From Paenibacillus phyllosphaerae (GTDB lineage: Bacteria; Bacillota; Bacilli; Paenibacillales; Paenibacillaceae), in NCBI RefSeq assembly GCF_014192105.1, contig NZ_JACHXK010000001.1, positions 310,001 through 374,000 of the forward strand: a stretch of DNA of 64,000 nt, written 5' to 3'. The position numbers were made by a program, and so were the translations under genes. Positions 1 through 64,000 of the stretch are shown in pieces; the stretch's first letter is position 1; each line of letters starts with the position of its first letter. The notes beneath the pieces are model-generated. The model was not told where the DNA came from. It saw only the letters and a list, made by a program, of their open reading frames with translations, and did not search any database.

Positions 1-122
1 ACCTGCTGCGAGAAAAATCCGGTATATTGAAACGAGCCGGCGCCATACAGAAGTACGAGCAGCAGCAAAGTGGCGAAAATAATGATGTTGTTGTGGCTGA
101 TTCGCCCATAGAGGCTTTTCAT
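1..122 (-). CDS. Sugar ABC transporter permease, second subunit (YjfF-like), 5' part only
   Basis: Only the first ~40 codons are inside the window; the gene runs off the left edge. The visible N-terminus (MKSLYGRISHNN, then a hydrophobic stretch rich in I, L and V) fits the first membrane helix of a ribose/galactofuranose-type permease. Its ATG at 120-122 overlaps the stop codon of the upstream permease by 4 bases (ATGA), so the two are translationally coupled. In the YtfQRT-YjfF system two different permeases follow one ATPase, which is the order seen here. Assignment to YjfF rests on this context and not on diagnostic residues. Confidence 0.7.
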   Translation of the reverse strand, partial: MKSLYGRISHNNIIIFATLLLLVLLYGAGSFQYTGFFSQQ

Positions 123-1129
123 TCGGCAAGCACCTTCTTCCTTGTGAACGCGAGCTTCTTGCGGAACACGTCCGATTGCATCAGACAGACGACGATGACG
201 ACGACCGCCTTGACGAGCAGAATGCTTTGCGGCGGAATTCCGAGCGCATAGATCGTGGTCGTCAGCGATTGGATGAACAAGGCGCCAACGACCGTGCCTC
301 CGAGATAAAAACGCCCGCCCCGCATGGACGTCCCGCCAATGACGACGGCCAGAATCGCGTCGAGCTCGATCCAGAGCCCTGCGTTATTCGAATCCGCGCT
401 GCCCAGATTGGCGCTGACGATAATGCCGCCGATCGCGGCGCAGAGCCCGGTAATCGTGTAGGCGATCATGAGGATGGTGCGCGGCTTCACGCCTGCATAG
501 AGGCTCGCCGTCTTGCTGCCGCCGGCCGATTCGAGGAACAGGCCGAATGCCGTTTTGGTTTTGAACAGATAGAGCAGCAGGAAGATGCCGGCCGCGAGGA
601 AGATCGGGAAAGGCAGACCTATCAGATACCCTTTGCCCAGATACATATACGATTGCTCGGAGGTCGAGAGAATCTGCCCGCTCGTGATGAGCTGCGCGAT
701 TCCCCGCCCGATCGTGAGCAGGATGAGCGTGGCGACCATCGGCTGGATCTGCAGGATGGCGACGAGCATGCCGTTCCACATGCCGCACACGATGCCGACC
801 GCTGCAGCCGCGATCAACGCAATCCATAACGGATATCCGTCGAGCAAATAAATCGCGGCCGCGCCGGAGATTGCCAGCACCGAACCGACCGAGATATCGA
901 TCCCTTCCACCGCAATAACGAGCGTCATGCCGAGGGCGATGATGATCAGTGGCGCGCCATTCTTCAGAATATCGATCAGGTTGCCGTACAGATGGCCGTC
1001 ATGCATCTCCAGCTTGAAGAAGCTGGGCATAATGATCAGCATCAGCACGTACAAGAACGCAAGCGCAAGCAGCGGCCTTGTAATCGGATGCTTGGACAGG
1101 CTACGCGCCGATTCCGCCAGTTTGGTCAT
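119..1129 (-). CDS. Sugar ABC transporter permease (YtfT/RbsC family)
   Basis: This 336-residue integral membrane protein has many hydrophobic helices and the family segment GMTLVIAVEGIDISVGSV, the conserved 'vitGGIDLSVGS'-like region of BPD_transp_2 permeases such as RbsC and YtfT. It should form the membrane channel with the next permease and be driven by the ATPase encoded upstream. The reading frame overlaps the end of the ATPase gene by 29 bases and the start of the next permease by 4 bases, so the three genes are one operon on the minus strand. The natural substrate cannot be read from the sequence; furanose sugars are a reasonable inference from the two-permease arrangement. Confidence 0.88.
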   Translation of the reverse strand: MTKLAESARSLSKHPITRPLLALAFLYVLMLIIMPSFFKLEMHDGHLYGNLIDILKNGAPLIIIALGMTLVIAVEGIDISVGSVLAISGAAAIYLLDGYPLWIALIAAAAVGIVCGMWNGMLVAILQIQPMVATLILLTIGRGIAQLITSGQILSTSEQSYMYLGKGYLIGLPFPIFLAAGIFLLLYLFKTKTAFGLFLESAGGSKTASLYAGVKPRTILMIAYTITGLCAAIGGIIVSANLGSADSNNAGLWIELDAILAVVIGGTSMRGGRFYLGGTVVGALFIQSLTTTIYALGIPPQSILLVKAVVVIVVCLMQSDVFRKKLAFTRKKVLAE

Positions 1130-2636
1130 GGGTGAGCCCTCCTTCCGCGATCATATGCATAATGCGATCCTCCGTCATATCGGCGCCGGCGAGCTCGCCG
1201 ATCGGATTTTTGTCCCGCAGCACGACGACGCGGTCGCAGCACTGCACCATCTCCTCCAGCTCCGCGGAGATGAAGAGCACCGAGATGCCCTGCCCAGCCA
1301 ATTCGAGGATCAGCTTGCGAATCTCGAGCTTGGAACCTACGTCGATGCCGCGCGTCGGTTCATCGAGAATGAGCAGCTTCGGCTGAGTCGCCAACCATCT
1401 GGCCAGAATGACCTTCTGCTGGTTGCCGCCGCTTAAGTTCTCGATCTTCTGCTCGCTGCTCGGCGTCTTGATCCTCAGCAGTTGGATGTAATGATCTGCG
1501 ATCTCCTTCTGCTTGCGAACGGACAGCGCCTTGAACAAACCTTCCCTCGCCTGCAGCGCCAGCACGATATTCTCGCGGATCGACAACTCGCCGACGATGC
1601 CGGCCACCTTGCGGTCCTCGGGCGTAAAGCCGAATCCCTGCTGGATCGCCTTGCGCGGATACATCGACGACATCATCGCATTGTCGATAGTGAATTCCCC
1701 TTCATCCGGCTTATCGATGCCGAAGATCAGCTTGGCTACCTCGGTTCGGCCCGAGCCCAAGAGGCCGGCCAGTCCCAGCACCTCGCCTCTGTGGATGGTC
1801 AAGTCGATCGGTTCGATGCTGCCCCGCTTCGCCAGCCCCTTCGCGATCACGAACGGCTGGTTCTCTCCCTTGCGTGCCTGCTTGCTTCCGGCGGCATCGT
1901 CCGGATTCCATTCCCGCCCGATCATATGGGAGACCAGTTGCGTGCGCGGCAGCTGCTCCGTCTCGAATTCGCCGACAAGCTTGCCGTTGCGCAGCACCGT
2001 AATCCGGTCCGTAATCTCGTACACTTGGTCCAGGAAATGCGTGACGAAGATAATGCCCAGCCCTTCATTCCGCAGCTTCCGCATGACGGCGAACAGCTGC
2101 TTCACTTCATTCGTATCGAGACTGGACGTCGGCTCATCCAGAATGAGCACCCCGTTGGAAATATCGACGGCCCGCGCAATCGCGACCATCTGCTGCACCG
2201 CGACCGAATACGACGACAGCGACTGCTTCACGTCGATGTACAGATCGAGCCGCTCGAGCAGCTCCTGGCTGCGCCGGTTCATCGTCTCCCAATCGATGAG
2301 CATCCGCTTGCGCGGGTAGCGGCCGATAAAAATATTTTCCGCCACCGTCAAGTTCGGGCATAAATTCACCTCTTGGTACACGGTGCTGATCCCCATATCC
2401 TGCGCCTGCAGCGGCGACTTCGGATGGATCTCCCGCCCGTTCATCCAGACCATGCCCGCGTCTTTCTCGTATACGCCGGTCAATGCTTTAATGAGCGTCG
2501 ACTTTCCCGCTCCGTTCTCCCCCATCAGCGCGTGGATCTCGCCTCTTCGCAGCGTGAAATCCACCTTAGACAGCGCCTGAACGCCAGGGAACGACTTGCT
2601 GATACCCTGCGCCCGCAACAGTTGGCCCGTGTCCAT
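1101..2636 (-). CDS. Sugar ABC transporter ATP-binding protein, two ABC domains (YtfR/RbsA family)
   Basis: The protein has two tandem ABC ATPase domains. The first has Walker A GENGAGKST (about residues 39-47), a degenerate signature SSYSVAVQQM and Walker B LILDEPTSSL. The second has an altered P-loop LLGSGRTE, signature LSGGNQQKV and Walker B LLILDEPTRGID. This is the layout of RbsA/MglA/YtfR proteins (about 500 residues). A longer reading from 2669 is possible, but I chose the ATG at 2636 (MDTGQLL) because GGTGAG lies at good spacing before it; this gives 511 residues. No substrate-binding protein gene precedes it; the upstream gap holds structured repeat copy A and then an unrelated hydrolase. 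Confidence 0.92.
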   Translation of the reverse strand: MDTGQLLRAQGISKSFPGVQALSKVDFTLRRGEIHALMGENGAGKSTLIKALTGVYEKDAGMVWMNGREIHPKSPLQAQDMGISTVYQEVNLCPNLTVAENIFIGRYPRKRMLIDWETMNRRSQELLERLDLYIDVKQSLSSYSVAVQQMVAIARAVDISNGVLILDEPTSSLDTNEVKQLFAVMRKLRNEGLGIIFVTHFLDQVYEITDRITVLRNGKLVGEFETEQLPRTQLVSHMIGREWNPDDAAGSKQARKGENQPFVIAKGLAKRGSIEPIDLTIHRGEVLGLAGLLGSGRTEVAKLIFGIDKPDEGEFTIDNAMMSSMYPRKAIQQGFGFTPEDRKVAGIVGELSIRENIVLALQAREGLFKALSVRKQKEIADHYIQLLRIKTPSSEQKIENLSGGNQQKVILARWLATQPKLLILDEPTRGIDVGSKLEIRKLILELAGQGISVLFISAELEEMVQCCDRVVVLRDKNPIGELAGADMTEDRIMHMIAEGGLTHDQTGGIGA

Positions 2637-2744
2637 CTTACTCACCTCACCTTTTCTCTTCTCGTTCATTGTAAAAAGTTTGAGGAGTCAAGTATTTAGA
2701 ATTACAGGCTATTTTGTTAAGTATTCGGACATTTCAAAGGGAGG

Positions 2745-3110
2745 GAGGGGCTTCGCCCCTTAAACCCCTTGTTTTCACCTCGCCCCTTCCCCCTCCGCCG
2801 AGGGGAACCAAGGGCAACCGCCCAGCTTATGCTTCCGAAGTGAGTTTTCCATTCGGAAAACTCTGAGGACACCCGGAACTGGCGTCGCTCGTTACGCGGC
2901 CGTCTTCGATCTGTCCTTTCTTGCTTTGCCCGCTTTTGTCCGATCGGGTAACGGGTATGTCCGTTAGACATCCCGCTTCCCGGTCGGACAAAGCTCTACG
3001 TCGAGCTTCGTTCGCGGCTTTTGTGCCTTGGGAGGAGACTCGCACGAATGAACAAGGTCCGCTGTTACGTGCTGGCTCTCGCTTGACGTCCACTTTGTGG
3101 ACACGCTTTG
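2745..3110 (+). repeat. Structured intergenic repeat R1, copy A
   Basis: This is one of three related intergenic elements (others at 11065-11392 and 19311-19675). In order it contains hairpin AGGGGC-ttc-GCCCCT (2746-2760), a CCCTC/GAGGG hairpin, a GGGC/GCCC hairpin, a GAGTTTTC/GGAAAACTC hairpin and the conserved block ACGCGGCCGTCTTCGAT. A long stem follows (2932-2948 with 2979-2994, GCTTTTGTCC... with ...GGACAAAGC) enclosing ATGTC/GACAT, then AAGCTC/GAGCTT, then terminal hairpin GTCCAC-ttt-GTGGAC (3088-3102). Pairing is kept in the other copies with changed bases. It fills the gap between the hydrolase terminator (3128-3171) and the ABC operon. The 110- and 78-residue minus-strand reading frames across it look incidental. 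Confidence 0.85.
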
Positions 3111-3127
3111 CTTTTTGAAGGGCGTAA

Positions 3128-3171
3128 TAAAAAAGTGCCCCTGCCATGCATTTCTGCACGGTCGGGGCACT
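3128..3171 (-). terminator. Rho-independent terminator of the UlaG-like gene
   Basis: On the minus strand AGTGCCCC pairs with GGGGCACT and is followed by TTTTTT. It begins a few bases after the stop codon of the hydrolase gene. Repeat R1 copy A begins just beyond the T run. Confidence 0.9.
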
Positions 3172-3177
3172 AAACTT

Positions 3178-3936
3178 TTACAACATATAAGAGTCGCCAT
3201 CTTCCGGCACTAGTACCGAAGACGAGATTCCTTTTTCGGCTAGGAAGCTTTTTAATTCCGTTCTGGATAACGTCCAGTGATTCACGGCCTCCATATGGAC
3301 GGAAATAATGATGGAATCTGGGCTAGCTTGATACACGTGATAGATATCGTCTTTGCCCATGACCAAAGAACCGCCCTGCAGGAATTGATTATCCCCGCCG
3401 TTCACCACGATAACCTCTGGCTTGTAGACCTCGATTGCTTCCCGAACGCCTTCATACCACACGGTATCTCCGGCTACGTAGAGCGTTCTCTCTTCCGCAT
3501 GCTTCAATATAACGCCGCAAACGTTGCCTGTGCGCTGTAATATTTCTCCTCGACCATGTTCCCCTTTCGTTTGGATGAGCTGAATATCTTCAAACCGCGA
3601 ATGTGCAGCAAGAATCTCCACATTCAGGAAACCGGCATTTCGAACTTCCTTCGCATCCTCTTCGTTTTGTACGAACATGGGGATCATTTTGGGCAGCGCT
3701 TCTTTGGCTTTATCATCAAAATGGTCGACATGCAAGTGGGTTACAATCACCGCATCTACATCTATAATGGTGTCAACGGGAATAGGTAAACTAGCCAGCG
3801 GATTTGACCGGTCCTGTCTTAACGCGTTAGGAAAAGGCGGATACGTATCCTTATCAGCTAAGAAGGGATCCACTAGGAACTTCTTCCCCGCATATTCCAC
3901 GACCAAGGTTGCATTCCGAATCAATGTGACTTTCAT
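3178..3936 (-). CDS. Metal-dependent hydrolase, UlaG-like metallo-beta-lactamase fold
   Basis: This 252-residue protein has the metallo-beta-lactamase core: an N-terminal IRNATLVVEYAGKKFLVDPFL strand pair, the metal motif THLHVDHFD (HxHxDH), a later GDTVWYEG Asp ligand and a C-terminal SVHMEAVNH histidine. The order and the 'atlvie..g..iLvDP' start match UlaG/YtkL-type hydrolases rather than glyoxalase II. The substrate is unknown. It is divergent from an Lrp/AsnC regulator 151 bp away, which may control it. Its stop is followed directly by a strong terminator. Confidence 0.88.
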   Translation of the reverse strand: MKVTLIRNATLVVEYAGKKFLVDPFLADKDTYPPFPNALRQDRSNPLASLPIPVDTIIDVDAVIVTHLHVDHFDDKAKEALPKMIPMFVQNEEDAKEVRNAGFLNVEILAAHSRFEDIQLIQTKGEHGRGEILQRTGNVCGVILKHAEERTLYVAGDTVWYEGVREAIEVYKPEVIVVNGGDNQFLQGGSLVMGKDDIYHVYQASPDSIIISVHMEAVNHWTLSRTELKSFLAEKGISSSVLVPEDGDSYML

Positions 3937-4087
3937 ATGGTTAGCCCCTTTACTTTGTTATGTATTCATTGTAGGGGATACCCCTATGAAGATACATAAC
4001 TTCGATCAAGTCATTCCGCGTTTTGACTTGAATGATGAAAGAGTACGCAATGGAATGTGTTTGTGATTGCCATGAGGGAGGTATACG

Positions 4088-4498
4088 ATGGATCAAACCG
4101 ACATGCTCATCTTGGGCGAATTGACGAAGAATAGCCGCATCACGATGAAGGAATTAGGGGCGAAAGTGCATTTGACCGGGCAAGCAACGGCAAGTCGTGT
4201 TGCGAAGCTGGAGGATTCCGGCGTGATCGAGGGGTATTCGATTAAAGTCGATCACACGAAATTAGGCTGCAATGTGCACGCCTTTATTACGATTTTTACG
4301 AATGGCCATAATCATCAACCGCTGCATACGTATATCCAAACCCAAGAGCATTATCTATTGAATACGTACAAAATTAGCGGCGATGGATGTTACTTGCTTG
4401 AGTGCCGCTTCCCATCGAATGAACACGTAGATCAATTCCTTAATGGCCTGAGCGACTATGCAAATTACCGCATCTCGATGGTTATCAAACGATCGTGA
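4088..4498 (+). CDS. Lrp/AsnC family transcriptional regulator
   Basis: The 136-residue protein begins MDQTDMLILGELTKNSRITMKELG, the typical Lrp/AsnC N-terminal helix-turn-helix, followed by LTGQATASRVAKLEDSGVIEGYS as recognition helix and linker. A RAM-type alpha/beta domain follows (residues about 62-136), including the TYKISGDGCYLLECRF strand region that resembles the effector-binding domain of Lrp proteins. GGGAGG precedes the ATG. The gene is divergent from the UlaG-like hydrolase, and control of that neighbour is a natural inference. Confidence 0.9.
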   Translation: MDQTDMLILGELTKNSRITMKELGAKVHLTGQATASRVAKLEDSGVIEGYSIKVDHTKLGCNVHAFITIFTNGHNHQPLHTYIQTQEHYLLNTYKISGDGCYLLECRFPSNEHVDQFLNGLSDYANYRISMVIKRS

Positions 4499-4533
4499 GA
4501 TCCTGTGAGATGGATGATCTGTTCATTAGACCA

Positions 4534-4568
4534 AACGGCAACCGTCTTCCGATCGGCTGCCGTTCTCT
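4534..4568. terminator. Shared terminator between convergent genes
   Basis: AACGGCA (4534-4540) pairs with TGCCGTT (4558-4564), with an inner CCG/CGG. It lies in the 73-bp gap between the convergent Lrp-type regulator and ABM-domain gene. T runs are weak on both strands, so efficiency is uncertain. Confidence 0.6.
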
Positions 4569-4571
4569 CTA

Positions 4572-4892
4572 CTAAGCGTCAAACGAATATTCGCGTTCCA
4601 CCTTGCAAATCCGCACCTTGTAATTCTCGTACCAGACCTGTTGGCCTTCCTCTTGCGCCACCTTGTGCGATTGATGCTGCTTCCAATTGTGGATCGCCTC
4701 CAGGCTCTCCCAATACGAGATGGTAATGCCCGATCCCGAGGCGTCCCGCACGCTCTCCACCCCTAAGAATCCGGGCTGCTCCCTGGCAAGCTCCTCCATT
4801 CGTTCCCCCATCTGGGAATAACCGTTGTCCCCATCCGTTCGTTGGCTCGAAAAAATAACGGCATAATAAGATCCATTCGTCGCGGCTGTCAT
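4572..4892 (-). CDS. ABM-domain (antibiotic biosynthesis monooxygenase-like) protein, YqjZ type
   Basis: This is a small 106-residue ferredoxin-like alpha/beta barrel protein. The segments YYAVIFSSQR, MEELAREQPGFLGVES, ISYWESLEAIHNWKQHQSHK and WYENYKVRICKVEREY follow the order of ABM-superfamily proteins such as YqjZ. The last tract (SYWES...I..WK....H) is very typical. The family includes quinol monooxygenases and haem-degrading enzymes, but the reaction here cannot be assigned. The gene stands alone between convergent and divergent neighbours. Confidence 0.82.
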   Translation of the reverse strand: MTAATNGSYYAVIFSSQRTDGDNGYSQMGERMEELAREQPGFLGVESVRDASGSGITISYWESLEAIHNWKQHQSHKVAQEEGQQVWYENYKVRICKVEREYSFDA

Positions 4893-5133
4893 CCCTGTCG
4901 TCCTCCTTCTCTAGCGCAGCTCTTAAAGTAGCGTATACGATTAGAATTAAAATTAAAATAGCGCGTGTGTATAATCCCGTGATCTATCCATTATCGAACG
5001 GACGAAATAAATCTGCTCCTCTATGTACCAACAGAATGAATATCCAAATCACAGTCCAATTGAAACAATTTGCCAGATAATCCCGTCCATGATAAAAGAT
5101 CCACTTATTTTGTTTGTCATGGAGGTTCGAGGG

Positions 5134-6159
5134 ATGTCTAATCGTGTAGAACAACACAAACACAAGAAGCAATCTTCCCCTAAGAAAGCGCTGCTTCGTT
5201 TCATTCTCTTCGGCCTCATCCCATTGCTTGCGGCTGGATATTTATTCCGACAAGAGATCGCGCTCTTGCTATTCGACAACATCGTTGCACCCACGATCGA
5301 GACCGGACTCGCCGAGAGTTACGAACCCCTGCCGAACAAGGAGACCAAGGTCATTGTCCAGGATGCGGAGCCCTTTACGATGCTCTTGTTAGGCGTGGAC
5401 CAGCGCGATAACGAAATCGGCCGCTCCGATACGATGATCTTTTCGGTCGTAAGACCGAAGGAAAAGCGGGTTCTCATGATCTCCATACCCAGAGATGCTT
5501 ACGTCAACATTCGGGGAGCGAGTGAGCATAGCCGTTCCCATGACAAAATTACGCATGCTTATGCTTTCGGGGGCGCAAGTGCTTCCGTCTCCACGATCGA
5601 GGGACTGCTCTCGCAAAGGGTCGATTACTATGCCACCATTAATTTCAAAGGCGTCGAGAACACCGTGGATGCGCTAGGCGGTCTTCGCCTGCCGATAACC
5701 GAGGACCTCGTGAATGACGACAAGGACCATGAGAAATTCGTCATTCCAGGCGGACAGGAGCTATACAACGGCGAAGATGCCTTGAATTATGTTCGTTACC
5801 GCGAAGATGCCGGCGGGGATCTCAATCGCACGCACCGGCAAGTCGAATTCATCCGAGCGGTCACCTCAAGAATGATCGAGCTCGGCAATCTAACCAAGAT
5901 CCCTACGATCCTGGACTCTTTAGGGGAAACACTTAAGACCGATATGCCCCCGAGCACAATGACCGACAACGCCATGCGGTTCCTTGAGCACGACGACAAT
6001 TTCATCACAAGCCACACCCTCAAGGGGACCGGCGGGAAAAGGGACGATGGGATCTGGTACTATAATGTGGACGAAGAAGATCTCGTTAACGTGAAAAATG
6101 AGATATCTAGGTGGCTTGACCCCGACCTGCCAATCGATTCAAGCAGCACGCTAAAGTAA
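5134..6159 (+). CDS. LytR-CpsA-Psr (LCP) family cell-wall glycopolymer ligase
   Basis: The protein has a short basic N-terminus, one membrane helix (about residues 20-40) and an extracellular LCP domain. The domain shows TMLLLGVDQRDNEIGRSDTMI, VLMISIPRDAYVNI, HDKITHAYAFGG and ALNYVRYREDAGGDLNRTHRQVEFIRA, with the Arg/Asp residues that bind polyprenyl phosphate. LCP enzymes attach teichoic acids or other glycopolymers from lipid carriers to peptidoglycan. I chose the ATG at 5134 because GGAGG ends 8 bases before it; this gives 341 residues, while the longer frame from 5023 adds a poorly supported extension. Confidence 0.92.
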   Translation: MSNRVEQHKHKKQSSPKKALLRFILFGLIPLLAAGYLFRQEIALLLFDNIVAPTIETGLAESYEPLPNKETKVIVQDAEPFTMLLLGVDQRDNEIGRSDTMIFSVVRPKEKRVLMISIPRDAYVNIRGASEHSRSHDKITHAYAFGGASASVSTIEGLLSQRVDYYATINFKGVENTVDALGGLRLPITEDLVNDDKDHEKFVIPGGQELYNGEDALNYVRYREDAGGDLNRTHRQVEFIRAVTSRMIELGNLTKIPTILDSLGETLKTDMPPSTMTDNAMRFLEHDDNFITSHTLKGTGGKRDDGIWYYNVDEEDLVNVKNEISRWLDPDLPIDSSSTLK

Positions 6160-6166
6160 ACAAAAC

Positions 6167-6205
6167 CAGCCCTGGACCACCTATTCCGGTCCAGGGCTGT
6201 CTCTC
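6167..6205 (+). terminator. Terminator after the LCP gene
   Basis: AGCCCTGGACC (6168-6178) pairs perfectly with GGTCCAGGGCT (6188-6198), followed by a T/C-rich tail. The GTTTTG run on the other strand suggests it may also serve the convergent GH2 gene. Confidence 0.8.
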
Positions 6206-6246
6206 CTTCTATTTCAAACCTTTCTTAACCAACCCTATACTCCGCC

Positions 6247-9200
6247 TTACTCCACGCTTCCGCTCCAGTCGTCCAGAATCATGCGTGCTACCGCCGACAA
6301 CGAACGGATCGAGATCGTGCCTTCGTCGAAGATATCCGCTGCTTGCAGCTGCTCCCATCCGGCGTCTTCGCTCGTGATGCGATAGTTCGCCGCCATGATG
6401 GACAGATCGCGGATGCTGACTTTGGTCTGGCCTTCGATGAGGCTGATGAAGCGCGTCAGGAACTGCTGGACCGCCTCGCCAAGCGCGGCTGTCGCTTGAT
6501 CGACGCTCGATTGCGACGCGTTCGCGCGGTTCTTGACGGCGATTGCGGCGTCGATCGCCGTTTGCAGCGCGGCCTTGGCGCCGGCTTCGTATTGGCCGAG
6601 CTTCGTGCCTTCGACCGCTTTGGCGAGCTTCGCTTGTGCGGCGTCGATCGCCGCGCTCAGCGCTGTTTTGTCCGCCGGATTCGCCGGGTTGACCGAATCG
6701 CGGAAGGTATCGACCGCTTGCGCGAGCGCCGTAATGGCTGCTGCCACTTGCTCCGCGGTTGCGCCTGCGTTGTCGCGGACGCTGATCGCGCTGTTGATCG
6801 CCGCTTGCAGGGTTGCCTTGGCGCCTGCTGGGTATTCGCCCGGCTGCGAGCCTTCCGATGCGGCATCGTGAAGCGCTTGCGCTTCTGCGATCGCAGCGGT
6901 AAGCGCTGTTTTGTCCGCCGCGGCAACGTTGATTTGCAGTTCAGCCGACGTATCGTACGAGGTTTCATCGCCATCCTTGGATACATCGAATCTGCTGAGC
7001 GTTACGGTGGCCGTACCCGCTTCCGCGCCTGCTTTCACGGTGCCATGCAGCTGGAGCAGCGAACCGTCCTGTGCCACTTCATTAGCGGTACCTTCGCTCG
7101 CCATAATGACGCGAATGCTGCCTTCGTCCGGTTTCACGGCCGTGCCGACGACGCGCAAACCGCCGCGCAGCTCGCTGAATGCGCCTTCCGCCAGCGCATA
7201 AGTCGTCTTGCCGTCTTGTTCCGAAGCAACCGTCTCGAACGACAATTGGCTCGGATCATAATGAATGATCGTATCGATCGTCGTGAAAGGAGACTTCACG
7301 TTCGCCGCGCCCAGTTCAATATCGACCGCTCCGCCGACCGAAGCCGACTCCGTGCCGGAGAGCGTCGCCGAAGGATCGGAAGAGATCGGCGCGACGGCAA
7401 AATAATCGAATTTCGCCGGAATCGACGTGCCATCCGTCGCTGCAATCGCGTACAGGCCGACTTTCAGCTCGCTGCCGAGCTCGACCTGCAGCGGATCGGC
7501 TGCCTGTACCCACGCCGTACCGTTCCAATAGTAGCTCGTGAACGTATTGCCCACTTTGTTCAGCTTCAAGTAGGCGGTATCGTAGCCGGGATGCGGCTGC
7601 ATGTTCGCAGCTTTGCCGTATTTGCCCGATTTTTCATACGCCGTCTCCAGCGATTTGCCCGTCGATCCGACCGTATCCCATACATGGCCGAAGCGGACGT
7701 AGTTGTCCTCATTCGCCCAGATGAACAGACCGGCCTGCTGATGATTCTTGTTGATCGGTGCCGTGACTTTGAACGTGATCGAGAAGTCGCCCTCTGGCGC
7801 ATCCTTCAGGAAGACGTTCTTGATGCCGTTCGCGTTCTCATAGCTGTCGCCGGCGAGCGTAGTCAACGTCAGACTGCCCGGATTCTCGCTCAAGCTCCAT
7901 TTTGTATCATCTTTGCGATAGATCGACCATGCCGCATCAAGCTGCGCGGCATCGAAGCTGTCAACTTGCGCGCCCGCGGCGATCGGATCGTTCACGCTGG
8001 CGAATAGCTGCGCGCGTCCTTCTTGCAGTTGGTTGATCGCCGATTGAATCGCCTTCGATGTGGGGGAGGCCGAATCGTACACCTCTTGCGCGCTTGCAAT
8101 AATCGCGTTAAACGCATTCGCCACTGCCTGCGCATATTGGCCCGGCTTGCTGCCCACTTTAATCGAAGCCTCCTGGCCACGAGCTGCCGTAAGGGCTGTC
8201 GCCAGATCCGTCTTTGACGCATTGCCGATCAGCTCGCGGTGCGCTTGCGCCACGGCGTCGAAGTCCATTTTCTCTACCTTGCGGTCATAGGAGAGCAGGC
8301 CGTTGATTTCATACTCGACGTCCGTAATCTGCGTATACACCGCCGCGCTCAAGCCCTGGTTATTCTTGAATTGCTTCAGCTGCTCGATGTATTGGATGTA
8401 ACGCTCCGTCAGCTGCTCCTTGCTCTCCATCAGCTGATAGGAGAAGACGAGCGGGCTCCATTCATGGCCTGGCACATGCAAGCCAAGACCGCCATATTCC
8501 CCTAGCACTGCCGCGCGAGAAGCCGTTGGTACCGGCGTATTCGGACCCGGGTAGCTGTGGTAGTCGATCAGATCACCAGCGCCCGAATCTTGCCAGCCGC
8601 TCGCATTGTTGATGACGCGGGTCGGGTCGTACGCTTTGACGCGGTTAACCGCATCGCGCGTCTGCTGGCCGCCCCAGTCGAATTGCCCCCAGCCTTCATT
8701 GAATACGGTCCAGACGACGATCGACGGCACGCTGCGCAGCTGATCGATCATCTCCATGTATTCCTTCATCCATTGATCCTTCGTCGCTTGCGAGATATCC
8801 CGGCCCTGGTTGCCTTGACGGTCCTCGAGGCTCGGCATATCCTGCCATACGAGCACGCCGAGCTTATCCGCCCAGTAGTACCAGCGCGCCGGCTCTACCT
8901 TGATATGTTTGCGAATCATGTTCATGTCCAGACGTTTGACCGTCTCGATATCGAACTTGAGCGCTTCTTCCGTCGGCGCCGTGTACAGCCCATCCGGATA
9001 ATAGCCTTGGTCGAGCGGCCCCATCTGGAACACGAACTCGCCGTTGAGCAGAATCCGCTTCTTGCCGTCGACGTCGCCGACTTTAATTTCCCGCATGCCA
9101 AAATAGCTGTCTACTTCATCGACGACCTTCGACGCGCCGTCAACAAGACGCACCTCCAGATCGTACAGGAACGGATCATCCGGCGACCACAGATGCGCAT

Positions 9201-10842
9201 CCGGAATGAATACCGCGAGTTCTTCTCCCGCATTGCCCGTTGCCGTACCGACAACTTCATCCCCGATCTTCGCGATCGCTTCTACCTTGTGTCCGCTTCC
9301 GTTCTCTACGGCAGGCTTCAGCAGCAGCTTGCCTTGGTTGATGTCGGTAACCATATCCAGCTTCTCGATATGCGCGCTCGCCACCGGCTCGAGCCATACC
9401 GTCTGCCAGATCCCGGAGATCGACGTATACCAGATCCCGCCGAGCTTCTTCACCGTCTGCTTGCCGACCGCTTGGTCAGCGCCGACATCCGTTTGGTCGA
9501 GCACATGCACGATCAGCTCATTCTCGCCGGCAACCAAGTATTCGGTGATGTCAAAATCAAACGACGTGTAGCCGCCCTTATGCTGGCCGACCTGTTGACC
9601 GTTGACATACACGGTCGCGAGATAGTCCACCGCGCCGAAGTTCAGCTTGACCCGCTTCCCGTCCCAGCTCTCCGGAATCGCGAAGCTGCGTTTGTACCAC
9701 ATCAAATCCTCGACGCGGTTAATGCCGGACAGCACGGATTCCGCCGCGAACGGCACAAGGATGTTCTCCTCCAGCGTCTCGCCGGTAGGTACCGCATCGC
9801 CCTGCTCCGCCGCTTCGAACTCCCATTCGCCGTTCAGATTGAGCCAATCCGTACGCTCGAATTGCGGGCGCGGATATTCCGGCAGCACATTGTCCGGATC
9901 GACATCATCCGCCCACGGGGTCATGATCTGGAACTTCGAGTTGTTCACGATGCTGTTCGCGAAGCTCGCGACAGCGCGCCCATCTTCGGTTTGCAGTCCG
10001 CCGTTGCCGTCATAACGGACATGGACGAGCTTCGCATCTTTGCCGTAGACGGCATTGGCGAAGGTCAACTGAATGATCGAGCTGTCGCCTTCTTTGAGCC
10101 CAATCGAAGTAATCGGCCAATCCGTTCCGCTGACCGACAGCTTCAGCGAATCTTTCAGATTAGCCGGCAGCGTACTCAGCTTATAGCCGAACTGAAGATC
10201 CGCCGTCAGTCCGCTCTCGGCAATGACGCCTGATGTTGGACCATCGAAGGAAAAGTTATCCGGGAGATAGAAAGCATCCGCCGGTACGATCTGCTTCGCC
10301 ACGCTCGGACTTTGCCAGCGCAGATACAGGTTCGAGCCGCCGTTGTTCTCGAAATACTCGATCTTGAAGTTATATTTCACGCCGGCTTGCAGCGCGATCG
10401 GCTGGCCGACCTGCTCCTTATCCCAATCGTTCACCCAGTGATCGATAATGAGCTTGTTGTCGACCCACAACCGGAATCCGTTGTCGCCGATCATCGAGAA
10501 GGTGTACGTCTCGGAATGCGTCGGCATAATTTGACCCGTCCAGCGGACATTCACATTGTCGTTCTGTCCTACGAGGGTGCTGAATACCGGCTCGAGCCCG
10601 CTGAAATTGATCTGCGGATCGATCACCGTCGACTTCAAGGTCCCGAAGTTGAAAGCGCTCGGACCGGAACTCGTGTAATAATCCGCCTTCAAGCCATGCA
10701 CGTCGCCGGCTTCCGCTTCCTCCGCCTCCGCTGCCGTTTCTGCCGCATAACTGAAAGGTGTCTGATAGGCATGTATGAACGTGATGAGCATGGTTAGGAC
10801 CAGCAGTCTGGCGATTCTGGCCATGTTCACTTGCAATGCCAT
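6247..10842 (-). CDS. Secreted multidomain GH2 glycoside hydrolase with PA14, FIVAR, cohesin-like and dockerin-like modules
   Basis: This 1531-residue exported enzyme has a signal peptide (1-34) and a PA14 carbohydrate-binding domain (about 50-192). A GH2 sugar-binding, immunoglobulin-like and TIM-barrel set follows (about 320-890), with acid/base Glu716 in VWTVFNEGWGQ and nucleophile Glu782 in VLGEYGG. Next come a FIVAR-like helical segment, a LamG/DUF1349-like beta domain with AGLFIWANEDNYVRFG, a cohesin-like domain with IHYDPSQLSFE, two FIVAR repeats, and a degenerate dockerin-like end (VSIRDLSIMAANY and TISIRSLSAVARMIL). The activity is likely beta-galactosidase or beta-glucuronidase type, acting outside the cell on a polysaccharide. 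GGAGGA lies 8 bases before the ATG. Specificity is not readable from the sequence. Confidence 0.9.
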   Translation of the reverse strand: MALQVNMARIARLLVLTMLITFIHAYQTPFSYAAETAAEAEEAEAGDVHGLKADYYTSSGPSAFNFGTLKSTVIDPQINFSGLEPVFSTLVGQNDNVNVRWTGQIMPTHSETYTFSMIGDNGFRLWVDNKLIIDHWVNDWDKEQVGQPIALQAGVKYNFKIEYFENNGGSNLYLRWQSPSVAKQIVPADAFYLPDNFSFDGPTSGVIAESGLTADLQFGYKLSTLPANLKDSLKLSVSGTDWPITSIGLKEGDSSIIQLTFANAVYGKDAKLVHVRYDGNGGLQTEDGRAVASFANSIVNNSKFQIMTPWADDVDPDNVLPEYPRPQFERTDWLNLNGEWEFEAAEQGDAVPTGETLEENILVPFAAESVLSGINRVEDLMWYKRSFAIPESWDGKRVKLNFGAVDYLATVYVNGQQVGQHKGGYTSFDFDITEYLVAGENELIVHVLDQTDVGADQAVGKQTVKKLGGIWYTSISGIWQTVWLEPVASAHIEKLDMVTDINQGKLLLKPAVENGSGHKVEAIAKIGDEVVGTATGNAGEELAVFIPDAHLWSPDDPFLYDLEVRLVDGASKVVDEVDSYFGMREIKVGDVDGKKRILLNGEFVFQMGPLDQGYYPDGLYTAPTEEALKFDIETVKRLDMNMIRKHIKVEPARWYYWADKLGVLVWQDMPSLEDRQGNQGRDISQATKDQWMKEYMEMIDQLRSVPSIVVWTVFNEGWGQFDWGGQQTRDAVNRVKAYDPTRVINNASGWQDSGAGDLIDYHSYPGPNTPVPTASRAAVLGEYGGLGLHVPGHEWSPLVFSYQLMESKEQLTERYIQYIEQLKQFKNNQGLSAAVYTQITDVEYEINGLLSYDRKVEKMDFDAVAQAHRELIGNASKTDLATALTAARGQEASIKVGSKPGQYAQAVANAFNAIIASAQEVYDSASPTSKAIQSAINQLQEGRAQLFASVNDPIAAGAQVDSFDAAQLDAAWSIYRKDDTKWSLSENPGSLTLTTLAGDSYENANGIKNVFLKDAPEGDFSITFKVTAPINKNHQQAGLFIWANEDNYVRFGHVWDTVGSTGKSLETAYEKSGKYGKAANMQPHPGYDTAYLKLNKVGNTFTSYYWNGTAWVQAADPLQVELGSELKVGLYAIAATDGTSIPAKFDYFAVAPISSDPSATLSGTESASVGGAVDIELGAANVKSPFTTIDTIIHYDPSQLSFETVASEQDGKTTYALAEGAFSELRGGLRVVGTAVKPDEGSIRVIMASEGTANEVAQDGSLLQLHGTVKAGAEAGTATVTLSRFDVSKDGDETSYDTSAELQINVAAADKTALTAAIAEAQALHDAASEGSQPGEYPAGAKATLQAAINSAISVRDNAGATAEQVAAAITALAQAVDTFRDSVNPANPADKTALSAAIDAAQAKLAKAVEGTKLGQYEAGAKAALQTAIDAAIAVKNRANASQSSVDQATAALGEAVQQFLTRFISLIEGQTKVSIRDLSIMAANYRITSEDAGWEQLQAADIFDEGTISIRSLSAVARMILDDWSGSVE

Positions 10843-11064
10843 TGCGTTGTTCCTCCTTTAATGGATGTAGCCCGTCTTTCATTCGTCGTTCTAGAATACG
10901 CTTACATAACGCCGCGCTTACGGCCGCTCCACGCCTCCCCTCTCCCGCTTCATATCTTCCATTCTAAGGAATTCGCCTAGCTATGTATTTGAGATATAAT
11001 GGCTTTTTGTATAAAATCCCGTCAAAGTTATGCCCTTATGAGCGGCATATTCGCGGCGGAACAA

Positions 11065-11392
11065 AAAGGGCTTCTCCCTTCAGAACCCCTTGATTTCACC
11101 TCCCCCACCCCTCCATCGGAGGGGATGCAAGGGCCACAGCCCTCTGCACACCCGAAATCGGCCTGGTACGTTACGCGGCCATCTTCGATGTTTCCTTTCG
11201 ACGTTAGCCCGCTTTTGTCCCTATGGTTTGCTTGCAAGTCCAGTAGAACTTGCAGCATTCCAGTAAGTGGGACAAAGCTCTATGTTCGAGCTTCGTCCAC
11301 GACGGTTTACCTTGGAGAGCAGACCTCTATTACATGCGTTTATGCATACTTCCCGCTATCCCTCGCTAAAGTCCGCTCGCGCGGACAAGCTT
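11065..11392 (+). repeat. Structured intergenic repeat R1, copy B
   Basis: It has the same plan as copies A and C but diverged sequence. Hairpins are AAGGG/CCCTT (11066-11080), CCCTCC/GGAGGG and GGGC/GCCC. The conserved ACGCGGCCATCTTCGATG block follows, then GCTTTTGTCC (11211-11220) paired with GGACAAAGC (11270-11278). That stem encloses a new hairpin TGCAAGT/ACTTGCA (11233-11239 with 11248-11254). AAGCTC/GAGCTT and terminal GTCCGC-tcgc-GCGGAC (11371-11386) complete it. It lacks the GAGTTTTC/GGAAAACTC module of A and C. The element accounts for about half of the 688-bp gap between the GH2 and PNPOx genes; I see nothing else in 10843-11064 beyond the GH2 leader. Confidence 0.85.
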
Positions 11393-11444
11393 TACGATGA
11401 TCCACAGATCACTTCAGTGCATAATTTCCTAAACGCTGAATAAC

Positions 11445-11472
11445 AAAAAGACGCAGCCTTCGCAGCTGCGCC
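11445..11472 (-). terminator. Terminator of the PNPOx-family gene
   Basis: On the minus strand GGCGCAGC pairs with GCTGCGTC, including one G-U, followed by TTTTTG. Repeat R1 copy B lies about 50 bp beyond it. Confidence 0.85.
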
Positions 11473-11530
11473 TCTCCTCTTATTAAGCTCATCCCGAGCG
11501 TTCCTGATATACGAGCCTTCGGCCAAGGGT

Positions 11531-12121
11531 TTATTCTTTAGCCTGGTAACCGTTCAGCTTCAAATGCGCCTTGAACATATCCATCGTCGACGGATGCTCC
11601 TGCGGCCACGTTTGCGAATCCCATATTCCCGCTTGCTTGAACGCGCGCGGACAATGGATGAAACATTCCTCGACCTCGACGATGACGACGATGCCGGTTG
11701 TTTTGCCGCTCAGCCCGAGCTGCTCCAGCAGCGCTTCATTCTTGCTCAATCCGGCGCGGCCGTTAATCCGCAGCACCTCATTGAGCCCCGGGATCGTAAA
11801 CATCATGCCGACTTGCGGATGCTCGATAATGTTGAGCAGCGAATCCAGTCTGCGGTTGCCCGGCCGGTCAGCGAAGGCCAGCGTCCGTTCATTCAATACT
11901 TTCACGAAACCCGGCGCATCCCCGCGCGGCGACACGTCCGCCCGGCCCGAATCAGCGGAGGTGCCGAGGAAGAAGAGCGGGGATTTCGCTATAAAGTCCG
12001 CAATATGCGAGTCAATCTGATGGACCGTCTTCATAACGACCGCTTCATGCGGTTGATCGATCATCGCGCGGATCTCTTCCGCTGACGTAATTCTATCTGT
12101 TGCCCATAACGTATCCGACAT
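11531..12121 (-). CDS. Pyridoxamine 5'-phosphate oxidase family FMN-binding-fold protein (MSMEG_1061-like)
   Basis: This 196-residue protein has a split-barrel fold. Typical segments are HIADFIAKSPLFFLGTSADSGRADVSPRGDAPGFV, TLAFADRPGNRRLDSLLNIIEHPQVGMMFTIPG and VLRINGRAGLS, followed by CFIHCPRAFKQAGIW near the end. This pattern fits a PNPOx-like subgroup of small FMN-dependent or F420-related oxidoreductases rather than true PdxH. The substrate is unknown. It is a single gene with its own terminator, followed by structured repeat R1 copy B. Confidence 0.85.
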   Translation of the reverse strand: MSDTLWATDRITSAEEIRAMIDQPHEAVVMKTVHQIDSHIADFIAKSPLFFLGTSADSGRADVSPRGDAPGFVKVLNERTLAFADRPGNRRLDSLLNIIEHPQVGMMFTIPGLNEVLRINGRAGLSKNEALLEQLGLSGKTTGIVVIVEVEECFIHCPRAFKQAGIWDSQTWPQEHPSTMDMFKAHLKLNGYQAKE

Positions 12122-12246
12122 GATTACACCGTCCTATATTTAAACATACTGCCTCAATTGTAAGCCAAGATTGTCCTATTAATCAAATACGCGTTAGGCA
12201 TGTCATCGGATTATCGCCTGCACGTAGACGAATGCTAGCGTAACCT

Positions 12247-12873
12247 CTATAGGCCGACCGCTTCGCGCCAAGCTTTCGCGATAAGCGATTGTCCTGCTGC
12301 CGTCGGATGAACGCCGTCTCCTGCCCAGTATGCCGGATCGACCTTGGCGCTGGCAGCCGCGAACAGTCCGTCGAGCGGCACGTAGGCTGTCTTGAATTCG
12401 CGGGACAGCTCCCGAACCGCTTGAATCTTCGGATCCAGATCTTCCCGCCATCCCTTCCGGTCTGCCGGTACCGGCAGCACGAACGGTTCGATCAGCACCA
12501 GCCGCGCATCCAGGCGGTCAAGCGTCCGCGTAATCAATTGGCGGTAGCCCTCATAGAACTGCTCCGCGGAAGTCGGATCGTTGCTGTCATACCGTCTCCA
12601 TGTATCGTTAATTCCGATATAGATCGATACGAGCGTCGGCGACAATGCCAGGCAATCCTTCTCCCATCGCTGCTGCAGATCGACGACGCGATTGCCGCTA
12701 ATACCGCGATTCAGGAATGTCAGCCCAAGCTCAGGATACTCACGTCCAAGCTCTGCTGCGAGCAGATAAGGGTAACCCATGCCCAAATGGGAGGGATCCC
12801 CATGATTACGCCAACAATCCGTAATGCTGTCTCCCTGGAATAGAATGACGTCTTTCGGTTGCAACACGCTCAT
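12247..12873 (-). CDS. SGNH/GDSL-family hydrolase
   Basis: All SGNH blocks are present: block I FQGDSITD with the nucleophilic Ser, block II NRGISGNRV, block III YIGINDTW and block V GDGVHPT with the catalytic Asp and His. Such enzymes are carbohydrate esterases or lipases; a deacetylase acting on substituted oligosaccharides would fit the neighbouring GH43/ABC cluster, but this is inference. A reading from 12930 is possible. I chose the ATG at 12873 because GGGGAG precedes it and SGNH proteins of this type begin close to the GDS block (208 residues). There is no signal peptide, so it is probably cytoplasmic. Confidence 0.88.
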   Translation of the reverse strand: MSVLQPKDVILFQGDSITDCWRNHGDPSHLGMGYPYLLAAELGREYPELGLTFLNRGISGNRVVDLQQRWEKDCLALSPTLVSIYIGINDTWRRYDSNDPTSAEQFYEGYRQLITRTLDRLDARLVLIEPFVLPVPADRKGWREDLDPKIQAVRELSREFKTAYVPLDGLFAAASAKVDPAYWAGDGVHPTAAGQSLIAKAWREAVGL

Positions 12874-13034
12874 TTTCAATTTCTCCCCTCGCCGGTTCGT
12901 TGTGAGAATAGGTACTGTAAGCGAATTCATATGTCTCTCTCACGTTACCAGACTCTTGCCAGCAAATAAAGATGCTCATTTAGCGAGATTCTCATGCTAC
13001 AATTGGCGATCTACCTCCATCGGCCGGCAGCGAA

Positions 13035-13064
13035 CAAAAAATCCCCCCTGAAACCAGGAGGGAT
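13035..13064 (-). terminator. Terminator after the MalG-type permease gene
   Basis: On the minus strand ATCCCTCCTG pairs with CAGGGGGGAT (one U-G), followed by TTTTTT. It separates the permease gene from the SGNH gene, so the latter probably has its own promoter or depends on read-through. Confidence 0.88.
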
Positions 13065-13077
13065 AGCTGCTTGTACA

Positions 13078-13917
13078 TTAACCTTTGACACCCGAGATCG
13101 CGACCGATTCGATGATCTGCTTCTGGAAGATGATGAAGACGATCAACATCGGCAAGAGGGCGATAACCGAAGCCGCCATGATGAGCGGATAGTCGGTCTG
13201 AATGGCGTACATCGCATTGAAGTTCGCAATGACGAGCTGGAGCGTTTGTTTCTCTGGCGAAGTCAGGTAGATAATCGGCGCCAGATAGTCGTTCCAGATG
13301 CCCATGAACCACAGGATGAACTGTGCCGCGATGGCCGGCTTGATGAGCGGGAAGATAATCCGGCCGTAGATGCCGAAATAGGACGTTCCGTCGATCTTAG
13401 CCGCTTCGATGATCGCGTCCGGTACGCTCGACAAGTATTGGCGCAGGAAGAAGATCATAACGATGTTGCCGAACAGGCCTGGCACGATCAGCGGCTTCAG
13501 CGTATCGATCCAGCCGAGCTCGGAGAACATCATGAACTGCGGGATCATAACCGATGGATACGGAATCATCAGGGACGACAGCAAGAACAGGAAGATGACG
13601 TTCTTGCCTGGAATCCGCAGCTTCGCGAACGCAAAAGCGGCCAGCGAAGAAGTGAACGTCCCGACGATCGTGACGGAAACCGCGATGATGACGCTGTTCT
13701 CGATACCTTGAAGCAATGGACCCGCTTCCCAAATCTCTTTATACTTGCCCCACACGAATGGATCCGGGATCCACTTCGGCGGAAGCGCAAAGACTGACAT
13801 TTTATCCTTCACGGAAGTCGAGACCATCCACAAGAGCGGAGCGATCATGACGATTGCGCCGATGGCCAGGATAATGAAAATGATGATATCCCCGATTCGT
13901 TTGTTGCGTGTGTACAT
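13078..13917 (-). CDS. Carbohydrate ABC transporter permease, MalG type
   Basis: This 279-residue membrane protein has about six helices and the CUT1 permease EAA loop (DAIIEAAKIDGTSYFGIYGRIIFPLIKPA), the contact site for the ATPase. It follows the MalF-type permease by 15 bp. No ATP-binding gene is present; CUT1 systems of this group usually share a general MsmX-type ATPase encoded elsewhere. Together with the lipoprotein and GH43 genes it probably imports arabinose- or xylose-containing oligosaccharides. Confidence 0.92.
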   Translation of the reverse strand: MYTRNKRIGDIIIFIILAIGAIVMIAPLLWMVSTSVKDKMSVFALPPKWIPDPFVWGKYKEIWEAGPLLQGIENSVIIAVSVTIVGTFTSSLAAFAFAKLRIPGKNVIFLFLLSSLMIPYPSVMIPQFMMFSELGWIDTLKPLIVPGLFGNIVMIFFLRQYLSSVPDAIIEAAKIDGTSYFGIYGRIIFPLIKPAIAAQFILWFMGIWNDYLAPIIYLTSPEKQTLQLVIANFNAMYAIQTDYPLIMAASVIALLPMLIVFIIFQKQIIESVAISGVKG

Positions 13918-13932
13918 GGTTTTCGCTCCTTT

Positions 13933-14817
13933 CTATGCGTTATCGCTCGACTTATCCAGTCTGAATTGAATCAAGGTGACGATGAAAATGAATAAGCCAA
14001 GGACGACCGACATCGCCGAAGCGTAACCCATTTGGAAGTTGCCGAACGCTTTCTGCCAGATGTAGAAGACGACAGAAGCGGAGCTGTATTCCGGACCGCC
14101 TGTAGAAGTCATGATGTTGATCTCGGTAAAGATCTGCGAGCCGCCGATAATGTTCGTGACGACGAGGAAGAACGTTACGGGTCTAACCATCGGCCATGTA
14201 ATGTTCCAGAAGGCTTGCCAGCTGTTCGCTCCGTCCAGCTCTGCCGCTTCGTAGTAATCCTTCGGCACGCTCTGAATGGCGGCCAAGTACAAGAGCATCG
14301 TGTAGCCGAGGCCTTTCCAAATCGCCATCAACATGATTGCCGGTTTAACCGTATATTTATCGGCGAGCCAGTTCGGACCTTCGATGCCGAACAGATCGAG
14401 GAACTGGTTCACCAAGCCGTAGTCACCGTTATAAGCCCACTGCCACAGAATCGAGATTGCGGCGAGGGACGAAATGACCGGAATGTAATAAATAACGCGG
14501 AATGCCGTCGTTCCCCAAATTCCGCGGTTGAGGCCCAAGGCCAGAAGCAAGGCGAGAATGAGACCGATCGGAATGCCGATCATCATGAACAGCGTGTTGA
14601 ACATCGCTTTGTAGAACAATTCGTCCTGGAATAATTCGGTGTAGTTCTCCAGACCGATCCAGTTCATCTGGCCAAGACCGTCCATATCGGTAAAAGAGCT
14701 GTATACCGAGTAAAGCGTCGGGAATAAGCCGAAGATGAGGAATCCAAGAACAGGCGCCAAAATAAACAGATAACCATAATATTTCTCTTTGCGGTACAGA
14801 TTGGACTTCGTCTCCAT
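13933..14817 (-). CDS. Carbohydrate ABC transporter permease, MalF type
   Basis: This 294-residue permease starts METKSNLYRKEKYYGYLFILAPVLGFLIF, a typical CUT1 MalF-like first helix. It carries the EAA loop PKDYYEAAELDGANSWQAFWNITWPMVRPV, which touches the ATPase. It lies 130 bp downstream of the substrate-binding lipoprotein gene, with a strong hairpin in that gap, and directly upstream of the MalG-type gene. It belongs with these in one uptake system. Confidence 0.92.
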   Translation of the reverse strand: METKSNLYRKEKYYGYLFILAPVLGFLIFGLFPTLYSVYSSFTDMDGLGQMNWIGLENYTELFQDELFYKAMFNTLFMMIGIPIGLILALLLALGLNRGIWGTTAFRVIYYIPVISSLAAISILWQWAYNGDYGLVNQFLDLFGIEGPNWLADKYTVKPAIMLMAIWKGLGYTMLLYLAAIQSVPKDYYEAAELDGANSWQAFWNITWPMVRPVTFFLVVTNIIGGSQIFTEINIMTSTGGPEYSSASVVFYIWQKAFGNFQMGYASAMSVVLGLFIFIVTLIQFRLDKSSDNA

Positions 14818-14847
14818 AAGTCACCCCTGATCTTTTGCGAAACCGGC

Positions 14848-14883
14848 GATGATGCCAGCCCTCTCCTATGGGCTAGCATCATC
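14848..14883 (-). promoter_or_regulatory. Intercistronic stem-loop between binding-protein and permease genes
   Basis: GATGATGCCAGCCC pairs with GGGCTAGCATCATC with one mismatch and a short loop, but no T run follows on the minus strand. Such a structure commonly stabilises the 3' end of the binding-protein mRNA and raises its level over the permeases. This role is inferred from position. Confidence 0.65.
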
Positions 14884-14946
14884 TTCCGTTTCATCAGCTA
14901 TATATCTCGTTCATTATTATAATGAAGTGCTTGATCTTGCCTGATC

Positions 14947-16362
14947 TTACTTCTTGGATTTCTCTTCTGCTTCATTCGCTTTATCGAGCAGCTTCTGCAT
15001 CTTAGGCTGTTCGGATTTCACGTATTCGGCAGCTGTAACTTTACCGTCGAGTACTGGCTGGATGTCCGTGAAGAACAGGTTGTACCATTCAGCGTTGTAC
15101 GTACGCTCGCCTGGCAGGGAACGGCCGTAGTCGTTAACAATATCAAGGAACTCTTGCTTGTTAGCAGGCTTCGTCGCAGTATCAGCAGCCCATGTAGCAG
15201 CCATGTCTTTCAGGTTCGGAATTTGAACCTTCGCGTCTACCAGCATTTGCATGCCTTCTTGGGAAGCCGTAAGGTACGTTACAAGCTCAGCAGCTTCTTG
15301 CGGGAATTTCGTGTTATTGGATACGCCGATACCGAGCGAGCCAACCCAAGTCGCTGTTTTGCCAGTGGAACCTACAGGATAAGGAATTAGGTCATAGTCG
15401 AACGGAAGCTTCTCGTAAGTCGGCATATCCCATGGTCCTACAGGGAAGAAGGCAAGCTCGCCTTTCATCCAACGTTGGTACGTATCGAGCGTTTGCGCAT
15501 CTTCGATCGAAGGCGTGATTTTGTGAACGTTCTGCATGTCAGCGAAGTATTGCAGCGCTTCTGCGAATTTCGGATCGTCGATCGTTACTTTCGTGCCTGT
15601 CTCATCGATCCAGTCCGCACCGTTAGACCATACGAACGATTGAAGTGACCAGTTTACGTTGAAGCCCGTGCCGTATTGATCAGCTTTGCCATCGCCGTTC
15701 GTATCTTGCGTCAGCTTCTTGTTGACTTCGATGAACTCATCGAATGTGTAAGGCTTGTCTTTGTCCGGAAGCGGAATTCCTGCTTTCTCGAACATCGTTT
15801 TGTTGTAGCCGAGCGCGAATGGACCCAAGTCCTTCGGCAAGCCGTACAGTTGGCCTTGGCCGACGACTTGTCCGTCATAACGATACAGGTTTACGCCTTT
15901 GTCCCATACTTGCGTAATGTCGACATTCGAATTGCCTTCAACATATTGCGTGATATCCATCAGTACGCCGCTATTCACGTAAGCGCGAAGGTCGCCGTAG
16001 TTGTAATAGAATACGTCAGGCACTTTCTTACCTGTAATAGCCGCTTTCAGCTTCGTTGCGTACTGATCGGCCGCCGTTACGACGATCTTAACGTCTACGC
16101 CCGGGTGGTCAGCTTCGAACTTCTCGACTACTTTCGTATATGCTTTCTGCTCATCCGTTCCGCCGCGGAACATGAACGTCAGTTCTTTCTTCTCTACTTT
16201 ACCGCTGTTGCTTGCGCCGCTGTTGCTTGCGCCGCTCTCTGCTGCATTGCCGCCGTTGCTAGCTGCGTTGCCGCCTTCGTTGTTGCTGCCACAGCCAGAC
16301 AGAACGAGAACAGATGCCATTGTAACTGCTGCGATTGAAAGTAAGCCTTTCCGTTTTTCCAC
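14947..16362 (-). CDS. Extracellular sugar-binding lipoprotein of the ABC transporter (CUT1 family)
   Basis: The 471-residue protein has a type II signal peptide with lipobox LSGC (about residues 24-27 of the chosen start), a Ser/Asn/Gly-rich linker, then a family 1 solute-binding domain with [35 protein letters not shown]. It is anchored outside the membrane and delivers sugar to the MalF/MalG-type permeases. The start is a GTG at 16362 preceded by GGAGGGG at 7-base spacing; an upstream in-frame TTG at 16377 is less likely. The 310-bp leader holds a promoter with an internal catabolite-repression-like site. Confidence 0.92.
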
Positions 16363-16553
16363 TTGGAACCCCTCCAATTTATATATAGAAGTGCTTGCGC
16401 AGTCGTGTAAGCCTTCTCAAACGAACACGCAGCTGGTGAAACCGTATTCAATCTTGCTTGTCGGATCTAATCATTCCATCTGGATTATTCTTGGCTGCGA
16501 TAATGATTAGTTGTTTTGTTAACGTTAATGCGTTTTCGTTACATTTAGATTAA

Positions 16554-16575
16554 TATAGAGCGCTTTCAAAGTCAA
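16554..16575 (-). promoter_or_regulatory. Promoter -35 and cre-like site for the binding-protein gene
   Basis: On the minus strand TTGACT (16575-16570) is followed immediately by TTGAAAGCGCTCTATA (16569-16554), one mismatch from the CcpA cre consensus WTGNAANCGNWNNCWW, in the position of a promoter spacer; the -10 (TATATT or TAATCT) is weak. CcpA bound here would block RNA polymerase. A perfect palindrome TTAACGTTAA (16519-16528) further down is a candidate LacI-type operator. Nothing else recognisable lies in the 310-bp gap 16363-16672. Confidence 0.6.
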
Positions 16576-16672
16576 TATTTTCTTTCACACTGCTAAAAGC
16601 GAGTGTGAAAGATGAAAATACGTCTATAATATTCACAATTACATTAACAATAAGGTTATCGTTTTGTTCAAC

Positions 16673-17653
16673 CTAAATCAGGTTTTTACCATCTGGAAGC
16701 GGCTCGCCGAAGTTAGGCGTACCGTCCGGATTCCACCCGAAGAGCTGAACTCTCGCATGGCGGTTCGGATCGTACAACGGGTCGCCGACGATTTCTTTGT
16801 AGCTGCGCGCATGGAACACGATAACATCACGGCCGTCTTCCGTAACGGTAAAGCTATTATGGCCCGGTCCGTATTGGCTGTTCGCCTCATTCGTCGTGAA
16901 TACCGGCACCTCGGATTTGATCCAGGAAGTCGGATCGAGAAGATCGGAAGTCTCCGCCGCCCAAATAATGCCCATGCAGTAATTATAATCGGTAGCACTA
17001 GCAGAATACGTGATGAAAATCTTGCCATTTCGTTTGAGCACGGCTGCGCCTTCATTAACAAGGAAGCCAATCTTCTCCCACTCGTACTCTGGCGTCGTAA
17101 TCATAACTTGACGGTTGATATCGATCGTCCATGGATTAATCATCGGAGCGATATAGAGATTGGAGTTTCCTTTAATAGAAGGATCTTTCTGCGCCCATAC
17201 CAGATAGCGCGTTCCTTCGTGCTCGAACGAAGTTGCGTCAAGCGCGAACGATTCCCATTTCGTTACGATCTGGCCCTTCTCCACCCATTGTCCTTCGAGC
17301 GGATTAGCCGATTCGTTCTCCAATACGAACATCCGGTGATCGAACAAACCTTCATTCGTCTCCGCCGTCCAGGCTGCAGCAAAGTAAATATACCATTTGC
17401 CATCTACGTAATGGATTTCCGGCGCCCAGATGTTCGCGCTCATCTTGCCGCTCTCATGCTTGCGCCATGCAACTACCGGCTCGGCATCCGTCAGACCCGC
17501 CAGCGTCTCGGAGCGTCTAACCTCAATGCGGTCATACTCGGGAACAGAACCTGTAAAGTAATAAAATCCATCGCTATGCCGATAAATCCAAGGATCAGCA
17601 CGCTGCTCAATAAGAGGATTCGAGATCTCTCTTGCTGCTGAAATGTTCGACAT
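16673..17653 (-). CDS. Glycoside hydrolase family 43 (arabinofuranosidase/xylosidase type)
   Basis: This 326-residue five-bladed beta-propeller has the GH43 marks: IEQRADPWIYRH with the catalytic base Asp20, NIWAPEIHYVDGKWYIYFAA, ALDATSFEHEG with the pKa-modulating Asp, and FLVNEGAAVLKRNGK with the likely acid Glu. No signal peptide is visible, so it probably acts on imported oligosaccharides. I chose the ATG at 17653 (MSNISAA) with GGATGGTGA before it; the longer frame from 17734 would include promoter DNA. It is the first gene of the minus-strand sugar cluster that continues with the binding protein and permeases. Confidence 0.92.
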   Translation of the reverse strand: MSNISAAREISNPLIEQRADPWIYRHSDGFYYFTGSVPEYDRIEVRRSETLAGLTDAEPVVAWRKHESGKMSANIWAPEIHYVDGKWYIYFAAAWTAETNEGLFDHRMFVLENESANPLEGQWVEKGQIVTKWESFALDATSFEHEGTRYLVWAQKDPSIKGNSNLYIAPMINPWTIDINRQVMITTPEYEWEKIGFLVNEGAAVLKRNGKIFITYSASATDYNYCMGIIWAAETSDLLDPTSWIKSEVPVFTTNEANSQYGPGHNSFTVTEDGRDVIVFHARSYKEIVGDPLYDPNRHARVQLFGWNPDGTPNFGEPLPDGKNLI

Positions 17654-17675
17654 TTCTTCACCATCCTGATTTGCG

Positions 17676-17734
17676 TTAATAAGCAAGTTAATCGTTTGTG
17701 TTTTTATTATATTTGCAGGTTTGATGTAAATCAA
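17676..17734 (-). promoter_or_regulatory. Promoter of the GH43 gene with possible operator
   Basis: On the minus strand TTGATT (17734-17729) and TATAAT (17711-17706) are separated by 17 bases, a good SigA promoter. Just downstream, 17676-17696 is an imperfect inverted repeat with the pattern CGnTTAA...TTAAnCG, a possible site for a sugar-responsive repressor. The rest of the 391-bp gap 17654-18044 is AT-rich; it contains ATCATTAATAATATCATTAA-like sequence and the LytTR promoter. Confidence 0.72.
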
Positions 17735-17994
17735 CAGTTTTTTTAATGAAAATAAGGGCTGTTTGCGTTTTCATCCCTGTTTAACGAAATCCTGATCATT
17801 AATAATATCATTAACACAATGGCTTTTTCCCTCATTTCAGAGGGTTATTAACAACCTTCACCTTAATCATGGAAGACACTCAGCTTCAAGGATAATCAGA
17901 ACCGATGTCAGTAAGCCCACCGGAAAACTAATCACGAATCACTGATTTTTTTATTGTTTTTTCGTGTCAACCCGTTTCTTTTGATAGCGTTTTA

Positions 17995-18017
17995 TGCTAA
18001 AATGAAAGCGCTAACAA
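17995..18017 (+). promoter_or_regulatory. Extended -10 and perfect CcpA cre site before the LytTR gene
   Basis: TGcTAAAAT (17995-18003) is an extended -10. It runs into ATGAAAGCGCTAACAA (18002-18017), which matches the cre consensus WTGNAANCGNWNNCWW at every defined position. A cre overlapping the start point is the classical arrangement for CcpA repression. Confidence 0.78.
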
Positions 18018-18044
18018 ATTCATCGGATTGAGGGGGCATTTGGA

Positions 18045-18368
18045 GTGATGAATGTAGCGCAGGAAGTTCGCAACGTGTATGAGAACTTTGAGATCGACAA
18101 GGACATTCTCTTCTTCAAAGTTGGTCGCAACGGCATCGTCAGCTTCCACGGCAGAAACTACAACATAAAAAAAATTATGCCGACGGAGCAACTGAACGGC
18201 TTTATCGCAAGCGGCCAATTCGTGAAGGCAAGTTCGAACTGTTATGTGAACGTAGGGAAGATCATCGCTATTGAGGATGGCATGATTCGCTTCGACCACG
18301 GCATCGAGTCCAAACTTGTACCTGTTTCCATGTGGCACCAATCCCATCTCAGAAGCTTGCTGTCCTAA
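18045..18368 (+). CDS. Stand-alone LytTR DNA-binding domain protein
   Basis: The 107-residue product is essentially one LytTR domain: ILFFKVGRNGIVSFHGRNYNIKKIMPTEQLN, then FVKASSNCYVNVGKIIAIEDGMIRFDHG. These match the beta-strand DNA-binding fold of LytR/AgrA response regulators (vhR.shlVNl.hI) with a changed 'R' (SSNCYVN). There is no receiver domain and no membrane segment. The GTG at 18045 is preceded by GAGGGGG; an ATG follows directly at 18048. Its promoter carries a perfect cre site, so it is probably repressed on preferred sugars. Its targets are unknown; the divergent GH43 cluster is a candidate. Confidence 0.82.
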   Translation: MMNVAQEVRNVYENFEIDKDILFFKVGRNGIVSFHGRNYNIKKIMPTEQLNGFIASGQFVKASSNCYVNVGKIIAIEDGMIRFDHGIESKLVPVSMWHQSHLRSLLS

Positions 18369-18395
18369 GAGGACGCCTACCATACAAGTCACTAG

Positions 18396-18433
18396 AGAGC
18401 CTTGTCTCCTTCCACCAGAGCAAGGCTCTTGCT
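18396..18433 (+). terminator. Terminator of the LytTR gene
   Basis: AGAGCCTTG (18396-18404) pairs with CAAGGCTCT (18421-18429), followed by TTGCTTATG. Confidence 0.78.
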
Positions 18434-18524
18434 TATGTGTAAATTTGCCAATCCCTCCTTCTCATAAGGGAAGGCTGCACGAAGTACAATACGTTTACGC
18501 GAATGACGAAAGGAGGGACTTTCC

Positions 18525-18614
18525 ATGGCCAAGCAGCAAGGACACGGCAAGCAAAATACGCAAACCAAATCCAACAAGAACAACGGCAATAACAACGGCG
18601 GCAGCGAGAGCTAA
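18525..18614 (+). CDS. 29-residue Lys/Gln/Asn/Gly-rich small protein, possibly a minor spore protein
   Basis: The frame begins ATGGCCAAGCAGCAAGG with AAAGGAGGGA at good spacing upstream and ends TAA at 18612-18614. The peptide starts MAKQQGHGKQNT and is dominated by Lys, Gln, Asn, Gly and Ser with no hydrophobic residues after Met. This composition resembles minor small acid-soluble spore proteins, but I do not recognise a specific family. The strong ribosome site and the isolated position between two terminators support a real gene. Confidence 0.65.
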   Translation: MAKQQGHGKQNTQTKSNKNNGNNNGGSES

Positions 18615-18641
18615 TCGCTTCGGATGACGGTTCGAGAAAAG

Positions 18642-18676
18642 CAAAAAGACCGGAGAGGCTAGTCCTCCCCGGTCCT
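18642..18676 (-). terminator. Terminator of the MarR-family gene
   Basis: On the minus strand GGACCGGGGAGGAC pairs with a CTCTCCGGTC arm and is followed by TTTTTG. It also lies 28 bp beyond the stop of the 29-residue gene. Confidence 0.85.
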
Positions 18677-18709
18677 TCGCATGCTCGCCTTTCGTTACTA
18701 GCCACGCTG

Positions 18710-19171
18710 TTACTCGCTATCCGGTTTGCCTTTGTTCGCCTCATCCATATTCCGGTTAATCTGCATGAGCAGCCGCGTTAATTCGCCGACATCCTGCCGC
18801 GATAGGCCGGAGAACATTTTGTCCCGAATTTCCCGCTGCTTCTCCTTCAAATTCCTGACGATCTGTCTCGCTTCGTCCGTGACGGACAGCAGCACGACCC
18901 GGCGATCCTCTTCCGCTCGCTCGCGAACGATCAATCCCATCTCCATCAGCTTGTCCGCGATGCCGGTGATCGCCCCTGGGGTCACGAACAGTTGCTCCGC
19001 AATGGATGACGCTTTCTGCGGCCCGTCTTCGTTCAGCCGAACCAGTATTCGCGCTTGCAGCGCATTAAGCCCCTGGCTGCTGCCTTTGGTCCACTCCGCG
19101 TCCATTCGTCTGCGCAGTTGTATGAAGGCGTGATCCAGCTGCTTCAGTTCCTGTTGTTCACGATCAGTCAT
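18710..19171 (-). CDS. MarR family transcriptional regulator
   Basis: This 153-residue winged-helix protein shows QGLNALQARILVRLNEDGPQKASSIAEQLFVTPGAITGIADKLMEMGLIVRERAEEDRRVVLLSVTDEARQIV. That is the helix-turn-helix followed by the wing DRR motif of MarR proteins. It should act as a dimeric repressor. No effector or target is evident: the neighbouring genes are a 29-residue peptide on the other strand and, beyond structured repeat R1 copy C, the urease operon. Confidence 0.9.
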   Translation of the reverse strand: MTDREQQELKQLDHAFIQLRRRMDAEWTKGSSQGLNALQARILVRLNEDGPQKASSIAEQLFVTPGAITGIADKLMEMGLIVRERAEEDRRVVLLSVTDEARQIVRNLKEKQREIRDKMFSGLSRQDVGELTRLLMQINRNMDEANKGKPDSE

Positions 19172-19310
19172 AATATGAAATCCCCCTGCCGATCCATATT
19201 TCTATATTATTAAATGTAGAGTAAGGCGATTGGAATGTAAAGGAGGGGAGTGCCCCCTGGCCCCTAAAGGGGAGAGCTAGGGCTGCCGCCCTCGTGCACC
19301 CGCTGGTTCG

Positions 19311-19675
19311 TTAGGGCTGTGCCCTAAAACCGTTTAGTTGCCTCCCCCTTCCCCCTCCAACGGAGGAGAACCAGAGGGCCACGGCCCAGCTTATGCTTCC
19401 GAAGTGAGTTTTCCCTTGGAAAACTCTGAGGACACCCGTAAGCGGCTATATGTGAAACGCGGCCGTCTTCGATGTGTCCTTTCGCAATGGGCTCGCATTT
19501 GTCCTTACCGGAAAATTAGGCATGTGAACATGCCTGCTTCCTGTTGGTCGGACAAAGCTTTCTTTCGAGCTTCGTTCGTCACTTTGATGCCTTGGGGTGG
19601 AAATCCGGTACTTCGCTGATTTTGATATCATACGTGCTGACTCTCGCTTGACGTCCACTTTGTGGACACGCTTGA
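19311..19675 (+). repeat. Structured intergenic repeat R1, copy C
   Basis: The plan matches copy A: TAGGG/CCCTA (19312-19326), CCTCC/GGAGG, GGGC/GCCC, GAGTTTTC/GGAAAACTC, the ACGCGGCCGTCTTCGATG block, TTTGTCC paired with GGACAAA (19498-19504 with 19550-19556), AAGCTT/GAGCTT and GTCCAC-ttt-GTGGAC (19653-19667). The long stem encloses AGGCATGT/ACATGCCT (19518-19525 with 19528-19535), unrelated in sequence to the hairpin at that place in A and B. Extra GC-rich hairpins (about 19240-19300) precede it. In the 691-bp gap 19172-19862 the remaining part holds only the ureD terminator and a short TTGCC/GGCAA hairpin. Confidence 0.85.
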
Positions 19676-19822
19676 CTTTTCTGGCGTTCAAGCATACCTA
19701 CACCGCCCCTTGAATGGTCGTACTCGCGAATGATTATACGTGTCGACAAGCTCGAGGTTGCTTTCTATTAACTTGCCCTTGGAAGGCAAGACATCAATCA
19801 CGATCACTTATTTGTCCAAAAC

Positions 19823-19848
19823 AAAAAGCTCTGTCGTCGACAGAGCTC
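19823..19848 (-). terminator. Terminator of the urease operon
   Basis: On the minus strand AGCTCTGTC pairs perfectly with GACAGAGCT, followed by TTTTG. It overlies the end of the operon just after the ureD stop codon. Confidence 0.9.
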
Positions 19849-19862
19849 ATGCGCTAAACTAC

Positions 19863-20756
19863 CTACTTCGAGAACTTCAGCGGCGCCAAGCCCAGCAACT
19901 CTTGGCGGAGCGCCCCCCATGCTACCGCGAGCACTTCCTGCAGCGCCCACGCGGTCGTGCCTGCCGCCATGACGGCGAGACCATGCTTGTGCGTTGCCGT
20001 GACGCCGGCGGATACCTGCTGTCCGGGGCGTCCTGGCCATGCCTCGATCGCTTGGCGCACTGCCTCGATATGTCGGCTCGCGAGCCGATCGGAGAAAGCG
20101 TAGAATACGCCCGTATGCGTCATTTCGGCCAGACAGCCGGGTGCAGAGAGCATTTGGTCGGCCGGCACGATCCGCTGATTTTGAGCAAAGATCAGCTCGC
20201 CATCGAGCAGCACCTGCAGTTTGCTGCGATACTGTTGATAATGGAACAGCTCGCCGCGCAGCGTACGCCCGGGACAGAGCACCTCGGCCTGCATCCATAC
20301 CGCCCCCGGAGCAAGTTCAACTCTCGTATCGGCCGCGAACAGCGCGTCTTTATACAGCATAACCGGCTCGGGCATCGATTCGACGACCGCTTGTTCGCCG
20401 AGCACGAAACGCTGGTTCAACCTGCTGCCGAGCGGCGTATTCAAGCTGCTCGGATGCACCTTCGTATAGGATTGGTTAGTAACGTAGACATGCGCGCCTT
20501 CTTGTACATTCCACGCCATATCGTAACAATCGCCTTCGAGCAATCCAGGCGATACGTCCATGACGATTACACCAAGCGGACCCCCGAGCGGGAAGGCCTT
20601 GGCGATCTTGATCGGCGCGTTATGAAACTTGGCCTCCAGCCTGGTCTGGCCGCCATAGGTTCCGAAGGTAGCACGAAGGTGCGACACGCGCAGTGCCGCA
20701 CCTTCACTCTTAGGCGTGATGAGCGTGTCCATGTCCGTGCGCATGATCATGGTCAT
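19863..20756 (-). CDS. ureD: Urease accessory protein UreD (UreH)
   Basis: The family segments are [56 protein letters not shown] and the [10 protein letters not shown] strand, followed by a long beta-rich body. UreD docks on apo-urease and, with UreF and UreG, passes nickel to the active site. An open frame extends to 20915 inside ureG, but the conserved protein begins only after the [10 protein letters not shown] stretch. I use the ATG at 20756 (297 residues); the ATGs at 20750, 20744 and 20732 are also possible. The gene overlaps the 3' end of ureG and is the last of the operon. Confidence 0.9.
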
Positions 20757-21432
20757 GCGTATGCGCCGTTCCTTGTGCATGGGCGAGTTCGTGAACGAGC
20801 CAGGAAACGATTTTGTCGGTACCGATGCCGCCATGCAGGTTGGAGAATACATACGGGCGATCGCCGCGCATTTTGATCGTATCGGCCTCCATAACCTCCA
20901 AGCTTGCTCCGACATATGGCGCCAGGTCGATTTTGTTCACGACGAGCAGATCGGAGCGCATGATGCCCGGTCCGCCTTTGCGCGGGATTTTCTCCCCTTG
21001 GGCCACGTCAATGATATAGATGAAGCGATCGACCAGCTCCGGGCTGAATGCCGCCGCCAGATTGTCGCCGCCGCTCTCGATGAAGATGAGATCCAGCTTG
21101 CCGAACCGATTCGTCAGTTCGTCGACGGCTTCGAAGTTCATCGAAGCGTCCTCGCGAATCGCCGTATGCGGGCAGCCGCCTGTCTCAACGCCGATAATGC
21201 GCTCTTCCGGCAGCACGCCGGTCGCAGCCAGAATACGAGCGTCTTCCTTCGTATAGATATCGTTCGTAATGACGGCAAGACTGTATTGGTCCTTCAGCGC
21301 GGCAGACAATTTCTCCACGAGCTGCGTCTTGCCGGAACCTACCGGTCCTCCGATACCGATCCGGATCGGACGCGACTCCTTCACAACCGGTTTCTCCCAT
21401 TCAACATGCGTATGTCCTTGTCCTTGACACAT
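20710..21432 (-). CDS. ureG: Urease accessory GTPase UreG with C-terminal histidine-rich tail
   Basis: UreG is the SIMIBI GTPase that delivers nickel to urease. The P-loop [21 protein letters not shown] (the conserved CPH nickel site), FIESGGDN and VVNKIDLAP guanine motif are all present. At 240 residues it is longer than usual because of a C-terminal tail ending [18 protein letters not shown]; the N-terminus [12 protein letters not shown] also has metal ligands. His-rich stretches in UreG homologues are usually N-terminal. With ureE missing from this operon, the tail may provide nickel storage. GGGAGG precedes the ATG. Confidence 0.96.
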
Positions 21433-21465
21433 GGCGATCGCCTCCCATTATTGGTTAACTGCTTC

Positions 21466-22182
21466 TTATGACATGAATAAGCGTGAATATAAGGTTTCGT
21501 GGCGGATCATCGCAAGCTCCGCCATCGGCATATTCGTATAGGCGTCTTCCGGCTCCAACTCCCGGACTTCCTGCCAAGCAGCCGCGGCGGCGGGCGTCAG
21601 TCTGGCGATGATCGACTGGCCCTCCATCTGCCCCATCGAGATCAACCGCAGCGCGCTGTTAATGCAGGTGACGATACACGTGTACAAATAACCTTGAACC
21701 GCTTGCTCAAGCGGAATGCCCAGCCGCACGCAGGCCATGCCGAAGACGAGCGGATGCGACGACAGCGATCGTCCGTCCCGAAGCGCGATCGCTATCGGTC
21801 CGCAATCGACCTGCGGGAACATGTGGCCGAGCAGCTGCAGCAAGCGACGCCCCATTTTCTCGATACCGGACCGCGTCTCGAAAGCCACGCGCTGCAGATG
21901 AACGAGCCGTTCGACGGCAAACAGCCGCTCCCACTGTCCTTCCGGTATATCGCGGTAGGCCGCCTTAATGATCATCGCATCCGATGTGGCCCAGCTCTGG
22001 CGAAGCATCGCCCGCACGTAAGCCTCCAGCTGCGCGCTGGTCGTCAGACGTCCCTCTTGAACGAGCGTCTCCAGCCCAAAAGAATGCGAGAATCCGCCGA
22101 TCGGAAGCGCCGAATCGAGCAGCTGCTGCAGCGCAAGCCACGGCACGATCGGCTGCTCAGCTGAATTGTTGTGCGCGTTCAT
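21466..22182 (-). CDS. ureF: Urease accessory protein UreF
   Basis: This 238-residue all-helical protein starts with the typical UreF segment LLDSALPIGGFSHSFGLETLVQEGRL and has RLLQLL...P and GMACVRLGIPLEQAVQGYLYTCIVTCINSALRLISMGQ. UreF links UreD to UreG and gates GTPase activity during nickel insertion. GAGGTGG precedes the ATG. It lies 26 bp after ureC, leaving no room for ureE, and 33 bp before ureG. Confidence 0.95.
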   Translation of the reverse strand: MNAHNNSAEQPIVPWLALQQLLDSALPIGGFSHSFGLETLVQEGRLTTSAQLEAYVRAMLRQSWATSDAMIIKAAYRDIPEGQWERLFAVERLVHLQRVAFETRSGIEKMGRRLLQLLGHMFPQVDCGPIAIALRDGRSLSSHPLVFGMACVRLGIPLEQAVQGYLYTCIVTCINSALRLISMGQMEGQSIIARLTPAAAAAWQEVRELEPEDAYTNMPMAELAMIRHETLYSRLFMS

Positions 22183-22208
22183 GCTGCCACCTCACCTTAC
22201 GTCGCAAT

Positions 22209-23924
22209 CTAGAACAGAAAATACCGTTGGGCCATCGGCAGCACGTCCGCAGGCTCGCATGTCGCCGGCACGCCGTCCACCTTCACTTCATACGTCTCCG
22301 GATCGACTTCGATCTTCGGCGTCGCATCGTTATGGATCATGTCCTTCTTGGTCACGGTCCGGCAGCCGCGGATCGGCTCCACACGCTTCGCAAGCCCAAG
22401 CTTCTCTTTAATGCCGAGGTCGAACGCCGCCTGCGAGACGAACGTGATCGAACTCGAAGCGACTGCTTTGCCGAAGGCGCCGAACATCGGACGGCCGAAT
22501 ACCGGCTGGGGCGTCGGGATGGAAGCATTGGGGTCGCCCATCTGCGCAAAAGCGATCATGCCGCCCTTAAGCACCAAATCCGGCTTCACCCCGAAGAACA
22601 TTGGGCTCCAGATCGCCAAATCCGCGTACTTGCCGGGCTCGATCGAGCCGACCAGATGCGAGATACCGTGCGTAATCGCGGGGTTGATCGTATATTTGGC
22701 CACATACCGCTTGATGCGGAAATTATCCGCGTCCGCCGTATCCGGAGCAAGCGGCCCGCGCTGTTTCTTCATCTTATCCGCGGTCTGCCACGTGCGGATG
22801 ATGACCTCGCCTACGCGGCCCATGGCCTGCGAATCCGAGCTGAGCATGCTGAACACGCCCATATCGTGCAAAATATCTTCGGCCGCGATCGTCTCCGGCC
22901 GGATCCGGGAATCCGCGAAGGCGACATCTTCCGGAATGCTGCTGTCCAAGTGATGGCAGACCATCAACATGTCGAGATGCTCTTCGATCGTATTGATCGT
23001 ATAGGGGCGCGTCGGATTGGTCGACGACGGCAGCACGTTCAGCTCGCCAGCCGCGCGGATAATGTCCGGCGCATGTCCGCCTCCCGCACCTTCCGTATGA
23101 TAGGTATGTATCGTACGTCCTTTGAATGCGGCCAGCGTATCCTCCAGGAAGCCCGCTTCATTCAGCGTATCGGTATGGATCGCGACCTGAACGTCATATT
23201 GATCGGCCGCGGTTAGACAGGCATCGATCGCCGCCGGCGTCGTGCCCCAGTCCTCATGCAGCTTCAAGCCGATTGCGCCTGCTTCGATCTGCTCGATCAG
23301 CGGCTCTATAAAGGAAGCGTTGCCTTTGCCGGTAAACCCGATATTCATCGGGAACGCTTCGGCTGCCTCAAGCATCCGCGCCATATGCCAAGCTCCCGGC
23401 GTTACGGTCGTCGCGTTCGTCCCGGTTGCCGGGCCTGTGCCCCCGCCGATCATCGTCGTCACCCCGGACGATAGCGCCGTCTCGATTTGCTGCGGACAGA
23501 TGAAGTGGATGTGCGTGTCGATACCGCCTGCCGTCACGATTTTGCCCTCGCCGGCGATGACCTCGGTGCTCGCACCTACAATCATATTCGGCATGACGCC
23601 GTCCATAATGTCCGGGTTACCTGCCTTGCCTATGCCGACAATGACGCCATCCCGAATCCCGATATCGGCCTTCACGATGCCCCAATGGTCGATAATGACC
23701 GCATTCGTGATGAGCGTATCGAGCACGCCGTCATCTCGCAGCGCGCCGCTCGATTGCCCCATTCCGTCACGGATGACCTTGCCGCCGCCGAACTTGCACT
23801 CGTCGCCGTAGACGGTATAATCCCCCTCGATCTGCGCCCACAGCTCGGTATCCGCCAGGCGGACAGCGTCCCCTGTTGTAGGGCCGAACATATTCGCATA
23901 ATTGACACGGTCCATCCTGCTCAT
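22209..23924 (-). CDS. ureC: Urease alpha subunit
   Basis: This is the catalytic subunit that hydrolyses urea to ammonia and carbamate at a di-nickel centre. Visible active-site elements are [13 protein letters not shown] (nickel HxH), [15 protein letters not shown] (carbamylated Lys), [26 protein letters not shown] and the flap MLMVCHHLD with the mobile Cys and His; [12 protein letters not shown] carries the last metal Asp. I chose the ATG at 23924 ([19 protein letters not shown], 571 residues): it overlaps the ureB stop by 4 bases and has AAGGAGA before it. The in-frame TTG at 23942 is less likely. Confidence 0.97.
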
Positions 23925-24289
23925 GGCGTCTCTCCTTCCCAAGCGGCCAGCCGCGCCTTTACATCCTCCGGCATAGCGCCGCGGATGGCCTCGCCATTGC
24001 TGAGGCCGTTCAGACCGTAAGAGCGCTTCGCGCCGCCAAGCTCAACGAGTTCGACCGGCTTCTCTTCCCCGGGCTCGAAACGGACTGCCGTGCCGGCTGG
24101 AATATTGAGCCTCATCCCGAATGCAGCTTCACGGTCGAAGGACAGCCCCCGATTCACCTCGAAAAAATGAAAATGCGATCCGACCTGCACCGGACGGTCG
24201 CCTTTGTTGACGACGATAATCTCGATCGTAGCCCGGCCCGCATTCAGTTCAATCTCGCCGGGGACTATACGGTATTCACCAGGTATCAT
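23921..24289 (-). CDS. ureB: Urease beta subunit
   Basis: The 122-residue protein starts [19 protein letters not shown] and continues [52 protein letters not shown], an almost canonical UreB. It is a structural subunit that braces the active-site face of UreC. Separate ureA, ureB and ureC genes are the usual bacterial form. Its stop codon overlaps the ureC start. Confidence 0.97.
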
Positions 24290-24327
24290 GCTCCCACTCC
24301 CATGCTTTATATATTAATGAAGTAATG

Positions 24328-24633
24328 CTAATGCGTGATCGGATGGTGGATCGTAACTAGCTTCGTCCCGTCCGGGAATGTCGCCTCTACCTGCACCTCA
24401 TGGATCATCTCCGGAATGCCGGGCATCACCTGTTCGCGTTTCAGTATCGTCGTGCCGAATTCCATCAACTGCGCAACAGTCAAACCGTCGCGCGCTCCCT
24501 CCATAATTTCGGAAGTAATCAGAGCCACGCTCTCCGGATAGTTCAGCTTCACCCCGCGATTCAACCGCCTGCGGGCCAGATCGGCCGCAATGGTAATTAG
24601 TAGCTTTTCCTTCTCGCGTTCGGTTAGTTGCAT
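24328..24633 (-). CDS. ureA: Urease gamma subunit
   Basis: The 101-residue protein shows [39 protein letters not shown], then MEFGTTIL and [31 protein letters not shown], matching UreA along its whole length. It is the first gene of the operon; GGGAG precedes the start. Its leader is about 140 nt from the predicted promoter at 24783-24811. Confidence 0.97.
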
Positions 24634-24782
24634 ATTACTCGTCTCCCTCGCCAGATTTGTATCGATAAGTTTCTTCCCATGTTTCCATCAGGAAGGACCC
24701 AATTTAACCTTCATCCACCAGTCTAGTGAGCTTACATAACAGCATCGCATCGACAACTGCTATAATTTACCGTGTTAGACTC

Positions 24783-24836
24783 ATTATAGCGACCAGTCAC
24801 AAGCAAGTAAACCACTTCATGTTATATTTTCTTACA
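24783..24836 (-). promoter_or_regulatory. Urease promoter with perfect GlnR/TnrA box
   Basis: On the minus strand TTTACT (24811-24806) and TATAAT (24788-24783) are 17 bases apart. Upstream, 24820-24836 reads TGTTATATTTTCTTACA on the plus strand, matching the GlnR/TnrA consensus TGTNANAWWWTMTNACA at every defined position. Its centre is about 52 bases before the predicted start point, close to the position of activating TnrA sites (about -49 to -51) in Bacillus subtilis. Nitrogen-limited expression of urease is the clear prediction. Nothing else firm is seen in the 409-bp gap between ureA and ilvD. Confidence 0.85.
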
Positions 24837-25042
24837 CCAAAATTCTTCCATTAGACAATTTCCGCTGTCGTTTGCTGTCGGACGACTGTCCTCTGGTAGA
24901 GGATTGTTGCCTAGCCAATTATCCTTTCGTGTGGTAGACTATCAAGTATTAAACTTTATTCCGTGTGAGCTTTCTAAGCGGCATTCTGCCTGCAATAGTA
25001 AGAATAAACACAGTTCTCAGACAACAATAAGGAGGAACAGAT

Positions 25043-26728
25043 ATGGCCAGACAAAAGATGCGTTCTGACATGATCAAAAAAGGTTTCGACCGCGCTCCGC
25101 ACCGCAGCTTGCTGCGCGCAGCCGGCGTTAAGGAAGAGGATTTCGACAAACCGTTCATCGCGGTCTGTAACTCGTATATCGACATCATTCCAGGCCACGT
25201 CCATCTCCAGGAATTCGGTAAGCTCGTTAAGGAAGCGATCCGCGAAGCTGGCGGCGTACCGTTCGAGTTCAACACGATCGGCGTCGACGACGGCATCGCA
25301 ATGGGCCACATCGGCATGCGCTACTCGCTGGCAAGCCGCGAGATTATCGCAGACTCCGTAGAGACGGTCGTTAACGCGCACTGGTTCGACGGCATGGTCT
25401 GTATCCCGAACTGTGACAAGATCACGCCGGGCATGATGATGGGCGCCCTGCGCGTCAACATCCCGACGATCATGGTATCCGGCGGTCCGATGAAAGCGGG
25501 CAAAACGTCCGACGGCCGTTCGATCTCCCTGTCGAGCGTATTCGAAGGCGTCGGCGCATACCAAGCCGGCAAGATCGACGACAAAGACTTGCAAGAGCTC
25601 GAGCAATTCGGCTGTCCGACATGCGGCTCCTGCTCCGGCATGTTCACGGCGAACTCCATGAACTGTCTGGCCGAAGGACTTGGCCTTGCCCTTCCAGGCA
25701 ACGGTACGATCCTTGCGGTATCGCCTGAGCGTAAAGAATTCGTTAAGAAATCCGCTCGCCAGCTGATGGAGCTGATCCGTCTTGGCATCAAGCCGCGCGA
25801 CATCGTAACGAAGGACGCGATCGACAACGCCTTCGCCCTCGACATGGCGCTTGGCGGTTCGACGAATACGGTTCTTCATACGCTCGCATTGGCTCACGAA
25901 GCCGACATCGAGTATCCGATCGCGCGTATCAACGAAATCGCAAGCCGCGTTCCTCACCTGGCGAAGATCGCTCCGGCTTCCGACTGGCATATCGAGGACG
26001 TTCACGAAGCTGGCGGCGTCAGCGCCGTTATCAACGAGCTCTTCAAGAAGGAAGGCGCGCTTCATGGCGACGTAATGACGGTTACAGGCAAGACGCTCCG
26101 CGAGAACGTTGAAGGCTGCGAGATCCAGAACCATGACGTCATCCGTCCGATCGACAACCCGCACTCCGAGCAAGGCGGCCTTGCCGTACTGTTCGGTAAC
26201 ATCGCGCCGGAAGGCGCGATCATCAAAGTCGGCGCTGTCGACAAATCGGTCGGCGGTTACCTCAAAGGCGAAGCGATCTGCTTCGACTCCCAGGATGCCG
26301 TACTGCACGGTATCGCGAACGGACAAGTCAAGGAAGGCCATGTCGTCATCATCCGCTACGAAGGCCCTAAAGGCGGCCCAGGTATGCCAGAGATGCTCGC
26401 ACCTACTTCCCAGATCGTCGGCATGGGTCTTGGCGCCAAAGTCGGTCTCGTAACAGACGGCCGTTTCTCCGGCGCATCCCGCGGTATCAGTATCGGTCAC
26501 GTTTCGCCAGAGGCTGCTGAAGGCGGACCGCTCGCTTTCGTACAAGATGGCGACTTGGTGGAACTCGACATGAACAACCGTACCATGAACGTCCTTATCA
26601 GCGACGAAGAGATGGAACAGCGCCGCGCGGCATGGACAGGCTTCGAGCCGAAGATCCGCAAAGGCTATCTCGCCCGTTATTCCCACCTCGTTACGAACGC
26701 GAGCATGGGCGGCGTAATGAAAATTTAA
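25043..26728 (+). CDS. ilvD: Dihydroxy-acid dehydratase
   Basis: This 561-residue protein is IlvD, which converts dihydroxy-isovalerate and dihydroxy-methylvalerate to the keto acids for valine and isoleucine. Visible features are [13 protein letters not shown], the iron-sulfur ligands in [12 protein letters not shown] and [19 protein letters not shown], the substrate segment [17 protein letters not shown], and the C-terminal [34 protein letters not shown] lies before the ATG. It stands alone, divergent from urease, and ends in a strong terminator. I see no T-box in the leader. Confidence 0.97.
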
Positions 26729-26746
26729 TGTTTGTCCTGTTATTGA

Positions 26747-26776
26747 GAAGGCGCCTGTTTAGGCGCCTTCTTTTTG
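26747..26776 (+). terminator. Terminator of ilvD
   Basis: GAAGGCGCC pairs with GGCGCCTTC across a 6-base loop, followed by TTTTTG. Confidence 0.95.
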
Positions 26777-26838
26777 TGGTATAGAATTGACAGATCTGTT
26801 CATTTAGCAGTGTTGCTGGATTCAGACTCCGAATTAAC

Positions 26839-26875
26839 AAAAAAAGCCGCTAGGGCGTAAAGCCCCTAGCAGCTC
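26839..26875 (-). terminator. Terminator overlapping the stop codon of the deacetylase gene
   Basis: On the minus strand GCTGCTAGGGGC pairs with GCCCTAGCGGC, then a run of seven or more T. The stop TAG (26852-26850) lies inside the second arm, so the last codons of the gene form the first arm. Confidence 0.88.
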
Positions 26876-28268
26876 CTTCATATTCGGTATGGGATAATGA
26901 CGTTTGTTCATTCGTTCCATCTGCCCGGCTATCCTCGAGGCCGGCCGCAGAAGCTTTCCATGCTGTATCCATCATATCACCGGTGCCATAACGCTGCCAG
27001 AAGTCCTCGATCGACATCGCCATGATACGCGGTTTCATCTTCTCGCGATGATCTTTAAGACGCGATTTGCCCGCCGGATTCAATACGCGCAACATAAGGC
27101 GCAAGTATACGCGGGTCATTCGGTCGAATAACCCTTTCGGTAAATCCGATACGTTGAACCCGAATTTCTCGACACCGCGGTTAATCATGCTGATGCCATA
27201 CACTGCGCGCGCGTCCTTGTATTCTTCACGACCTGCAATTAGCGCAGCCAAGCGCGGCATCGTCTGCTCGACTTCGCGGATCATCCGGATCGCCAGATGC
27301 ATTAGCGACTTCGATTCCTTCATAAGCCGGTGCAGCTTCCCATTGTCCAGATGAAGCTCGATCACATCATCCTTGTCATGAAGCGTACGTCCGTTGTCGA
27401 GCGCCAAATCACGGCCATGATACTTGGTCACGCGGATATGGAAGATCGAATCCGGTCCACACGACTCAAGCTTGAACAGGACATGGAACACCTTCTCCCA
27501 CGCCAGCCAAGCGCCGACAATCATTCGTTTCAGTAAACCCGGTTTATAGTTCGCTTCCTTCGTTCGATCCGTTATGGTCATCATCTCCGAGATGTGGACG
27601 AACTGGTATCCTCGCTTCACGCCTTCTTCCATATACATTTCGAGCGCCTGCAGCATATTGGCCGGAGCATCTTCATCCGCGCCTGGCGTTGCCCCGCAAT
27701 CGTGCAGCAGCAGCACCTCGCCCGGTTTCAGCTTCTTCATCATCCGCTTCGTCAGTCGCGGGACGCCGACGCGCTTGCGCCAGTCGCTGAATAACGACGA
27801 CCACAGAATGATCTGCAGATCCCCATGCTTGGCAAAATCGAACAGATTGACGATTCCCCATGGCGGACGATAAAAATTGGTGCGCTGTCCGGTCGCTTTC
27901 TCGATAATGTCCGATGTCATATGAATCTGTTTCTTCACCGTTGACGGCCGCATCAGCCAATTCGACTTGTGGACGTAATTATGAATGCCGATCTTATGCC
28001 CTTCCGCATGCATCCGCTGCAGCAGTTCAGGATGCTTCTCTGCATGAATGCCGACCACGAAGAACGTTGCTTTCGCGTTGTATCGCTTGAGTAGATCCAA
28101 TAATTGAGGCGTGTAGACAGGATCGGGACCATCGTCGAAAGTTAACGCAATCTCCTTCTCTGCTTTCCCCCGCTTAAAAACTCGAAATCCGAACGTTCGG
28201 CTTATTAACCCTGGCAAGAACGCGTAAAACGTCAAAAAATAAAACATCCATAGCAATATGTTCTCCAT
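26850..28268 (-). CDS. Polysaccharide deacetylase (NodB domain) with C-terminal YkoP-like domain
   Basis: After a membrane-anchoring N-terminal helix, residues about 35-230 form a NodB/CE4 domain: IALTFDDGPDPVYTPQLL (motif 1, Asp-Asp), HKIGIHNYVHKS (motif 2; the usual HS/T-x3-H/D is HNYVH here), TNFYRPPWG (motif 3) and VLLLHDCG (motif 5). Such enzymes deacetylate peptidoglycan or related glycans. Residues about 250-450 (WLAWEKVFHVLFKL, HIRVTKYHGRDL, YGISMINRGVEKFGF) resemble Bacillus YkoP, whose role is unknown. The protein is 472 residues, longer than a simple deacetylase. The stop lies within the terminator. Confidence 0.88.
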   Translation of the reverse strand: MENILLWMFYFLTFYAFLPGLISRTFGFRVFKRGKAEKEIALTFDDGPDPVYTPQLLDLLKRYNAKATFFVVGIHAEKHPELLQRMHAEGHKIGIHNYVHKSNWLMRPSTVKKQIHMTSDIIEKATGQRTNFYRPPWGIVNLFDFAKHGDLQIILWSSLFSDWRKRVGVPRLTKRMMKKLKPGEVLLLHDCGATPGADEDAPANMLQALEMYMEEGVKRGYQFVHISEMMTITDRTKEANYKPGLLKRMIVGAWLAWEKVFHVLFKLESCGPDSIFHIRVTKYHGRDLALDNGRTLHDKDDVIELHLDNGKLHRLMKESKSLMHLAIRMIREVEQTMPRLAALIAGREEYKDARAVYGISMINRGVEKFGFNVSDLPKGLFDRMTRVYLRLMLRVLNPAGKSRLKDHREKMKPRIMAMSIEDFWQRYGTGDMMDTAWKASAAGLEDSRADGTNEQTSLSHTEYEGAARGFTP

Positions 28269-28473
28269 GTCCGTTTCCCACCATCCTAAATTCGTTCCCC
28301 TGTCCGTATGGAAGGCGGTGCTCTTGTTGCGCCTTTCTCATTGTAACATACACGTGACAAAAACGGCTATGGATTACGATTTCCACAGTAAGCAATTGCG
28401 ATAGGATTTGACCTCATTCTATAGTACAATCTTGGTAATAGTAGTAAGAGCATACGAGCAAAGGGGTTAAAAG

Positions 28474-29601
28474 ATGCTTTCCTTTTACCGGAAATATTGG
28501 CGCACGGCATTCGATATCGCACTGATCGTTCTAACCGTATATCTTATTCTTCTTACGTTCAGTTATCTGTACCGAATCGCGACACCGATCTTCCTCTCAT
28601 TCCTGATCTTCATGTGCATTGAGCCCATGGCCCGCTGGCTGACGAAGCTCGGGCTGAAGAAGTCGATCTCTTCCGGCATTGCCATCCTTGTCTTCACCCT
28701 CGTCATCGTGGGGGCGTTCGTCGGCGCTTCGTTTATCGTCGTCAATCAAATTACCGGGCTCGTGAACAAGCTGGATGATTACCAGAATATCTTGACCGAG
28801 CAGTTCTCCAGTAATTTGGCGATGCTGAACGAACGTTTCGTCTGGCTCCCGGACGTGCTGAGCAATGCCGAGAGCGCGCTGGATTCCGTCACGGCCTGGG
28901 GGGCGACGGTAGCCAAGTCCTTCCTGATGTCGATGGGGTTCTACTTAACGTCAGTCTCCACCTTTATCTTCAATTTCGCGGTCGGCATTATTCTGGCCTA
29001 CTTCTTGAGCGTTGAGATAATGGATTGGAAGAAGCTTGCCGGCGAGAAGACGCCTCGAACATTCAAGACCGCCTTCTTCTTCCTGAAGGACAATGTGTTC
29101 TCCGGAATCAGCATTTACCTCAAGTCGCAGATGAAGCTTATATCGATTACCTTCATCGTGATCTTCGCCGCCCTGCTCGCGCTTGGCGTGGACAATGCTT
29201 TCTCCATCTCTGTATTATCCGCCATATTCGACGTTCTGCCGCTGCTTGGAGTCGGCACGGTGTTCATCCCATGGATCATCTACTTAATCATTGTCGGCAA
29301 AACAACGCTGGCGATCTGGCTCACGGTTCTGTTCCTTGTCGTCGTACTGACCAGACAGATTCTGGAGCCTAAGATCACGGGCGATACGCTTGGCGTGTCC
29401 GCCTTCACGATGCTGGCGTTCATGATCGTGTCGCTGTCGCTCTTCGGGATTGCAGGCGCGATCCTCTCCCCGATCCTGATGATCCTCATCAAAGCGCTGT
29501 CCGATCAACGCTACTTCCACCGTTGGATTCGTGCGCCGCGCGGGGAATACGATAACGTCCCTGCGACGACAGAAGAACGAAGCACGGACGTGGACGTCTA
29601 A
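28474..29601 (+). CDS. AI-2E family transporter (PerM/YtvI-type membrane protein)
   Basis: This 375-residue protein has about eight membrane helices in the family order: two at the N-terminus, a long soluble loop (residues about 90-150) and a C-terminal bundle. The typical segment LGVGTVFIPWIIYLIIVGKTTLAIWL is followed by VLTRQILEPKITGDTLGVSAFTMLAFMIVSLSLFGIAGAILSPILMILIKAL. Members include E. coli TqsA and sodium/proton antiporters of bacilli; the substrate here is not known. AAGGGG precedes the ATG. Confidence 0.9.
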   Translation: MLSFYRKYWRTAFDIALIVLTVYLILLTFSYLYRIATPIFLSFLIFMCIEPMARWLTKLGLKKSISSGIAILVFTLVIVGAFVGASFIVVNQITGLVNKLDDYQNILTEQFSSNLAMLNERFVWLPDVLSNAESALDSVTAWGATVAKSFLMSMGFYLTSVSTFIFNFAVGIILAYFLSVEIMDWKKLAGEKTPRTFKTAFFFLKDNVFSGISIYLKSQMKLISITFIVIFAALLALGVDNAFSISVLSAIFDVLPLLGVGTVFIPWIIYLIIVGKTTLAIWLTVLFLVVVLTRQILEPKITGDTLGVSAFTMLAFMIVSLSLFGIAGAILSPILMILIKALSDQRYFHRWIRAPRGEYDNVPATTEERSTDVDV

Positions 29602-29622
29602 TTAAATAAGTCTTAATGAACG

Positions 29623-29697
29623 AAGGCGATTCCAGTCATCCATCTGCATCTCTGGTCGTATTACCAGGAATGCCGTGATGATCGGAATCGCCTTTAT
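29623..29697 (+). terminator. Long stem-loop after the AI-2E transporter gene
   Basis: AAGGCGATTCC (29623-29633) pairs with GGAATCGCCTT (29684-29694), enclosing a second hairpin CTGGT-cgtatt-ACCAG. The tail CTTTATTG is only moderately T-rich. The two-level structure is larger than an ordinary terminator. Confidence 0.65.
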
Positions 29698-29718
29698 TGT
29701 GCTTCAATCGTTCTTTCT

Positions 29719-31563
29719 TCAACCGCTAGCCTCAGCTCGATCCGCTTTCGCAAGCACATCCATAACCCCTCTGAACAATGCCGTCGCGGCATTCGCGGTA
29801 TCAGGCTTCCGATTCTCGGCTAATACGCAGACGACATAACGCGGCGAGGAGACAGGGCCATATCCAGCGAACCATTGATTATTCCGTTCCCTACCGTTCT
29901 TAACGGTCTGCGCAGTGCCTGATTTGCCAGCCACTTCCCATTGTCCGTGACGGATCGCACGCCCTGTTCCGCTGCGGACGACCTCCTCCATTCCGGCGAG
30001 CAGCGTCTGCACGGTACTCGGTTTGATCCGGCCATACGCGGATGAAGCTGACTGCACCGGCAGCTTGGCCAACACCTGGCCGTTCGCGTATTCGATCTCG
30101 CGTACGATTCGCGGCTGCAGCACTTGGCCGTCATGGAGCAAGGTGAGCATCAGATTAGCGGCTTGCAGCGGCGACAACCGGACATCCCGTTGCCCGATGC
30201 CTGTCTGAGCCAGTTGTCCCCCATCATGACGGGTTGGCGTTGCGGTGAACACCATGCCCGCTTCTTCCTCTTGAAGGAGCCTCAGACGCTCGCCGAGCGG
30301 GGCGAACGGCTTCCTGCTTTGCCATCCAACCTGGCGTCCAATTCCCAGCTTGTCCGCCGTCAGAAGAAGCTGAGGGGCTGTCAGACGCTCCGCAATCGTG
30401 GCAAAAGCAATGTTGCATGACTGGGACAGCGCCTGCTGCAGCGATAGTTCGCCATGGCCGCCTTTCTTCCAGCAATGGAGCCCATAGCGACCGTAATTCC
30501 CGTTGCACGTAAAATGCTCCGACGCCTGCGTGACGCCAGCTTCCAGCGCTGCCGCCTCGGTCACCAACTTGAAGATCGAGCCCGGCGTCGCGGCCCGAAT
30601 GGCATGGTTAGCCAGATCCGATCCGGGGTTGCCCAGATCAAGCGGGGCTAGATTGGGCCGCGAGACCATAGACACGATGTCCCCGTTCTTTGCATCGAGC
30701 ACAACAACAGCCCCCTCCTTCAATCCCCGCTGATCGACAACCCGCTCGATCTGCTCTTGAATGGCACTGTCGAGCGTCGTCATAACACGCAGCGGATAAT
30801 AGGGGTTGCTGGGACTGGTTACGCGCATATCAAGCCCTGGAAGCGGTCGATTGGAGCCGTCCGTAAAATAGGAAACCGTCGTCATGCCCGTACCGTGCAA
30901 CAGCTTGTCCAAGGAGCGCTCGAGCCCCATGCCGCCAAGCTGCTCGTTTAGCAGCATGGCCGAATTCTGCAATTGGTCCGCATAATGCGCTCGGATAAAC
31001 TCAGGATGCTGGCTAATATAGCCAAGTGCATGACGCGCCAGGAAAGACGAAGCATAGCGGTTCCGAAAAGGCAGCAGTCTGACGCCATCCAGATGAAGCG
31101 TTGCGATCGCATTTTTTTGCGCAGAAGAAAGCTTCGCAGGCGATTTATCGGCAGCAGACAAGCCAGACCAGTACTTCGGCTCCTTCAAGCCGTTCATCCA
31201 ACTTTTCAACTCCGACTCCTGTACGCCCAGCAGCTCGGCCAACCTCGCCAGCTCCCCTTTCTTCTTTTCTCTCGCCGCGGTGGACAGCGGAAAGACAGCC
31301 AACGCGGTATATGATTCTCCGGTCAAAGCCGCGCCATTGCGGTCGTAGAAATCGCCTCGGCCGGTATCGAGCACAAGCGTCCGTTCGCGCTGCTTCACCA
31401 CATTCCCCCAATTGGCTGCGGAATGCATGGTTACCGCGCTGGCCGGCATCATCTGAAGCCAGGCCATTCGGCCGATGAGCAGGAGCATAATGCCGCTCAT
31501 ACATAGGGCCATCACAAAAATTCGGGTATTTCGTTTGCCGCGCAGTCCATTGCCCTTCATCAT
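29719..31563 (-). CDS. Class B penicillin-binding protein (transpeptidase)
   Basis: The 614-residue protein has a short cytoplasmic N-terminus, one membrane helix (about 15-35), a dimerisation domain with RGDFYDRNGAALTGE (usual RGxIxDRNG) and a transpeptidase domain. The active-site motifs are ATPGSIFKLVTEAA (Ser329 and Lys332 of SxxK), SQSCN (SxN) and VAGKSGTAQT (KSGT). It cross-links peptidoglycan, likely in division or sporulation. There is no C-terminal PASTA domain, so it is closer to PbpA/PbpI types than to SpoVD or PbpB. No SEDS partner gene is adjacent. Confidence 0.92.
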   Translation of the reverse strand: MMKGNGLRGKRNTRIFVMALCMSGIMLLLIGRMAWLQMMPASAVTMHSAANWGNVVKQRERTLVLDTGRGDFYDRNGAALTGESYTALAVFPLSTAAREKKKGELARLAELLGVQESELKSWMNGLKEPKYWSGLSAADKSPAKLSSAQKNAIATLHLDGVRLLPFRNRYASSFLARHALGYISQHPEFIRAHYADQLQNSAMLLNEQLGGMGLERSLDKLLHGTGMTTVSYFTDGSNRPLPGLDMRVTSPSNPYYPLRVMTTLDSAIQEQIERVVDQRGLKEGAVVVLDAKNGDIVSMVSRPNLAPLDLGNPGSDLANHAIRAATPGSIFKLVTEAAALEAGVTQASEHFTCNGNYGRYGLHCWKKGGHGELSLQQALSQSCNIAFATIAERLTAPQLLLTADKLGIGRQVGWQSRKPFAPLGERLRLLQEEEAGMVFTATPTRHDGGQLAQTGIGQRDVRLSPLQAANLMLTLLHDGQVLQPRIVREIEYANGQVLAKLPVQSASSAYGRIKPSTVQTLLAGMEEVVRSGTGRAIRHGQWEVAGKSGTAQTVKNGRERNNQWFAGYGPVSSPRYVVCVLAENRKPDTANAATALFRGVMDVLAKADRAEASG

Positions 31564-31675
31564 CTCTTCGGATCCACCGTCCTAGCTGCATACTTCTTGT
31601 GCGCTTCCCCGTCAGTAGTCATTATCACCTACCGGTTTTCTTTTCAATCCTTAGCAGATGGAATGGCAGCACGAC

Positions 31676-31706
31676 AAAACCCTCACGGCCAATACCATGA
31701 GGGTTT
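31676..31706 (-). terminator. Terminator of the LysR-family gene
   Basis: AAACCCTC (31677-31684) pairs with GAGGGTTT (31699-31706); on the minus strand the tail is GGGTTTTG. Confidence 0.78.
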
Positions 31707-31730
31707 GCAAGAAGGCGCTATGAATGCGAT

Positions 31731-32630
31731 TTATTTGGACATTTTGCAGCCAAAGTAATCGAGCAAGAATCGTTGGAATACGGTCGCTACGAGCGGCAGC
31801 TTCTCATTCGAACGATAGATCAGACCGATCGTACGCGTAACGCGAGGGGAACGTACGCGTACTTTGGCCGGCTGCAGCGGCCCTACGGCATAGAGCGCCA
31901 TCTCCGGCAACAGGCTGACCCCCATTCCGGCGGCGACCAGACCGCGGATCGTATCTGTTTCTTCCCCTTCGAAGCCGATATTCGGCGTGAAGCCCGCTTC
32001 CTTGCACGCATCCCACACGATCGGCCGAAGCGAATAGCCTGGGCTGAATAGGACGAACGTTTCGTCTTTCAGCTCCTGCAAGTCAATCGATTCTTCGCCT
32101 GCGAGACGGTGGTTCTGTGGCAAAATCGCATACAGCTCCTCGGTCAACACCATTTGCCCGCTGACATGGTCGTGTTCCTCGGGAAAAGGCGAGACGAAGG
32201 CGAGGTCAACCTCGCCTTTCACCACATCGCGAATGAGCGAAGGATACATGCCTTGCTTGAAGCGGAACTTCACGTTCGGATGCTTCTTGCGGAAGGCAGC
32301 GACGACTTCCGGGATGAGCGAGATGCCCAGACTGTGCGGGAACCCGAGTCGGATCTCGCCCTTCTCGGGATTGAGAAACTCATGCACGTCCATCACCGCG
32401 CGCTCGAGGTCAGCCAGTATTACCTCCGCACGCTTCAGGAACAGCTGTCCTACAGGCGTCAACTGCAGATTGCGTCCTTTCTGCAGGAACAGCTTGGCCC
32501 CTAGCTCTTCCTCGAGCTGATGAATTTGCCGGCTGACCGCCGACTGCGCGACATGAAGCTCCTCCGCCGCTTGCGTCACATGCTCTTTTCTCGCTACTTT
32601 CACAAAATAATATAGTTGGCGCAGTTCCAT
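31731..32630 (-). CDS. LysR family transcriptional regulator, GltC-like
   Basis: The N-terminus MELRQLYYFVKVARKEHVTQAAEELHVAQSAVSRQIHQLEEELGAKLF is a LysR helix-turn-helix close to GltC. The effector domain also follows GltC in order: EIRLGFPHSLGISLIPEVVAAFRKKHPNVKF, LVAAGMGVSLLPEMAL. GltC activates glutamate synthase genes in Bacillus; no gltAB is present here, so the target is unknown. I chose the ATG at 32630 (GAGGGG at 6 bases, 299 residues) over the frame from 32663. Confidence 0.9.
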   Translation of the reverse strand: MELRQLYYFVKVARKEHVTQAAEELHVAQSAVSRQIHQLEEELGAKLFLQKGRNLQLTPVGQLFLKRAEVILADLERAVMDVHEFLNPEKGEIRLGFPHSLGISLIPEVVAAFRKKHPNVKFRFKQGMYPSLIRDVVKGEVDLAFVSPFPEEHDHVSGQMVLTEELYAILPQNHRLAGEESIDLQELKDETFVLFSPGYSLRPIVWDACKEAGFTPNIGFEGEETDTIRGLVAAGMGVSLLPEMALYAVGPLQPAKVRVRSPRVTRTIGLIYRSNEKLPLVATVFQRFLLDYFGCKMSK

Positions 32631-32672
32631 GAAGTCCCCTCTTCTTTCATCCTCGCAAAGCACAGCAGCTGC

Positions 32673-33281
32673 TTAACTGCGCTTGAGCAACATACGGTCA
32701 TACCATAATGCATATAGAAAACCTGCGATCGCGCCGCCAAAATGCGCCCACATATTAATGCCTGGCACTAATAGGGAGTAAATAACGCCGAACGCCAATA
32801 TACTGTATACCGTTTTCTTCGACCCTTCGTCAAGCGTTTTCTTCATCGTTGCCAAATATAGATAGGCGCCGTACAAGCCGTAGATCGCGCCAGAGGCCCC
32901 TACGCTGATGAGCACATCGTCCGCGAACATCGCGCTGACCGCATTGCCCATCACGCCGCAGAACAAGAAGAACACCGCGTAGCGCGCCTTCCCCAGCATT
33001 CGCTCGAGCGGCGGGGCAAAGACAAGGACGGCGAACATATTGAACAAGATGTGATCGAAACCTGCATGCAGGAACACCGCCGTCACGTACCGCCAAGGCT
33101 CCGTCAGGCCATATGGATCGCTCGGCGGGTCGACGATAAACGCGCCGTGATACAGGAGCGTATTGCTACCGCTGATCCAATCGTACAGGAACACCGCGAG
33201 ATTGATCGCGATGATGATCGCCGTCACCGGATAGAGACGCAAATACGACCGGAAGCTTTCATACCTTAAGAAAATCATCAT
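32673..33281 (-). CDS. Rhomboid family intramembrane serine protease
   Basis: This 202-residue protein has six membrane helices. The catalytic pair is visible: Ser130 in SVGASGAIYG and His180 in NMWAHFGGAIAGF. The L1-loop/TM2 region has FLHAGFDHILFNMFAVLVFAPPLERMLG, matching the family (HxxxxHxxxN-like, with His72, His77 and Asn81). Rhomboids cleave membrane proteins within the bilayer. The substrate is unknown. The gene lies 42 bp upstream of the LysR gene and divergent from tpx. Confidence 0.93.
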   Translation of the reverse strand: MMIFLRYESFRSYLRLYPVTAIIIAINLAVFLYDWISGSNTLLYHGAFIVDPPSDPYGLTEPWRYVTAVFLHAGFDHILFNMFAVLVFAPPLERMLGKARYAVFFLFCGVMGNAVSAMFADDVLISVGASGAIYGLYGAYLYLATMKKTLDEGSKKTVYSILAFGVIYSLLVPGINMWAHFGGAIAGFLYALWYDRMLLKRS

Positions 33282-33373
33282 ATCCGCTCCTTTGGCAGGT
33301 ATTGGACAAGCTTATTTCATTACGATTATAATAAACAGGGTATTGACCACACTTTGAAGGAGGCAATTCTTAC

Positions 33374-33892
33374 ATGGCACAAGAACGTACAGGCGTTGCA
33401 ACGCTTAAAGGCAATCCGATCACCCTGCTCGGCCCTGAGCTTAAACAAGGCGACCAAGCGCCAGACTTCCAATTGAACAAATCGCTCGTTGACGTCGTTT
33501 CCCTGAAAGATTTCGCTGGCAAAGCGAAGCTGATCAGCGTCGTTCCTTCGATCGACACCGGCGTTTGCGACGCGCAAACCCGCCGCTTCAATGAAGAGGC
33601 AGCAAACCTTGGCGATAATGTCGCAATCCTGACCGTCAGCGTTGACCTGCCAATGGCACAAGCTCGCTGGTGCGGCGCTGCAGGCGTGGACAAAGTTACC
33701 CTGCTCTCCGATTACAAGGACAACAGCTTCGGCGAAGCCTATGGCGTTCTGATCAAAGAACTTCGTCTCGACATGCGCGCGATCTTCGTCATCGACGCCA
33801 ACGACACGATTCAATATGTGGAAGTGCTCAGCGAGATGACCGAGCACCCGAACTATGAGCAAGCACTAGCCGCTGTAAAAGCACTCGTGTAA
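33374..33892 (+). CDS. tpx: Thiol peroxidase (Tpx)
   Basis: The 172-residue atypical 2-Cys peroxiredoxin reduces hydroperoxides. The peroxidatic Cys65 is in [19 protein letters not shown] and the resolving Cys100 is in [11 protein letters not shown], the spacing of Tpx rather than AhpC or Bcp. N-terminal [13 protein letters not shown] and C-terminal [16 protein letters not shown] are also typical. GAAGGAGG precedes the ATG. It is divergent from the rhomboid gene. Confidence 0.96.
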
Positions 33893-33922
33893 CTACATAC
33901 GTTCATTGCGCGAAGAAGTAAC

Positions 33923-34013
33923 AGATGAATGCTCCGCTATTTGTTAGCCGGAAGCCAATCAGCTGTAGCTGAATGCTGCGTTCCGAATACCTGAACGCAA
34001 GCCAATCAGCTGT
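33923..34013 (+). repeat. Imperfect 44-47 bp tandem duplication after tpx
   Basis: The unit beginning GATGAATGCTCCG and ending GAAGCCAATCAGCTGT (33966) is followed by GCTGAATGCTGCG...GCAAGCCAATCAGCTGT (34013). Both ends are conserved (15 of 15 bases in AAGCCAATCAGCTGT) and the middle differs. The function is unknown. Confidence 0.6.
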
Positions 34014-34022
34014 CAAACATGT

Positions 34023-34057
34023 AAAAAGCGAGAGAGGGTTCCCCTCCTCGCTTTTCT
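34023..34057. terminator. Bidirectional terminator between tpx and the DUF1499 gene
   Basis: AAGCGAG pairs with CTCGCTT, with GAGGG/CCTC inside. T-rich tails are present on both strands (TTTTCTT on plus, TTTTTAC on minus), suiting the convergent genes. Confidence 0.82.
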
Positions 34058-34063
34058 TGTGCT

Positions 34064-34456
34064 CTAAGCGCCTGATGTTTTGTAGGCAGCCAGCTTCTTA
34101 TCCAATGTACGATAGATATCAAGAATGACCCGGTAGTTCGCGCCCAGATCCCCGAAGGAACCACGGGAAGCGGAATAAATGTCGACTGCTGAATTGACGG
34201 GATTAACCGAAATGACCGAAACCGTAATGTCCATCGTACGGCCCGTAACGGTCCGCTTCTCAAGGACGATCTCCCCGACGGACTCCACTTCATGCAAGAT
34301 CTTGTAGCCCTGCATCTTCTTCAAGGTAGAGACAATCTCTTCCCAAGCCCTATCTTTCGATAGCTTGTAATAATGGGATTTCAGCAACGGATCTTTTGCC
34401 TTATCGCCAGTCAGTTCATGACTGCGCAGCAACCCCATTAGGGTTCGCTTCAACAA
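34064..34456 (-). CDS. DUF1499-like small protein
   Basis: The 130-residue soluble protein has SHYYKLSKDRAWEEIVSTLKKMQGYKILHEVESVGEIVLEKRT, then DITVSVISVNPVNSAVDIYSASRGSFGDLGANYRVILDIYRTLDKKL. The SASR.G..DLG.N...I...y..LD pattern is typical of DUF1499 proteins, whose function is unknown. Convergent with tpx, it lies just past the candidate 6S RNA on the same strand. Confidence 0.7.
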   Translation of the reverse strand: MLKRTLMGLLRSHELTGDKAKDPLLKSHYYKLSKDRAWEEIVSTLKKMQGYKILHEVESVGEIVLEKRTVTGRTMDITVSVISVNPVNSAVDIYSASRGSFGDLGANYRVILDIYRTLDKKLAAYKTSGA

Positions 34457-34517
34457 AGATGATCTCCCCCTCCGACGACTATGTACGCTAACCCATATGA
34501 TAGCATAAATGCGAACA

Positions 34518-34737
34518 TAAAAAAAAGGGGGATTGTCCCCCTTCTCTTGATTAGTTGATCCCGCCGAAGCCGTCCGACTTGTTTGTTTCTGAACCCGCTC
34601 TCGCAGGTGGGTGTCCGCAGAAGCGTATTTGAGATCCCTTCCGTAAAGGGCGTGTCAGCCTCGCCTCGATTAGAACTCCCGTGAAACAGCCATTGGTTCA
34701 AAACAATAGATAAGCCGTAACGTGCTCAGCAGGATGT
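34518..34737 (-). ncRNA. ssrS: Candidate 6S RNA, with terminator
   Basis: A transcript of about 190 nt runs from about 34737 to a terminator (AAGGGGG/CCCCCTT, 34525-34543, then eight T on the minus strand). The 5' segment ATCCTGCTGAGC (34735-34724) pairs with the 3' segment GCTTCGGCGGGAT (34570-34558), closing a single long hairpin-like molecule. TGAACC near the 5' side can pair with GGTTCA on the 3' side, leaving a large internal bubble. Length, long terminal stem, central bubble, strong promoter and terminator together are the features of 6S RNA, which binds SigA RNA polymerase. The 83-codon frame over it (34450-34701) reads through the terminator and is not a gene. Assignment rests on structure and remembered motifs. 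Confidence 0.72.
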
Positions 34738-34743
34738 ATTGCT

Positions 34744-34772
34744 ATTATAGCCGCTTCATCTGTAAAAGTAAA
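34744..34772 (-). promoter_or_regulatory. SigA promoter of the 6S RNA candidate
   Basis: On the minus strand TTTACT (34772-34767) and TATAAT (34749-34744) are separated by 17 bases. This places the start point near 34737, two bases before the terminal stem begins. Confidence 0.82.
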
Positions 34773-34789
34773 CTTGAGTCAGATGTCAA

Positions 34790-35611
34790 TTATTTCCTGC
34801 CAATTTGTTCCTGATTGTTGTCGAGCGGCAGACCGATCTCTTCCGCTTCCTTGCGTGCTTCCTCGGCTTCAGCCTCTGCTGCCTTCTCCGCTTGCATCTG
34901 CAGCTTCTGGTAGATGGCGTAGAAGTTCCAGAACGCAATCGCCGCGACGATGCTGCCCGTGAAGAACGGAATGAGGAACATCAATTTGGTGCTGCTCAAA
35001 CTAATATAGATAACAAAACCGCACATGATGGCAGTCGAGAGCGAACGCAGCGGACGGCCGATCGTGATCAGCAGCGCATTCTTGATCAGCTGGAACGTCT
35101 TCATATGGTAATGCACGACCATCGAGAAGAAGTTAAATAGCGATACCCCGAGCAACACAAGCAGCGCAATAAATAAGTAGGACACAAATTGGAGCTGCGT
35201 CAGCTCACCGCCGTAGACTTGGAAATCGACAATCATGACCGCAAACAGGATGACATAAATAATGCCTGCAATCATGCTTTGCAAATAGCTGTCCTTATAG
35301 TTGCGGAAGAATGTCTTCAATAGCGGAGCATCCACTTCACCCATGACCCATTTACGCGCGACGCCGAACATCGCAGCCGTTGCCGGGAAGAGCGTAAATG
35401 GAGCTACAATGCCAGCAAGAATGAATCCCTGCTTCATGAAGTCAGCTACTTGGTCTTCCGCTACGTTCCCCGTGGCAATCGCGATAAAATGCGTGAATAC
35501 CAGAAACATAAACGGCAAGGAACAAATCATCCACAAGATGTTTGTTACCGAAAGCCTCATAATCCATTCGGATATTTTGTAAAGCCCGCCCATCATGCCT
35601 TTCATTTCCAT
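34790..35611 (-). CDS. YesL-like DUF624 membrane protein
   Basis: The 273-residue protein starts GGLYKISEWIMRLSVTNILWMICSLPFMFLVF, the hallmark of DUF624/YesL proteins, and has five to six membrane helices and a charged C-terminal coiled coil (about 230-262, rich in E, A and K). Family members sit beside carbohydrate ABC transporters in bacilli; their exact role is unknown. No transporter is next to it here. The leader carries a cre-like sequence (35654-35669), consistent with carbon control. Confidence 0.85.
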   Translation of the reverse strand: MEMKGMMGGLYKISEWIMRLSVTNILWMICSLPFMFLVFTHFIAIATGNVAEDQVADFMKQGFILAGIVAPFTLFPATAAMFGVARKWVMGEVDAPLLKTFFRNYKDSYLQSMIAGIIYVILFAVMIVDFQVYGGELTQLQFVSYLFIALLVLLGVSLFNFFSMVVHYHMKTFQLIKNALLITIGRPLRSLSTAIMCGFVIYISLSSTKLMFLIPFFTGSIVAAIAFWNFYAIYQKLQMQAEKAAEAEAEEARKEAEEIGLPLDNNQEQIGRK

Positions 35612-35653
35612 GATTGCCTGTCCTCCTAAGCTTTGACTGCTTTTGTCAGTAGT

Positions 35654-35669
35654 ACGAAAGCGCTAACCT
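35654..35669 (-). promoter_or_regulatory. cre-like site upstream of the DUF624 gene
   Basis: ACGAAAGCGCTAACCT matches the CcpA cre consensus with one mismatch (C for T at position 2). It lies 43 bp upstream of the start codon of the YesL-like gene on the minus strand. Confidence 0.5.
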
Positions 35670-35850
35670 TTTGTTCCATCTTTCTTAAAGCGATTACATC
35701 CTGAGATATCTCTATTATAAAGTAGGTTATCCATCTACGCTAGCGCCCATTTTGTCCTGCATTGGGCGATTGCCTTAGCGATGTCGACCTATCCGCATAT
35801 AGATATAGTGTACTCCCCAAACAAACCACTTTCTAAGGAGGCTTCACCAC

Positions 35851-35958
35851 ATGAGCAATGTAGGTTGTGGCGGTTACGGCGGCGGTTTCTCCTCGGCAGC
35901 CCTGATTCTTGTTCTCTTTATCCTTCTTGTGATCGTATCTCGCGGCATCCTGTACTAA
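35851..35958 (+). CDS. YjcZ family small sporulation membrane protein, copy 1
   Basis: The 35-residue protein has a Gly/Tyr-rich start (MSNVGCGGYGGG) and one hydrophobic helix (ALILVLFILLVIVSRGILY) ending at the terminal Tyr. This is the YjcZ/SscA-type pattern of spore-assembly peptides. AAGGAGG lies 10 bases before the ATG. It is the first of three tandem paralogues and differs by a Cys at residue 6. Confidence 0.88.
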   Translation: MSNVGCGGYGGGFSSAALILVLFILLVIVSRGILY

Positions 35959-36030
35959 TAGCTCCCCTAGGCAGCACCGCATAGATCGATTCAACCCCAC
36001 AAAATTAAAATTCTAAGGAGGCATTTTCAT

Positions 36031-36144
36031 ATGAGTAACGTATACGGTGGCGGCTACGGCGGTATGGGCGGTTTCTATTCCGCAAGTTTCATCCTGGTTC
36101 TCTTCATCCTGCTCGTAATCGTAACACGCGGTTTCTTGTACTAG
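36031..36144 (+). CDS. YjcZ family small sporulation membrane protein, copy 2
   Basis: The 37-residue paralogue starts MSNVYGGGYGGMGGFYS and ends FILLVIVTRGFLY. The ribosome site CTAAGGAGG before it is identical to that of copy 1, so the whole cistron with leader was duplicated. A single membrane helix is predicted. Confidence 0.88.
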   Translation: MSNVYGGGYGGMGGFYSASFILVLFILLVIVTRGFLY

Positions 36145-36209
36145 GACGTAAGAACGACAGCGAATAGCATGACCATGACAACTTAGACAACTAGAGGAGG
36201 AAAAAACAC

Positions 36210-36317
36210 ATGAGCAACGTATACGGCGGCGGCGTAGGTACAGGTTTCTCCAGTGCAGGATTGATCTTGGTACTCTTCATCTTGCTGGTTATCGTCTCCA
36301 AAGGCGTCCTGTACTAA
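36210..36317 (+). CDS. YjcZ family small sporulation membrane protein, copy 3
   Basis: The 35-residue paralogue starts MSNVYGGGVGTGFSSAG and ends FILLVIVSKGVLY. AGAGGAGG precedes it. It is followed by a long terminator shared with the convergent helicase gene, so the three genes may form one transcript. Confidence 0.88.
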   Translation: MSNVYGGGVGTGFSSAGLILVLFILLVIVSKGVLY

Positions 36318-36362
36318 TCCCGACTTTCAACGAGACAGCGATCGCACAACCAATTGACGCAT

Positions 36363-36421
36363 AAAAAAAAACCGGGGCATCCGCCTGCCGAACGATTCGG
36401 CAGGCGGAATGCCCCGGTTTT
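36363..36421. terminator. Long bidirectional terminator
   Basis: An almost perfect 24-bp stem (AAACCGGGGCA, CCGCCTGCCGAA with TTCGGCAGGCGG, TGCCCCGGTTT) has a 3-base loop and A/T runs on both sides. It serves the convergent yjcZ cluster and helicase gene. Confidence 0.95.
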
Positions 36422-36424
36422 ATG

Positions 36425-38035
36425 TTATTGCTCTTGACGAGGACGTGGACGGTACTCGCCGCTTGTGCTGCGGCCTCCGCCTTGTCCATCGCGGTTGCTG
36501 TTGTAGCCGCCACGGTTGCTGCTATTGCTGCTGCTGCCACCGCTGTAACCACCACGGTTGCTGCTGCTGCCGCCGCCGTATCCGCCACGGCTATCGCCGC
36601 TGCGTCCGCCTTCGGAACGTCCACGTGGGCCGTTGCCGCTGCGGGATCCGCCGCCGAAAGGACCGCCCGAGAAGCGACGTCCATTGGAACGCACATCTGG
36701 TCTGCGTTTTTTCGCACGGATCGGATCTTCTGGCGTCAGTTCGATCTCGACGTTCTTCTTCTCGCCCGTGATCAATTTGATCGCTGCAGCAAGCAGATTA
36801 ACGGAGTCGTACTGCTCAAGCAGTTGAATCGCGATGCCTTTGTATTCATTGATCGATTCTTCTTGAACGAATTCAAGAATGCGTTCAGCCGTAACGCGTT
36901 GTTTGCCCTCGATAGCTTCTGCAATGCTTGGCAGCGGCTTCTTCGGAATTTTGTGGCGCGTTACTTTCTCGATAAAGTGCAGATGGTCGATCTCGCGCGG
37001 CGTTACGAACGACCAAGCCGTACCTTCCTTACCTGCGCGGCCTGTACGGCCGATACGGTGTACATAGCTCTCAGGATCTTGCGGAAGGTCGAAGTTGATA
37101 ACGTGCGTTACGCCCGAAACGTCCAGACCGCGCGCAGCAACGTCGGTCGCTACGAGTACATCGATGCTGCCGTCGCGGAACTTACGCATAACAGCGTCAC
37201 GTTGATTCTGGGACAGGTCGCCATGCAGGCCGTCAGCGGAGTATCCGCGCTTTTGGAGCGCTTCGCTCAGCTCATCGACACGACGCTTCGTGCGTCCGAA
37301 GATGATCGCAAGCTCAGGCGATTCCATATCAAGCAAGCGGCTCAGCGCATCGAACTTCTGGCGTTCGTGAACTTCGATGTACGCTTGGTCGATCAGCGGC
37401 GCGCTGACTTGCTTAGGGATAACCGACACATGCTCAGGGTTCTTTTGGAACTGAGCTGCCAGACGTTGGATGTTCGGAGGCATAGTTGCCGAGAACAGCA
37501 TGGTTTGGCGTTCTGCCGGAACCAGTGACAAGATCGACGTAATGTCTTCCATGAAGCCCATGTCGAGCATTTCGTCCGCTTCGTCCAAGACAACCGTGTT
37601 TACGTCATCAAGCTTGATCGTTTTACGGTTGATGTGGTCAAGAAGACGACCAGGCGTGCCGATGATGATCTGAGGGCGCTTCTTCAGGGAGCGAATCTGA
37701 CGGCCGATCTCTTGGCCGCCGTAGATTGGCAGGGAACGAAGACCTTTGTAACGTGTAAGCTTGCCGATCTCCTCAGAAACCTGAATCGCGAGTTCGCGCG
37801 TTGGCGTCATGATCAAAGCAACGATACGATCTTCAGTAACTGGAATCTTGTTGATAAGCGGTATAGAGAAGGCAGCCGTCTTGCCCGTTCCTGTCTGAGC
37901 TTGACCGATTAAATCGCTGCCGGTGAGCGCAATTGGAATGGACTTCGTTTGGATTGGGGTAGCTTCTTCAAACCCCAGCTCCGTAATAGCCTGCAACACT
38001 TTTGGTTCCAAGCCGAATTCAGCAAATGTTTTCAA
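36425..38035 (-). CDS. cshA: DEAD-box RNA helicase, CshA-like
   Basis: The 536-residue protein has the Q motif ([31 protein letters not shown]), motif [41 protein letters not shown] and [13 protein letters not shown]. After the two RecA domains and an RNA-binding region comes a Gly/Arg/Ser-rich tail (about 445-536) with repeated GGYxGGSSS and NRGGY units, typical of CshA and able to bind RNA. CshA works in mRNA decay and ribosome assembly, mainly in the cold. The leader has an extended -10 TGCTATAAT on the minus strand (38091-38083). Confidence 0.93.
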
Positions 38036-38231
38036 ACTTTCTCAAACTCCTTTAATCTGTATCCACAGAAAATATACAGTTTATTATAGCACACTCAACA
38101 TCACGAATACCAGTGAACGGAAAAGAGGCATAATATTACTGTGGTCCACCCGCTTCATCTGGCGTTTATTGTCGAAACGTCATACAATAAGGTGCAAAAA
38201 CATACTTATTTTGAGAGGAACTGTTTTGGTG

Positions 38232-39074
38232 ATGTCATTACAACATGTACGTACTGCCGGGGCCATGATTCTGGGCGCGATTCTGATCTCATTCGGATTC
38301 AACCAGATGATCATCCCCCACCAAATGATTAGCGGCGGCGTATCCGGTATTACGATGATTATCAGCTATGCGACCGGACTTCAAATCAGCTGGCTGTACT
38401 TCGTTCTTAATATTCCCATATTGGTATGGGGCTGGAAGGAGCTAGGCATGCGTTTCGTCGGCTGGAGCGTGTTCTCTGTCTTCGTCACGACGCTCGCCCT
38501 TCAGTTTATCCCTGTGAAGCCCATTGTAGACGATCTGCTGCTCGGTTCGGTCTTCGGCGGTATTGCCGTAGGCTTTGGCAGTGGAATTTCGCTGCGCGCC
38601 GGCGCCTCCACTGGCGGATTCGACATCGTCGCCGCCATTGTTTCACGGAGGCGGGACGTATCGCTAGGCATGTTAATCTTCATCCTTAATGGCGCGATCA
38701 TTGCTTCACTTGGCGTCATGACCGGCGACTGGGACATCGCCCTGTACTCGCTTGTATCGATTTTCACAACCGGTAAAATCATTGATCTCATTCATATTCG
38801 TCAAATCAAGATTACCGCCTACATCGTTACGAACGAACCGGAAGAGATGATCAAGGCCATGATGCCGCTGCATCGCGGCGTTACCATTATTCCGACCCGC
38901 GGCGCTTATACGCAGACGAATCGCGACATGCTCATGACGGTTACTACGCGCTACGAGCTCGCTGAATTACGGCGAATTATCGCGAAGACCGATCCGAAAG
39001 CATTCGTCAACATTGTAGAAACGGTCGGAATCATGGGAGACTTCCGCAGAACGGACCGTGAGCCGACAACTTAG
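38232..39074 (+). CDS. YitT family membrane protein (DUF161 + DUF2179)
   Basis: The protein has about five membrane helices (GAMILGAILISFGFNQMIIPHQMISGGVSGITMI; GSVFGGIAVGFGSGISLRAGASTGGFDIVAAI), then a C-terminal cytoplasmic domain with YIVTNEPEEMIKAMMPLHRGVTIIPTRGAYTQTNRDMLMTVTTRYEL. This is the DUF161-DUF2179 pair of YitT/YpjC proteins of unknown function. An open frame runs from 37923, overlapping the helicase gene. I chose the ATG at 38232 because the family begins here and GAGAGGA lies upstream; GTG at 38229 is possible. Confidence 0.9.
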   Translation: MSLQHVRTAGAMILGAILISFGFNQMIIPHQMISGGVSGITMIISYATGLQISWLYFVLNIPILVWGWKELGMRFVGWSVFSVFVTTLALQFIPVKPIVDDLLLGSVFGGIAVGFGSGISLRAGASTGGFDIVAAIVSRRRDVSLGMLIFILNGAIIASLGVMTGDWDIALYSLVSIFTTGKIIDLIHIRQIKITAYIVTNEPEEMIKAMMPLHRGVTIIPTRGAYTQTNRDMLMTVTTRYELAELRRIIAKTDPKAFVNIVETVGIMGDFRRTDREPTT

Positions 39075-39240
39075 CAGTACAACGTTAGTGTACAGCAGCG
39101 CCTTACCCGGCATTCATGGAATTTCAAGCCTGACCCTAGGTTTTTCTGTTTGCTGCTGATATAATAAATCCATCGGCGTAGTATACAGGTTTCATGCCAT
39201 ACGTTTTACCCTACATTTCGTGATGAAAGGGTGATGCTTC

Positions 39241-39435
39241 ATGGATATGGAAACAGTTAAACTGTCGCGGATCGTGGAGAAGCTTGCACCGGAGCTGATC
39301 CCTTTTCTCACGCAGCGCGAGCTCAATTTGAATATTGTGCTGCGAGACGGACTGGGAATTCTCGAGCCGGAAGACGCGATGGAGATCGTACAGCATAGTA
39401 TTTGCGAGCACCAAAGAGAGATGTTGCTGCAATAA
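39241..39435 (+). CDS. Small conserved-type acidic protein, unknown function
   Basis: This 64-residue protein starts MDMETVKLSRIVEKLAPELIPFLTQRELNLNIVLRDGLGI and is helical and charged with no membrane segment. I do not recognise the family. It is supported by GAAAGGGTG at good spacing and by a strong terminator 17 bp after the stop. It is monocistronic. Confidence 0.7.
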   Translation: MDMETVKLSRIVEKLAPELIPFLTQRELNLNIVLRDGLGILEPEDAMEIVQHSICEHQREMLLQ

Positions 39436-39451
39436 CTTAAGTTTCGCATAC

Positions 39452-39488
39452 AAGAACGGAGACGCTATGGCGTTTCCGTTCTTTTTTG
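39452..39488 (+). terminator. Terminator of the 64-residue gene
   Basis: AAGAACGG pairs with CCGTTCTT with an inner ACGC/GCGT, followed by TTTTTTG. Confidence 0.92.
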
Positions 39489-39720
39489 TCCTATGAGAGA
39501 TAGGTACCCCTTTCTTTTTCCCCATATTGCACTCCGTATGAAACGCACACCCTCATCGACGACGGCGTCAGCGGTTCAGCTCGTCTATCTCCTACTGCCA
39601 GAGCGTTTTCATGTTAATAGTAGGCGGTTAATATTTTTCAACTTTACCTCTGTGCCGGCCTTGGATTCTGCTCTATACTCTTAGGTGAGTGCACGATTGG
39701 CAAACGGGGAGATGACAGGA

Positions 39721-40938
39721 ATGGAAACGATCTTCATGACATTGCTGCTGCTCTATCAATTGCTCGGCGGCGACGGATCAGGCGCACAGACCGCTTCGGT
39801 CCAGAAGCTGGTTCAGACCGCCTATGCTTCGGCAACTACGGGGACGGAAGTCGCGGGACCCGGCGGTCAGGACGCCAACACGTCGGAAACAACCTCGCCT
39901 TCGCAACCTTCGAAGACCGGGAACTTCATTAAGCAAGATCCGCAGCCGGACGCTCCTCCAGTGAAGGGAGTCTATGTCACCGCTCACAGCGCAGGCGGCT
40001 CCCGAATGGAGACGCTGCTGCAACTGCTTGACGATACCGATCTCAATGCCATGGTCATCGATGTGAAGGACGATTACGGCTATATCACGTACCCCACGCA
40101 GAATCCCGAGCTGCTGAAGTTCGGTAAGCCACAGAAGTATATTCGCGATATGGATGCGCTCATGAGCAAGTTAGAAGCACATGACGTTTATCCGATCGCT
40201 CGCGTCGTCGTGTTCAAGGATACGGTGCTTGCGGGCAGCTATCCCGAGCTCAGCTTCACCAAGCAAGACGGCACGGTCTGGCAGAACGGCAAGAAGGACA
40301 GCTTCGTCAACCCCTATATGAAGGAAGTATGGGACTATAACATCGCCGTCGCCAAAGAAGCCGTGAAGCTCGGGTTCAAGGAAATTCAGTTCGACTATGT
40401 CCGATTCCCGGAAGGCTTCGAGAAGAAGGCTGCCGATCTGAGGTTTCACCAAACGGGCGAAAGCCGCGTCGACACGGTAGCCGGATTCGTCAAATACGCT
40501 AAGGAACAACTTGAGCCTCTTGGCGTCCGCGTATCCGTCGATATTTTCGGCTATGCCGCCTCCGTTCCTGCTGCCGAGGGCATCGGGCAAGACTTCGTCA
40601 AGATCTCCAAGCAGGTCGACGTCATTAGCCCGATGATCTATCCGAGCCATTACAGCACAGGCTGGTTCGGCGTAAAAGAACCCGATATGAGCCCCTATGC
40701 AACGATTAAGGGCGCCATCGCGGACACCCATAAGAAACTGGACCCGATCGGCTCCTTCAAGCCCGTCATTCGTCCGTGGATCCAGGACTTCACCGCTAGC
40801 TGGCTCGGTAAAGGACATTACATCAAATACGGCAAGCCGCAAGTGGAAGCCCAGATCAAAGCGCTCCATGACAGCGGCGTAGACGAATACTTACTATGGA
40901 ATGCAGGCAACAAGTATACGCCGGGCGTTATTTACTAA
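39721..40938 (+). CDS. Putative glycoside hydrolase, DUF4015 family, exported
   Basis: A hydrophobic N-terminus (METIFMTLLLLYQLLGG), then a low-complexity Thr/Ser/Pro/Gln linker, lead to a TIM-barrel-like DUF4015 domain: VKGVYVTAHSAGG, LNAMVIDVKDDYGYITYPT, VYPIARVVVFKDTVLA, FKEIQFDYVRFPEG and VDIFGYAA, ending VDEYLLWNAGNKYTPGVIY. The Asp in EIQFDYVRFPE is a candidate catalytic residue. The protein is probably exported and acts on wall or extracellular glycans; its activity is unproven. I chose the ATG at 39721 with GGGGAG upstream; an in-frame GTG at 39685 exists. The stop overlaps the convergent DUF3906 gene by 4 bases. Confidence 0.85.
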   Translation: METIFMTLLLLYQLLGGDGSGAQTASVQKLVQTAYASATTGTEVAGPGGQDANTSETTSPSQPSKTGNFIKQDPQPDAPPVKGVYVTAHSAGGSRMETLLQLLDDTDLNAMVIDVKDDYGYITYPTQNPELLKFGKPQKYIRDMDALMSKLEAHDVYPIARVVVFKDTVLAGSYPELSFTKQDGTVWQNGKKDSFVNPYMKEVWDYNIAVAKEAVKLGFKEIQFDYVRFPEGFEKKAADLRFHQTGESRVDTVAGFVKYAKEQLEPLGVRVSVDIFGYAASVPAAEGIGQDFVKISKQVDVISPMIYPSHYSTGWFGVKEPDMSPYATIKGAIADTHKKLDPIGSFKPVIRPWIQDFTASWLGKGHYIKYGKPQVEAQIKALHDSGVDEYLLWNAGNKYTPGVIY

Positions 40939-41144
40939 CTCATGCTTGCTTCAATGAAGTAACCTATCCCGACTTCGGGACGTTTCTTCTCCACGATAGC
41001 AGCCGACTTGATAATCGGCGCCTTTACGTAATGGCGTGCCACATGGCTTTCCATGAACTCGAAAGCTTGGACGTCATCCGCTGCGAGCAGAATAAGATAG
41101 GCTATCTGGTCTTCTAACTCTATTTCGATCTTGTACAGGAACAT
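40935..41144 (-). CDS. DUF3906 family small protein
   Basis: This 69-residue protein (MFLYKIEIELEDQIAYLILLAADDVQAFEFMESHVARHYVKAP) matches the DUF3906 pattern: a beta-alpha-beta fold with an N-terminal YK.E.E, and GIGYFIE at the end. Its function is unknown. The ATG at 41144 has AAAGGA at 8 bases; an in-frame ATG at 41153 is the alternative. Confidence 0.8.
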   Translation of the reverse strand: MFLYKIEIELEDQIAYLILLAADDVQAFEFMESHVARHYVKAPIIKSAAIVEKKRPEVGIGYFIEASMS

Positions 41145-41171
41145 CGTTCTCATCCTTTCCTTCTATATAAG

Positions 41172-41230
41172 AAGAGCCTTATGCGCGTAGGCGACGGTGA
41201 ATATCACCGGCCCGGCATAAGGCTCTTTGC
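41172..41230. terminator. Stem-loop between pfkA and the DUF3906 gene
   Basis: AGAGCCTTATGC (41173-41184) pairs perfectly with GCATAAGGCTCT (41215-41226), enclosing a GGTGAtaTCACC hairpin. The T run is modest on both strands. On the minus strand it follows pfkA and precedes the DUF3906 gene. Confidence 0.75.
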
Positions 41231-41238
41231 TTCTTCTC

Positions 41239-42207
41239 TTATTGGGACAACCGGCTTGCGAGGTTATACATATCCATATTGAACGGCTTCTTCGTATGAA
41301 CGACTTTATCAATATCCGTCAGCACGAGCTCCCCGTTGATGATACCGCATCCTTTGCCAGACTCGCCTTCCATCAGACTGCGAACGGCAAAGTCGCCAAG
41401 TTGGCTTGCCAGAATCCGGTCATTGTGCGTCGGGCTGCCGCCGCGTTGAATATGGCCAAGTACCGTAACGCGCGGCTCGATGCCGTTGCGCTGCGTAATG
41501 CCTTGCGCGATCTCTTCGCCGCTGCAGACGCCTTCGGCCACGAGAATGATACTGTGGCGTTTGCCGGATTGGAAGTTCTCCTGCATACGTCGTGCGACAT
41601 GGTCCAGGTCGAACGGCACTTCCGGAACAAGAATCGTCTCAGCGCCGCTCGCAAGTCCGGCATAGAGGGCGATGTCGCCGCAATGGCGGCCCATAACTTC
41701 AACGACCGAGGAACGCTCGTGCGAAGTCATCGTATCGCGAAGCTTGTTGATCGCATCCACAACGATCGATACAGCCGTATCGAAGCCGATCGTGTAGTCG
41801 GTGAACGGAATATCGTTATCGATCGTGCCCGGCAACCCCATCGTCTTAATGCCGAGCTTGCTCAGCTTATTGGCGCCTTGGTAAGAACCGTCGCCGCCGA
41901 TAACAACAAGACCGTCGATGCCGCGCTCGCGCAGCACGTCTGCGCCTCTCTGCTGGCCTTCCGGCGTCAGAAACTCCTTACAGCGCGCTGTCTGCAGAAT
42001 CGTGCCGCCGCGTTGAATGATATCACCAACGCTGCGCAGATCCATCTGGCGGAGATCGTTATTCAGCAGGCCTTGATAGCCGCGCTGAACGCCGTACACT
42101 TCTAGACCGTGATACAGCGCGCTTCTTACGACTGCTCTGACAGCCGCGTTCATACCTTGCGAATCGCCGCCGCTTGTAAGAACTGCAATAGATTTTACGG
42201 ATGACAT
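41239..42207 (-). CDS. pfkA: ATP-dependent 6-phosphofructokinase
   Basis: This 322-residue glycolytic enzyme phosphorylates fructose 6-phosphate. It shows IAVLTSGGDSQGMNAAVRAVV (ATP site), GGTILQTARCKEF, VVIGGDGSYQGA, the catalytic GLPGTIDNDIPFTDYTIGFDTA, VVEVMGRHCGDIALYAGLASGAE and the LGHIQRGGSPTHNDRILAS signature. The glycine after GGDGS in the ATP site marks the ATP-dependent type. It stands alone here without pyk. GAGGAG precedes the ATG. Confidence 0.97.
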   Translation of the reverse strand: MSSVKSIAVLTSGGDSQGMNAAVRAVVRSALYHGLEVYGVQRGYQGLLNNDLRQMDLRSVGDIIQRGGTILQTARCKEFLTPEGQQRGADVLRERGIDGLVVIGGDGSYQGANKLSKLGIKTMGLPGTIDNDIPFTDYTIGFDTAVSIVVDAINKLRDTMTSHERSSVVEVMGRHCGDIALYAGLASGAETILVPEVPFDLDHVARRMQENFQSGKRHSIILVAEGVCSGEEIAQGITQRNGIEPRVTVLGHIQRGGSPTHNDRILASQLGDFAVRSLMEGESGKGCGIINGELVLTDIDKVVHTKKPFNMDMYNLASRLSQ

Positions 42208-42245
42208 ACTCTTCCACTCCTCAAGATGACAATAAGTTATCTATA

Positions 42246-43325
42246 TTAAGATTGTTGCATACGAATCCAGATGCTGTTGCCCCAGAAGAACAACCGCGTT
42301 AGCGGGCTTCGCCGCATCAGCCGGCGCGAGATGCTGCGCACATCTTGCTGATCCCTTACCTTCGGGTCGGACAAATAAAGCGCCAGCAAACCTTCGATAA
42401 TCATGCGATGAAACCGCCAATTCGGCAGTTTGCGAACATCCTTGCGGGCGTTCTCCATCATTAGGCCCAGTCGCTCTGTCAGCTCCCGCTGGCTCTGATA
42501 GTAGTTGCAGAAATTTAAGTCGCCGCCGATCCGATCCTCTTCCTGGTCGATCAGATAGTCGAGCATGATATGTAAGCCGCAGACATGCGGGAAATAAGCG
42601 TCTCTAATACCTCGTGCCTGCACATCCGTCAGCTTGGGATCCGTCGCTGCCAGAAATAGCATGAACATGCCGAGCGTTGAACCGGTGGCGGCTGCGAACT
42701 CATTCCATTGCAAGTGCGCGTATCGGGAGCGATGCTGGTTCCACCAAGCGAGCAGCGACGGCTCGCGGAGATCTCTACGAATATGCTTGTACACTTGAAG
42801 GTCCCGATAGAGACTGACGAGTTCCTGTACGTAAGGTTGTACCGGGCGGTAGCCTGGAAGCTTCGCTACGGCTCGCTGGCACGTCTGTACGAGCTCTTGC
42901 AAATATCCGCCATCCTCGCGTTCGGACCGGCACGCATAGTAATCTTTGACCGGCGCGATGGGGTCAACGGCATCGAGCATCGACTGATGCAGCAGATGGA
43001 AATCGGCTTCATTCTGCGACGTGCTGCGGTCGCATAAATTATCCAAGTAATCGCTGATCGTCTGAAGCGCCACGATGAGCGGGATGAGAATGTGCCGCTG
43101 CGACAGATTGGCTGCCGCATAGACGCCTCCGCCCTGGCAATGGAATTCCTTGCTGTTCATGCTCGCGAGCGCCTGGGTCCGCAATTCATCATCGGGAATA
43201 GCTTCGGCGAGCTGCCGCAATCGATTCAATTCCGTACGCACTTCCGGCAGCACGAACCGATAGACACGGTACATCAGCTTCAAAGGCGTTCGCGGAACCT
43301 GCACAGGTCGCAATGACAGTCTCAT
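42246..43325 (-). CDS. ytpB: YtpB-like large terpenoid synthase (tetraprenyl-beta-curcumene synthase family, DUF2600)
   Basis: The 359-residue protein begins with PLKLMYRVYRFVLPEVRTELNRL and has ALASMNSKEFHCQGGGVYA, then SDYLDNLCDRS with acidic residues in the position of the Mg-diphosphate motif. A second segment is CGLHIMLDYLIDQEEDRIGGDLNFCNYY. This matches YtpB of Bacillus subtilis, the founding large terpene synthase that cyclises C35 tetraprenyl diphosphate towards sesquarterpenes. The C35 substrate is inferred by homology. Confidence 0.9.
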   Translation of the reverse strand: MRLSLRPVQVPRTPLKLMYRVYRFVLPEVRTELNRLRQLAEAIPDDELRTQALASMNSKEFHCQGGGVYAAANLSQRHILIPLIVALQTISDYLDNLCDRSTSQNEADFHLLHQSMLDAVDPIAPVKDYYACRSEREDGGYLQELVQTCQRAVAKLPGYRPVQPYVQELVSLYRDLQVYKHIRRDLREPSLLAWWNQHRSRYAHLQWNEFAAATGSTLGMFMLFLAATDPKLTDVQARGIRDAYFPHVCGLHIMLDYLIDQEEDRIGGDLNFCNYYQSQRELTERLGLMMENARKDVRKLPNWRFHRMIIEGLLALYLSDPKVRDQQDVRSISRRLMRRSPLTRLFFWGNSIWIRMQQS

Positions 43326-43351
43326 GATGAGCTCCCTCCTTGATGCTGGTG

Positions 43352-43702
43352 TTACGAATGGCGTTTGCCCTCAAGCTCTTGATTGATCCGGTACCAGATA
43401 TGCAAGTCGTTGATCCGGCTGGCCAGATCGGCAATATTCGAGTTAAGCGTGCAGGTCTTGTCGAAATCGTCTTCTTCATTCATCTGGATCTGCAACACGT
43501 TAATCTGGTGCTCGAAACGGATGACCAGATCCGGGATTCGGCCGCGGATGATTTCCCATTGCTCCACGATGGAAGCCTGCTCCTCATCGCTATAATCCTC
43601 CCAATTCGCGTCCAGCTGGGGGAGGTTCAGACCGAGCCTCTCATTAAATATGAAAACACGATTCACGTCCTTAACCCTCCAAGCATTAATGTACCATTTC
43701 AT
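43352..43702 (-). CDS. Hypothetical acidic protein upstream of ytpB
   Basis: The 116-residue soluble protein is rich in Asp, Glu and Asn (INAWRVKDVNRVFIFNERLGLNLPQLDANWEDYSDEEQ, then NSNIADLASRINDLHIWYRINQELEGKRHS). It looks helical. I recognise no family. It ends 26 bp before ytpB on the same strand, so the two may be cotranscribed. The ribosome site is weak (GGAT...GAG before ATG), which lowers confidence in the exact start. Confidence 0.6.
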   Translation of the reverse strand: MKWYINAWRVKDVNRVFIFNERLGLNLPQLDANWEDYSDEEQASIVEQWEIIRGRIPDLVIRFEHQINVLQIQMNEEDDFDKTCTLNSNIADLASRINDLHIWYRINQELEGKRHS

Positions 43703-43754
43703 CTCGCAATAATCCAGTCGAAATGCTTCTCTGTCGGAATTCCTCTAATCTTGT

Positions 43755-43854
43755 AAACGGCTTACGCCGTCTTTGATGGCGCAGCGCGTTTCATTCCGGA
43801 GAAATAGAGGATGATTGGTAACCGTGAAACTGTATTAATTCCTATATTTAAACA
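43755..43854 (+). repeat. About 99-bp intergenic repeat R2, copy 1
   Basis: It begins AAACGGCTTACGCCGTC with a hairpin ACGGC-ttac-GCCGT, then a conserved core (43770-43810) containing TTTGATGGCGCAGCGCG, TTTCATTCCGGAGAAATAG and GATGATT, and ends in AT-rich TATATTTAAACA. The second copy is at 46743-46841, about 80% identical overall and nearly identical through the core. It lies 107 bp upstream of the MFS gene. Confidence 0.88.
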
Positions 43855-43960
43855 TATTCCTCGTGCTATACTGATTTACAATCTGTCAACATTCGGCCGT
43901 TATATGTCTGTTCTCCAGTACGGGAACGTGCTCAAGCGCTATGAAAGTGGAGGTTAGCCT

Positions 43961-45190
43961 ATGGACTCAAGTGAACCCGCACAGGAAGCAGGCAAGATCA
44001 CGCACACCGCGCCTGCTTCCGCCGCACCGGCAAAGCAATCTTATGCCAAAGAGATTAATCTGCTCCGCTCGTTTTCCTTCTCGGTCTATATGACGCAGGC
44101 AGTCGTCGTTTCCTATTTGCCGCTCTATTTTCTGGACCAAGGCTTCAGTACCGGCCAGATTGGCGTGCTCTATTCGACCGGACCGTTCATCTCGATCTTC
44201 GCGAACCTGATCATGGGTCTTGTCAGCGACAAGTACCATACGCTCAAGAAGCTGTTCCCGATTCTGCTGATCGGACAGCTCCTCATGATCGCCCTGCTCT
44301 TCCCGAGCCCTGCTTTCCTTAGCGTATGCTTCATTATGATCGCATTCTACTTCTTCCAAACGCCGATGAATCCGCTGACGGACAGCTTGATTCTGCTCTC
44401 CAGCCAGCATACGGGGACACCTTATTCCCTCGTCCGCATCTTCGGCTCGCTCGGTTTCGCCTTATCGGCCTATGGATTCGGCTTGCTGCTGAAGGAAACG
44501 GGAACAGATACGACGCTAATACTGGCGCTCTGTACGATCGGAATTACACTGGCCTTTTCCTTTACGTTAAAGGACTATCAAGGGTCGCTAAGAAAAATGG
44601 AGTTCGGCGGGTTCTATCAGCTGATCCGCAAACCCCAGATTATCTCGTTCTTTGTCATCATACTCATCGTCTCGATCTCCCATCGCATGTATGAAGGCTT
44701 CCTGGCTGTCACGATGCGCCAGATGGGGGCAAGCGACTCCCTTGTCGGCCTCGCGTGGCTCATGTCCGCCGTGAGCGAGATTCCGATCCTGTTCCTGCTC
44801 GGCAAATACGGGCACAAGTTCAAGGAATTGCCGCTGCTCGTCATAGCCAGCCTGATGTACGCGCTGCGTTTCTGGCTGGTCAGCGTCATCGATTCCCCGG
44901 AGTGGCTCATTCCGGTTCAGGCGATGCACAGCGTCTCCTTCGGGATCTATTTTGCCACCGCGCTCAGGTACATCACTTCAATCATTCCCGATGAGTACCG
45001 CTCATCCGGCCAAGCGCTCTATGCGGTGGTCTGGACGGGAGTCGCCGGCGTCATCTCGGGCACGGTCGGCGGCAGCATCTACGAAGCCTTCGGCAAGGAT
45101 AGCTTCTTCCAGCTGGCGATGACGCTTGCCTTGATTGCCGCGGCCGGCTTCTTCATTCAACATGTGCGAAGCAACCGGGTGCTGAAGTAA
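43961..45190 (+). CDS. Major facilitator superfamily transporter (MFS_1-like, PPP/LacY group)
   Basis: This 409-residue protein has 12 membrane helices after a short soluble N-terminus. Segments such as SVYMTQAVVVSYLPLYFLDQGFSTGQIGVLYSTGPFISIFANLIMGLVSDKYHTLKKLF (helices 1-2 with the loop 2-3 GLVSDKY motif) and PLTDSLILLS with YSLVRIFGSLGFALSAYGFGLLL are typical of the 3-phenylpropionate/nucleoside symporter-like subgroup. The substrate is unknown. AGTGGAGG precedes the ATG. Confidence 0.9.
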   Translation: MDSSEPAQEAGKITHTAPASAAPAKQSYAKEINLLRSFSFSVYMTQAVVVSYLPLYFLDQGFSTGQIGVLYSTGPFISIFANLIMGLVSDKYHTLKKLFPILLIGQLLMIALLFPSPAFLSVCFIMIAFYFFQTPMNPLTDSLILLSSQHTGTPYSLVRIFGSLGFALSAYGFGLLLKETGTDTTLILALCTIGITLAFSFTLKDYQGSLRKMEFGGFYQLIRKPQIISFFVIILIVSISHRMYEGFLAVTMRQMGASDSLVGLAWLMSAVSEIPILFLLGKYGHKFKELPLLVIASLMYALRFWLVSVIDSPEWLIPVQAMHSVSFGIYFATALRYITSIIPDEYRSSGQALYAVVWTGVAGVISGTVGGSIYEAFGKDSFFQLAMTLALIAAAGFFIQHVRSNRVLK

Positions 45191-45204
45191 CCGCCATACG
45201 ATCC

Positions 45205-45234
45205 AAGACGCCTTCGGGCGTCTTCGTGCTTTTA
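45205..45234 (+). terminator. Terminator of the MFS gene
   Basis: AAGACGCC-ttcg-GGCGTCTT with a TTCG tetraloop, then a CGTGCTTTT tail. Confidence 0.88.
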
Positions 45235-45244
45235 AACGATAAGC

Positions 45245-45271
45245 GGCCCCCAACCGAAGAAGTTGGGGGCC
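45245..45271 (-). terminator. Stem-loop after the cold-shock gene
   Basis: GGCCCCCAAC pairs perfectly with GTTGGGGGCC. There is no strong T run on the minus strand, but it lies 29 bp after the csp stop. Confidence 0.72.
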
Positions 45272-45299
45272 GAGAACCTGCTATGGTTAGCGAGGACAC

Positions 45300-45497
45300 C
45301 TACAGCTTCGTTACGTTAGCTGCTTGAGGTCCGCGGTTGCCTTGCGTAATATCGAACTGGACCGACTGACCTTCCTCCAAAGTCTTGAAGCCTTCGCCTT
45401 GGATTGCGGAGTAATGCACGAATACGTCGTCGCCGTTCTCCACTTGAATAAAGCCATAACCCTTCTCTGCGTTAAACCACTTTACTGTTCCTTTCAC
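45300..45497 (-). CDS. Cold-shock protein (CspA/CspB family)
   Basis: The 65-residue OB-fold protein [33 protein letters not shown] has RNP1 (KGYGFIQV) and RNP2 (DVFVHY) intact. It binds single-stranded RNA and DNA as an RNA chaperone. It starts with GTG after AGGAGG at 7-base spacing. The leader of about 70 bp is short compared with strongly cold-induced csp genes. Confidence 0.96.
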
Positions 45498-45577
45498 TTC
45501 AACAACCTCCTAGATTAAGCTCGCCGCATGTGCTGGCGAATGAATCAAATATGCACCTAACTGGTAAAGAATATCAG

Positions 45578-46282
45578 TCAAAGCTTAATCTGTAATCCCT
45601 GATCCGACCCTGGAATAAAGGGCAATCGGGACGGGTACAGCTCTGTTGTTCCTCCATACCTGCTGGCTTCCTTCACTATATGCGGCAAGTGCGGATACGG
45701 CACCCATTGCAGCGATAATAACGGATAAATTTTTATCGTGCCGCCCGGAGCGCAGACACGCACCATCTCCGCGATCGCCTGCAAATGAAAATCAAGGCCG
45801 AACTGGTCGGCATAGAGGAATAAGAAGTGGCTGCACACGATGGTCTGGAAGCGATTGTCCGCAAAAGGCAGCTGAGGCAGTGCCCCTTCGATATATCGTC
45901 TGTCGGCATCTGCTGAGTTGAGATCATCAGCAAACAATTGCAGGGACCGCTCGCGCGATGCCCGATGGTTCTCGATATTGCCGTAATACGTCCAATCGAA
46001 TTTATCCTTAAGCCGGCCGAGCTTGGCCGTTGAAGTCTCGATCTCTAATGAAGCTTCCGCGATCCATTGATCGATCCCGGGCTTATAACGCGGATCGACC
46101 GCAATGCCTTGCAACCCTTTGCGGTGCAGCGCAGCGGTGAACGAAGAACCGCCGCCGGCGATGTCCAGCACTTCGCCTTGCCCGAGTTGCTCCTCTGTCA
46201 AATCGAACATGCGAACATACTCTTCGTAGCTCCGGCAGGTCATAGCCACGCCGATCTGCTCGTAAACGTCTTTCATGCTCAT
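45578..46282 (-). CDS. Class I SAM-dependent methyltransferase
   Basis: The 234-residue Rossmann protein has the SAM-binding motif VLDIAGGGSSFTAALHRKGLQGIAVDPRY (motif I with the acidic VDP end of strand 2) and LPFADNRFQTIVCSHFLFLYADQFG (motif IV region), then MVRVCAPGGTIKIYPL. The substrate is not known. No neighbouring pathway gene gives a hint; it is divergent from a small conserved gene. Confidence 0.85.
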   Translation of the reverse strand: MSMKDVYEQIGVAMTCRSYEEYVRMFDLTEEQLGQGEVLDIAGGGSSFTAALHRKGLQGIAVDPRYKPGIDQWIAEASLEIETSTAKLGRLKDKFDWTYYGNIENHRASRERSLQLFADDLNSADADRRYIEGALPQLPFADNRFQTIVCSHFLFLYADQFGLDFHLQAIAEMVRVCAPGGTIKIYPLLSLQWVPYPHLPHIVKEASRYGGTTELYPSRLPFIPGSDQGLQIKL

Positions 46283-46500
46283 CTCTCCTCTTCTCGTCTC
46301 ATCTCACTCTTCTCAACTGTAGGGCTATCATGCCTCATAAGCCCCATGAACCGCCCGAATACCGCATTTCATCCCTCTCTAATTCAGATGTTAAGCTAGT
46401 ATCTATAGCGGTTCCCATATATTAACATGTAACTTATTTGATTTCTACCCTCTATAATGGCTATTATGATAGGATAACCATGCTCATTGGAGGACTTCAC

Positions 46501-46734
46501 ATGTTCAAAAAAGTTCAAATTTACAAGACCGACAAATATAATATGCTGTCCGTCGAAATTCAAGGCAAGACGCTGATCGCCAGAGAAATCTCCGATCAAT
46601 GGGGCGAGGAGTGCCATACCTTCGTCAGCCGTCCGCAGATGATGCACTGGGCGGAGAACCGTTTCCGCGCAGAGGACTTCGTCGGACGCGAGGAAGAGCG
46701 CGAGGAGATTTTTGCCCGCTTCAAAGAAGTCTAA
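46501..46734 (+). CDS. Small conserved-type protein, unknown function
   Basis: The 77-residue protein starts MFKKVQIYKTDKYNMLSVEIQGKTLIAREISDQWGEECHTFVSRPQMMHWAENRF and ends in an acidic tail EEREEIFARFKEV. The first half is beta-rich, the end helical. I do not recognise a family. GGAGG lies 6 bases before this ATG, which favours it over the longer frame from 46438. Repeat R2 copy 2 begins 8 bp after the stop. Confidence 0.75.
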   Translation: MFKKVQIYKTDKYNMLSVEIQGKTLIAREISDQWGEECHTFVSRPQMMHWAENRFRAEDFVGREEEREEIFARFKEV

Positions 46735-46742
46735 GCAAGGTG

Positions 46743-46841
46743 AAACGGCTATCGCCGTCTTTGATGGCGCAGCGCGTTTCATTCCGGAGAAATAGAAGAT
46801 GATTTATAAACGTGCAGCTTATAAATTCTTATATTTGAACA
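46743..46841 (+). repeat. About 99-bp intergenic repeat R2, copy 2
   Basis: The hairpin is ACGGC-tatc-GCCGT, with the same stem as copy 1 (43755-43854) and a changed loop. The core TTTGATGGCGCAGCGCG and TTTCATTCCGGAGAAATAG is identical. The 3' half differs and contains TTATAAACGTGCAGCTTATAA-like inverted sequence. It lies 81 bp before a small membrane protein gene. Confidence 0.88.
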
Positions 46842-46921
46842 AAAAGGAAAAATACCCCTCCCTGGCGAACATAAGTACTATATCACCTGCATAGGTTGGG
46901 CGAAGGGGAGAAACATCTGAC

Positions 46922-47101
46922 GTGGACACGACAGCATCGATTATTTTCATTATTGCTGCCTTCTGCTTGGGCGGCATCGTCATTATGCAAAAGAATAATA
47001 TCCCGCCCGGACTTCGCAGAGGATTGGCCCTCTCGTCCATTGCCTTTATCGTATTTGCTTTTTTCCTAATTGTTTATAGCTTGGCAACAATGGGGTCATA
47101 A
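46922..47101 (+). CDS. 59-residue membrane protein, unknown function
   Basis: The frame starts GTG (46922) and ends TAA (47099-47101). It has two hydrophobic segments, TTASIIFIIAAFCLGGIVIM and ALSSIAFIVFAFFLIVYSLATM, joined by a short basic loop QKNNIPPGLRRG. AAGGGGAG lies about 11 bases upstream. The two-helix hairpin with a positive loop is a normal membrane topology. I know no family name for it; it sits upstream of pepF and may be cotranscribed. Confidence 0.68.
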   Translation: MDTTASIIFIIAAFCLGGIVIMQKNNIPPGLRRGLALSSIAFIVFAFFLIVYSLATMGS

Positions 47102-47276
47102 TGAAGCCGCAGGCGGGTCAAACTAGGGGCAAACCGTGAATTGGAGCGTGATTCCAGTGAAATGGCTGCCCCTTGTTTTATCCCTGTCTCTGCTGCCTGG
47201 CGCCGCGCCGGTTACACCGCCCCATTCAGCAGCAGCAGCGGCCTCATTGCCAATAGATCAACCGAGGAGGATTCCG

Positions 47277-49067
47277 ATGAACAACGTACCTAAACGTTCC
47301 GAAACCGCACCTGAGCACCGCTGGAAGCTGGAGGACCTGTTCGCTGACCAGTCCGCATGGGACAAGGAATATGCGCTCGCCAAAGATTTGATGAAGAAGG
47401 TCGCCGCGTTCGAAGGAAAACTCGCCGATCCGAATCAGCTGAAGGCTTGCTTCGAGCTGGAAGATGAGCTGTCCCTTCATGTGGAGCGCCTCTATGTGTA
47501 CGCGAACATGAAGCATCACGAGGACACGGCAGAGCCGACATACCAGGCGCTCTCGGATAAATCCAAGAAACTGTCGGTCGAGACCGGCGAAGCGCTATCT
47601 TATGTAACGCCAGAAGTGCTGAGCCTCGCCGATGCCGAACTGGACGCCTTCATCGCGAATCCGGATCTGGCCAAATACCGCCAAACGCTCGAAGAGATGC
47701 GCCGCCAGAAAGCGCATATTCTGTCTAAAGCCGAGGAGCAGCTGCTCGCGCAGGTAGGCAACGTCAGCCAAGCGCCGAACACGATCTATAGCATGCTGAA
47801 CAACGCCGACCTGAAGTTCCCGAAGGTGAAAGACGAGAACGGCGAAGAGATCGAGCTGACGCAAGGAAGATACATACAGTTCCTCGAGAGCAAGAACCGT
47901 GAGGTGCGCGCAGCCGCGTTCAAGGCGATGTACGACACCTATGGCAAGCTGAAGAACACGATTGCTTCGACGCTGAACGCGAACGTGACGAAGAATGTTT
48001 TCTATTCGCGTGCCCGCAAGTACCCGTCCGTGCTGGAGATGTCCCTCTATGGCGACAATATTCCGAAGAGCGTGTACACGAACTTGATCAATACGATTCA
48101 TCAGCACCTCCCGCTCATGCACCGTTACATGGAGCTGCGCAAGAAGCTGCTGAAGGTCGATGAGCTTCATATGTACGACCTGTTCGCGCCGCTTGTCGAA
48201 GAGTATAAGATGGACATTGCGTATGAAGACGCGAAGAAAACCGTCTATGAAAGCTTGAAGCCGCTCGGCGAGGACTATCTGAACGTGCTCCAGCAAGGCT
48301 TCGACAACGGCTGGATCGACGTCTACGAGAACGAAGGCAAACGCAATGGCGCATACAGCTGGGGAGCTTACGGCACGCATCCTTACGTGCTGCTCAACCA
48401 CAAGGACAACCTGAACAGCATGTTCACGCTGACGCACGAGATGGGCCATGCGCTGCACAGCTACTATTCGGACAACAATCAGGATTACCGCGACGCGCAG
48501 TACACGATCTTCCTGGCCGAAGTCGCCTCGACGCTGAACGAAGCGCTGCTGATGGATTATCTGCTGAACAAGTCGACCGATGCGAAGGAAAAAATGTATC
48601 TGCTCACTTACTATGCCGACCAGTTCCGTACGACGGTCTTCCGTCAGACGATGTTCGCGGAATTCGAGAAGATCATTCATGAGAAGACAGAGGCCGGCGA
48701 GTCGTTGACGCCGCAAGACCTCAGCAAAATCTACTATGATCTGAACGTGCAGTATTACGGCCCGGGTATGGTCGTGGACAAAGATATCGAGATGGAGTGG
48801 GCGCGTATCCCTCACTTCTACACCAGCTTCTACGTGTACAAATACGCGACCGGCTTCTCGGCGGCAACCAGCTTCGCCAAGCAAATCCTGGACGAAGGCG
48901 CTCCTGCCGTCGACCGCTACCTCGGCTTCCTGAAGAGCGGCGGCAGCGACTTCTCGATTAACATTCTGCAGAAAGCCGGCGTTGATATGTCGACGCCTGC
49001 GCCGATCGAGCAAGCGATGAGCGTGTTCGAGGATCTGATCAAGCAGATGGAAGAGCTGACGAAGTAA
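47277..49067 (+). CDS. pepF: Oligoendopeptidase F (M3B metallopeptidase)
   Basis: The 596-residue core starts MNNVPKRSETAPEHRWKLEDLFADQ, the usual PepF beginning, and contains the zinc motif LTHEMGHALHSYYS (HExxH with following Glu in FLAEVASTLNEALL). PepF cleaves oligopeptides of about 7-17 residues, normally in the cytoplasm. GAGGAGG is ideally placed before the ATG at 47277. The frame is open upstream to a GTG at 47136 that also has a ribosome site and would add 47 residues resembling an export signal. Confidence 0.93.
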   Translation: MNNVPKRSETAPEHRWKLEDLFADQSAWDKEYALAKDLMKKVAAFEGKLADPNQLKACFELEDELSLHVERLYVYANMKHHEDTAEPTYQALSDKSKKLSVETGEALSYVTPEVLSLADAELDAFIANPDLAKYRQTLEEMRRQKAHILSKAEEQLLAQVGNVSQAPNTIYSMLNNADLKFPKVKDENGEEIELTQGRYIQFLESKNREVRAAAFKAMYDTYGKLKNTIASTLNANVTKNVFYSRARKYPSVLEMSLYGDNIPKSVYTNLINTIHQHLPLMHRYMELRKKLLKVDELHMYDLFAPLVEEYKMDIAYEDAKKTVYESLKPLGEDYLNVLQQGFDNGWIDVYENEGKRNGAYSWGAYGTHPYVLLNHKDNLNSMFTLTHEMGHALHSYYSDNNQDYRDAQYTIFLAEVASTLNEALLMDYLLNKSTDAKEKMYLLTYYADQFRTTVFRQTMFAEFEKIIHEKTEAGESLTPQDLSKIYYDLNVQYYGPGMVVDKDIEMEWARIPHFYTSFYVYKYATGFSAATSFAKQILDEGAPAVDRYLGFLKSGGSDFSINILQKAGVDMSTPAPIEQAMSVFEDLIKQMEELTK

Positions 49068-49086
49068 GCCCTTGTCTAAGAACGAC

Positions 49087-49129
49087 AATAGCCTTACGAT
49101 GCGGAATCCGCTTCGTAAGGCTATTTTTA
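49087..49129. terminator. Terminator between pepF and the DUF92 gene
   Basis: AATAGCCTTACGA pairs with TCGTAAGGCTATT, then TTTAATT on plus and a T/G tail on minus. Confidence 0.88.
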
Positions 49130-49130
49130 A

Positions 49131-49964
49131 TTAGATCAGGATGCTTAGCCCGTAAGCCAACAATCCGGCCGCAGCCGAGGAGAGCAGATTGACCATGTCA
49201 TTGGTCATGAAACTCCATCCCTGTACCAGCTTGGCCGGCTTCCCGCAATGTACGGCCCGCTCCGTCCTAGCGCCGCATTCGCCGCAACGGTACATCGCCT
49301 GCACGGTAGCGCCTATCAGCGAATCCGCGAATGCGCCAACCGTTCCCCCGAACGCGGCGGCGGCGAATAATGCCCAGGGAGTCGCTTGCTCCACCCCCGC
49401 ATAGCCGGTCACTACGAGTATGATCCCGATGAAGCTGGCCCCTGCGGCAGCTGCCGCGCTGCCAAGCAAGGAAACGCCGCCGCTTGTGCCCGGCGTTACG
49501 ACCGCACCGGTCAGGATAGACCTTGGGGCCGACCGACTTAGCGCACCGATCTCCGTAGCCCAAGTATCCGCGTTCACTGCCCCCATCACGCCAGCGAAGG
49601 CAAATAGCCAACCTTCGTCCGGCCAGATCGCATGGCCTGCGCAGAGCAAGAGGCCAAGGCCCCCGTTTGCCCACACTTGAGCTGCGTCTCTTCGGCCGCC
49701 TTTGGCATAGTTCGCTTCGGCGGACTGCTTGGCGCGATGGCGTTTCTTCCACTTGGACCACAGCGTCGAGGAGACGAAGAATGCGATTAACCCGGCGAAC
49801 CATTGCGGACCGCCCAATGCAATGAACCCTGTCCCCATGATGATCGCCGACACCGCGCCTGATCCAGACAACGAGCGAAGCTTCCACGCCAACCCGGCGA
49901 TAATGGCGCTGCCTGCAAGCCCAATCAGTATCCGCAGCCACCATTCCTCGATATAGCCGACCAT
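49131..49964 (-). CDS. DUF92 (TIGR00297) membrane protein
   Basis: This 277-residue protein has about six membrane helices and the family segments LAWKLRSLSGSGAVSAIIMGTGFIALGG, KRHRAKQSAEANYAKGGRRDAAQVWANGG, GVMGAVNADTWATEIGALSRSAPRSILTGAVVTPGTSGGVSLLGS and GAFADSLIGATVQAMYRCGECGARTERAVHCG. The SAP.ilt....v..GTsGgvs run resembles VTE6/phytyl-phosphate kinase-like members. A role in isoprenoid or phospholipid metabolism is possible but unproven. GAGGTGG precedes the ATG. Confidence 0.88.
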   Translation of the reverse strand: MVGYIEEWWLRILIGLAGSAIIAGLAWKLRSLSGSGAVSAIIMGTGFIALGGPQWFAGLIAFFVSSTLWSKWKKRHRAKQSAEANYAKGGRRDAAQVWANGGLGLLLCAGHAIWPDEGWLFAFAGVMGAVNADTWATEIGALSRSAPRSILTGAVVTPGTSGGVSLLGSAAAAAGASFIGIILVVTGYAGVEQATPWALFAAAAFGGTVGAFADSLIGATVQAMYRCGECGARTERAVHCGKPAKLVQGWSFMTNDMVNLLSSAAAGLLAYGLSILI

Positions 49965-50125
49965 CCATCCACCTCTTTCTTTTCCTTCCGCATAAGACGT
50001 ATAACGAAGGAATCTGAAATTCCGACAAAATCCGACTTTATAAAAGGAATTATGCGCTTCATGTCGAATCCCTCTAAAACCTAATATTGCATTGATCCAT
50101 CCAACCTAGCAAGGAGTGTCTTGCA

Positions 50126-51286
50126 TTGCCTAATGATCACCTCACAGCCGCTTCAGTCGAACCCCCGGCGGATGAGCGGACCCCTGAACAACTGCTGCGC
50201 ATCATTTTCGACTATACCGCCAAAATCGCCAATGAAAAAAGCTTAAGCAACGTCCTGCTCCACATGGCCGATATGGGCCGCGAGATGATCCTCGCCGACC
50301 GCTGTACCGTCTGGCTGATCGATCGCAGAAGCCGGGAACTCTTCACCACCGTGGCTCATGGCGTAGACGAAATCCGTATTCCGCTAGGCACCGGTTTTGC
50401 CGGATATGCGATCGAGACCGGCGAACCGATTCTAATCGAAGACGCCTACAATGATCCCCGGCATAATGCAGCGAACGACCAGAAGACCGGCTATCATACG
50501 AAATCGCTCATTACGGTGCCTTTCGTCGGGAATGACGGCTCTATTCTCGGCGCCTATCAGGCGGTTAATAAGCGCTCCGCCTCTTCGGTGTTTACGAACC
50601 GCGACCTTGAACACCTGACCTTAGCCGCCTCTTATGCCGGGAAGTCCCTCGAATCGGTCATGCTGCATGAGGAGATTGCGGCGACCCAGCGGGACCTCAT
50701 CGTCGCGATGGGCGAGATCGGCGAGAGCCGCTCCAAGGAAACCGGCAACCACGTGAAGCGTGTAGCGGAATACTCCTATATCCTGGCCATCGGATGCGGG
50801 CTCAGCCATGAAGAAGCCGAACAACTGAAGATCGCCTCCCCCATGCATGATATCGGGAAGGTCGCAATTCCTGACGCAATTCTGCAGAAGCCCGGCAAGC
50901 TGACGGAAGAAGAATTCGAGATTATGAAGCAGCATACGTTAATCGGCTACTCGATGTTGAAGTCCTCCGGCAGAGCCTTGCTCAACATTGCGGCTACGAT
51001 TGCGCTGCAGCACCATGAAAAATGGAATGGAGCCGGTTATCCCCATGGGCTCAGCGGCGAGGATATTCATCTGTATGGCCGAATCACGGCCATCGCCGAC
51101 GTCTTCGATGCCCTCGGCAGCGACAGGGTCTATAAGAAAGCATGGGAGCTTGACCGCATTCTGGCCCTCATGCAAGAGGAACGCGGAAGGCACTTCGACC
51201 CTGCCCTCATCGATGTCTTCTTCGAGCAGCTGCCTAAGCTGCTGACCATTCGCGAACAGTACCAAGACAAGTTAATTAGTCCGTAG
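50126..51286 (+). CDS. GAF-HD-GYP protein, probable cyclic-di-GMP phosphodiesterase
   Basis: The 386-residue cytosolic protein has a GAF domain (about 40-180; MILADRCTVWLIDRRSRELFTTVAHGVDEIRIPLGTGFAGYAIETG) and an HD-GYP domain (about 195-375) with GNHVKRVAEYS, the HD pair in SPMHDIGKVAIPD and the GYP-like HHEKWNGAGYPHGLSGEDI. HD-GYP domains hydrolyse cyclic-di-GMP; the GAF domain probably senses a ligand. It starts with TTG after AAGGAG. No partner gene is adjacent. Confidence 0.92.
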   Translation: MPNDHLTAASVEPPADERTPEQLLRIIFDYTAKIANEKSLSNVLLHMADMGREMILADRCTVWLIDRRSRELFTTVAHGVDEIRIPLGTGFAGYAIETGEPILIEDAYNDPRHNAANDQKTGYHTKSLITVPFVGNDGSILGAYQAVNKRSASSVFTNRDLEHLTLAASYAGKSLESVMLHEEIAATQRDLIVAMGEIGESRSKETGNHVKRVAEYSYILAIGCGLSHEEAEQLKIASPMHDIGKVAIPDAILQKPGKLTEEEFEIMKQHTLIGYSMLKSSGRALLNIAATIALQHHEKWNGAGYPHGLSGEDIHLYGRITAIADVFDALGSDRVYKKAWELDRILALMQEERGRHFDPALIDVFFEQLPKLLTIREQYQDKLISP

Positions 51287-51295
51287 AACGCACGA

Positions 51296-51330
51296 AAAAC
51301 CGGCGCCGCTTCGGCAGCCGGTTTCTTGCG
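51296..51330 (+). terminator. Terminator of the HD-GYP gene
   Basis: AAACCGGC pairs with GCCGGTTT, with GCCG/CGGC inside, and a TCTTGC tail. Confidence 0.8.
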
Positions 51331-51378
51331 CGACCAAGGGCGGCTTCGCAAGCCCGCTTCCGCTTGCCCGCGCTGCCG

Positions 51379-52107
51379 TTACGACAGCCCGAACGCTTGC
51401 CCGTACCGGTCCGGATAATTGGTGCAGATCATGAGGTCCGGATCAACCGACGCAAGACGTCTCATCGTCTGGGCATCGTTGACGGTCCATACCATGACCT
51501 CGATCCCTTCTTGGCGCATAACCTTCAAGAGGGGAGCTGTCGCGAACGGGTGGCCTAGCGACAAGAAATCCGATTTGAGCTGTCGCAAGTCGCCCAAGAG
51601 AGAGGACGGCGCCCCATCAATGATCAGTCCGGTACGCACCTCAGCCGTCAGTGCGCGTACTTTCGCCAGCGACTGCTGATCGAATGACGTAATGACCGAA
51701 TCATGCTCCAGCCCTTTGGCATAGAGCAGCTCGACTACCTTCTTCTCCAGCTCCGGGTATCGGCCTCCATAGGTCTTGAGCTCAATGTTGAGCCGACAGC
51801 GGCCGATCGACTCGTCAAGCAGCTGGGCGAGCGTCGGAATGCCTTCCCCTTCGAATGCCTTGTTAAATTTCACGCCTGCATCGATGCGGCCAAGCTCCTC
51901 AGCCGTATAGTCGGCCACCTTACCGCTGCCCGTCGTCGTTCTTCGCAAAGTATCGTCATGAATAATAACCGGAATGCCATCCTTGGACAGCTGAACGTCC
52001 AGCTCCATCCATTGGACGTACGGGAATGACATCGCTTTGCGAAAAGCAGCCATCGTATTCTCAGGCGCAAGCCCCGATGCCCCCCGGTGTGCGCATGCTA
52101 CTACCAC
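51379..52107 (-). CDS. Glycerophosphodiester phosphodiesterase
   Basis: The 242-residue TIM-barrel protein has CAHRGASGLAPENTMAAFRKA (catalytic HRG and Glu), WMELDVQLSKDGIPVIIHDDTLRRTTTGSGKVADYT (metal ELD and HD) and LNIELKTYGGRYPELEKKVVELL. These define the GDPD/UgpQ family, which releases glycerol 3-phosphate from deacylated phospholipids. There is no signal peptide, so it is cytoplasmic. It starts with GTG (GGAG upstream) 6 bp after the capA-like gene, so the two are cotranscribed. Confidence 0.93.
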   Translation of the reverse strand: MVVACAHRGASGLAPENTMAAFRKAMSFPYVQWMELDVQLSKDGIPVIIHDDTLRRTTTGSGKVADYTAEELGRIDAGVKFNKAFEGEGIPTLAQLLDESIGRCRLNIELKTYGGRYPELEKKVVELLYAKGLEHDSVITSFDQQSLAKVRALTAEVRTGLIIDGAPSSLLGDLRQLKSDFLSLGHPFATAPLLKVMRQEGIEVMVWTVNDAQTMRRLASVDPDLMICTNYPDRYGQAFGLS

Positions 52108-52113
52108 TTGTAT

Positions 52114-53532
52114 CTACTCCTTCGCTTTGATGTACCCTTCCTTATCGACCGTCGCATTCAGCGAGAAGCCCGACAGTCGCGTTAACAGCTCCTGCGCGGC
52201 CGTTCCTTCCAGCGGCGCCGGCTGGGACTGCGCGGCCCGCATCGGGTGGAACTGCAGCTTGCAATTCCCGCTCTTCGTGCAGACGGCTTCGAGGACGCCG
52301 GTATCCTTCGTTTTCTCGGTCTTCGTCATATTAAAAATATAATTGCCCAAGCTGTATGCAATCCACTTGCCTTTATACGTTTCGAACCCTTGCAGCACGT
52401 GCGGATGGCTGCCGATGATAAGATCGGCGCCTGCGTCGATGAGCACCTTGCCGAGGTCCTTCTGATACGGCTCCGGCGTATCGGCCCGTTCAATCCCCCA
52501 GTGGATCATGACGATGACCAGATCCGCCTTCTCCTTCGCTTCCTTGATCGTCTTCACGGTGCGTGTAGAGTCGTACGCTTCCGCTACGCCGGGGTGATTC
52601 TCCGCAGCCTTCCATTCCCCTACCGGCAGCACCCGGGATACGCCGATGTAAGCGACCTTAATGCCCTTGGCCTCCAGGTAGATCGGCTCGAAAGCTTCCT
52701 TGTCGTCGCTGCCCCCTCCGATATTCGGGATACCCGCTTCGTCCAGATAGGTTATCGTATCGAGCAGCCCTTCCGTCCCTTGGTCGAGCGTATGATTGTT
52801 GGCGAGGCTGACCACATCGAATCCGGCCTCCTTCAGCGCTGGCAGCGACAGCGGCGAGCCTTTGAAGACGTACTGCTTATCCTCGGCCGGCGTACCGCGC
52901 GTCGTAATCGGATTCTCCAGATTCCCTGCCGTCAAATCGGCCCCCTGCAGGAATGCGAGCGACTTGGCGTACGGGAATGCATAGCCGTTCTTCAGCATCG
53001 TATCTTCGACTGAGCCTGCAAGCAGGATATCGCCGACGAAAGACAGCTTAATCGTCTCGCCTTCATCCGCGCTCCCTTCGCCGGCAGCGGGCGTTGCGTC
53101 CTCATCCGGCGGCGAGGCTTCTTCCTCTGAACTGCCCGGCTGTTCAGCAGGCTGTCCGCTAGGTACATCCGTCTTAGCGCCAGAGTCAGAGTCCGGCTCC
53201 GCTTCCCCGCCAGCTTCGGGCAAGGACACCTCCGTACCGGCATCCTCTTCCTGGCCGGTCTGCGGCTCTGCCTCGCCAGGCGGATTGTTATCCGGCTCAT
53301 CTTCCGCCGCGTCCGGTGTATCGGCTTGACCGTTATTCGTCGTTGCAGCCGAATTCCCGCCGCTCCCGGCTTCCTCGCGCGGAGGTCCTTGATCGCCGTT
53401 ATTCGTAAGTAATACGCCAATGAATACTCCGATTAAGACAAGCAGCGTCACGTTCACGATCAACAAGCGCCGCATTCGTTTTCTTCGTCGTTCTTTATTC
53501 AACTTCTGGGCTTCCGAGCGGGACATCGACAT
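52114..53532 (-). CDS. CapA-family protein (PGA_cap metallophosphatase domain), membrane-anchored
   Basis: The 472-residue protein has a basic N-terminus (NKERRRKRMRRLL), one membrane helix (about 24-44), an acidic Pro/Gly/Glu/Asp-rich linker (about 48-160) and a CapA domain. That domain shows LSFVGDILLAGSVED, FKGSPLSLPALKEAGFDVVSLANNHTLDQGTEGLLDTITYL and VIVMIHWGIERADTPEPYQKDLGKVLIDAGADLIIGSHPHVLQGFE. CapA-like proteins act in poly-gamma-glutamate or capsule synthesis, but many lie outside capBC operons, as here. It is cotranscribed with a GDPD gene. Confidence 0.9.
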   Translation of the reverse strand: MSMSRSEAQKLNKERRRKRMRRLLIVNVTLLVLIGVFIGVLLTNNGDQGPPREEAGSGGNSAATTNNGQADTPDAAEDEPDNNPPGEAEPQTGQEEDAGTEVSLPEAGGEAEPDSDSGAKTDVPSGQPAEQPGSSEEEASPPDEDATPAAGEGSADEGETIKLSFVGDILLAGSVEDTMLKNGYAFPYAKSLAFLQGADLTAGNLENPITTRGTPAEDKQYVFKGSPLSLPALKEAGFDVVSLANNHTLDQGTEGLLDTITYLDEAGIPNIGGGSDDKEAFEPIYLEAKGIKVAYIGVSRVLPVGEWKAAENHPGVAEAYDSTRTVKTIKEAKEKADLVIVMIHWGIERADTPEPYQKDLGKVLIDAGADLIIGSHPHVLQGFETYKGKWIAYSLGNYIFNMTKTEKTKDTGVLEAVCTKSGNCKLQFHPMRAAQSQPAPLEGTAAQELLTRLSGFSLNATVDKEGYIKAKE

Positions 53533-53617
53533 GATTCAAATCTCCTTAATGAGATGACATATTCTGCAAGCGTCCTCTTATTATACCAATTGTTTCTTTC
53601 CTTGCGATAAGAGGTTT

Positions 53618-54631
53618 TCAGGCAATATCCGTGATCTCATAGATTTGAACGCCGTCTCCCTCCCGGCTGCGAACCTTGCTCTGACGCTCCAAGTGCACCA
53701 GATGGGCCAGCGTCTCCGACATCGCAAACCGGAGATTATGCGCATTGCCTGCGATTCTAGCTCCGAACAACGTTTGGCACAGCGCAAAACCGTGCTGAGG
53801 ACGATCCTTCAGCAGTTCGAGAATGTAGGCAAGCCGGCGGTCATGGAACGCAAGCAGCGCATGTATGCGTCCTTGATAGTCGGCGAACGGTTCGCGGTGG
53901 CCAGGGAATGCAAGCTCCACCTCATAAGCCGCAAGCTCCTGAAGGGAACGGAGGAACGAAGCGAGCGGATCCTCCTCTTCACCCGGCACGAGCGAGATGT
54001 TCGGCGTAATGTCAGGCAGCACTTGATCCCCGCAGAGCATATGCTTGCGGTTGCCGTCATAGAAGCACAACTGGCCGAAGGCATGGCCCGGCGCATCGAT
54101 GGCCAGCCACGAGGAGCTGCCCATCTGCAGCGTATCGCCGGCTTGGATGAAGCTTACGTTCGGCATGGGGGACACCCGCGCGACGAAGCTCTCCAGATGG
54201 TCGCGAATATCGTCTTGCAGCTCCTCCGGCATGCCATGGAGCCGATAGAGACGGGTCAGATCGGCAGCAAAGCTTCGTTCTTCTCCCCACAGCCTGCGCG
54301 TATAGGCGTACGACGCTTCGCTCATATAGACCGGCGCGCCGGTCTGCTGCTGGAACCAGCCTGCCAGGCCGAAGTGATCCGGATGCTGATGCGTCAGGAC
54401 GATCGAATGGATACGTTCGAAGGCAATACGCTCCTGCCCCAGCACCTGCTTCCATACGTCCAGCGCTTGCTCCGTATGCAGGCCCGGGTCGACTAATGTG
54501 TAACCTTGCTCATCCTGCAACAAGTAGCTGTTCACCCACTTCAGCGAAAAAGGCAGCGGGATCCGCACCTGAAGAATCCCGCCCGGCCATTCGCGGGCTT
54601 GTCCTGTAACTACGTTCGCTGATTCCGTCAA
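53618..54631 (-). CDS. Metallo-beta-lactamase fold hydrolase
   Basis: The 337-residue protein has SYLLQDEQGYTLVDPGLHTEQ, the metal motif VLTHQHPDHFGLAGWFQQQTGAPVYMSEA (HxHxDH), WLAIDAPGHAFGQLCFYDGNRKHMLCGDQVLPDI and FPGHREPFADYQGRI. A C-terminal winged-helix-like region follows (about 255-337: LLKDRPQHGFALCQTLF, RFAMSETLAHLVHLERQSKV). This is the glyoxalase-II-like group with an added LACTB2-type tail. The substrate is unknown. It starts with TTG directly at the stop codon of the methyltransferase gene, with GGGAGG 9 bases upstream. Confidence 0.9.
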   Translation of the reverse strand: MTESANVVTGQAREWPGGILQVRIPLPFSLKWVNSYLLQDEQGYTLVDPGLHTEQALDVWKQVLGQERIAFERIHSIVLTHQHPDHFGLAGWFQQQTGAPVYMSEASYAYTRRLWGEERSFAADLTRLYRLHGMPEELQDDIRDHLESFVARVSPMPNVSFIQAGDTLQMGSSSWLAIDAPGHAFGQLCFYDGNRKHMLCGDQVLPDITPNISLVPGEEEDPLASFLRSLQELAAYEVELAFPGHREPFADYQGRIHALLAFHDRRLAYILELLKDRPQHGFALCQTLFGARIAGNAHNLRFAMSETLAHLVHLERQSKVRSREGDGVQIYEITDIA

Positions 54632-55378
54632 TTAGGACAACCTCCCGACCATGATCATCCGCATCGATTCCGAGGCGTCGTATGGGCTGCCGTTGTAATC
54701 GCCATAGACTCGGGTAAGCGTTAAGCCAGCCTCAGTCAATGATCGCTCGAACCAAGGCAGCGGGAAGAGGCGGACCCGTTCCTCGTAACGGCGTTTTGCT
54801 TCTTCGGGCAGGCCGATCTCGATCTGTTTGATCACCCAGCCGTCCACGACGGAACGCTTCTCGTCGATCTGCGTACCTGTCGCTTCATCGATACGATGCG
54901 AATGCGGGACCAGATGGCGCTCCACATAGACCGGATTCATGAAGTCGATCAAGAAGTGCCCGTCGGGCACAAGAACGCGGCGGATCTCGCGCAGCACCTG
55001 CACATTATCTTCCTCCTGCTCGAAATAGCCGAACGAGGTGAACAAATTGACCGTCGCCTGGAAAGAAGCTGACGCGAAAGGAAGCTTACGCATATCTCCT
55101 TGCACCAGCTCGACTTGACCTTGATCATTATTCGCCTTCGCTTCCTGCAGCAGTTCGGCAGACAGGTCAATGCCCGTCACCTTGTAGCCGAGCTCGGCCA
55201 AAGCCAATGCATGCCGGCCCATGCCGCAGCCGACATCGAGCACTTCGGCATCCTGGGGCAGCTCGAGCCACCCCGCCATCCGCTGCACTTCTTGCGCAGC
55301 CTGCTTCCAGTTGCGATGCCGGTACACAATCATATAATCAGAGCCGAAGCTCCTCTCAAACCATGCCATTCCTCTCAC
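54632..55378 (-). CDS. Class I SAM-dependent methyltransferase
   Basis: The 248-residue protein has motif I EVLDVGCGMGRHALALAELGYKVTGIDLSAELLQEAKAN, QVELVQGDMRKLPFASASFQATVNLFTSFGYFEQEEDN and LREIRRVLVPDGHFLIDFMNP. It is a small-molecule type methyltransferase. Its stop codon abuts the TTG start of the MBL-fold gene, so the two are translationally linked and may act in one pathway, which I cannot name. Confidence 0.9.
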   Translation of the reverse strand: MRGMAWFERSFGSDYMIVYRHRNWKQAAQEVQRMAGWLELPQDAEVLDVGCGMGRHALALAELGYKVTGIDLSAELLQEAKANNDQGQVELVQGDMRKLPFASASFQATVNLFTSFGYFEQEEDNVQVLREIRRVLVPDGHFLIDFMNPVYVERHLVPHSHRIDEATGTQIDEKRSVVDGWVIKQIEIGLPEEAKRRYEERVRLFPLPWFERSLTEAGLTLTRVYGDYNGSPYDASESMRMIMVGRLS

Positions 55379-55553
55379 TCCTTGACGCCCGATGAATAGA
55401 ACCTATACCTGTTATTGTACTTTACCTTCCTCGTATCTGGCAAAATTACGGAGGGTAAACAAGCATATTCGAGACTCCCTTGCAGCATACTAGCCAAACT
55501 GTGGTAAAAATGGCTGACGCGCACTTATTTCGCTATGAAGGAGGATGACAGCT

Positions 55554-56885
55554 ATGCTCAACCGGATCGAGACGATCATGGCGCAAGCCAAGGATCTGAA
55601 CACCCATCGCATTCAGAACAATACGATTACGATTGAGGTAGCTTATATTTCCTCGCTCTGCGATGAAAGTAAAGTGAGCGATTTTATCCTCGTGCCTTTC
55701 CTGAAGGACGAGCTCGAATTCCAAAAAAACATCAGCCTAAACCCCAATTTCATCGTGCTGACCGACACGGCAAAGTGGAGCGAAACGCTGCTTCGCGGCT
55801 TTGTTCTGGTCCAGCTGGAAGGAACGGTATATACCCTCGACGCCGCACGGGTCATCCGCAACGAGAACCCGCAAACCCAGGTGGAGACAGCCATCATGGG
55901 CTCGCAGGTGTCGCTCAGCGAAGACTTGATCGATTCGATCAACATCATCCGCAGCCGATACCCTTCTCCCGAGCTGGCGATCGAGGAGCGTACGGTCGGC
56001 AACTGTTCTCGTACGCGCGTCTCCATTATCTTCGACTCCCGTCGCGTCGATCCGAGCGTATTGACGGAGGTTAGGGACAAAATCATGAATCTGGAGGTCG
56101 ATTTCCTCCAGGCGCCGGGTCAATTGGAGCGTCTGATCTCAAGCCGCAAGCGCAGCTTATTCCCGACCATGATGATTACCGAGCGTCCGGACCGGGTAAC
56201 GAGCAGCCTTCAAGCCGGCAAGGTAATCCTCCTTGTGCAGGGCTCCGGTTTTGCGTTGATCCTCCCCGCAACGTTCTATGATTTCATGCACGCGGTAGAC
56301 GACGAGTATGATTCGTTCTGGATGACGCGCTTCCTCATAACGCTTCGTTATATAGGGGTTATTCTGACGATCTTGCTGCCATCGCTGTATATTGCCGTCG
56401 TCTCGTACAATCCGGAGCTGTTCCGCGTCCAGCTCGCTTTCTCGATCGCGGGCAGCCGTTCCGCCGTGCCCTATCCGTCCTTCATCGAAGTCATGATCAT
56501 GCTGTTCATGATCGAATCGCTGATCGAAGCCAGTGTTCGCTTGCCCAAATATATCGGTTCCACGGCAACGACGGTAGGCGGTCTGATCCTTGGTCAAGCA
56601 GCCCAGCAGGCGGGCTTGGTCAGCAGCATCATGATTATCGTTACGTCGGTCGTCGCGATCTCGAACTTCGTGGTGCCGGTCAATAACATGTCCACGGCGA
56701 TTCGGTTTCTCAAATATCCGCTCATCATCCCGGCTATTTTCTTCGGACTTGCCGGCGTCGCGGTAGGCATCTTCATCTATATCGTGTATTTGGCGGACCT
56801 CCGGAGCTTCGGCAAGCCGTATTTCCGCTTCATCGGTCCGACCAAAAGGCATTCCGGAGACATCGGGCAGGTGGATCAAGCGTGA
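55554..56885 (+). CDS. Spore germination receptor subunit A (GerA/GerKA family)
   Basis: The protein has a soluble N-terminal domain (1-230) and about five membrane helices. Family marks are GFVLVQLEGT, ETAIMGSQVSLSEDLIDSINIIRSRYPSPEL, ILVQGSGFALILPATFYDFMHAVDDEYDSFWMTRFLITLRYIGVILTILLPSLYIAV and PFIEVMIMLFMIESLIEASVRLPKYIGSTATTVGGLILGQAAQQAGLVSS (here PYPSFIEV). It forms a germinant receptor with the next two gene products in the spore inner membrane. I chose the ATG at 55554 with GGAGG 9 bases upstream (443 residues, slightly shorter than usual at the N-terminus). It overlaps the next gene by 4 bases. Confidence 0.93.
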   Translation: MLNRIETIMAQAKDLNTHRIQNNTITIEVAYISSLCDESKVSDFILVPFLKDELEFQKNISLNPNFIVLTDTAKWSETLLRGFVLVQLEGTVYTLDAARVIRNENPQTQVETAIMGSQVSLSEDLIDSINIIRSRYPSPELAIEERTVGNCSRTRVSIIFDSRRVDPSVLTEVRDKIMNLEVDFLQAPGQLERLISSRKRSLFPTMMITERPDRVTSSLQAGKVILLVQGSGFALILPATFYDFMHAVDDEYDSFWMTRFLITLRYIGVILTILLPSLYIAVVSYNPELFRVQLAFSIAGSRSAVPYPSFIEVMIMLFMIESLIEASVRLPKYIGSTATTVGGLILGQAAQQAGLVSSIMIIVTSVVAISNFVVPVNNMSTAIRFLKYPLIIPAIFFGLAGVAVGIFIYIVYLADLRSFGKPYFRFIGPTKRHSGDIGQVDQA

Positions 56886-57982
56886 GCCGTTACTTCTACT
56901 ATCACATCGTGTTGGTCAGCCTGCTTAATCTCATGCTGTTCGTGCCGCACATCTTGATTCGCTACCGCTACCAAGGAGCCGTCACTTCCATGGCGCTGGC
57001 CGTCGTCATCGGCACGGCAATGACGTTCATGTATACCTATATCATGGGCAAATTCCCCGGGCTTGGCATGCCCGAGATTCTAGACAAGTTTCTGCCCAAA
57101 ATGGTTGTTAAGCCGATCATGGTGTTCATGGCGGCCATGTGGATCATCGGACCTTCGATTGCCCTCGTCTCGTATGCGGTGTTGATCAACCGGTTCATTA
57201 ACCCGGATACGAGTCCGGTTATGGTGCTGATTCTGCTGAGCGGGGTCTGTATCTATGCGGCCACCCGCTCGACGTTAACGCTCGCGTTCCTCGTGGAGAT
57301 GGGCATGCTCATCAACTTCCCGATCATTCTCTTCATTCTGCTGAAGGCGGTGCGGAGCGATGCCATCAACTGGGACGCCATTCGAACCGTCGCCAACTAT
57401 TGGACGCAAATGCCCAATCTGCAATCGGTCGGGGCCGCCAGCTATATCTTCACTGGCTATGTCAGCTTTGCCATCTATAACCGCCTTATGCCGCCCAATA
57501 TCCGTATTCGGCATAGGTGGATCATTCCGATCAGCGGAAGCGCGATTCTGCTGCTGACCTTCTTCGTGCCGATCGGTTTTCACGGGACGGAAGCCGTCGA
57601 GAATTACCTGTACGTCTGGAGCGTGACCGCGGATTCGCTGATGATGAACTATGGGTTTATCGAGCGCGTCATCTTCATGTTCTTGATCATGTACTTGAAT
57701 TTGACGCTCATCTACACGGCTTCGGGCTGGCATCAAGCCATTGAGTTCCTGAAGGCCCTCTCGAACTCCTACAAGCCGTCCGTCGATGATGTGCCGATGA
57801 AACGCAACGGGTTTATCTATAGCACGGTTATCGCCTTGTTAACCGTCATCTACCTCTATTACGTGAATGAAAAAACGACCTTCGCCATCTCGGGCTATTG
57901 GCTCAGCTTCCGGATGTTTATCGAGATCGGCACCGTCGTGACCATGTTTATATTTGCGAGGAAAGGAACGAATTCCTCATGA
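56882..57982 (+). CDS. Spore germination receptor subunit B (GerB family, APC transporter fold)
   Basis: The 366-residue protein has about ten membrane helices. Segments HILIRYRYQGAVTSMALAVVIGTAMTFMYTYIMGKFPGLGMPEILDKFLPKMVVKPIMV and the following helices match GerAB/GerKB-type spore-germination permease-like proteins (Spore_permease family). It is thought to hold the germinant-binding site. Overlaps of 4 bases with both gerA-like and gerC-like genes (ATGA) show one operon. It starts GTG at 56882. Confidence 0.92.
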   Translation: MSRYFYYHIVLVSLLNLMLFVPHILIRYRYQGAVTSMALAVVIGTAMTFMYTYIMGKFPGLGMPEILDKFLPKMVVKPIMVFMAAMWIIGPSIALVSYAVLINRFINPDTSPVMVLILLSGVCIYAATRSTLTLAFLVEMGMLINFPIILFILLKAVRSDAINWDAIRTVANYWTQMPNLQSVGAASYIFTGYVSFAIYNRLMPPNIRIRHRWIIPISGSAILLLTFFVPIGFHGTEAVENYLYVWSVTADSLMMNYGFIERVIFMFLIMYLNLTLIYTASGWHQAIEFLKALSNSYKPSVDDVPMKRNGFIYSTVIALLTVIYLYYVNEKTTFAISGYWLSFRMFIEIGTVVTMFIFARKGTNSS

Positions 57983-59082
57983 GGCTCAAAGGGGCGGCTG
58001 TCGTATTGTCCTTGCTGTTAATGAGTACGGCGCTATCCGGGTGCGGATTCAAGGATATCGACAAACGGTTCTTCGTCGTGGCCATGGGCATTGACCTGCC
58101 GGATGAAGGGAAGGGATTCAAGGTGACGCTCCGCCTCGCCGTACCTTCGCCGAAGACCGAGCCAGGATCGGCCATGTCCCAGATCGAGACCATCCAATCG
58201 CAGACGATTGCCGAAGCGGTTCGGCTCGCCAAGTCCCATGTGGACAAGGAACTGGATTTTGGCCATTGCAAAATATTCGTGCTGGGCGAGAAGCTGATCA
58301 AGCAAGGGTACAACGACGTGCTCGAATGGGTAACCAGACGACGGGACGTCCAGTCCGTATCTTATTTTGCAATCGGCAGGCCGGATGCGGCTACGATCGT
58401 GAAGGTCCAACCGCCAACGGAACGTTATCCGGGGAACGCGTTGTTCCTGGCCTTCGGCACGGACGGAACCGAATCGTCCTATTCGATGACCGCCTATGCG
58501 TTCGATTTCGGACGTCGCGCCGAAGAACAGGGCTTGGATCCCGTCCTGCCGCTCATCCGCAAAGAGAAGGCGATGGAGAACTACTACATCACCCGGATCG
58601 CGCTGCTCGACAAGTCCAAGATGGTCATGCTCCTCACGCCGCAGGAGACCCAATTATACAATCAAATTGCGAACCACTTCGGCAAATCGACGGTCCGATC
58701 CAAGGTCGACAATAACAATATGGTGATCGCGGCGAACTCCGTCCGTTCCCATTATGACATCGTCAGCGGGGAGAACGGGACGCATACGCTGCGGCTGAAA
58801 CTGCGGGTAAGCGGAATTATTGAGGAAGCTCCGCCAGGCGTCTACGATCAGGACTGGGGCAAACTTGAAGCAGGGTTCAGCGAACAGACCGCGGCTGAGA
58901 TCAAAACGATGCTGGAGAAAATCCAGAAGGCCGGCGTCGATCCGTTCGGCTTCGGCCTGCGCTATCGGGCTACCCATGCGGGCAGTCCGAAGACGTGGGA
59001 AGCATGGCAGCAAATTTACCCGGAGCTTCAATTCGATATCCGGGTGAAGATTCATATTGAAGGAACGGGGCTTGTCCGGTAA
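57979..59082 (+). CDS. Spore germination receptor lipoprotein subunit C (Ger(x)C family)
   Basis: The 367-residue lipoprotein has signal MRLKGAAVVLSLLLMSTALSGC with the lipobox LSGC, then FKDIDKRFFVVAMGIDLPDEGKGFKVTLRLAVPSP, a diagnostic Ger(x)C start. Later come DFGHCKIFVLGEKLIKQGYNDVLEWVTRRRDVQSVSYFAIGRPDA and a C-terminal GerAC-type domain. It completes the A-B-C receptor set. The start at 57979 overlaps the gerB-like stop by 4 bases; a frame upstream to 57898 is not used. Confidence 0.93.
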   Translation: MRLKGAAVVLSLLLMSTALSGCGFKDIDKRFFVVAMGIDLPDEGKGFKVTLRLAVPSPKTEPGSAMSQIETIQSQTIAEAVRLAKSHVDKELDFGHCKIFVLGEKLIKQGYNDVLEWVTRRRDVQSVSYFAIGRPDAATIVKVQPPTERYPGNALFLAFGTDGTESSYSMTAYAFDFGRRAEEQGLDPVLPLIRKEKAMENYYITRIALLDKSKMVMLLTPQETQLYNQIANHFGKSTVRSKVDNNNMVIAANSVRSHYDIVSGENGTHTLRLKLRVSGIIEEAPPGVYDQDWGKLEAGFSEQTAAEIKTMLEKIQKAGVDPFGFGLRYRATHAGSPKTWEAWQQIYPELQFDIRVKIHIEGTGLVR

Positions 59083-59121
59083 TCGGATGGTTGAGGTTGA
59101 GGTCACAATGGATCGTCATAT

Positions 59122-59156
59122 AAAAAAAGCGGGAGCCGCAAATGCGCACTCCCGCT
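59122..59156 (-). terminator. Terminator of the idi-2 gene, shared with ger operon
   Basis: On the minus strand AGCGGGAG pairs with CTCCCGCT, then TTTTTTT. It lies 70 bp after the idi-2 stop and 40 bp after the ger operon. Confidence 0.88.
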
Positions 59157-59225
59157 TGTGTCGTTAGGGATGGAACGCCACCGCCGCCTAGGCCGCTCGT
59201 GGACTGTTTCATCTTGAAGGTAAGC

Positions 59226-60293
59226 TTATCGCGTGTACAGCATATCGCCGCGCTGAAGCTCTTCGATGCTTGCCGCGCCAACGCCGAACATCGCGGTCCG
59301 CAGTTCGAATTCGATGCGCGCCAGCTGCTGATGCAGCTCTTCGCTGCGAAGCTCGCCGCTGGTGGCTCCCCGCAGCAGACTGCGCCCGAACCCTGCCAGA
59401 TCCGCGCCAAGCGCCAATGCTTTGGCCGCTTCCACGCCGCTCACCAGCCCTCCCGATGCAATCACGCACATCTGAGGCAATTGGGATCGTACTTCTCGCA
59501 CGCTATCGGCAGTCGGTATGCCCCAGTCCGCGAACGCCTCGGCTGCTGCAGCGCGCAGCGGGTCGCGAAGGCGATACTTCTCGACCTGACTCCAGGAGGT
59601 GCCGCCCGCGCCGGCTACATCGACGAAAGATACGCCTGCATCGGCAAGACGCGCGGCCGTGCGGCCATCGATCCCCCATCCGACCTCTTTCACGCCGATC
59701 GGCACCTCCGATAATCGGCATACCTCTTCGATCCGGCTGAGCAGGCCGCGGAAGTTCGTGTCCCCTTCCGGCTGGAATACTTCCTGCATGCTGTTCAGAT
59801 GGAGCACGAGCGCATCCGCTTCTGCCAGCTCGACCGCACGGCGGCATTGATCGATCCCATACCCGTAATTGAGCTGCACCGCGCCCAAATTGGCAATGAC
59901 CGGCACGGTTGGCGCTGCGCCGCGGACGCGGAAGGTATCGGCCAGCTGCTCGTCTTCCACGGCCGCGCGCATCGAACCGAGACCGATCGCCCAGCCCCTA
60001 GCTTCGGCCGCTTCGGCCAGACGCAAATTGATCGCACCGGCTTCCGCCGTCCCTCCGGTCATCGAGCTGATGAGCAGCGGCAGCGGCAGTTGATGGCCAA
60101 GGAAGCTGATACTTGTATCAATTTGAGCAAAATCAATCTCCGGCAGCGCAGCATGCCGGAATCGGTAACGATCGAAGCCGCTGCCCGAGATGGTGCTCTG
60201 CACATCCTCCTCAAGGCAAATCCGAATATGCTCGCCCTTACGTCTTGCCGTCTGGTTATGGCTCTGAGCTGCGTGCGAGTTACTATCCGTCAT
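59226..60293 (-). CDS. fni: Type 2 isopentenyl-diphosphate delta-isomerase
   Basis: The 355-residue FMN enzyme interconverts isopentenyl and dimethylallyl diphosphate. Marks are RRKGEHIRICLEEDVQS (start), LISSMTGGTAEAGAINLRLAEAAEARGWAIGLGSMRAAVED, ALVLHLNSMQEVFQPEGDTNFRG, GVKEVGWGIDGRTAARLADAGVSFVDVAGAGGTSW and VIASGGLVSGVEAAKALALGADLAGFGRSLL. I chose the ATG at 60293 (GGGGGGAG at 6 bases); an upstream ATG exists at 60317. It is a single gene divergent from nagBA. Confidence 0.95.
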   Translation of the reverse strand: MTDSNSHAAQSHNQTARRKGEHIRICLEEDVQSTISGSGFDRYRFRHAALPEIDFAQIDTSISFLGHQLPLPLLISSMTGGTAEAGAINLRLAEAAEARGWAIGLGSMRAAVEDEQLADTFRVRGAAPTVPVIANLGAVQLNYGYGIDQCRRAVELAEADALVLHLNSMQEVFQPEGDTNFRGLLSRIEEVCRLSEVPIGVKEVGWGIDGRTAARLADAGVSFVDVAGAGGTSWSQVEKYRLRDPLRAAAAEAFADWGIPTADSVREVRSQLPQMCVIASGGLVSGVEAAKALALGADLAGFGRSLLRGATSGELRSEELHQQLARIEFELRTAMFGVGAASIEELQRGDMLYTR

Positions 60294-60440
60294 CCAGACT
60301 CCCCCCGTACATGTCACTTTGGCATTTCTTTCACGTTAAACCTGCATTCTTACTATCATGACATAATTTTCACCTGCTAGGCAAGCATAAGAAACGGCTA
60401 GTGCGGTGGAGCTTTTCGCATGGACTTAACATTAATTTAC

Positions 60441-60483
60441 AATGATTTAAACAATCATTTTTATGATACTAACAATCATTTTT
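60441..60483 (+). promoter_or_regulatory. Repeated operator-like motif upstream of nagBA
   Basis: AACAATCATTTTT occurs twice (60450-60462 and 60471-60483), 21 bp apart, that is two helical turns. AATGATT-taaac-AATCATT (60441-60459) is an inverted repeat. ATGAT (60463-60467) with the second AATCATT makes another. This suggests a cooperative repressor site, perhaps for the nearby DeoR-family protein. The 296-bp gap is otherwise AT-rich with no clear promoter. Confidence 0.55.
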
Positions 60484-60589
60484 GTTGTCATTTATCGCGA
60501 CATATCTTAAAATGAGACTAACCGAATATTTCATTTTAATGATCGTTTCACGCAACTAATATCCGAATCCGACTCAGGAGGAATTGTAT

Positions 60590-61312
60590 ATGATCATCCG
60601 AATTTTCAACACGCGCGAGGAGCTCGACCGATACGCCGCCCAATTCTATATCGACACGATTGCGGCCAAGCCGAATGCCACGCTCGGCCTTGCTACCGGC
60701 TCGACACCGATCGGCATTTATGAAAAAATAGTAGAACGCTACAAGAGCGGGGACGTGACGTTTGTGAACGTAACGACGTTTAACCTCGATGAGTATGTCG
60801 GTCTGCCGCCCGAGAATGAGCAGAGCTACGCTTACTTCATGAAGCATCACCTCTTCGGGCATATCGACATCCGCCAGGACCGCACCTACCTTCCGAACGG
60901 GATGGCGGCGGATCCTGCGGCGCAATGCGCGCATTACGACGAGATGCTCGCTGCCCAGCCTGTCGATGTCCAGCTGCTCGGCCTTGGCCACAATGGCCAT
61001 ATCGGGTTTAACGAGCCGGACGCGGAGCTGCATGGTGGTACCCATGTCGTGCAATTGAAGCAGGAGACGCTTGAAGCGAACGCGCGTTTCTTCAGCTCCA
61101 TGGACGAAGTGCCGAAGCAGGCGATCACGATGGGCGTCGGTTCGATTCTGAAGGCGAAAACCATTCTGCTCGTCGTCAAAGGCGCGGACAAAGCCGACAT
61201 CGTGAAGCGTGCCCTGCAAGGTCCGATTACGACCGAATGCCCAGCGTCGCTGCTTCAGACGCACGCGAACGTCATTGTCCTGCTGGATCAAGAAGCAGGG
61301 AGGAATTTATAA
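60590..61312 (+). CDS. nagB: Glucosamine-6-phosphate deaminase
   Basis: The 240-residue protein has LGLATGSTPIGIYEKIVERYKSGDVTFVNVTTFNLDEYVGLP (catalytic Asp), AQPVDVQLLGLGHNGHIGFNEPDAELHGGTHVV and ITMGVGSILKAKTILLVVKGADKADIVKRALQGPITTECPASLLQTH. It converts glucosamine 6-phosphate to fructose 6-phosphate and ammonia. AGGAGG lies 8 bases before the ATG at 60590. It is coupled to nagA, whose start follows the stop by one base. Confidence 0.97.
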   Translation: MIIRIFNTREELDRYAAQFYIDTIAAKPNATLGLATGSTPIGIYEKIVERYKSGDVTFVNVTTFNLDEYVGLPPENEQSYAYFMKHHLFGHIDIRQDRTYLPNGMAADPAAQCAHYDEMLAAQPVDVQLLGLGHNGHIGFNEPDAELHGGTHVVQLKQETLEANARFFSSMDEVPKQAITMGVGSILKAKTILLVVKGADKADIVKRALQGPITTECPASLLQTHANVIVLLDQEAGRNL

Positions 61313-61313
61313 C

Positions 61314-62489
61314 ATGCCCAACACCCCATCTTGGAGGATTGGCAACCTGAATATAGTCGCCGGCGGATCGTCATTCGAAGGCGAAGCGCTCGTCGAGAAC
61401 GGCACGATTACGGCGATTACGCCTAAGGAAAAAGGCAGCTCCGATAAGGACGTCCCTGTTATTGACGGGGAAGGCGGCTGGCTGCTGCCCGGATTCATCG
61501 ATGTGCATGTGCACGGCGGCTATGGCAGCGACTTTATGGACGCGAATGCCGAGGCGTATGACGCCATTACGAAGTTCCACGCTTCGCACGGCACGACCGG
61601 CATGTTGGCCACGACGATGACCAATCCGCCGGAAGCGCTCGAAGCCGTGCTGCAAGCGGCAACCGCTTATCAAGAAGGCGGCATGCCCTATGCCGCGCTG
61701 CTCGGCGTCCATCTGGAAGGGCCTTTCATTAGCGAGAAATGGGCCGGCGCGCAAAATCCCGCCTATATCCAGCCTCCCCATACCGAATGGCTGAAGCGTT
61801 GGATTGTCGACTATCCCGGCATTATTAAGATGATGATGCTCGCGCCGGAGAAGGAAGGCGCGCTCGAGACGATTGAGTGGCTGACGGACAACGGCATTAT
61901 CGCCGCCTGCGGCCACACCGATGCCCTATATGAGGATATTAAACGGGCGTCGGAGGTTGGCTTGCGCCATACGATCCATACGTTCAACGCCATGCGAGGC
62001 TTGCATCACCGCGAGCCGGGAACGCTCGGCGCCGTAGCGACGATCGATTCGATCAGCACGGAGATTATTGCCGACGGGCAACATGTGCATCCGGCCGCGA
62101 TCGAGCTGCTGCGCCGCGCGAAGCCGGCTGACAAGCTGATTCTGATCACCGACGCCATCTCGGCAGCGGGTCTGGATGACGGCCCTTACTCCCTGGGCGG
62201 CCTCGATGTTAAGGTAGAGGACGGCATCGCCAGACTTCGCGAAGGCGGCAATCTCGCCGGCAGCACGCTGACGATGATCAATGCGTTCCGGTTCATGCTG
62301 GAGCATACGAATTTGACCGTTCCGCAGGTGAGCCAGCTTGCCAGCGGCAATCCGGCACGGCTGCTCGGCGTGGAAGAACGGATGGGATCGATCGCGCTCG
62401 GTAAGCAAGCCGACCTCGTCTGGACGGATGCTAACTTCGCCATCCGCCGGACTTGGGTGCAAGGCCGCACGGTGTATGAGCAAGCTTAA
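61314..62489 (+). CDS. nagA: N-acetylglucosamine-6-phosphate deacetylase
   Basis: The 391-residue amidohydrolase has GGWLLPGFIDVHVHGGYGSDFMDA (metal HxH), HGTTGMLATTMT, LLGVHLEGPFISEKWAGAQN (metal Glu), GIIAACGHTDALYE, TIHTFNAMRGLHHREPGTLGAV and LILITDAISAAGLDDGPYSLG (catalytic Asp). It deacetylates N-acetylglucosamine 6-phosphate for NagB. GGGAGG precedes the ATG at 61314. The order nagB-nagA is less common than nagA-nagB in related bacteria. No nagP or GntR-type nagR is visible. Confidence 0.97.
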   Translation: MPNTPSWRIGNLNIVAGGSSFEGEALVENGTITAITPKEKGSSDKDVPVIDGEGGWLLPGFIDVHVHGGYGSDFMDANAEAYDAITKFHASHGTTGMLATTMTNPPEALEAVLQAATAYQEGGMPYAALLGVHLEGPFISEKWAGAQNPAYIQPPHTEWLKRWIVDYPGIIKMMMLAPEKEGALETIEWLTDNGIIAACGHTDALYEDIKRASEVGLRHTIHTFNAMRGLHHREPGTLGAVATIDSISTEIIADGQHVHPAAIELLRRAKPADKLILITDAISAAGLDDGPYSLGGLDVKVEDGIARLREGGNLAGSTLTMINAFRFMLEHTNLTVPQVSQLASGNPARLLGVEERMGSIALGKQADLVWTDANFAIRRTWVQGRTVYEQA

Positions 62490-62512
62490 GACAAGACAAT
62501 CGCCATATATGT

Positions 62513-62557
62513 ACAAAAAAGAACCTTGGAATCGCAACTTGCGAATCCAAGGTTCTT
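62513..62557. terminator. Terminator between nagA and the DeoR gene
   Basis: AAGAACCTTGGA pairs with TCCAAGGTTCTT, with a TCGC/GCGA inside; the tail on the minus strand is TTTTTTG, on plus CGTGC. It mainly terminates the DeoR-family operon. Confidence 0.9.
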
Positions 62558-62580
62558 CGTGCATAAGCCGGAATTCCCTA

Positions 62581-63366
62581 TTATGAAGTGACATGAACTC
62601 TGATGCCATGCGCGGATGCGGCTGCTTCCAGATGATGCGGGAGCGGCTCGTCGGTAATGAAGCCTTGAAGCTCGCTTAAGCCCGCTATCGAGAATAGTGA
62701 CGTGCGCCCAACCTTCGTATGGTCGAACATCGCGTAAGTCGCCTGCGAGCGGCGAATCATCGCTTTGGCGATATGCGCCTCCTGCTCCGAGTAGGTCGTA
62801 ATGCCGCCGGTTGAGGATACGCCATCGACGCCAAGGAACATCTTGCCGATGTTCAGCTGGCTGATCATACCCTCGCCTAGCGGGCCGCACAGCTCGAAGC
62901 TGTTATGGCGCATCATCCCGCCGGTCACGACGACGCCGATCTCGCTGCCCGTCAGCTCCATCGCCACGTTCACCGCATTGGTTACGACGGTGATGCCGCG
63001 GCGCGTCTTCAGCATCTTCGCCAGCAGATAGTTCGTCGTGCCGCCGGACAGACCGACGACATCGCCTTCTTCGATAAGCGCTGCCGCCGCGGCTGCGATC
63101 CGTTCCTTCTCCAAGTAGGATAACCCTTCCTTCTCGGCGAAAGGCAGCTCGCGCACCGCGTTCATCCCGTCATACATAGCCCCGCCAATCGTTCTTATGA
63201 CAGGTTCCGTCTTCTCCATCAGCTCCAGATCCCTGCGTGCCGTAGCCTCGGAGATGCCGAAGCGTTCGACCATCTCTTGAATCGAAATCCGGCCTTGACG
63301 CTTCAGCACATTCATAATCTGCTCCCGCCGGCGCCTGCCTTTGGAAGCTTGTGCGTCTTGCGACAT
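62581..63366 (-). CDS. DeoR/GlpR family sugar-responsive regulator
   Basis: The 261-residue protein has the DeoR helix-turn-helix RREQIMNVLKRQGRISIQEMVERFGISEATARRDLELMEKTEPVIRTIGGA. A DeoRC sensor domain follows with ALIEEGDVVGLSGGTTNYLLAKMLKTRRGITVVTNAVNVAMEL and VDGVSSTGGITTYSEQEAHIAKAMI, which binds a sugar phosphate. It is translationally coupled to the upstream sugar kinase (stop and start share a base). It probably represses its own operon and perhaps nagBA. Confidence 0.92.
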   Translation of the reverse strand: MSQDAQASKGRRRREQIMNVLKRQGRISIQEMVERFGISEATARRDLELMEKTEPVIRTIGGAMYDGMNAVRELPFAEKEGLSYLEKERIAAAAAALIEEGDVVGLSGGTTNYLLAKMLKTRRGITVVTNAVNVAMELTGSEIGVVVTGGMMRHNSFELCGPLGEGMISQLNIGKMFLGVDGVSSTGGITTYSEQEAHIAKAMIRRSQATYAMFDHTKVGRTSLFSIAGLSELQGFITDEPLPHHLEAAASAHGIRVHVTS

Positions 63367-64000
63367 TAACGTTCCACCCAGCCTTGTCCTTGCAGTCTGA
63401 GTTGGACGGCGCCCCAGTCAGGAAGCGCTTCCCAGTCGCCGCGCATCTGCACGACGAGCGAGCCGTTAATGCTGCCGATCCGTACCGCCTCAACCGGACT
63501 CTTGCCTTGCAGCACCCCGGTAAGGAAGCCTGCGCAGAAGCCGTCTCCGGCGCCGACCGTATCGATCACCTTATCGGCCGGATAGAACGGAACGCTTGTC
63601 TCCTCGCCATTCTCCAGCACGACCGTCGTATCGCCGACCCCTTTAATAATGGTCGTCGCGCTAAGTTCGCTCAGCTTGCTCTTCACGGTATCATAATCAT
63701 CGGTATTATAGAGAAGCCGAAGCTCGTCCCAGCCTGGCAGGAAATAATCCGCTTGCTCCGCCAACGGCAGCACGACCTCGCGCGCCTCTTCGATCGTCCA
63801 CAGCTTAAGCCGCAAATTCGGGTCGAAGCTCACTTTAACGCCCGCTTCCTTGGCCGCCTTAACTGCAGCTAGCACGGTCTGCCGGCAATTCTCGCTAAGG
63901 GCAAGCGTAATGCCCGTCACATGCAGCAGCTTGCAGCCGCGTATGTAATCCAGATCGAGATCGTCCGGGGTCATCTTGCTCGCCGCCGAGTTCTTCCGGT
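63366..64000 (-). CDS. PfkB family sugar kinase (KdgK-like), C-terminal part
   Basis: The start lies beyond the right edge. The visible part runs from RKNSAASKMTPDDLDLDYIRGCKLLHVTGI, typical of 2-keto-3-deoxygluconate kinase-like PfkB proteins, to the catalytic VIDTVGAGDGFCAGFLTGVL with the Asp base in GAGD. A strand FDPNLRLKLW (DxNxR) is also present. It phosphorylates a sugar or sugar acid; the substrate is not certain. It is coupled to the DeoR gene. Confidence 0.88.
   Translation of the reverse strand, partial: RKNSAASKMTPDDLDLDYIRGCKLLHVTGITLALSENCRQTVLAAVKAAKEAGVKVSFDPNLRLKLWTIEEAREVVLPLAEQADYFLPGWDELRLLYNTDDYDTVKSKLSELSATTIIKGVGDTTVVLENGEETSVPFYPADKVIDTVGAGDGFCAGFLTGVLQGKSPVEAVRIGSINGSLVVQMRGDWEALPDWGAVQLRLQGQGWVER

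Follow-up and report, generated by a model that had tools for sequence, protein, structure and literature searches.

Does the structured intergenic element R1, present in three copies on a stretch of Paenibacillus phyllosphaerae DNA, act as a folded RNA or as folded single-stranded DNA? The window, i.e. the whole stretch analysed, comprises 64,000 nt (assembly GCF_014192105.1, contig NZ_JACHXK010000001.1, forward-strand positions 310,001-374,000). The three copies, their common blocks and all hairpin pairs listed in the original prediction were found in it. Profile matches cover 2776-3107 (copy A), 11097-11391 (copy B) and 19340-19672 (copy C), all on the plus strand. Additional left hairpin modules, recognised by eye, push A to ~2742 and C to ~19236. 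A spans 2742-3117 and B 11065-11400 (outer limits of both by eye), while C occupies 19236-19681, with its extra modules at ~19236-19330.

Copy A begins with an extra left hairpin AGGGGC/GCCCCT (~2745-2760), followed by a C-rich hairpin (Pa, 2790-2805), a pseudoknot hairpin harboring an optional insertion of ~40 nt (Pb, 2808-2868, loop partner 2875-2877), a conserved core composed of ACGCGGCCGTCTTCGAT and CTGTCCTT (2894-2918), a long stem GCTTTTGTCC/GGACAAAGC with a variable inner hairpin (Pe, 2932-2994) and the right-end hairpin GTCCAC/GTGGAC with an ACGCT tail (Ph, 3088-3107). Copy B represents a GCAAGGG subfamily devoid of the insertion. Its pseudoknot hairpin is located at 11127-11147 (partner 11154-11156, one of two pairs retained), its core (ACGCGGCCATCTTCGAT) at 11173-11189, its long stem with variable inner hairpin at 11211-11278 and its right-end hairpin GTCCGC/GCGGAC at 11371-11391. 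In copy C the C-rich hairpin (19352-19368) is followed by a pseudoknot hairpin (19371-19431), which contains the ~40-nt insertion as in A and has the AC of its loop paired to GT downstream (19438-19439), by the core (19457-19473), the long stem with the inner hairpin AGGCATGT/ACATGCCT (19495-19558) and the right-end hairpin (19653-19672). Both pseudoknot pairs exist within the window only in copy C (AC/GT); those of copy A (CC/GG) form only after a one-base shift. Arms spanning the whole copy were short and imperfect in A (9 nt, 89%) and B (12 nt, 83%), they were not common to the two, and C had no terminal inverted arms of this kind. Some R1 copies outside the window exhibited a tandem duplication of the right module. 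This duplication, the optional insertion, the loop pseudoknot and the replication polarity described below had not been part of the original prediction.

Further copies were present elsewhere in the genome and, as had been anticipated, in related ones. P. phyllosphaerae harbors at least 84 full-length copies, and 21 were counted in the portion of the Paenibacillus methanolicus genome that was fetched. Allowing up to two mismatches, the core ACGCGGCCNTCTTCGAT was detected at 105 genome places (58 forward, 47 reverse; 64 of them exact matches) versus seven for the reversed control. The core together with TGTCCT gave 80 places and the right end 66, each against none in the control. In 70 copies a sharp right boundary was determined ~10 nt past GGACACGC. 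A shorter form is distributed across Paenibacillaceae, the only family with matches in a 250-genome sample of the class. Its minimal members (~150 nt, compared with ~300-450 nt for R1 in P. phyllosphaerae) carry a C-rich hairpin on the left; the loop of the next hairpin forms a pseudoknot with CCC[NN]AA, and beyond a free spacer lies the right hairpin CGCTTTCGTCC..GGACACGCTTTAC. The best explanation is that R1 is an expanded, lineage-specific form of a non-coding DNA repeat family spread through Paenibacillaceae. The core word had no exact match in viral contigs. A blastn search with one family element (L173) revealed no match in phages and, in plasmids, the left C-rich hairpin piece alone (P. 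cellulosilyticus, Nostoc, Allocoleopsis). Two pattern matches in unrelated MAG contigs were dismissed as chance words, since the profile covered 26-38 positions at 11.5 and 12.1 bits. No published description of the repeat was found in the accessible literature, in which subscription journals are thinly covered.

As RNAalifold gave no useful structure on the 105-row alignment, pairs were identified by column statistics. Paired positions, including the pseudoknot, showed 56 two-sided changes versus 11.8±2.8 in shuffled data. The compensatory changes initially read from three copies are therefore covariation beyond chance, and the loop of the pseudoknot hairpin covaries with the downstream CCC[NN]AA. 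Nearest copies differed at 2.3% of the conserved columns versus 43.5% of the variable ones, and their structural pairs contained 15 two-sided changes (1.9 expected), and 11 of these 15 pair in both copies. The R1 fold is under selection, in agreement with the proposal that structure is selected in RNA or single-stranded DNA.

The original prediction further held that U-G positions favored the plus strand. This preference failed. At the nine covarying pairs of 105 copies, G·T was as rare as A·C (16 versus 14) compared with 147 alternative Watson-Crick pairs, and in the four clear hairpins taken whole A·C was ahead of G·T by 74 to 21, part of which may be due to alignment shift. In three less certain helices the balance was reversed, with 75 G·T to 25 A·C. 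The two strands of copy A folded about equally well, and both surpassed shuffled sequences (z -4.1 to -4.9).

Among full-length copies with long flanks, 63 of 64 pointed in the same direction relative to replication, the minus strand being the lagging-strand template (42 of 43 scored copies in P. phyllosphaerae, 21 of 21 in P. methanolicus). Scoring in P. phyllosphaerae took in 43 full-length copies, 41 others standing outside the count. Within a contig, copies occur largely on a single strand; contig C1 (1 Mb), for instance, had a ratio of 23:0. GC skew relative to the element was negative at 46 of 48 places in P. phyllosphaerae and at 27 of 28 places in P. methanolicus. The wider family followed the polarity less strictly, namely in 51 of 61 matches from 16 near-complete genomes, shared orthologous places included, and in 19 of 28 loci with short flanks. 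Neighboring genes did not account for it: polarity held in 22 of 22 cases in which the upstream gene lay on the element's own strand, against the gene rule, and in five of five with both neighbors on that strand. A function as gene leader is thus insufficient as its cause. The lean to plus-strand RNA was not supported by these data. A role at the DNA level is favored because orientation tracks replication whichever way the neighboring genes point.

A structured RNA, either a leader or a small RNA acting after transcription, is clearly unlikely on these grounds. It would agree with the folding of copy A, with the G·T excess in the three less certain helices and with the position of several family copies between genes of an operon, e.g., ffh/rpsP, uvrB/uvrA and an ileS T-box leader/ileS (names assigned by eye). 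However, the nine covarying pairs disclosed no strand-specific wobble, and the upstream gene ran in either direction (51 minus, 32 plus and one not called, n=84) under a fixed replication polarity. Moreover, no conserved promoter-like block was seen by eye alongside the copies at the der locus, and no Rfam family reached its gathering score in R1, as had been expected. Scanning the window with 4227 Rfam models yielded only 5_ureB_sRNA and 6S at gathering score, both away from R1. Permissive matches, all below gathering, were taken as chance or edge hits: mir-341 fell in copy A's long stem, and the others were to a cut FMN, whalefall-1 (twice) and psRNA2.

We tentatively propose, at somewhat less than an even chance, that R1 is a non-autonomous repeat which acts as folded single-stranded DNA at the replication fork and is moved by a putative enzyme. 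As lagging-strand template, the minus strand, which is rich in G, would be exposed by the fork and would fold, and a putative trans-acting enzyme might then move or copy it. Folded single-stranded DNA at the fork would explain the replication-facing copies, the retained pairing and the absence of coding capacity. DNA rather than RNA is probably the folded molecule, and a mobility of the single-stranded DNA type and the existence of the enzyme are presumed.

Attempts were also made to find this enzyme. No autonomous partner emerged: neither a Y1 transposase, nor TnpB, nor a reverse transcriptase was common to all tested carriers. Y1_Tnp (PF01797) was detected in none of six carrier genomes, though the same search was positive in five of 14 controls. 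The TnpB domain (PF07282) was present in five of eight carriers and missing from P. methanolicus, G021 and G273, on which account a TnpB/IS605 omega-RNA was rejected. It is very improbable that R1 is a PATE, i.e. a non-autonomous IS200/IS605-type element, or a REP mobilised by a Y1 transposase, given the missing Y1_Tnp domain and, in three carriers, the missing TnpB domain. In IS608 a foot guide pairs with the cleavage site, whereas R1 pairs a loop with downstream sequence. The likeness lies in the hairpin-bearing, subterminally structured ends and in the orientation, which in IS200/IS605 recapitulates replication (PMC5371812, PMC6006769). R1 differs by the lack of the transposase in six genomes, by the hairpin-loop pseudoknot and by its modular build of 150-450 nt. 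CGTC-tagged REPs were likewise rejected. They are palindromes of 20-40 bp ending in CGTC, compared with ~150-450 nt and several hairpins in R1. As far as the available text describes them, GTAG/CGTC-tagged REPs share with R1 an intergenic palindromic nature, the right hairpin of R1 containing CGTCC, but they are shorter and the pseudoknot is absent from their description; CGTC REPs have no dedicated transposase and were reported from five phyla, Firmicutes not among them (PMC3733652).

Reverse transcriptase domains (RVT_1) were found in seven of eight carriers, the exception being the draft genome of P. methanolicus. It appears quite improbable that R1 is a retro-element, with the minus strand as RNA sense, for which the reverse transcriptase of a group II intron provides movement in trans by priming from nascent lagging strands. 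The lagging-strand template is the one used by group II introns. All ten RVT_1 matches of genome G288 were plus if located in the record's right half and minus if in its left half, which is the sense of the R1 minus strand; this agreement also speaks for folded single-stranded DNA at the fork. The A·C excess in the four hairpins, a minus-strand wobble subject to the alignment shift mentioned, would fit as well. On the other hand, P. methanolicus carries the repeat without an RVT_1 match, the R1 model found nothing in six reverse transcriptase loci, and the nine covarying pairs lack an A·C excess. R1 was also rejected as a group II intron in its own right: neither domain V nor an intron model matched at gathering in the window, and a permissive scan (E≤5) of six family loci, including two R1 copies, gave no such match. 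A group IIC-style insertion adjacent to terminators was considered but not adopted; gaps of ~20-150 nt were seen by eye in a few copies.

Whether R1 moves at all was judged from its places. For eight copies both flanking genes were matched on one P. methanolicus stretch; seven had no profile match between them and one had. The majority of the copies that could be compared thus have no counterpart at the corresponding site, the two species being distant and too diverged for reading exact junctions or target-site duplications. Copies are ~70% identical among themselves, and no dispersed pair exceeds 89%, which indicates no recent transposition and counts against a mobile element. Of the 30 species fetched, 28 retain a copy upstream of der. 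The left (86%) and right (83%) modules of this copy were about as conserved as the der coding end (87%; median identities), whereas the middle (40%) and the der-side flank (27%) drifted. The two der sites without a copy resemble deletions by eye. This retention and the pattern between nearest copies suit a function in place better than a decaying mobile element.

These data also bear on a host-maintained cis element of the fork, in which the folded lagging-strand template serves the chromosome, be it in priming or restart, in fork polarity or in segregation, and selection keeps place and orientation. We consider it possible but doubtful. Its strengths are the nearly total, gene-independent polarity in both species, the pairs kept between nearest copies in spite of the divergence, and the der locus. 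They are opposed by the erratic copy number, with at least 84 in P. phyllosphaerae and few in most congeners searched, by the seven missing copies, and by some copies that break the polarity. It is rather unlikely that R1 belongs to a novel class of DNA structures which are kept by the host and oriented by replication, the lagging-strand template of dispersed sites folding into a pseudoknotted strand that the replisome or a fork protein recognises and that has also multiplied in some lineages.

Returning to R1 as a folded, mobile single strand, BOX of Streptococcus pneumoniae offers a further parallel. It is described as a small, modular, dispersed repeat with strong secondary structure and a variable number of inner modules, considered parasitic and slow-moving (PMC3049150). 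Compared by description and not by sequence, R1 is similarly modular, structured and dispersed, but terminal inverted repeats resembling those of an IS belong to BOX (PMC3049150).

R1 may serve as a marker for intergenic DNA of the Paenibacillaceae, which no Rfam model recognised in the scans. With a polarity of 63 of 64 scored copies and a fold, covarying pseudoknot included, that persists between copies of ~70% identity, R1 argues strongly, as a natural example, that folded single-stranded DNA can be under selection, and it provides a testable system for either single-stranded DNA mobility without a Y1 transposase or cis elements of the replication fork.

The three copies of the structured non-coding repeat R1 in the window are all intergenic, with outer limits set by eye at approximately 2742-3117 (copy A), 11065-11400 (copy B) and 19236-19681 (copy C) and profile matches at 2776-3107, 11097-11391 and 19340-19672, respectively. 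The shared blocks and hairpins described in the original prediction were found in these copies, and the observation as a whole was sound, its extent being greater than claimed. The second hairpin of A and C holds an insertion of about 40 nt (AGCTTATGCTTCCGAAG...GGAAAACTCT), which B does not have. Elsewhere in the window, an Rfam match to 5_ureB_sRNA (23477-23772, plus strand, 126.9 bits) lies opposite a long minus-strand frame (22209-23942) resembling a urease alpha subunit, and a 6S RNA gene is located at 34554-34738 on the minus strand (79 bits).

The helices of R1 were derived from column statistics over 105 copies. Pa is a C-rich hairpin, Pb the second hairpin CCAGAGGGC-NNNN-GCCCTCTGG, Pe a long stem GCTTTTGTCC/GGACAAAGC enclosing a variable inner hairpin, and Ph the right-end hairpin GTCC(A/G/C)C...G(T/C/G)GGAC. 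Besides Ph, the strongest covariation included two pairs between the loop of Pb and a downstream CCC[NN]AA (AT/CG/TA and CG/TA/GC, each 93% paired), a pattern we read as an H-type pseudoknot. Of the window copies, C alone has both pairs; in A they form after a shift by one base, and in B one of them is kept. Over 45 copies, 56 cells were changed on both sides, versus 11.8±2.8 in shuffles, none of 500 of which reached 56, while the number of further pair types was reached by 8 of the 500. When the partners were displaced by one, two or three columns, 5 to 21 two-sided cells were obtained. The structure was derived from the same copies, a circumstance that biases the test towards it. Among 35 hairpins gathered by script from other Paenibacillaceae genomes, two of them plainly unrelated by eye, most retained the loop pairing on inspection and a few lacked it (e.g., GCA with CGAAA in loci L175 and L187).

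R1 is abundant in the P. phyllosphaerae genome (G000; 7.89 Mb searched, 54 contigs, seven of which, C48-C54 or L131-L137, 1.4-1.9 kb, are all N). With up to two mismatches the core ACGCGGCCNTCTTCGAT occurred at 58 forward and 47 reverse places, 64 of them exact, as compared with 6 and 1 for its reversed control. The core extended by TGTCCT gave 48+32 places in G000 and 17+14 in Paenibacillus methanolicus BL24 (G020) at zero control hits; the other relatives in this search were without a match (2 of 39 genomes matching, G000 counted). The right end alone was found at 40+26 places in G000 (control 0). A profile search in which a full-length copy had to have at least 220 aligned bases gave 84 such copies in the fetched DNA of G000 and 21 in what was fetched of G020, both lower bounds, the DNA having been fetched around pattern hits.

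A covariance model built from 45 copies, whose E-values are rough, was used to search the Paenibacillaceae, a check of the kind proposed along with the original prediction, and further copies were indeed found: with six candidates per genome scored and a cut-off of E≤0.001, 162 of 394 genomes matched, representing 10 of 19 genera. A draw of 250 genomes from the class gave 14 matching ones (G000 counted), all of them Paenibacillaceae. Reading of the matches revealed that the minimal element spans about 150 nt: its left part, TTTTCGATCCC.CCCAAACCCTCCC-AAGGGAGGG or CCCCCTAAATCCCCC-AAGGGGG, precedes the pseudoknot hairpin, after which come a free spacer and one to several right modules CGCTTTCGTCCC-GGGACACGCTTTAC. 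In some copies two to five right modules follow one another in tandem at a spacing of about 75-94 nt (L157:1095-1354, L066:9599-9767, L160:1281-1632, L237), an arrangement similar to that of the inner modules in BOX elements. Inverted pairs of family copies, 0.4-0.6 kb apart, also occur; in two species (L226, L227) such a pair lies, by eye, between the start codon of ileS and what appears to be its T-box leader. One left hairpin, CCCCCTAAATCCCCCTTAGCCAAGGGGGAC (L173:1463-1502), resembles Nostoc and Allocoleopsis plasmid sequence (approximately 90-92% over 36-38 nt).

Most copies on a given G000 contig share one strand (C1 23:0, C3 0:9, C4 6:0, C13 8:1, C7 1:4). Measured over 20-kb stretches, the element-relative GC skew was negative for 46 of the 48 G000 places and 27 of the 28 G020 places; the gene majority agreed for 40 of the 48 and 24 of the 28. 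The skew was followed by 42 of 43 full-length G000 copies and all 21 G020 copies with more than 9 kb of sequence, a scored set that leaves aside 41 further full-length G000 copies for which the fetched DNA was too short on the flanks or showed no upstream gene. The skew was still obeyed by each of the 22 copies that had the upstream gene on R1's own strand and by all five with both neighbours on that strand, genes having been assigned from open frames by a simple rule. GC skew serves as a proxy for fork direction. Since the copies follow it, the minus strand of R1 is, by this proxy, the lagging-strand template. In the wider family, three-kilobase loci with their short flanks showed negative skew in 19 of 28 cases. 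Of 61 matches at E≤0.01 in 16 near-complete genomes (same-strand tandem copies less than 1 kb apart counted once), 51 were plus in the left or minus in the right half of their record, the record start being assumed as origin and some lengths rounded, and ten were exceptions; the p-value of 1e-7 is optimistic because places are shared between genomes. Among the exceptions in the family, three lay in inverted pairs or near mid-record.

The original prediction had leaned towards the plus strand. At nine covarying pairs, 147 cells held an alternative Watson-Crick pair, 16 held G·T and 14 held A·C, the shuffled values being 31, 72 and 71, respectively. These pairs were chosen for covariation, which favours Watson-Crick cells but does not bias how G·T compares with A·C. 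When every pair of the helices Pa, Pb, Pe and Ph was counted, A·C exceeded G·T (74 versus 21), perhaps partly through alignment shift; in helices Pc, Pd and Pf, which are less certain, the counts were 75 G·T and 25 A·C. By these counts the clear hairpins carry no plus-strand RNA signature; if a strand is favoured there, the base pairs point to the minus strand. In each of four foldings (either strand, DNA or RNA) copy A did better than its shuffles, with z values of -4.24, -4.09, -4.62 and -4.89. We infer that selection on R1 acts at the DNA level.

No dispersed copy pair exceeded 89% identity; the median was 70%, and 69.7% between G000 and G020. Twenty reciprocal nearest pairs differed by 2.3% at columns conserved elsewhere and by 43.5% at variable ones, with 15 two-sided changes at structural pairs versus 1.9 expected. 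Both flanking genes of eight G000 copies matched one fetched G020 stretch, these stretches having been picked for holding copies, and the G020 interval contained a profile hit in one case and none in seven, one of the seven being a 1.65 kb gap. By eye, G020 also has a counterpart of one further G000 copy, for which only one of the two sides offered a matching gene. Upstream of der, the minimal element was present in 28 of 30 species (the best 30 of 60 matching, 61 searched), a sample leaning to carriers because the query species has the element; the two loci without it look by eye like deletions. Median identity there was 86% for the left and 83% for the right module, 87% for the der coding end, 40% for the internal spacer and 27% for the der-adjoining flank. 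Downstream of many of these copies (L242-L271) there is, by eye, a second dispersed palindrome, which is AT-rich and reads ATTGTATTTTGTACAGTTATTTC or a variant of it. In five R1 copies, a putative IS without obvious inverted ends sits at apparently the same point of the core (after TGTCCTT); it is known only from identical contig-end pieces (G000 C3:1, C18:1, C34:1, the ends of C13 and C20 and the starts of C13 and C30; L019, L081, L082, L085, L123, L144, L145). R1 may be its preferred target.

Candidate partners for mobility were sought in carrier genomes. RVT_1 was detected in seven of eight, P. methanolicus being the one without it, and the TnpB zinc domain in five of eight (absent from P. 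methanolicus, G021 and G273). The R1 model matched none of six reverse transcriptase loci (L194 to L199), each of which gave at least one Rfam group II intron match. In carrier G288, eight of ten RVT_1 matches were plus in the right half and two minus in the left, which is how R1's minus strand is oriented; for L198, one of these matches, identity as a group II intron was checked. Group II introns use the lagging-strand template. Y1_Tnp was found in none of six carrier genomes. Membership of R1 in IS200/IS605 fails on the defining enzyme, the replication polarity being similar (PMC5371812). No title or abstract opening in the literature searched described R1. The main rival explanation is that R1 is a host element of the replication fork. 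The interpretation we favour makes R1 a modular, non-autonomous DNA repeat, one strand of which would fold at the replication fork and act there in single-stranded form, with a putative enzyme as its partner.
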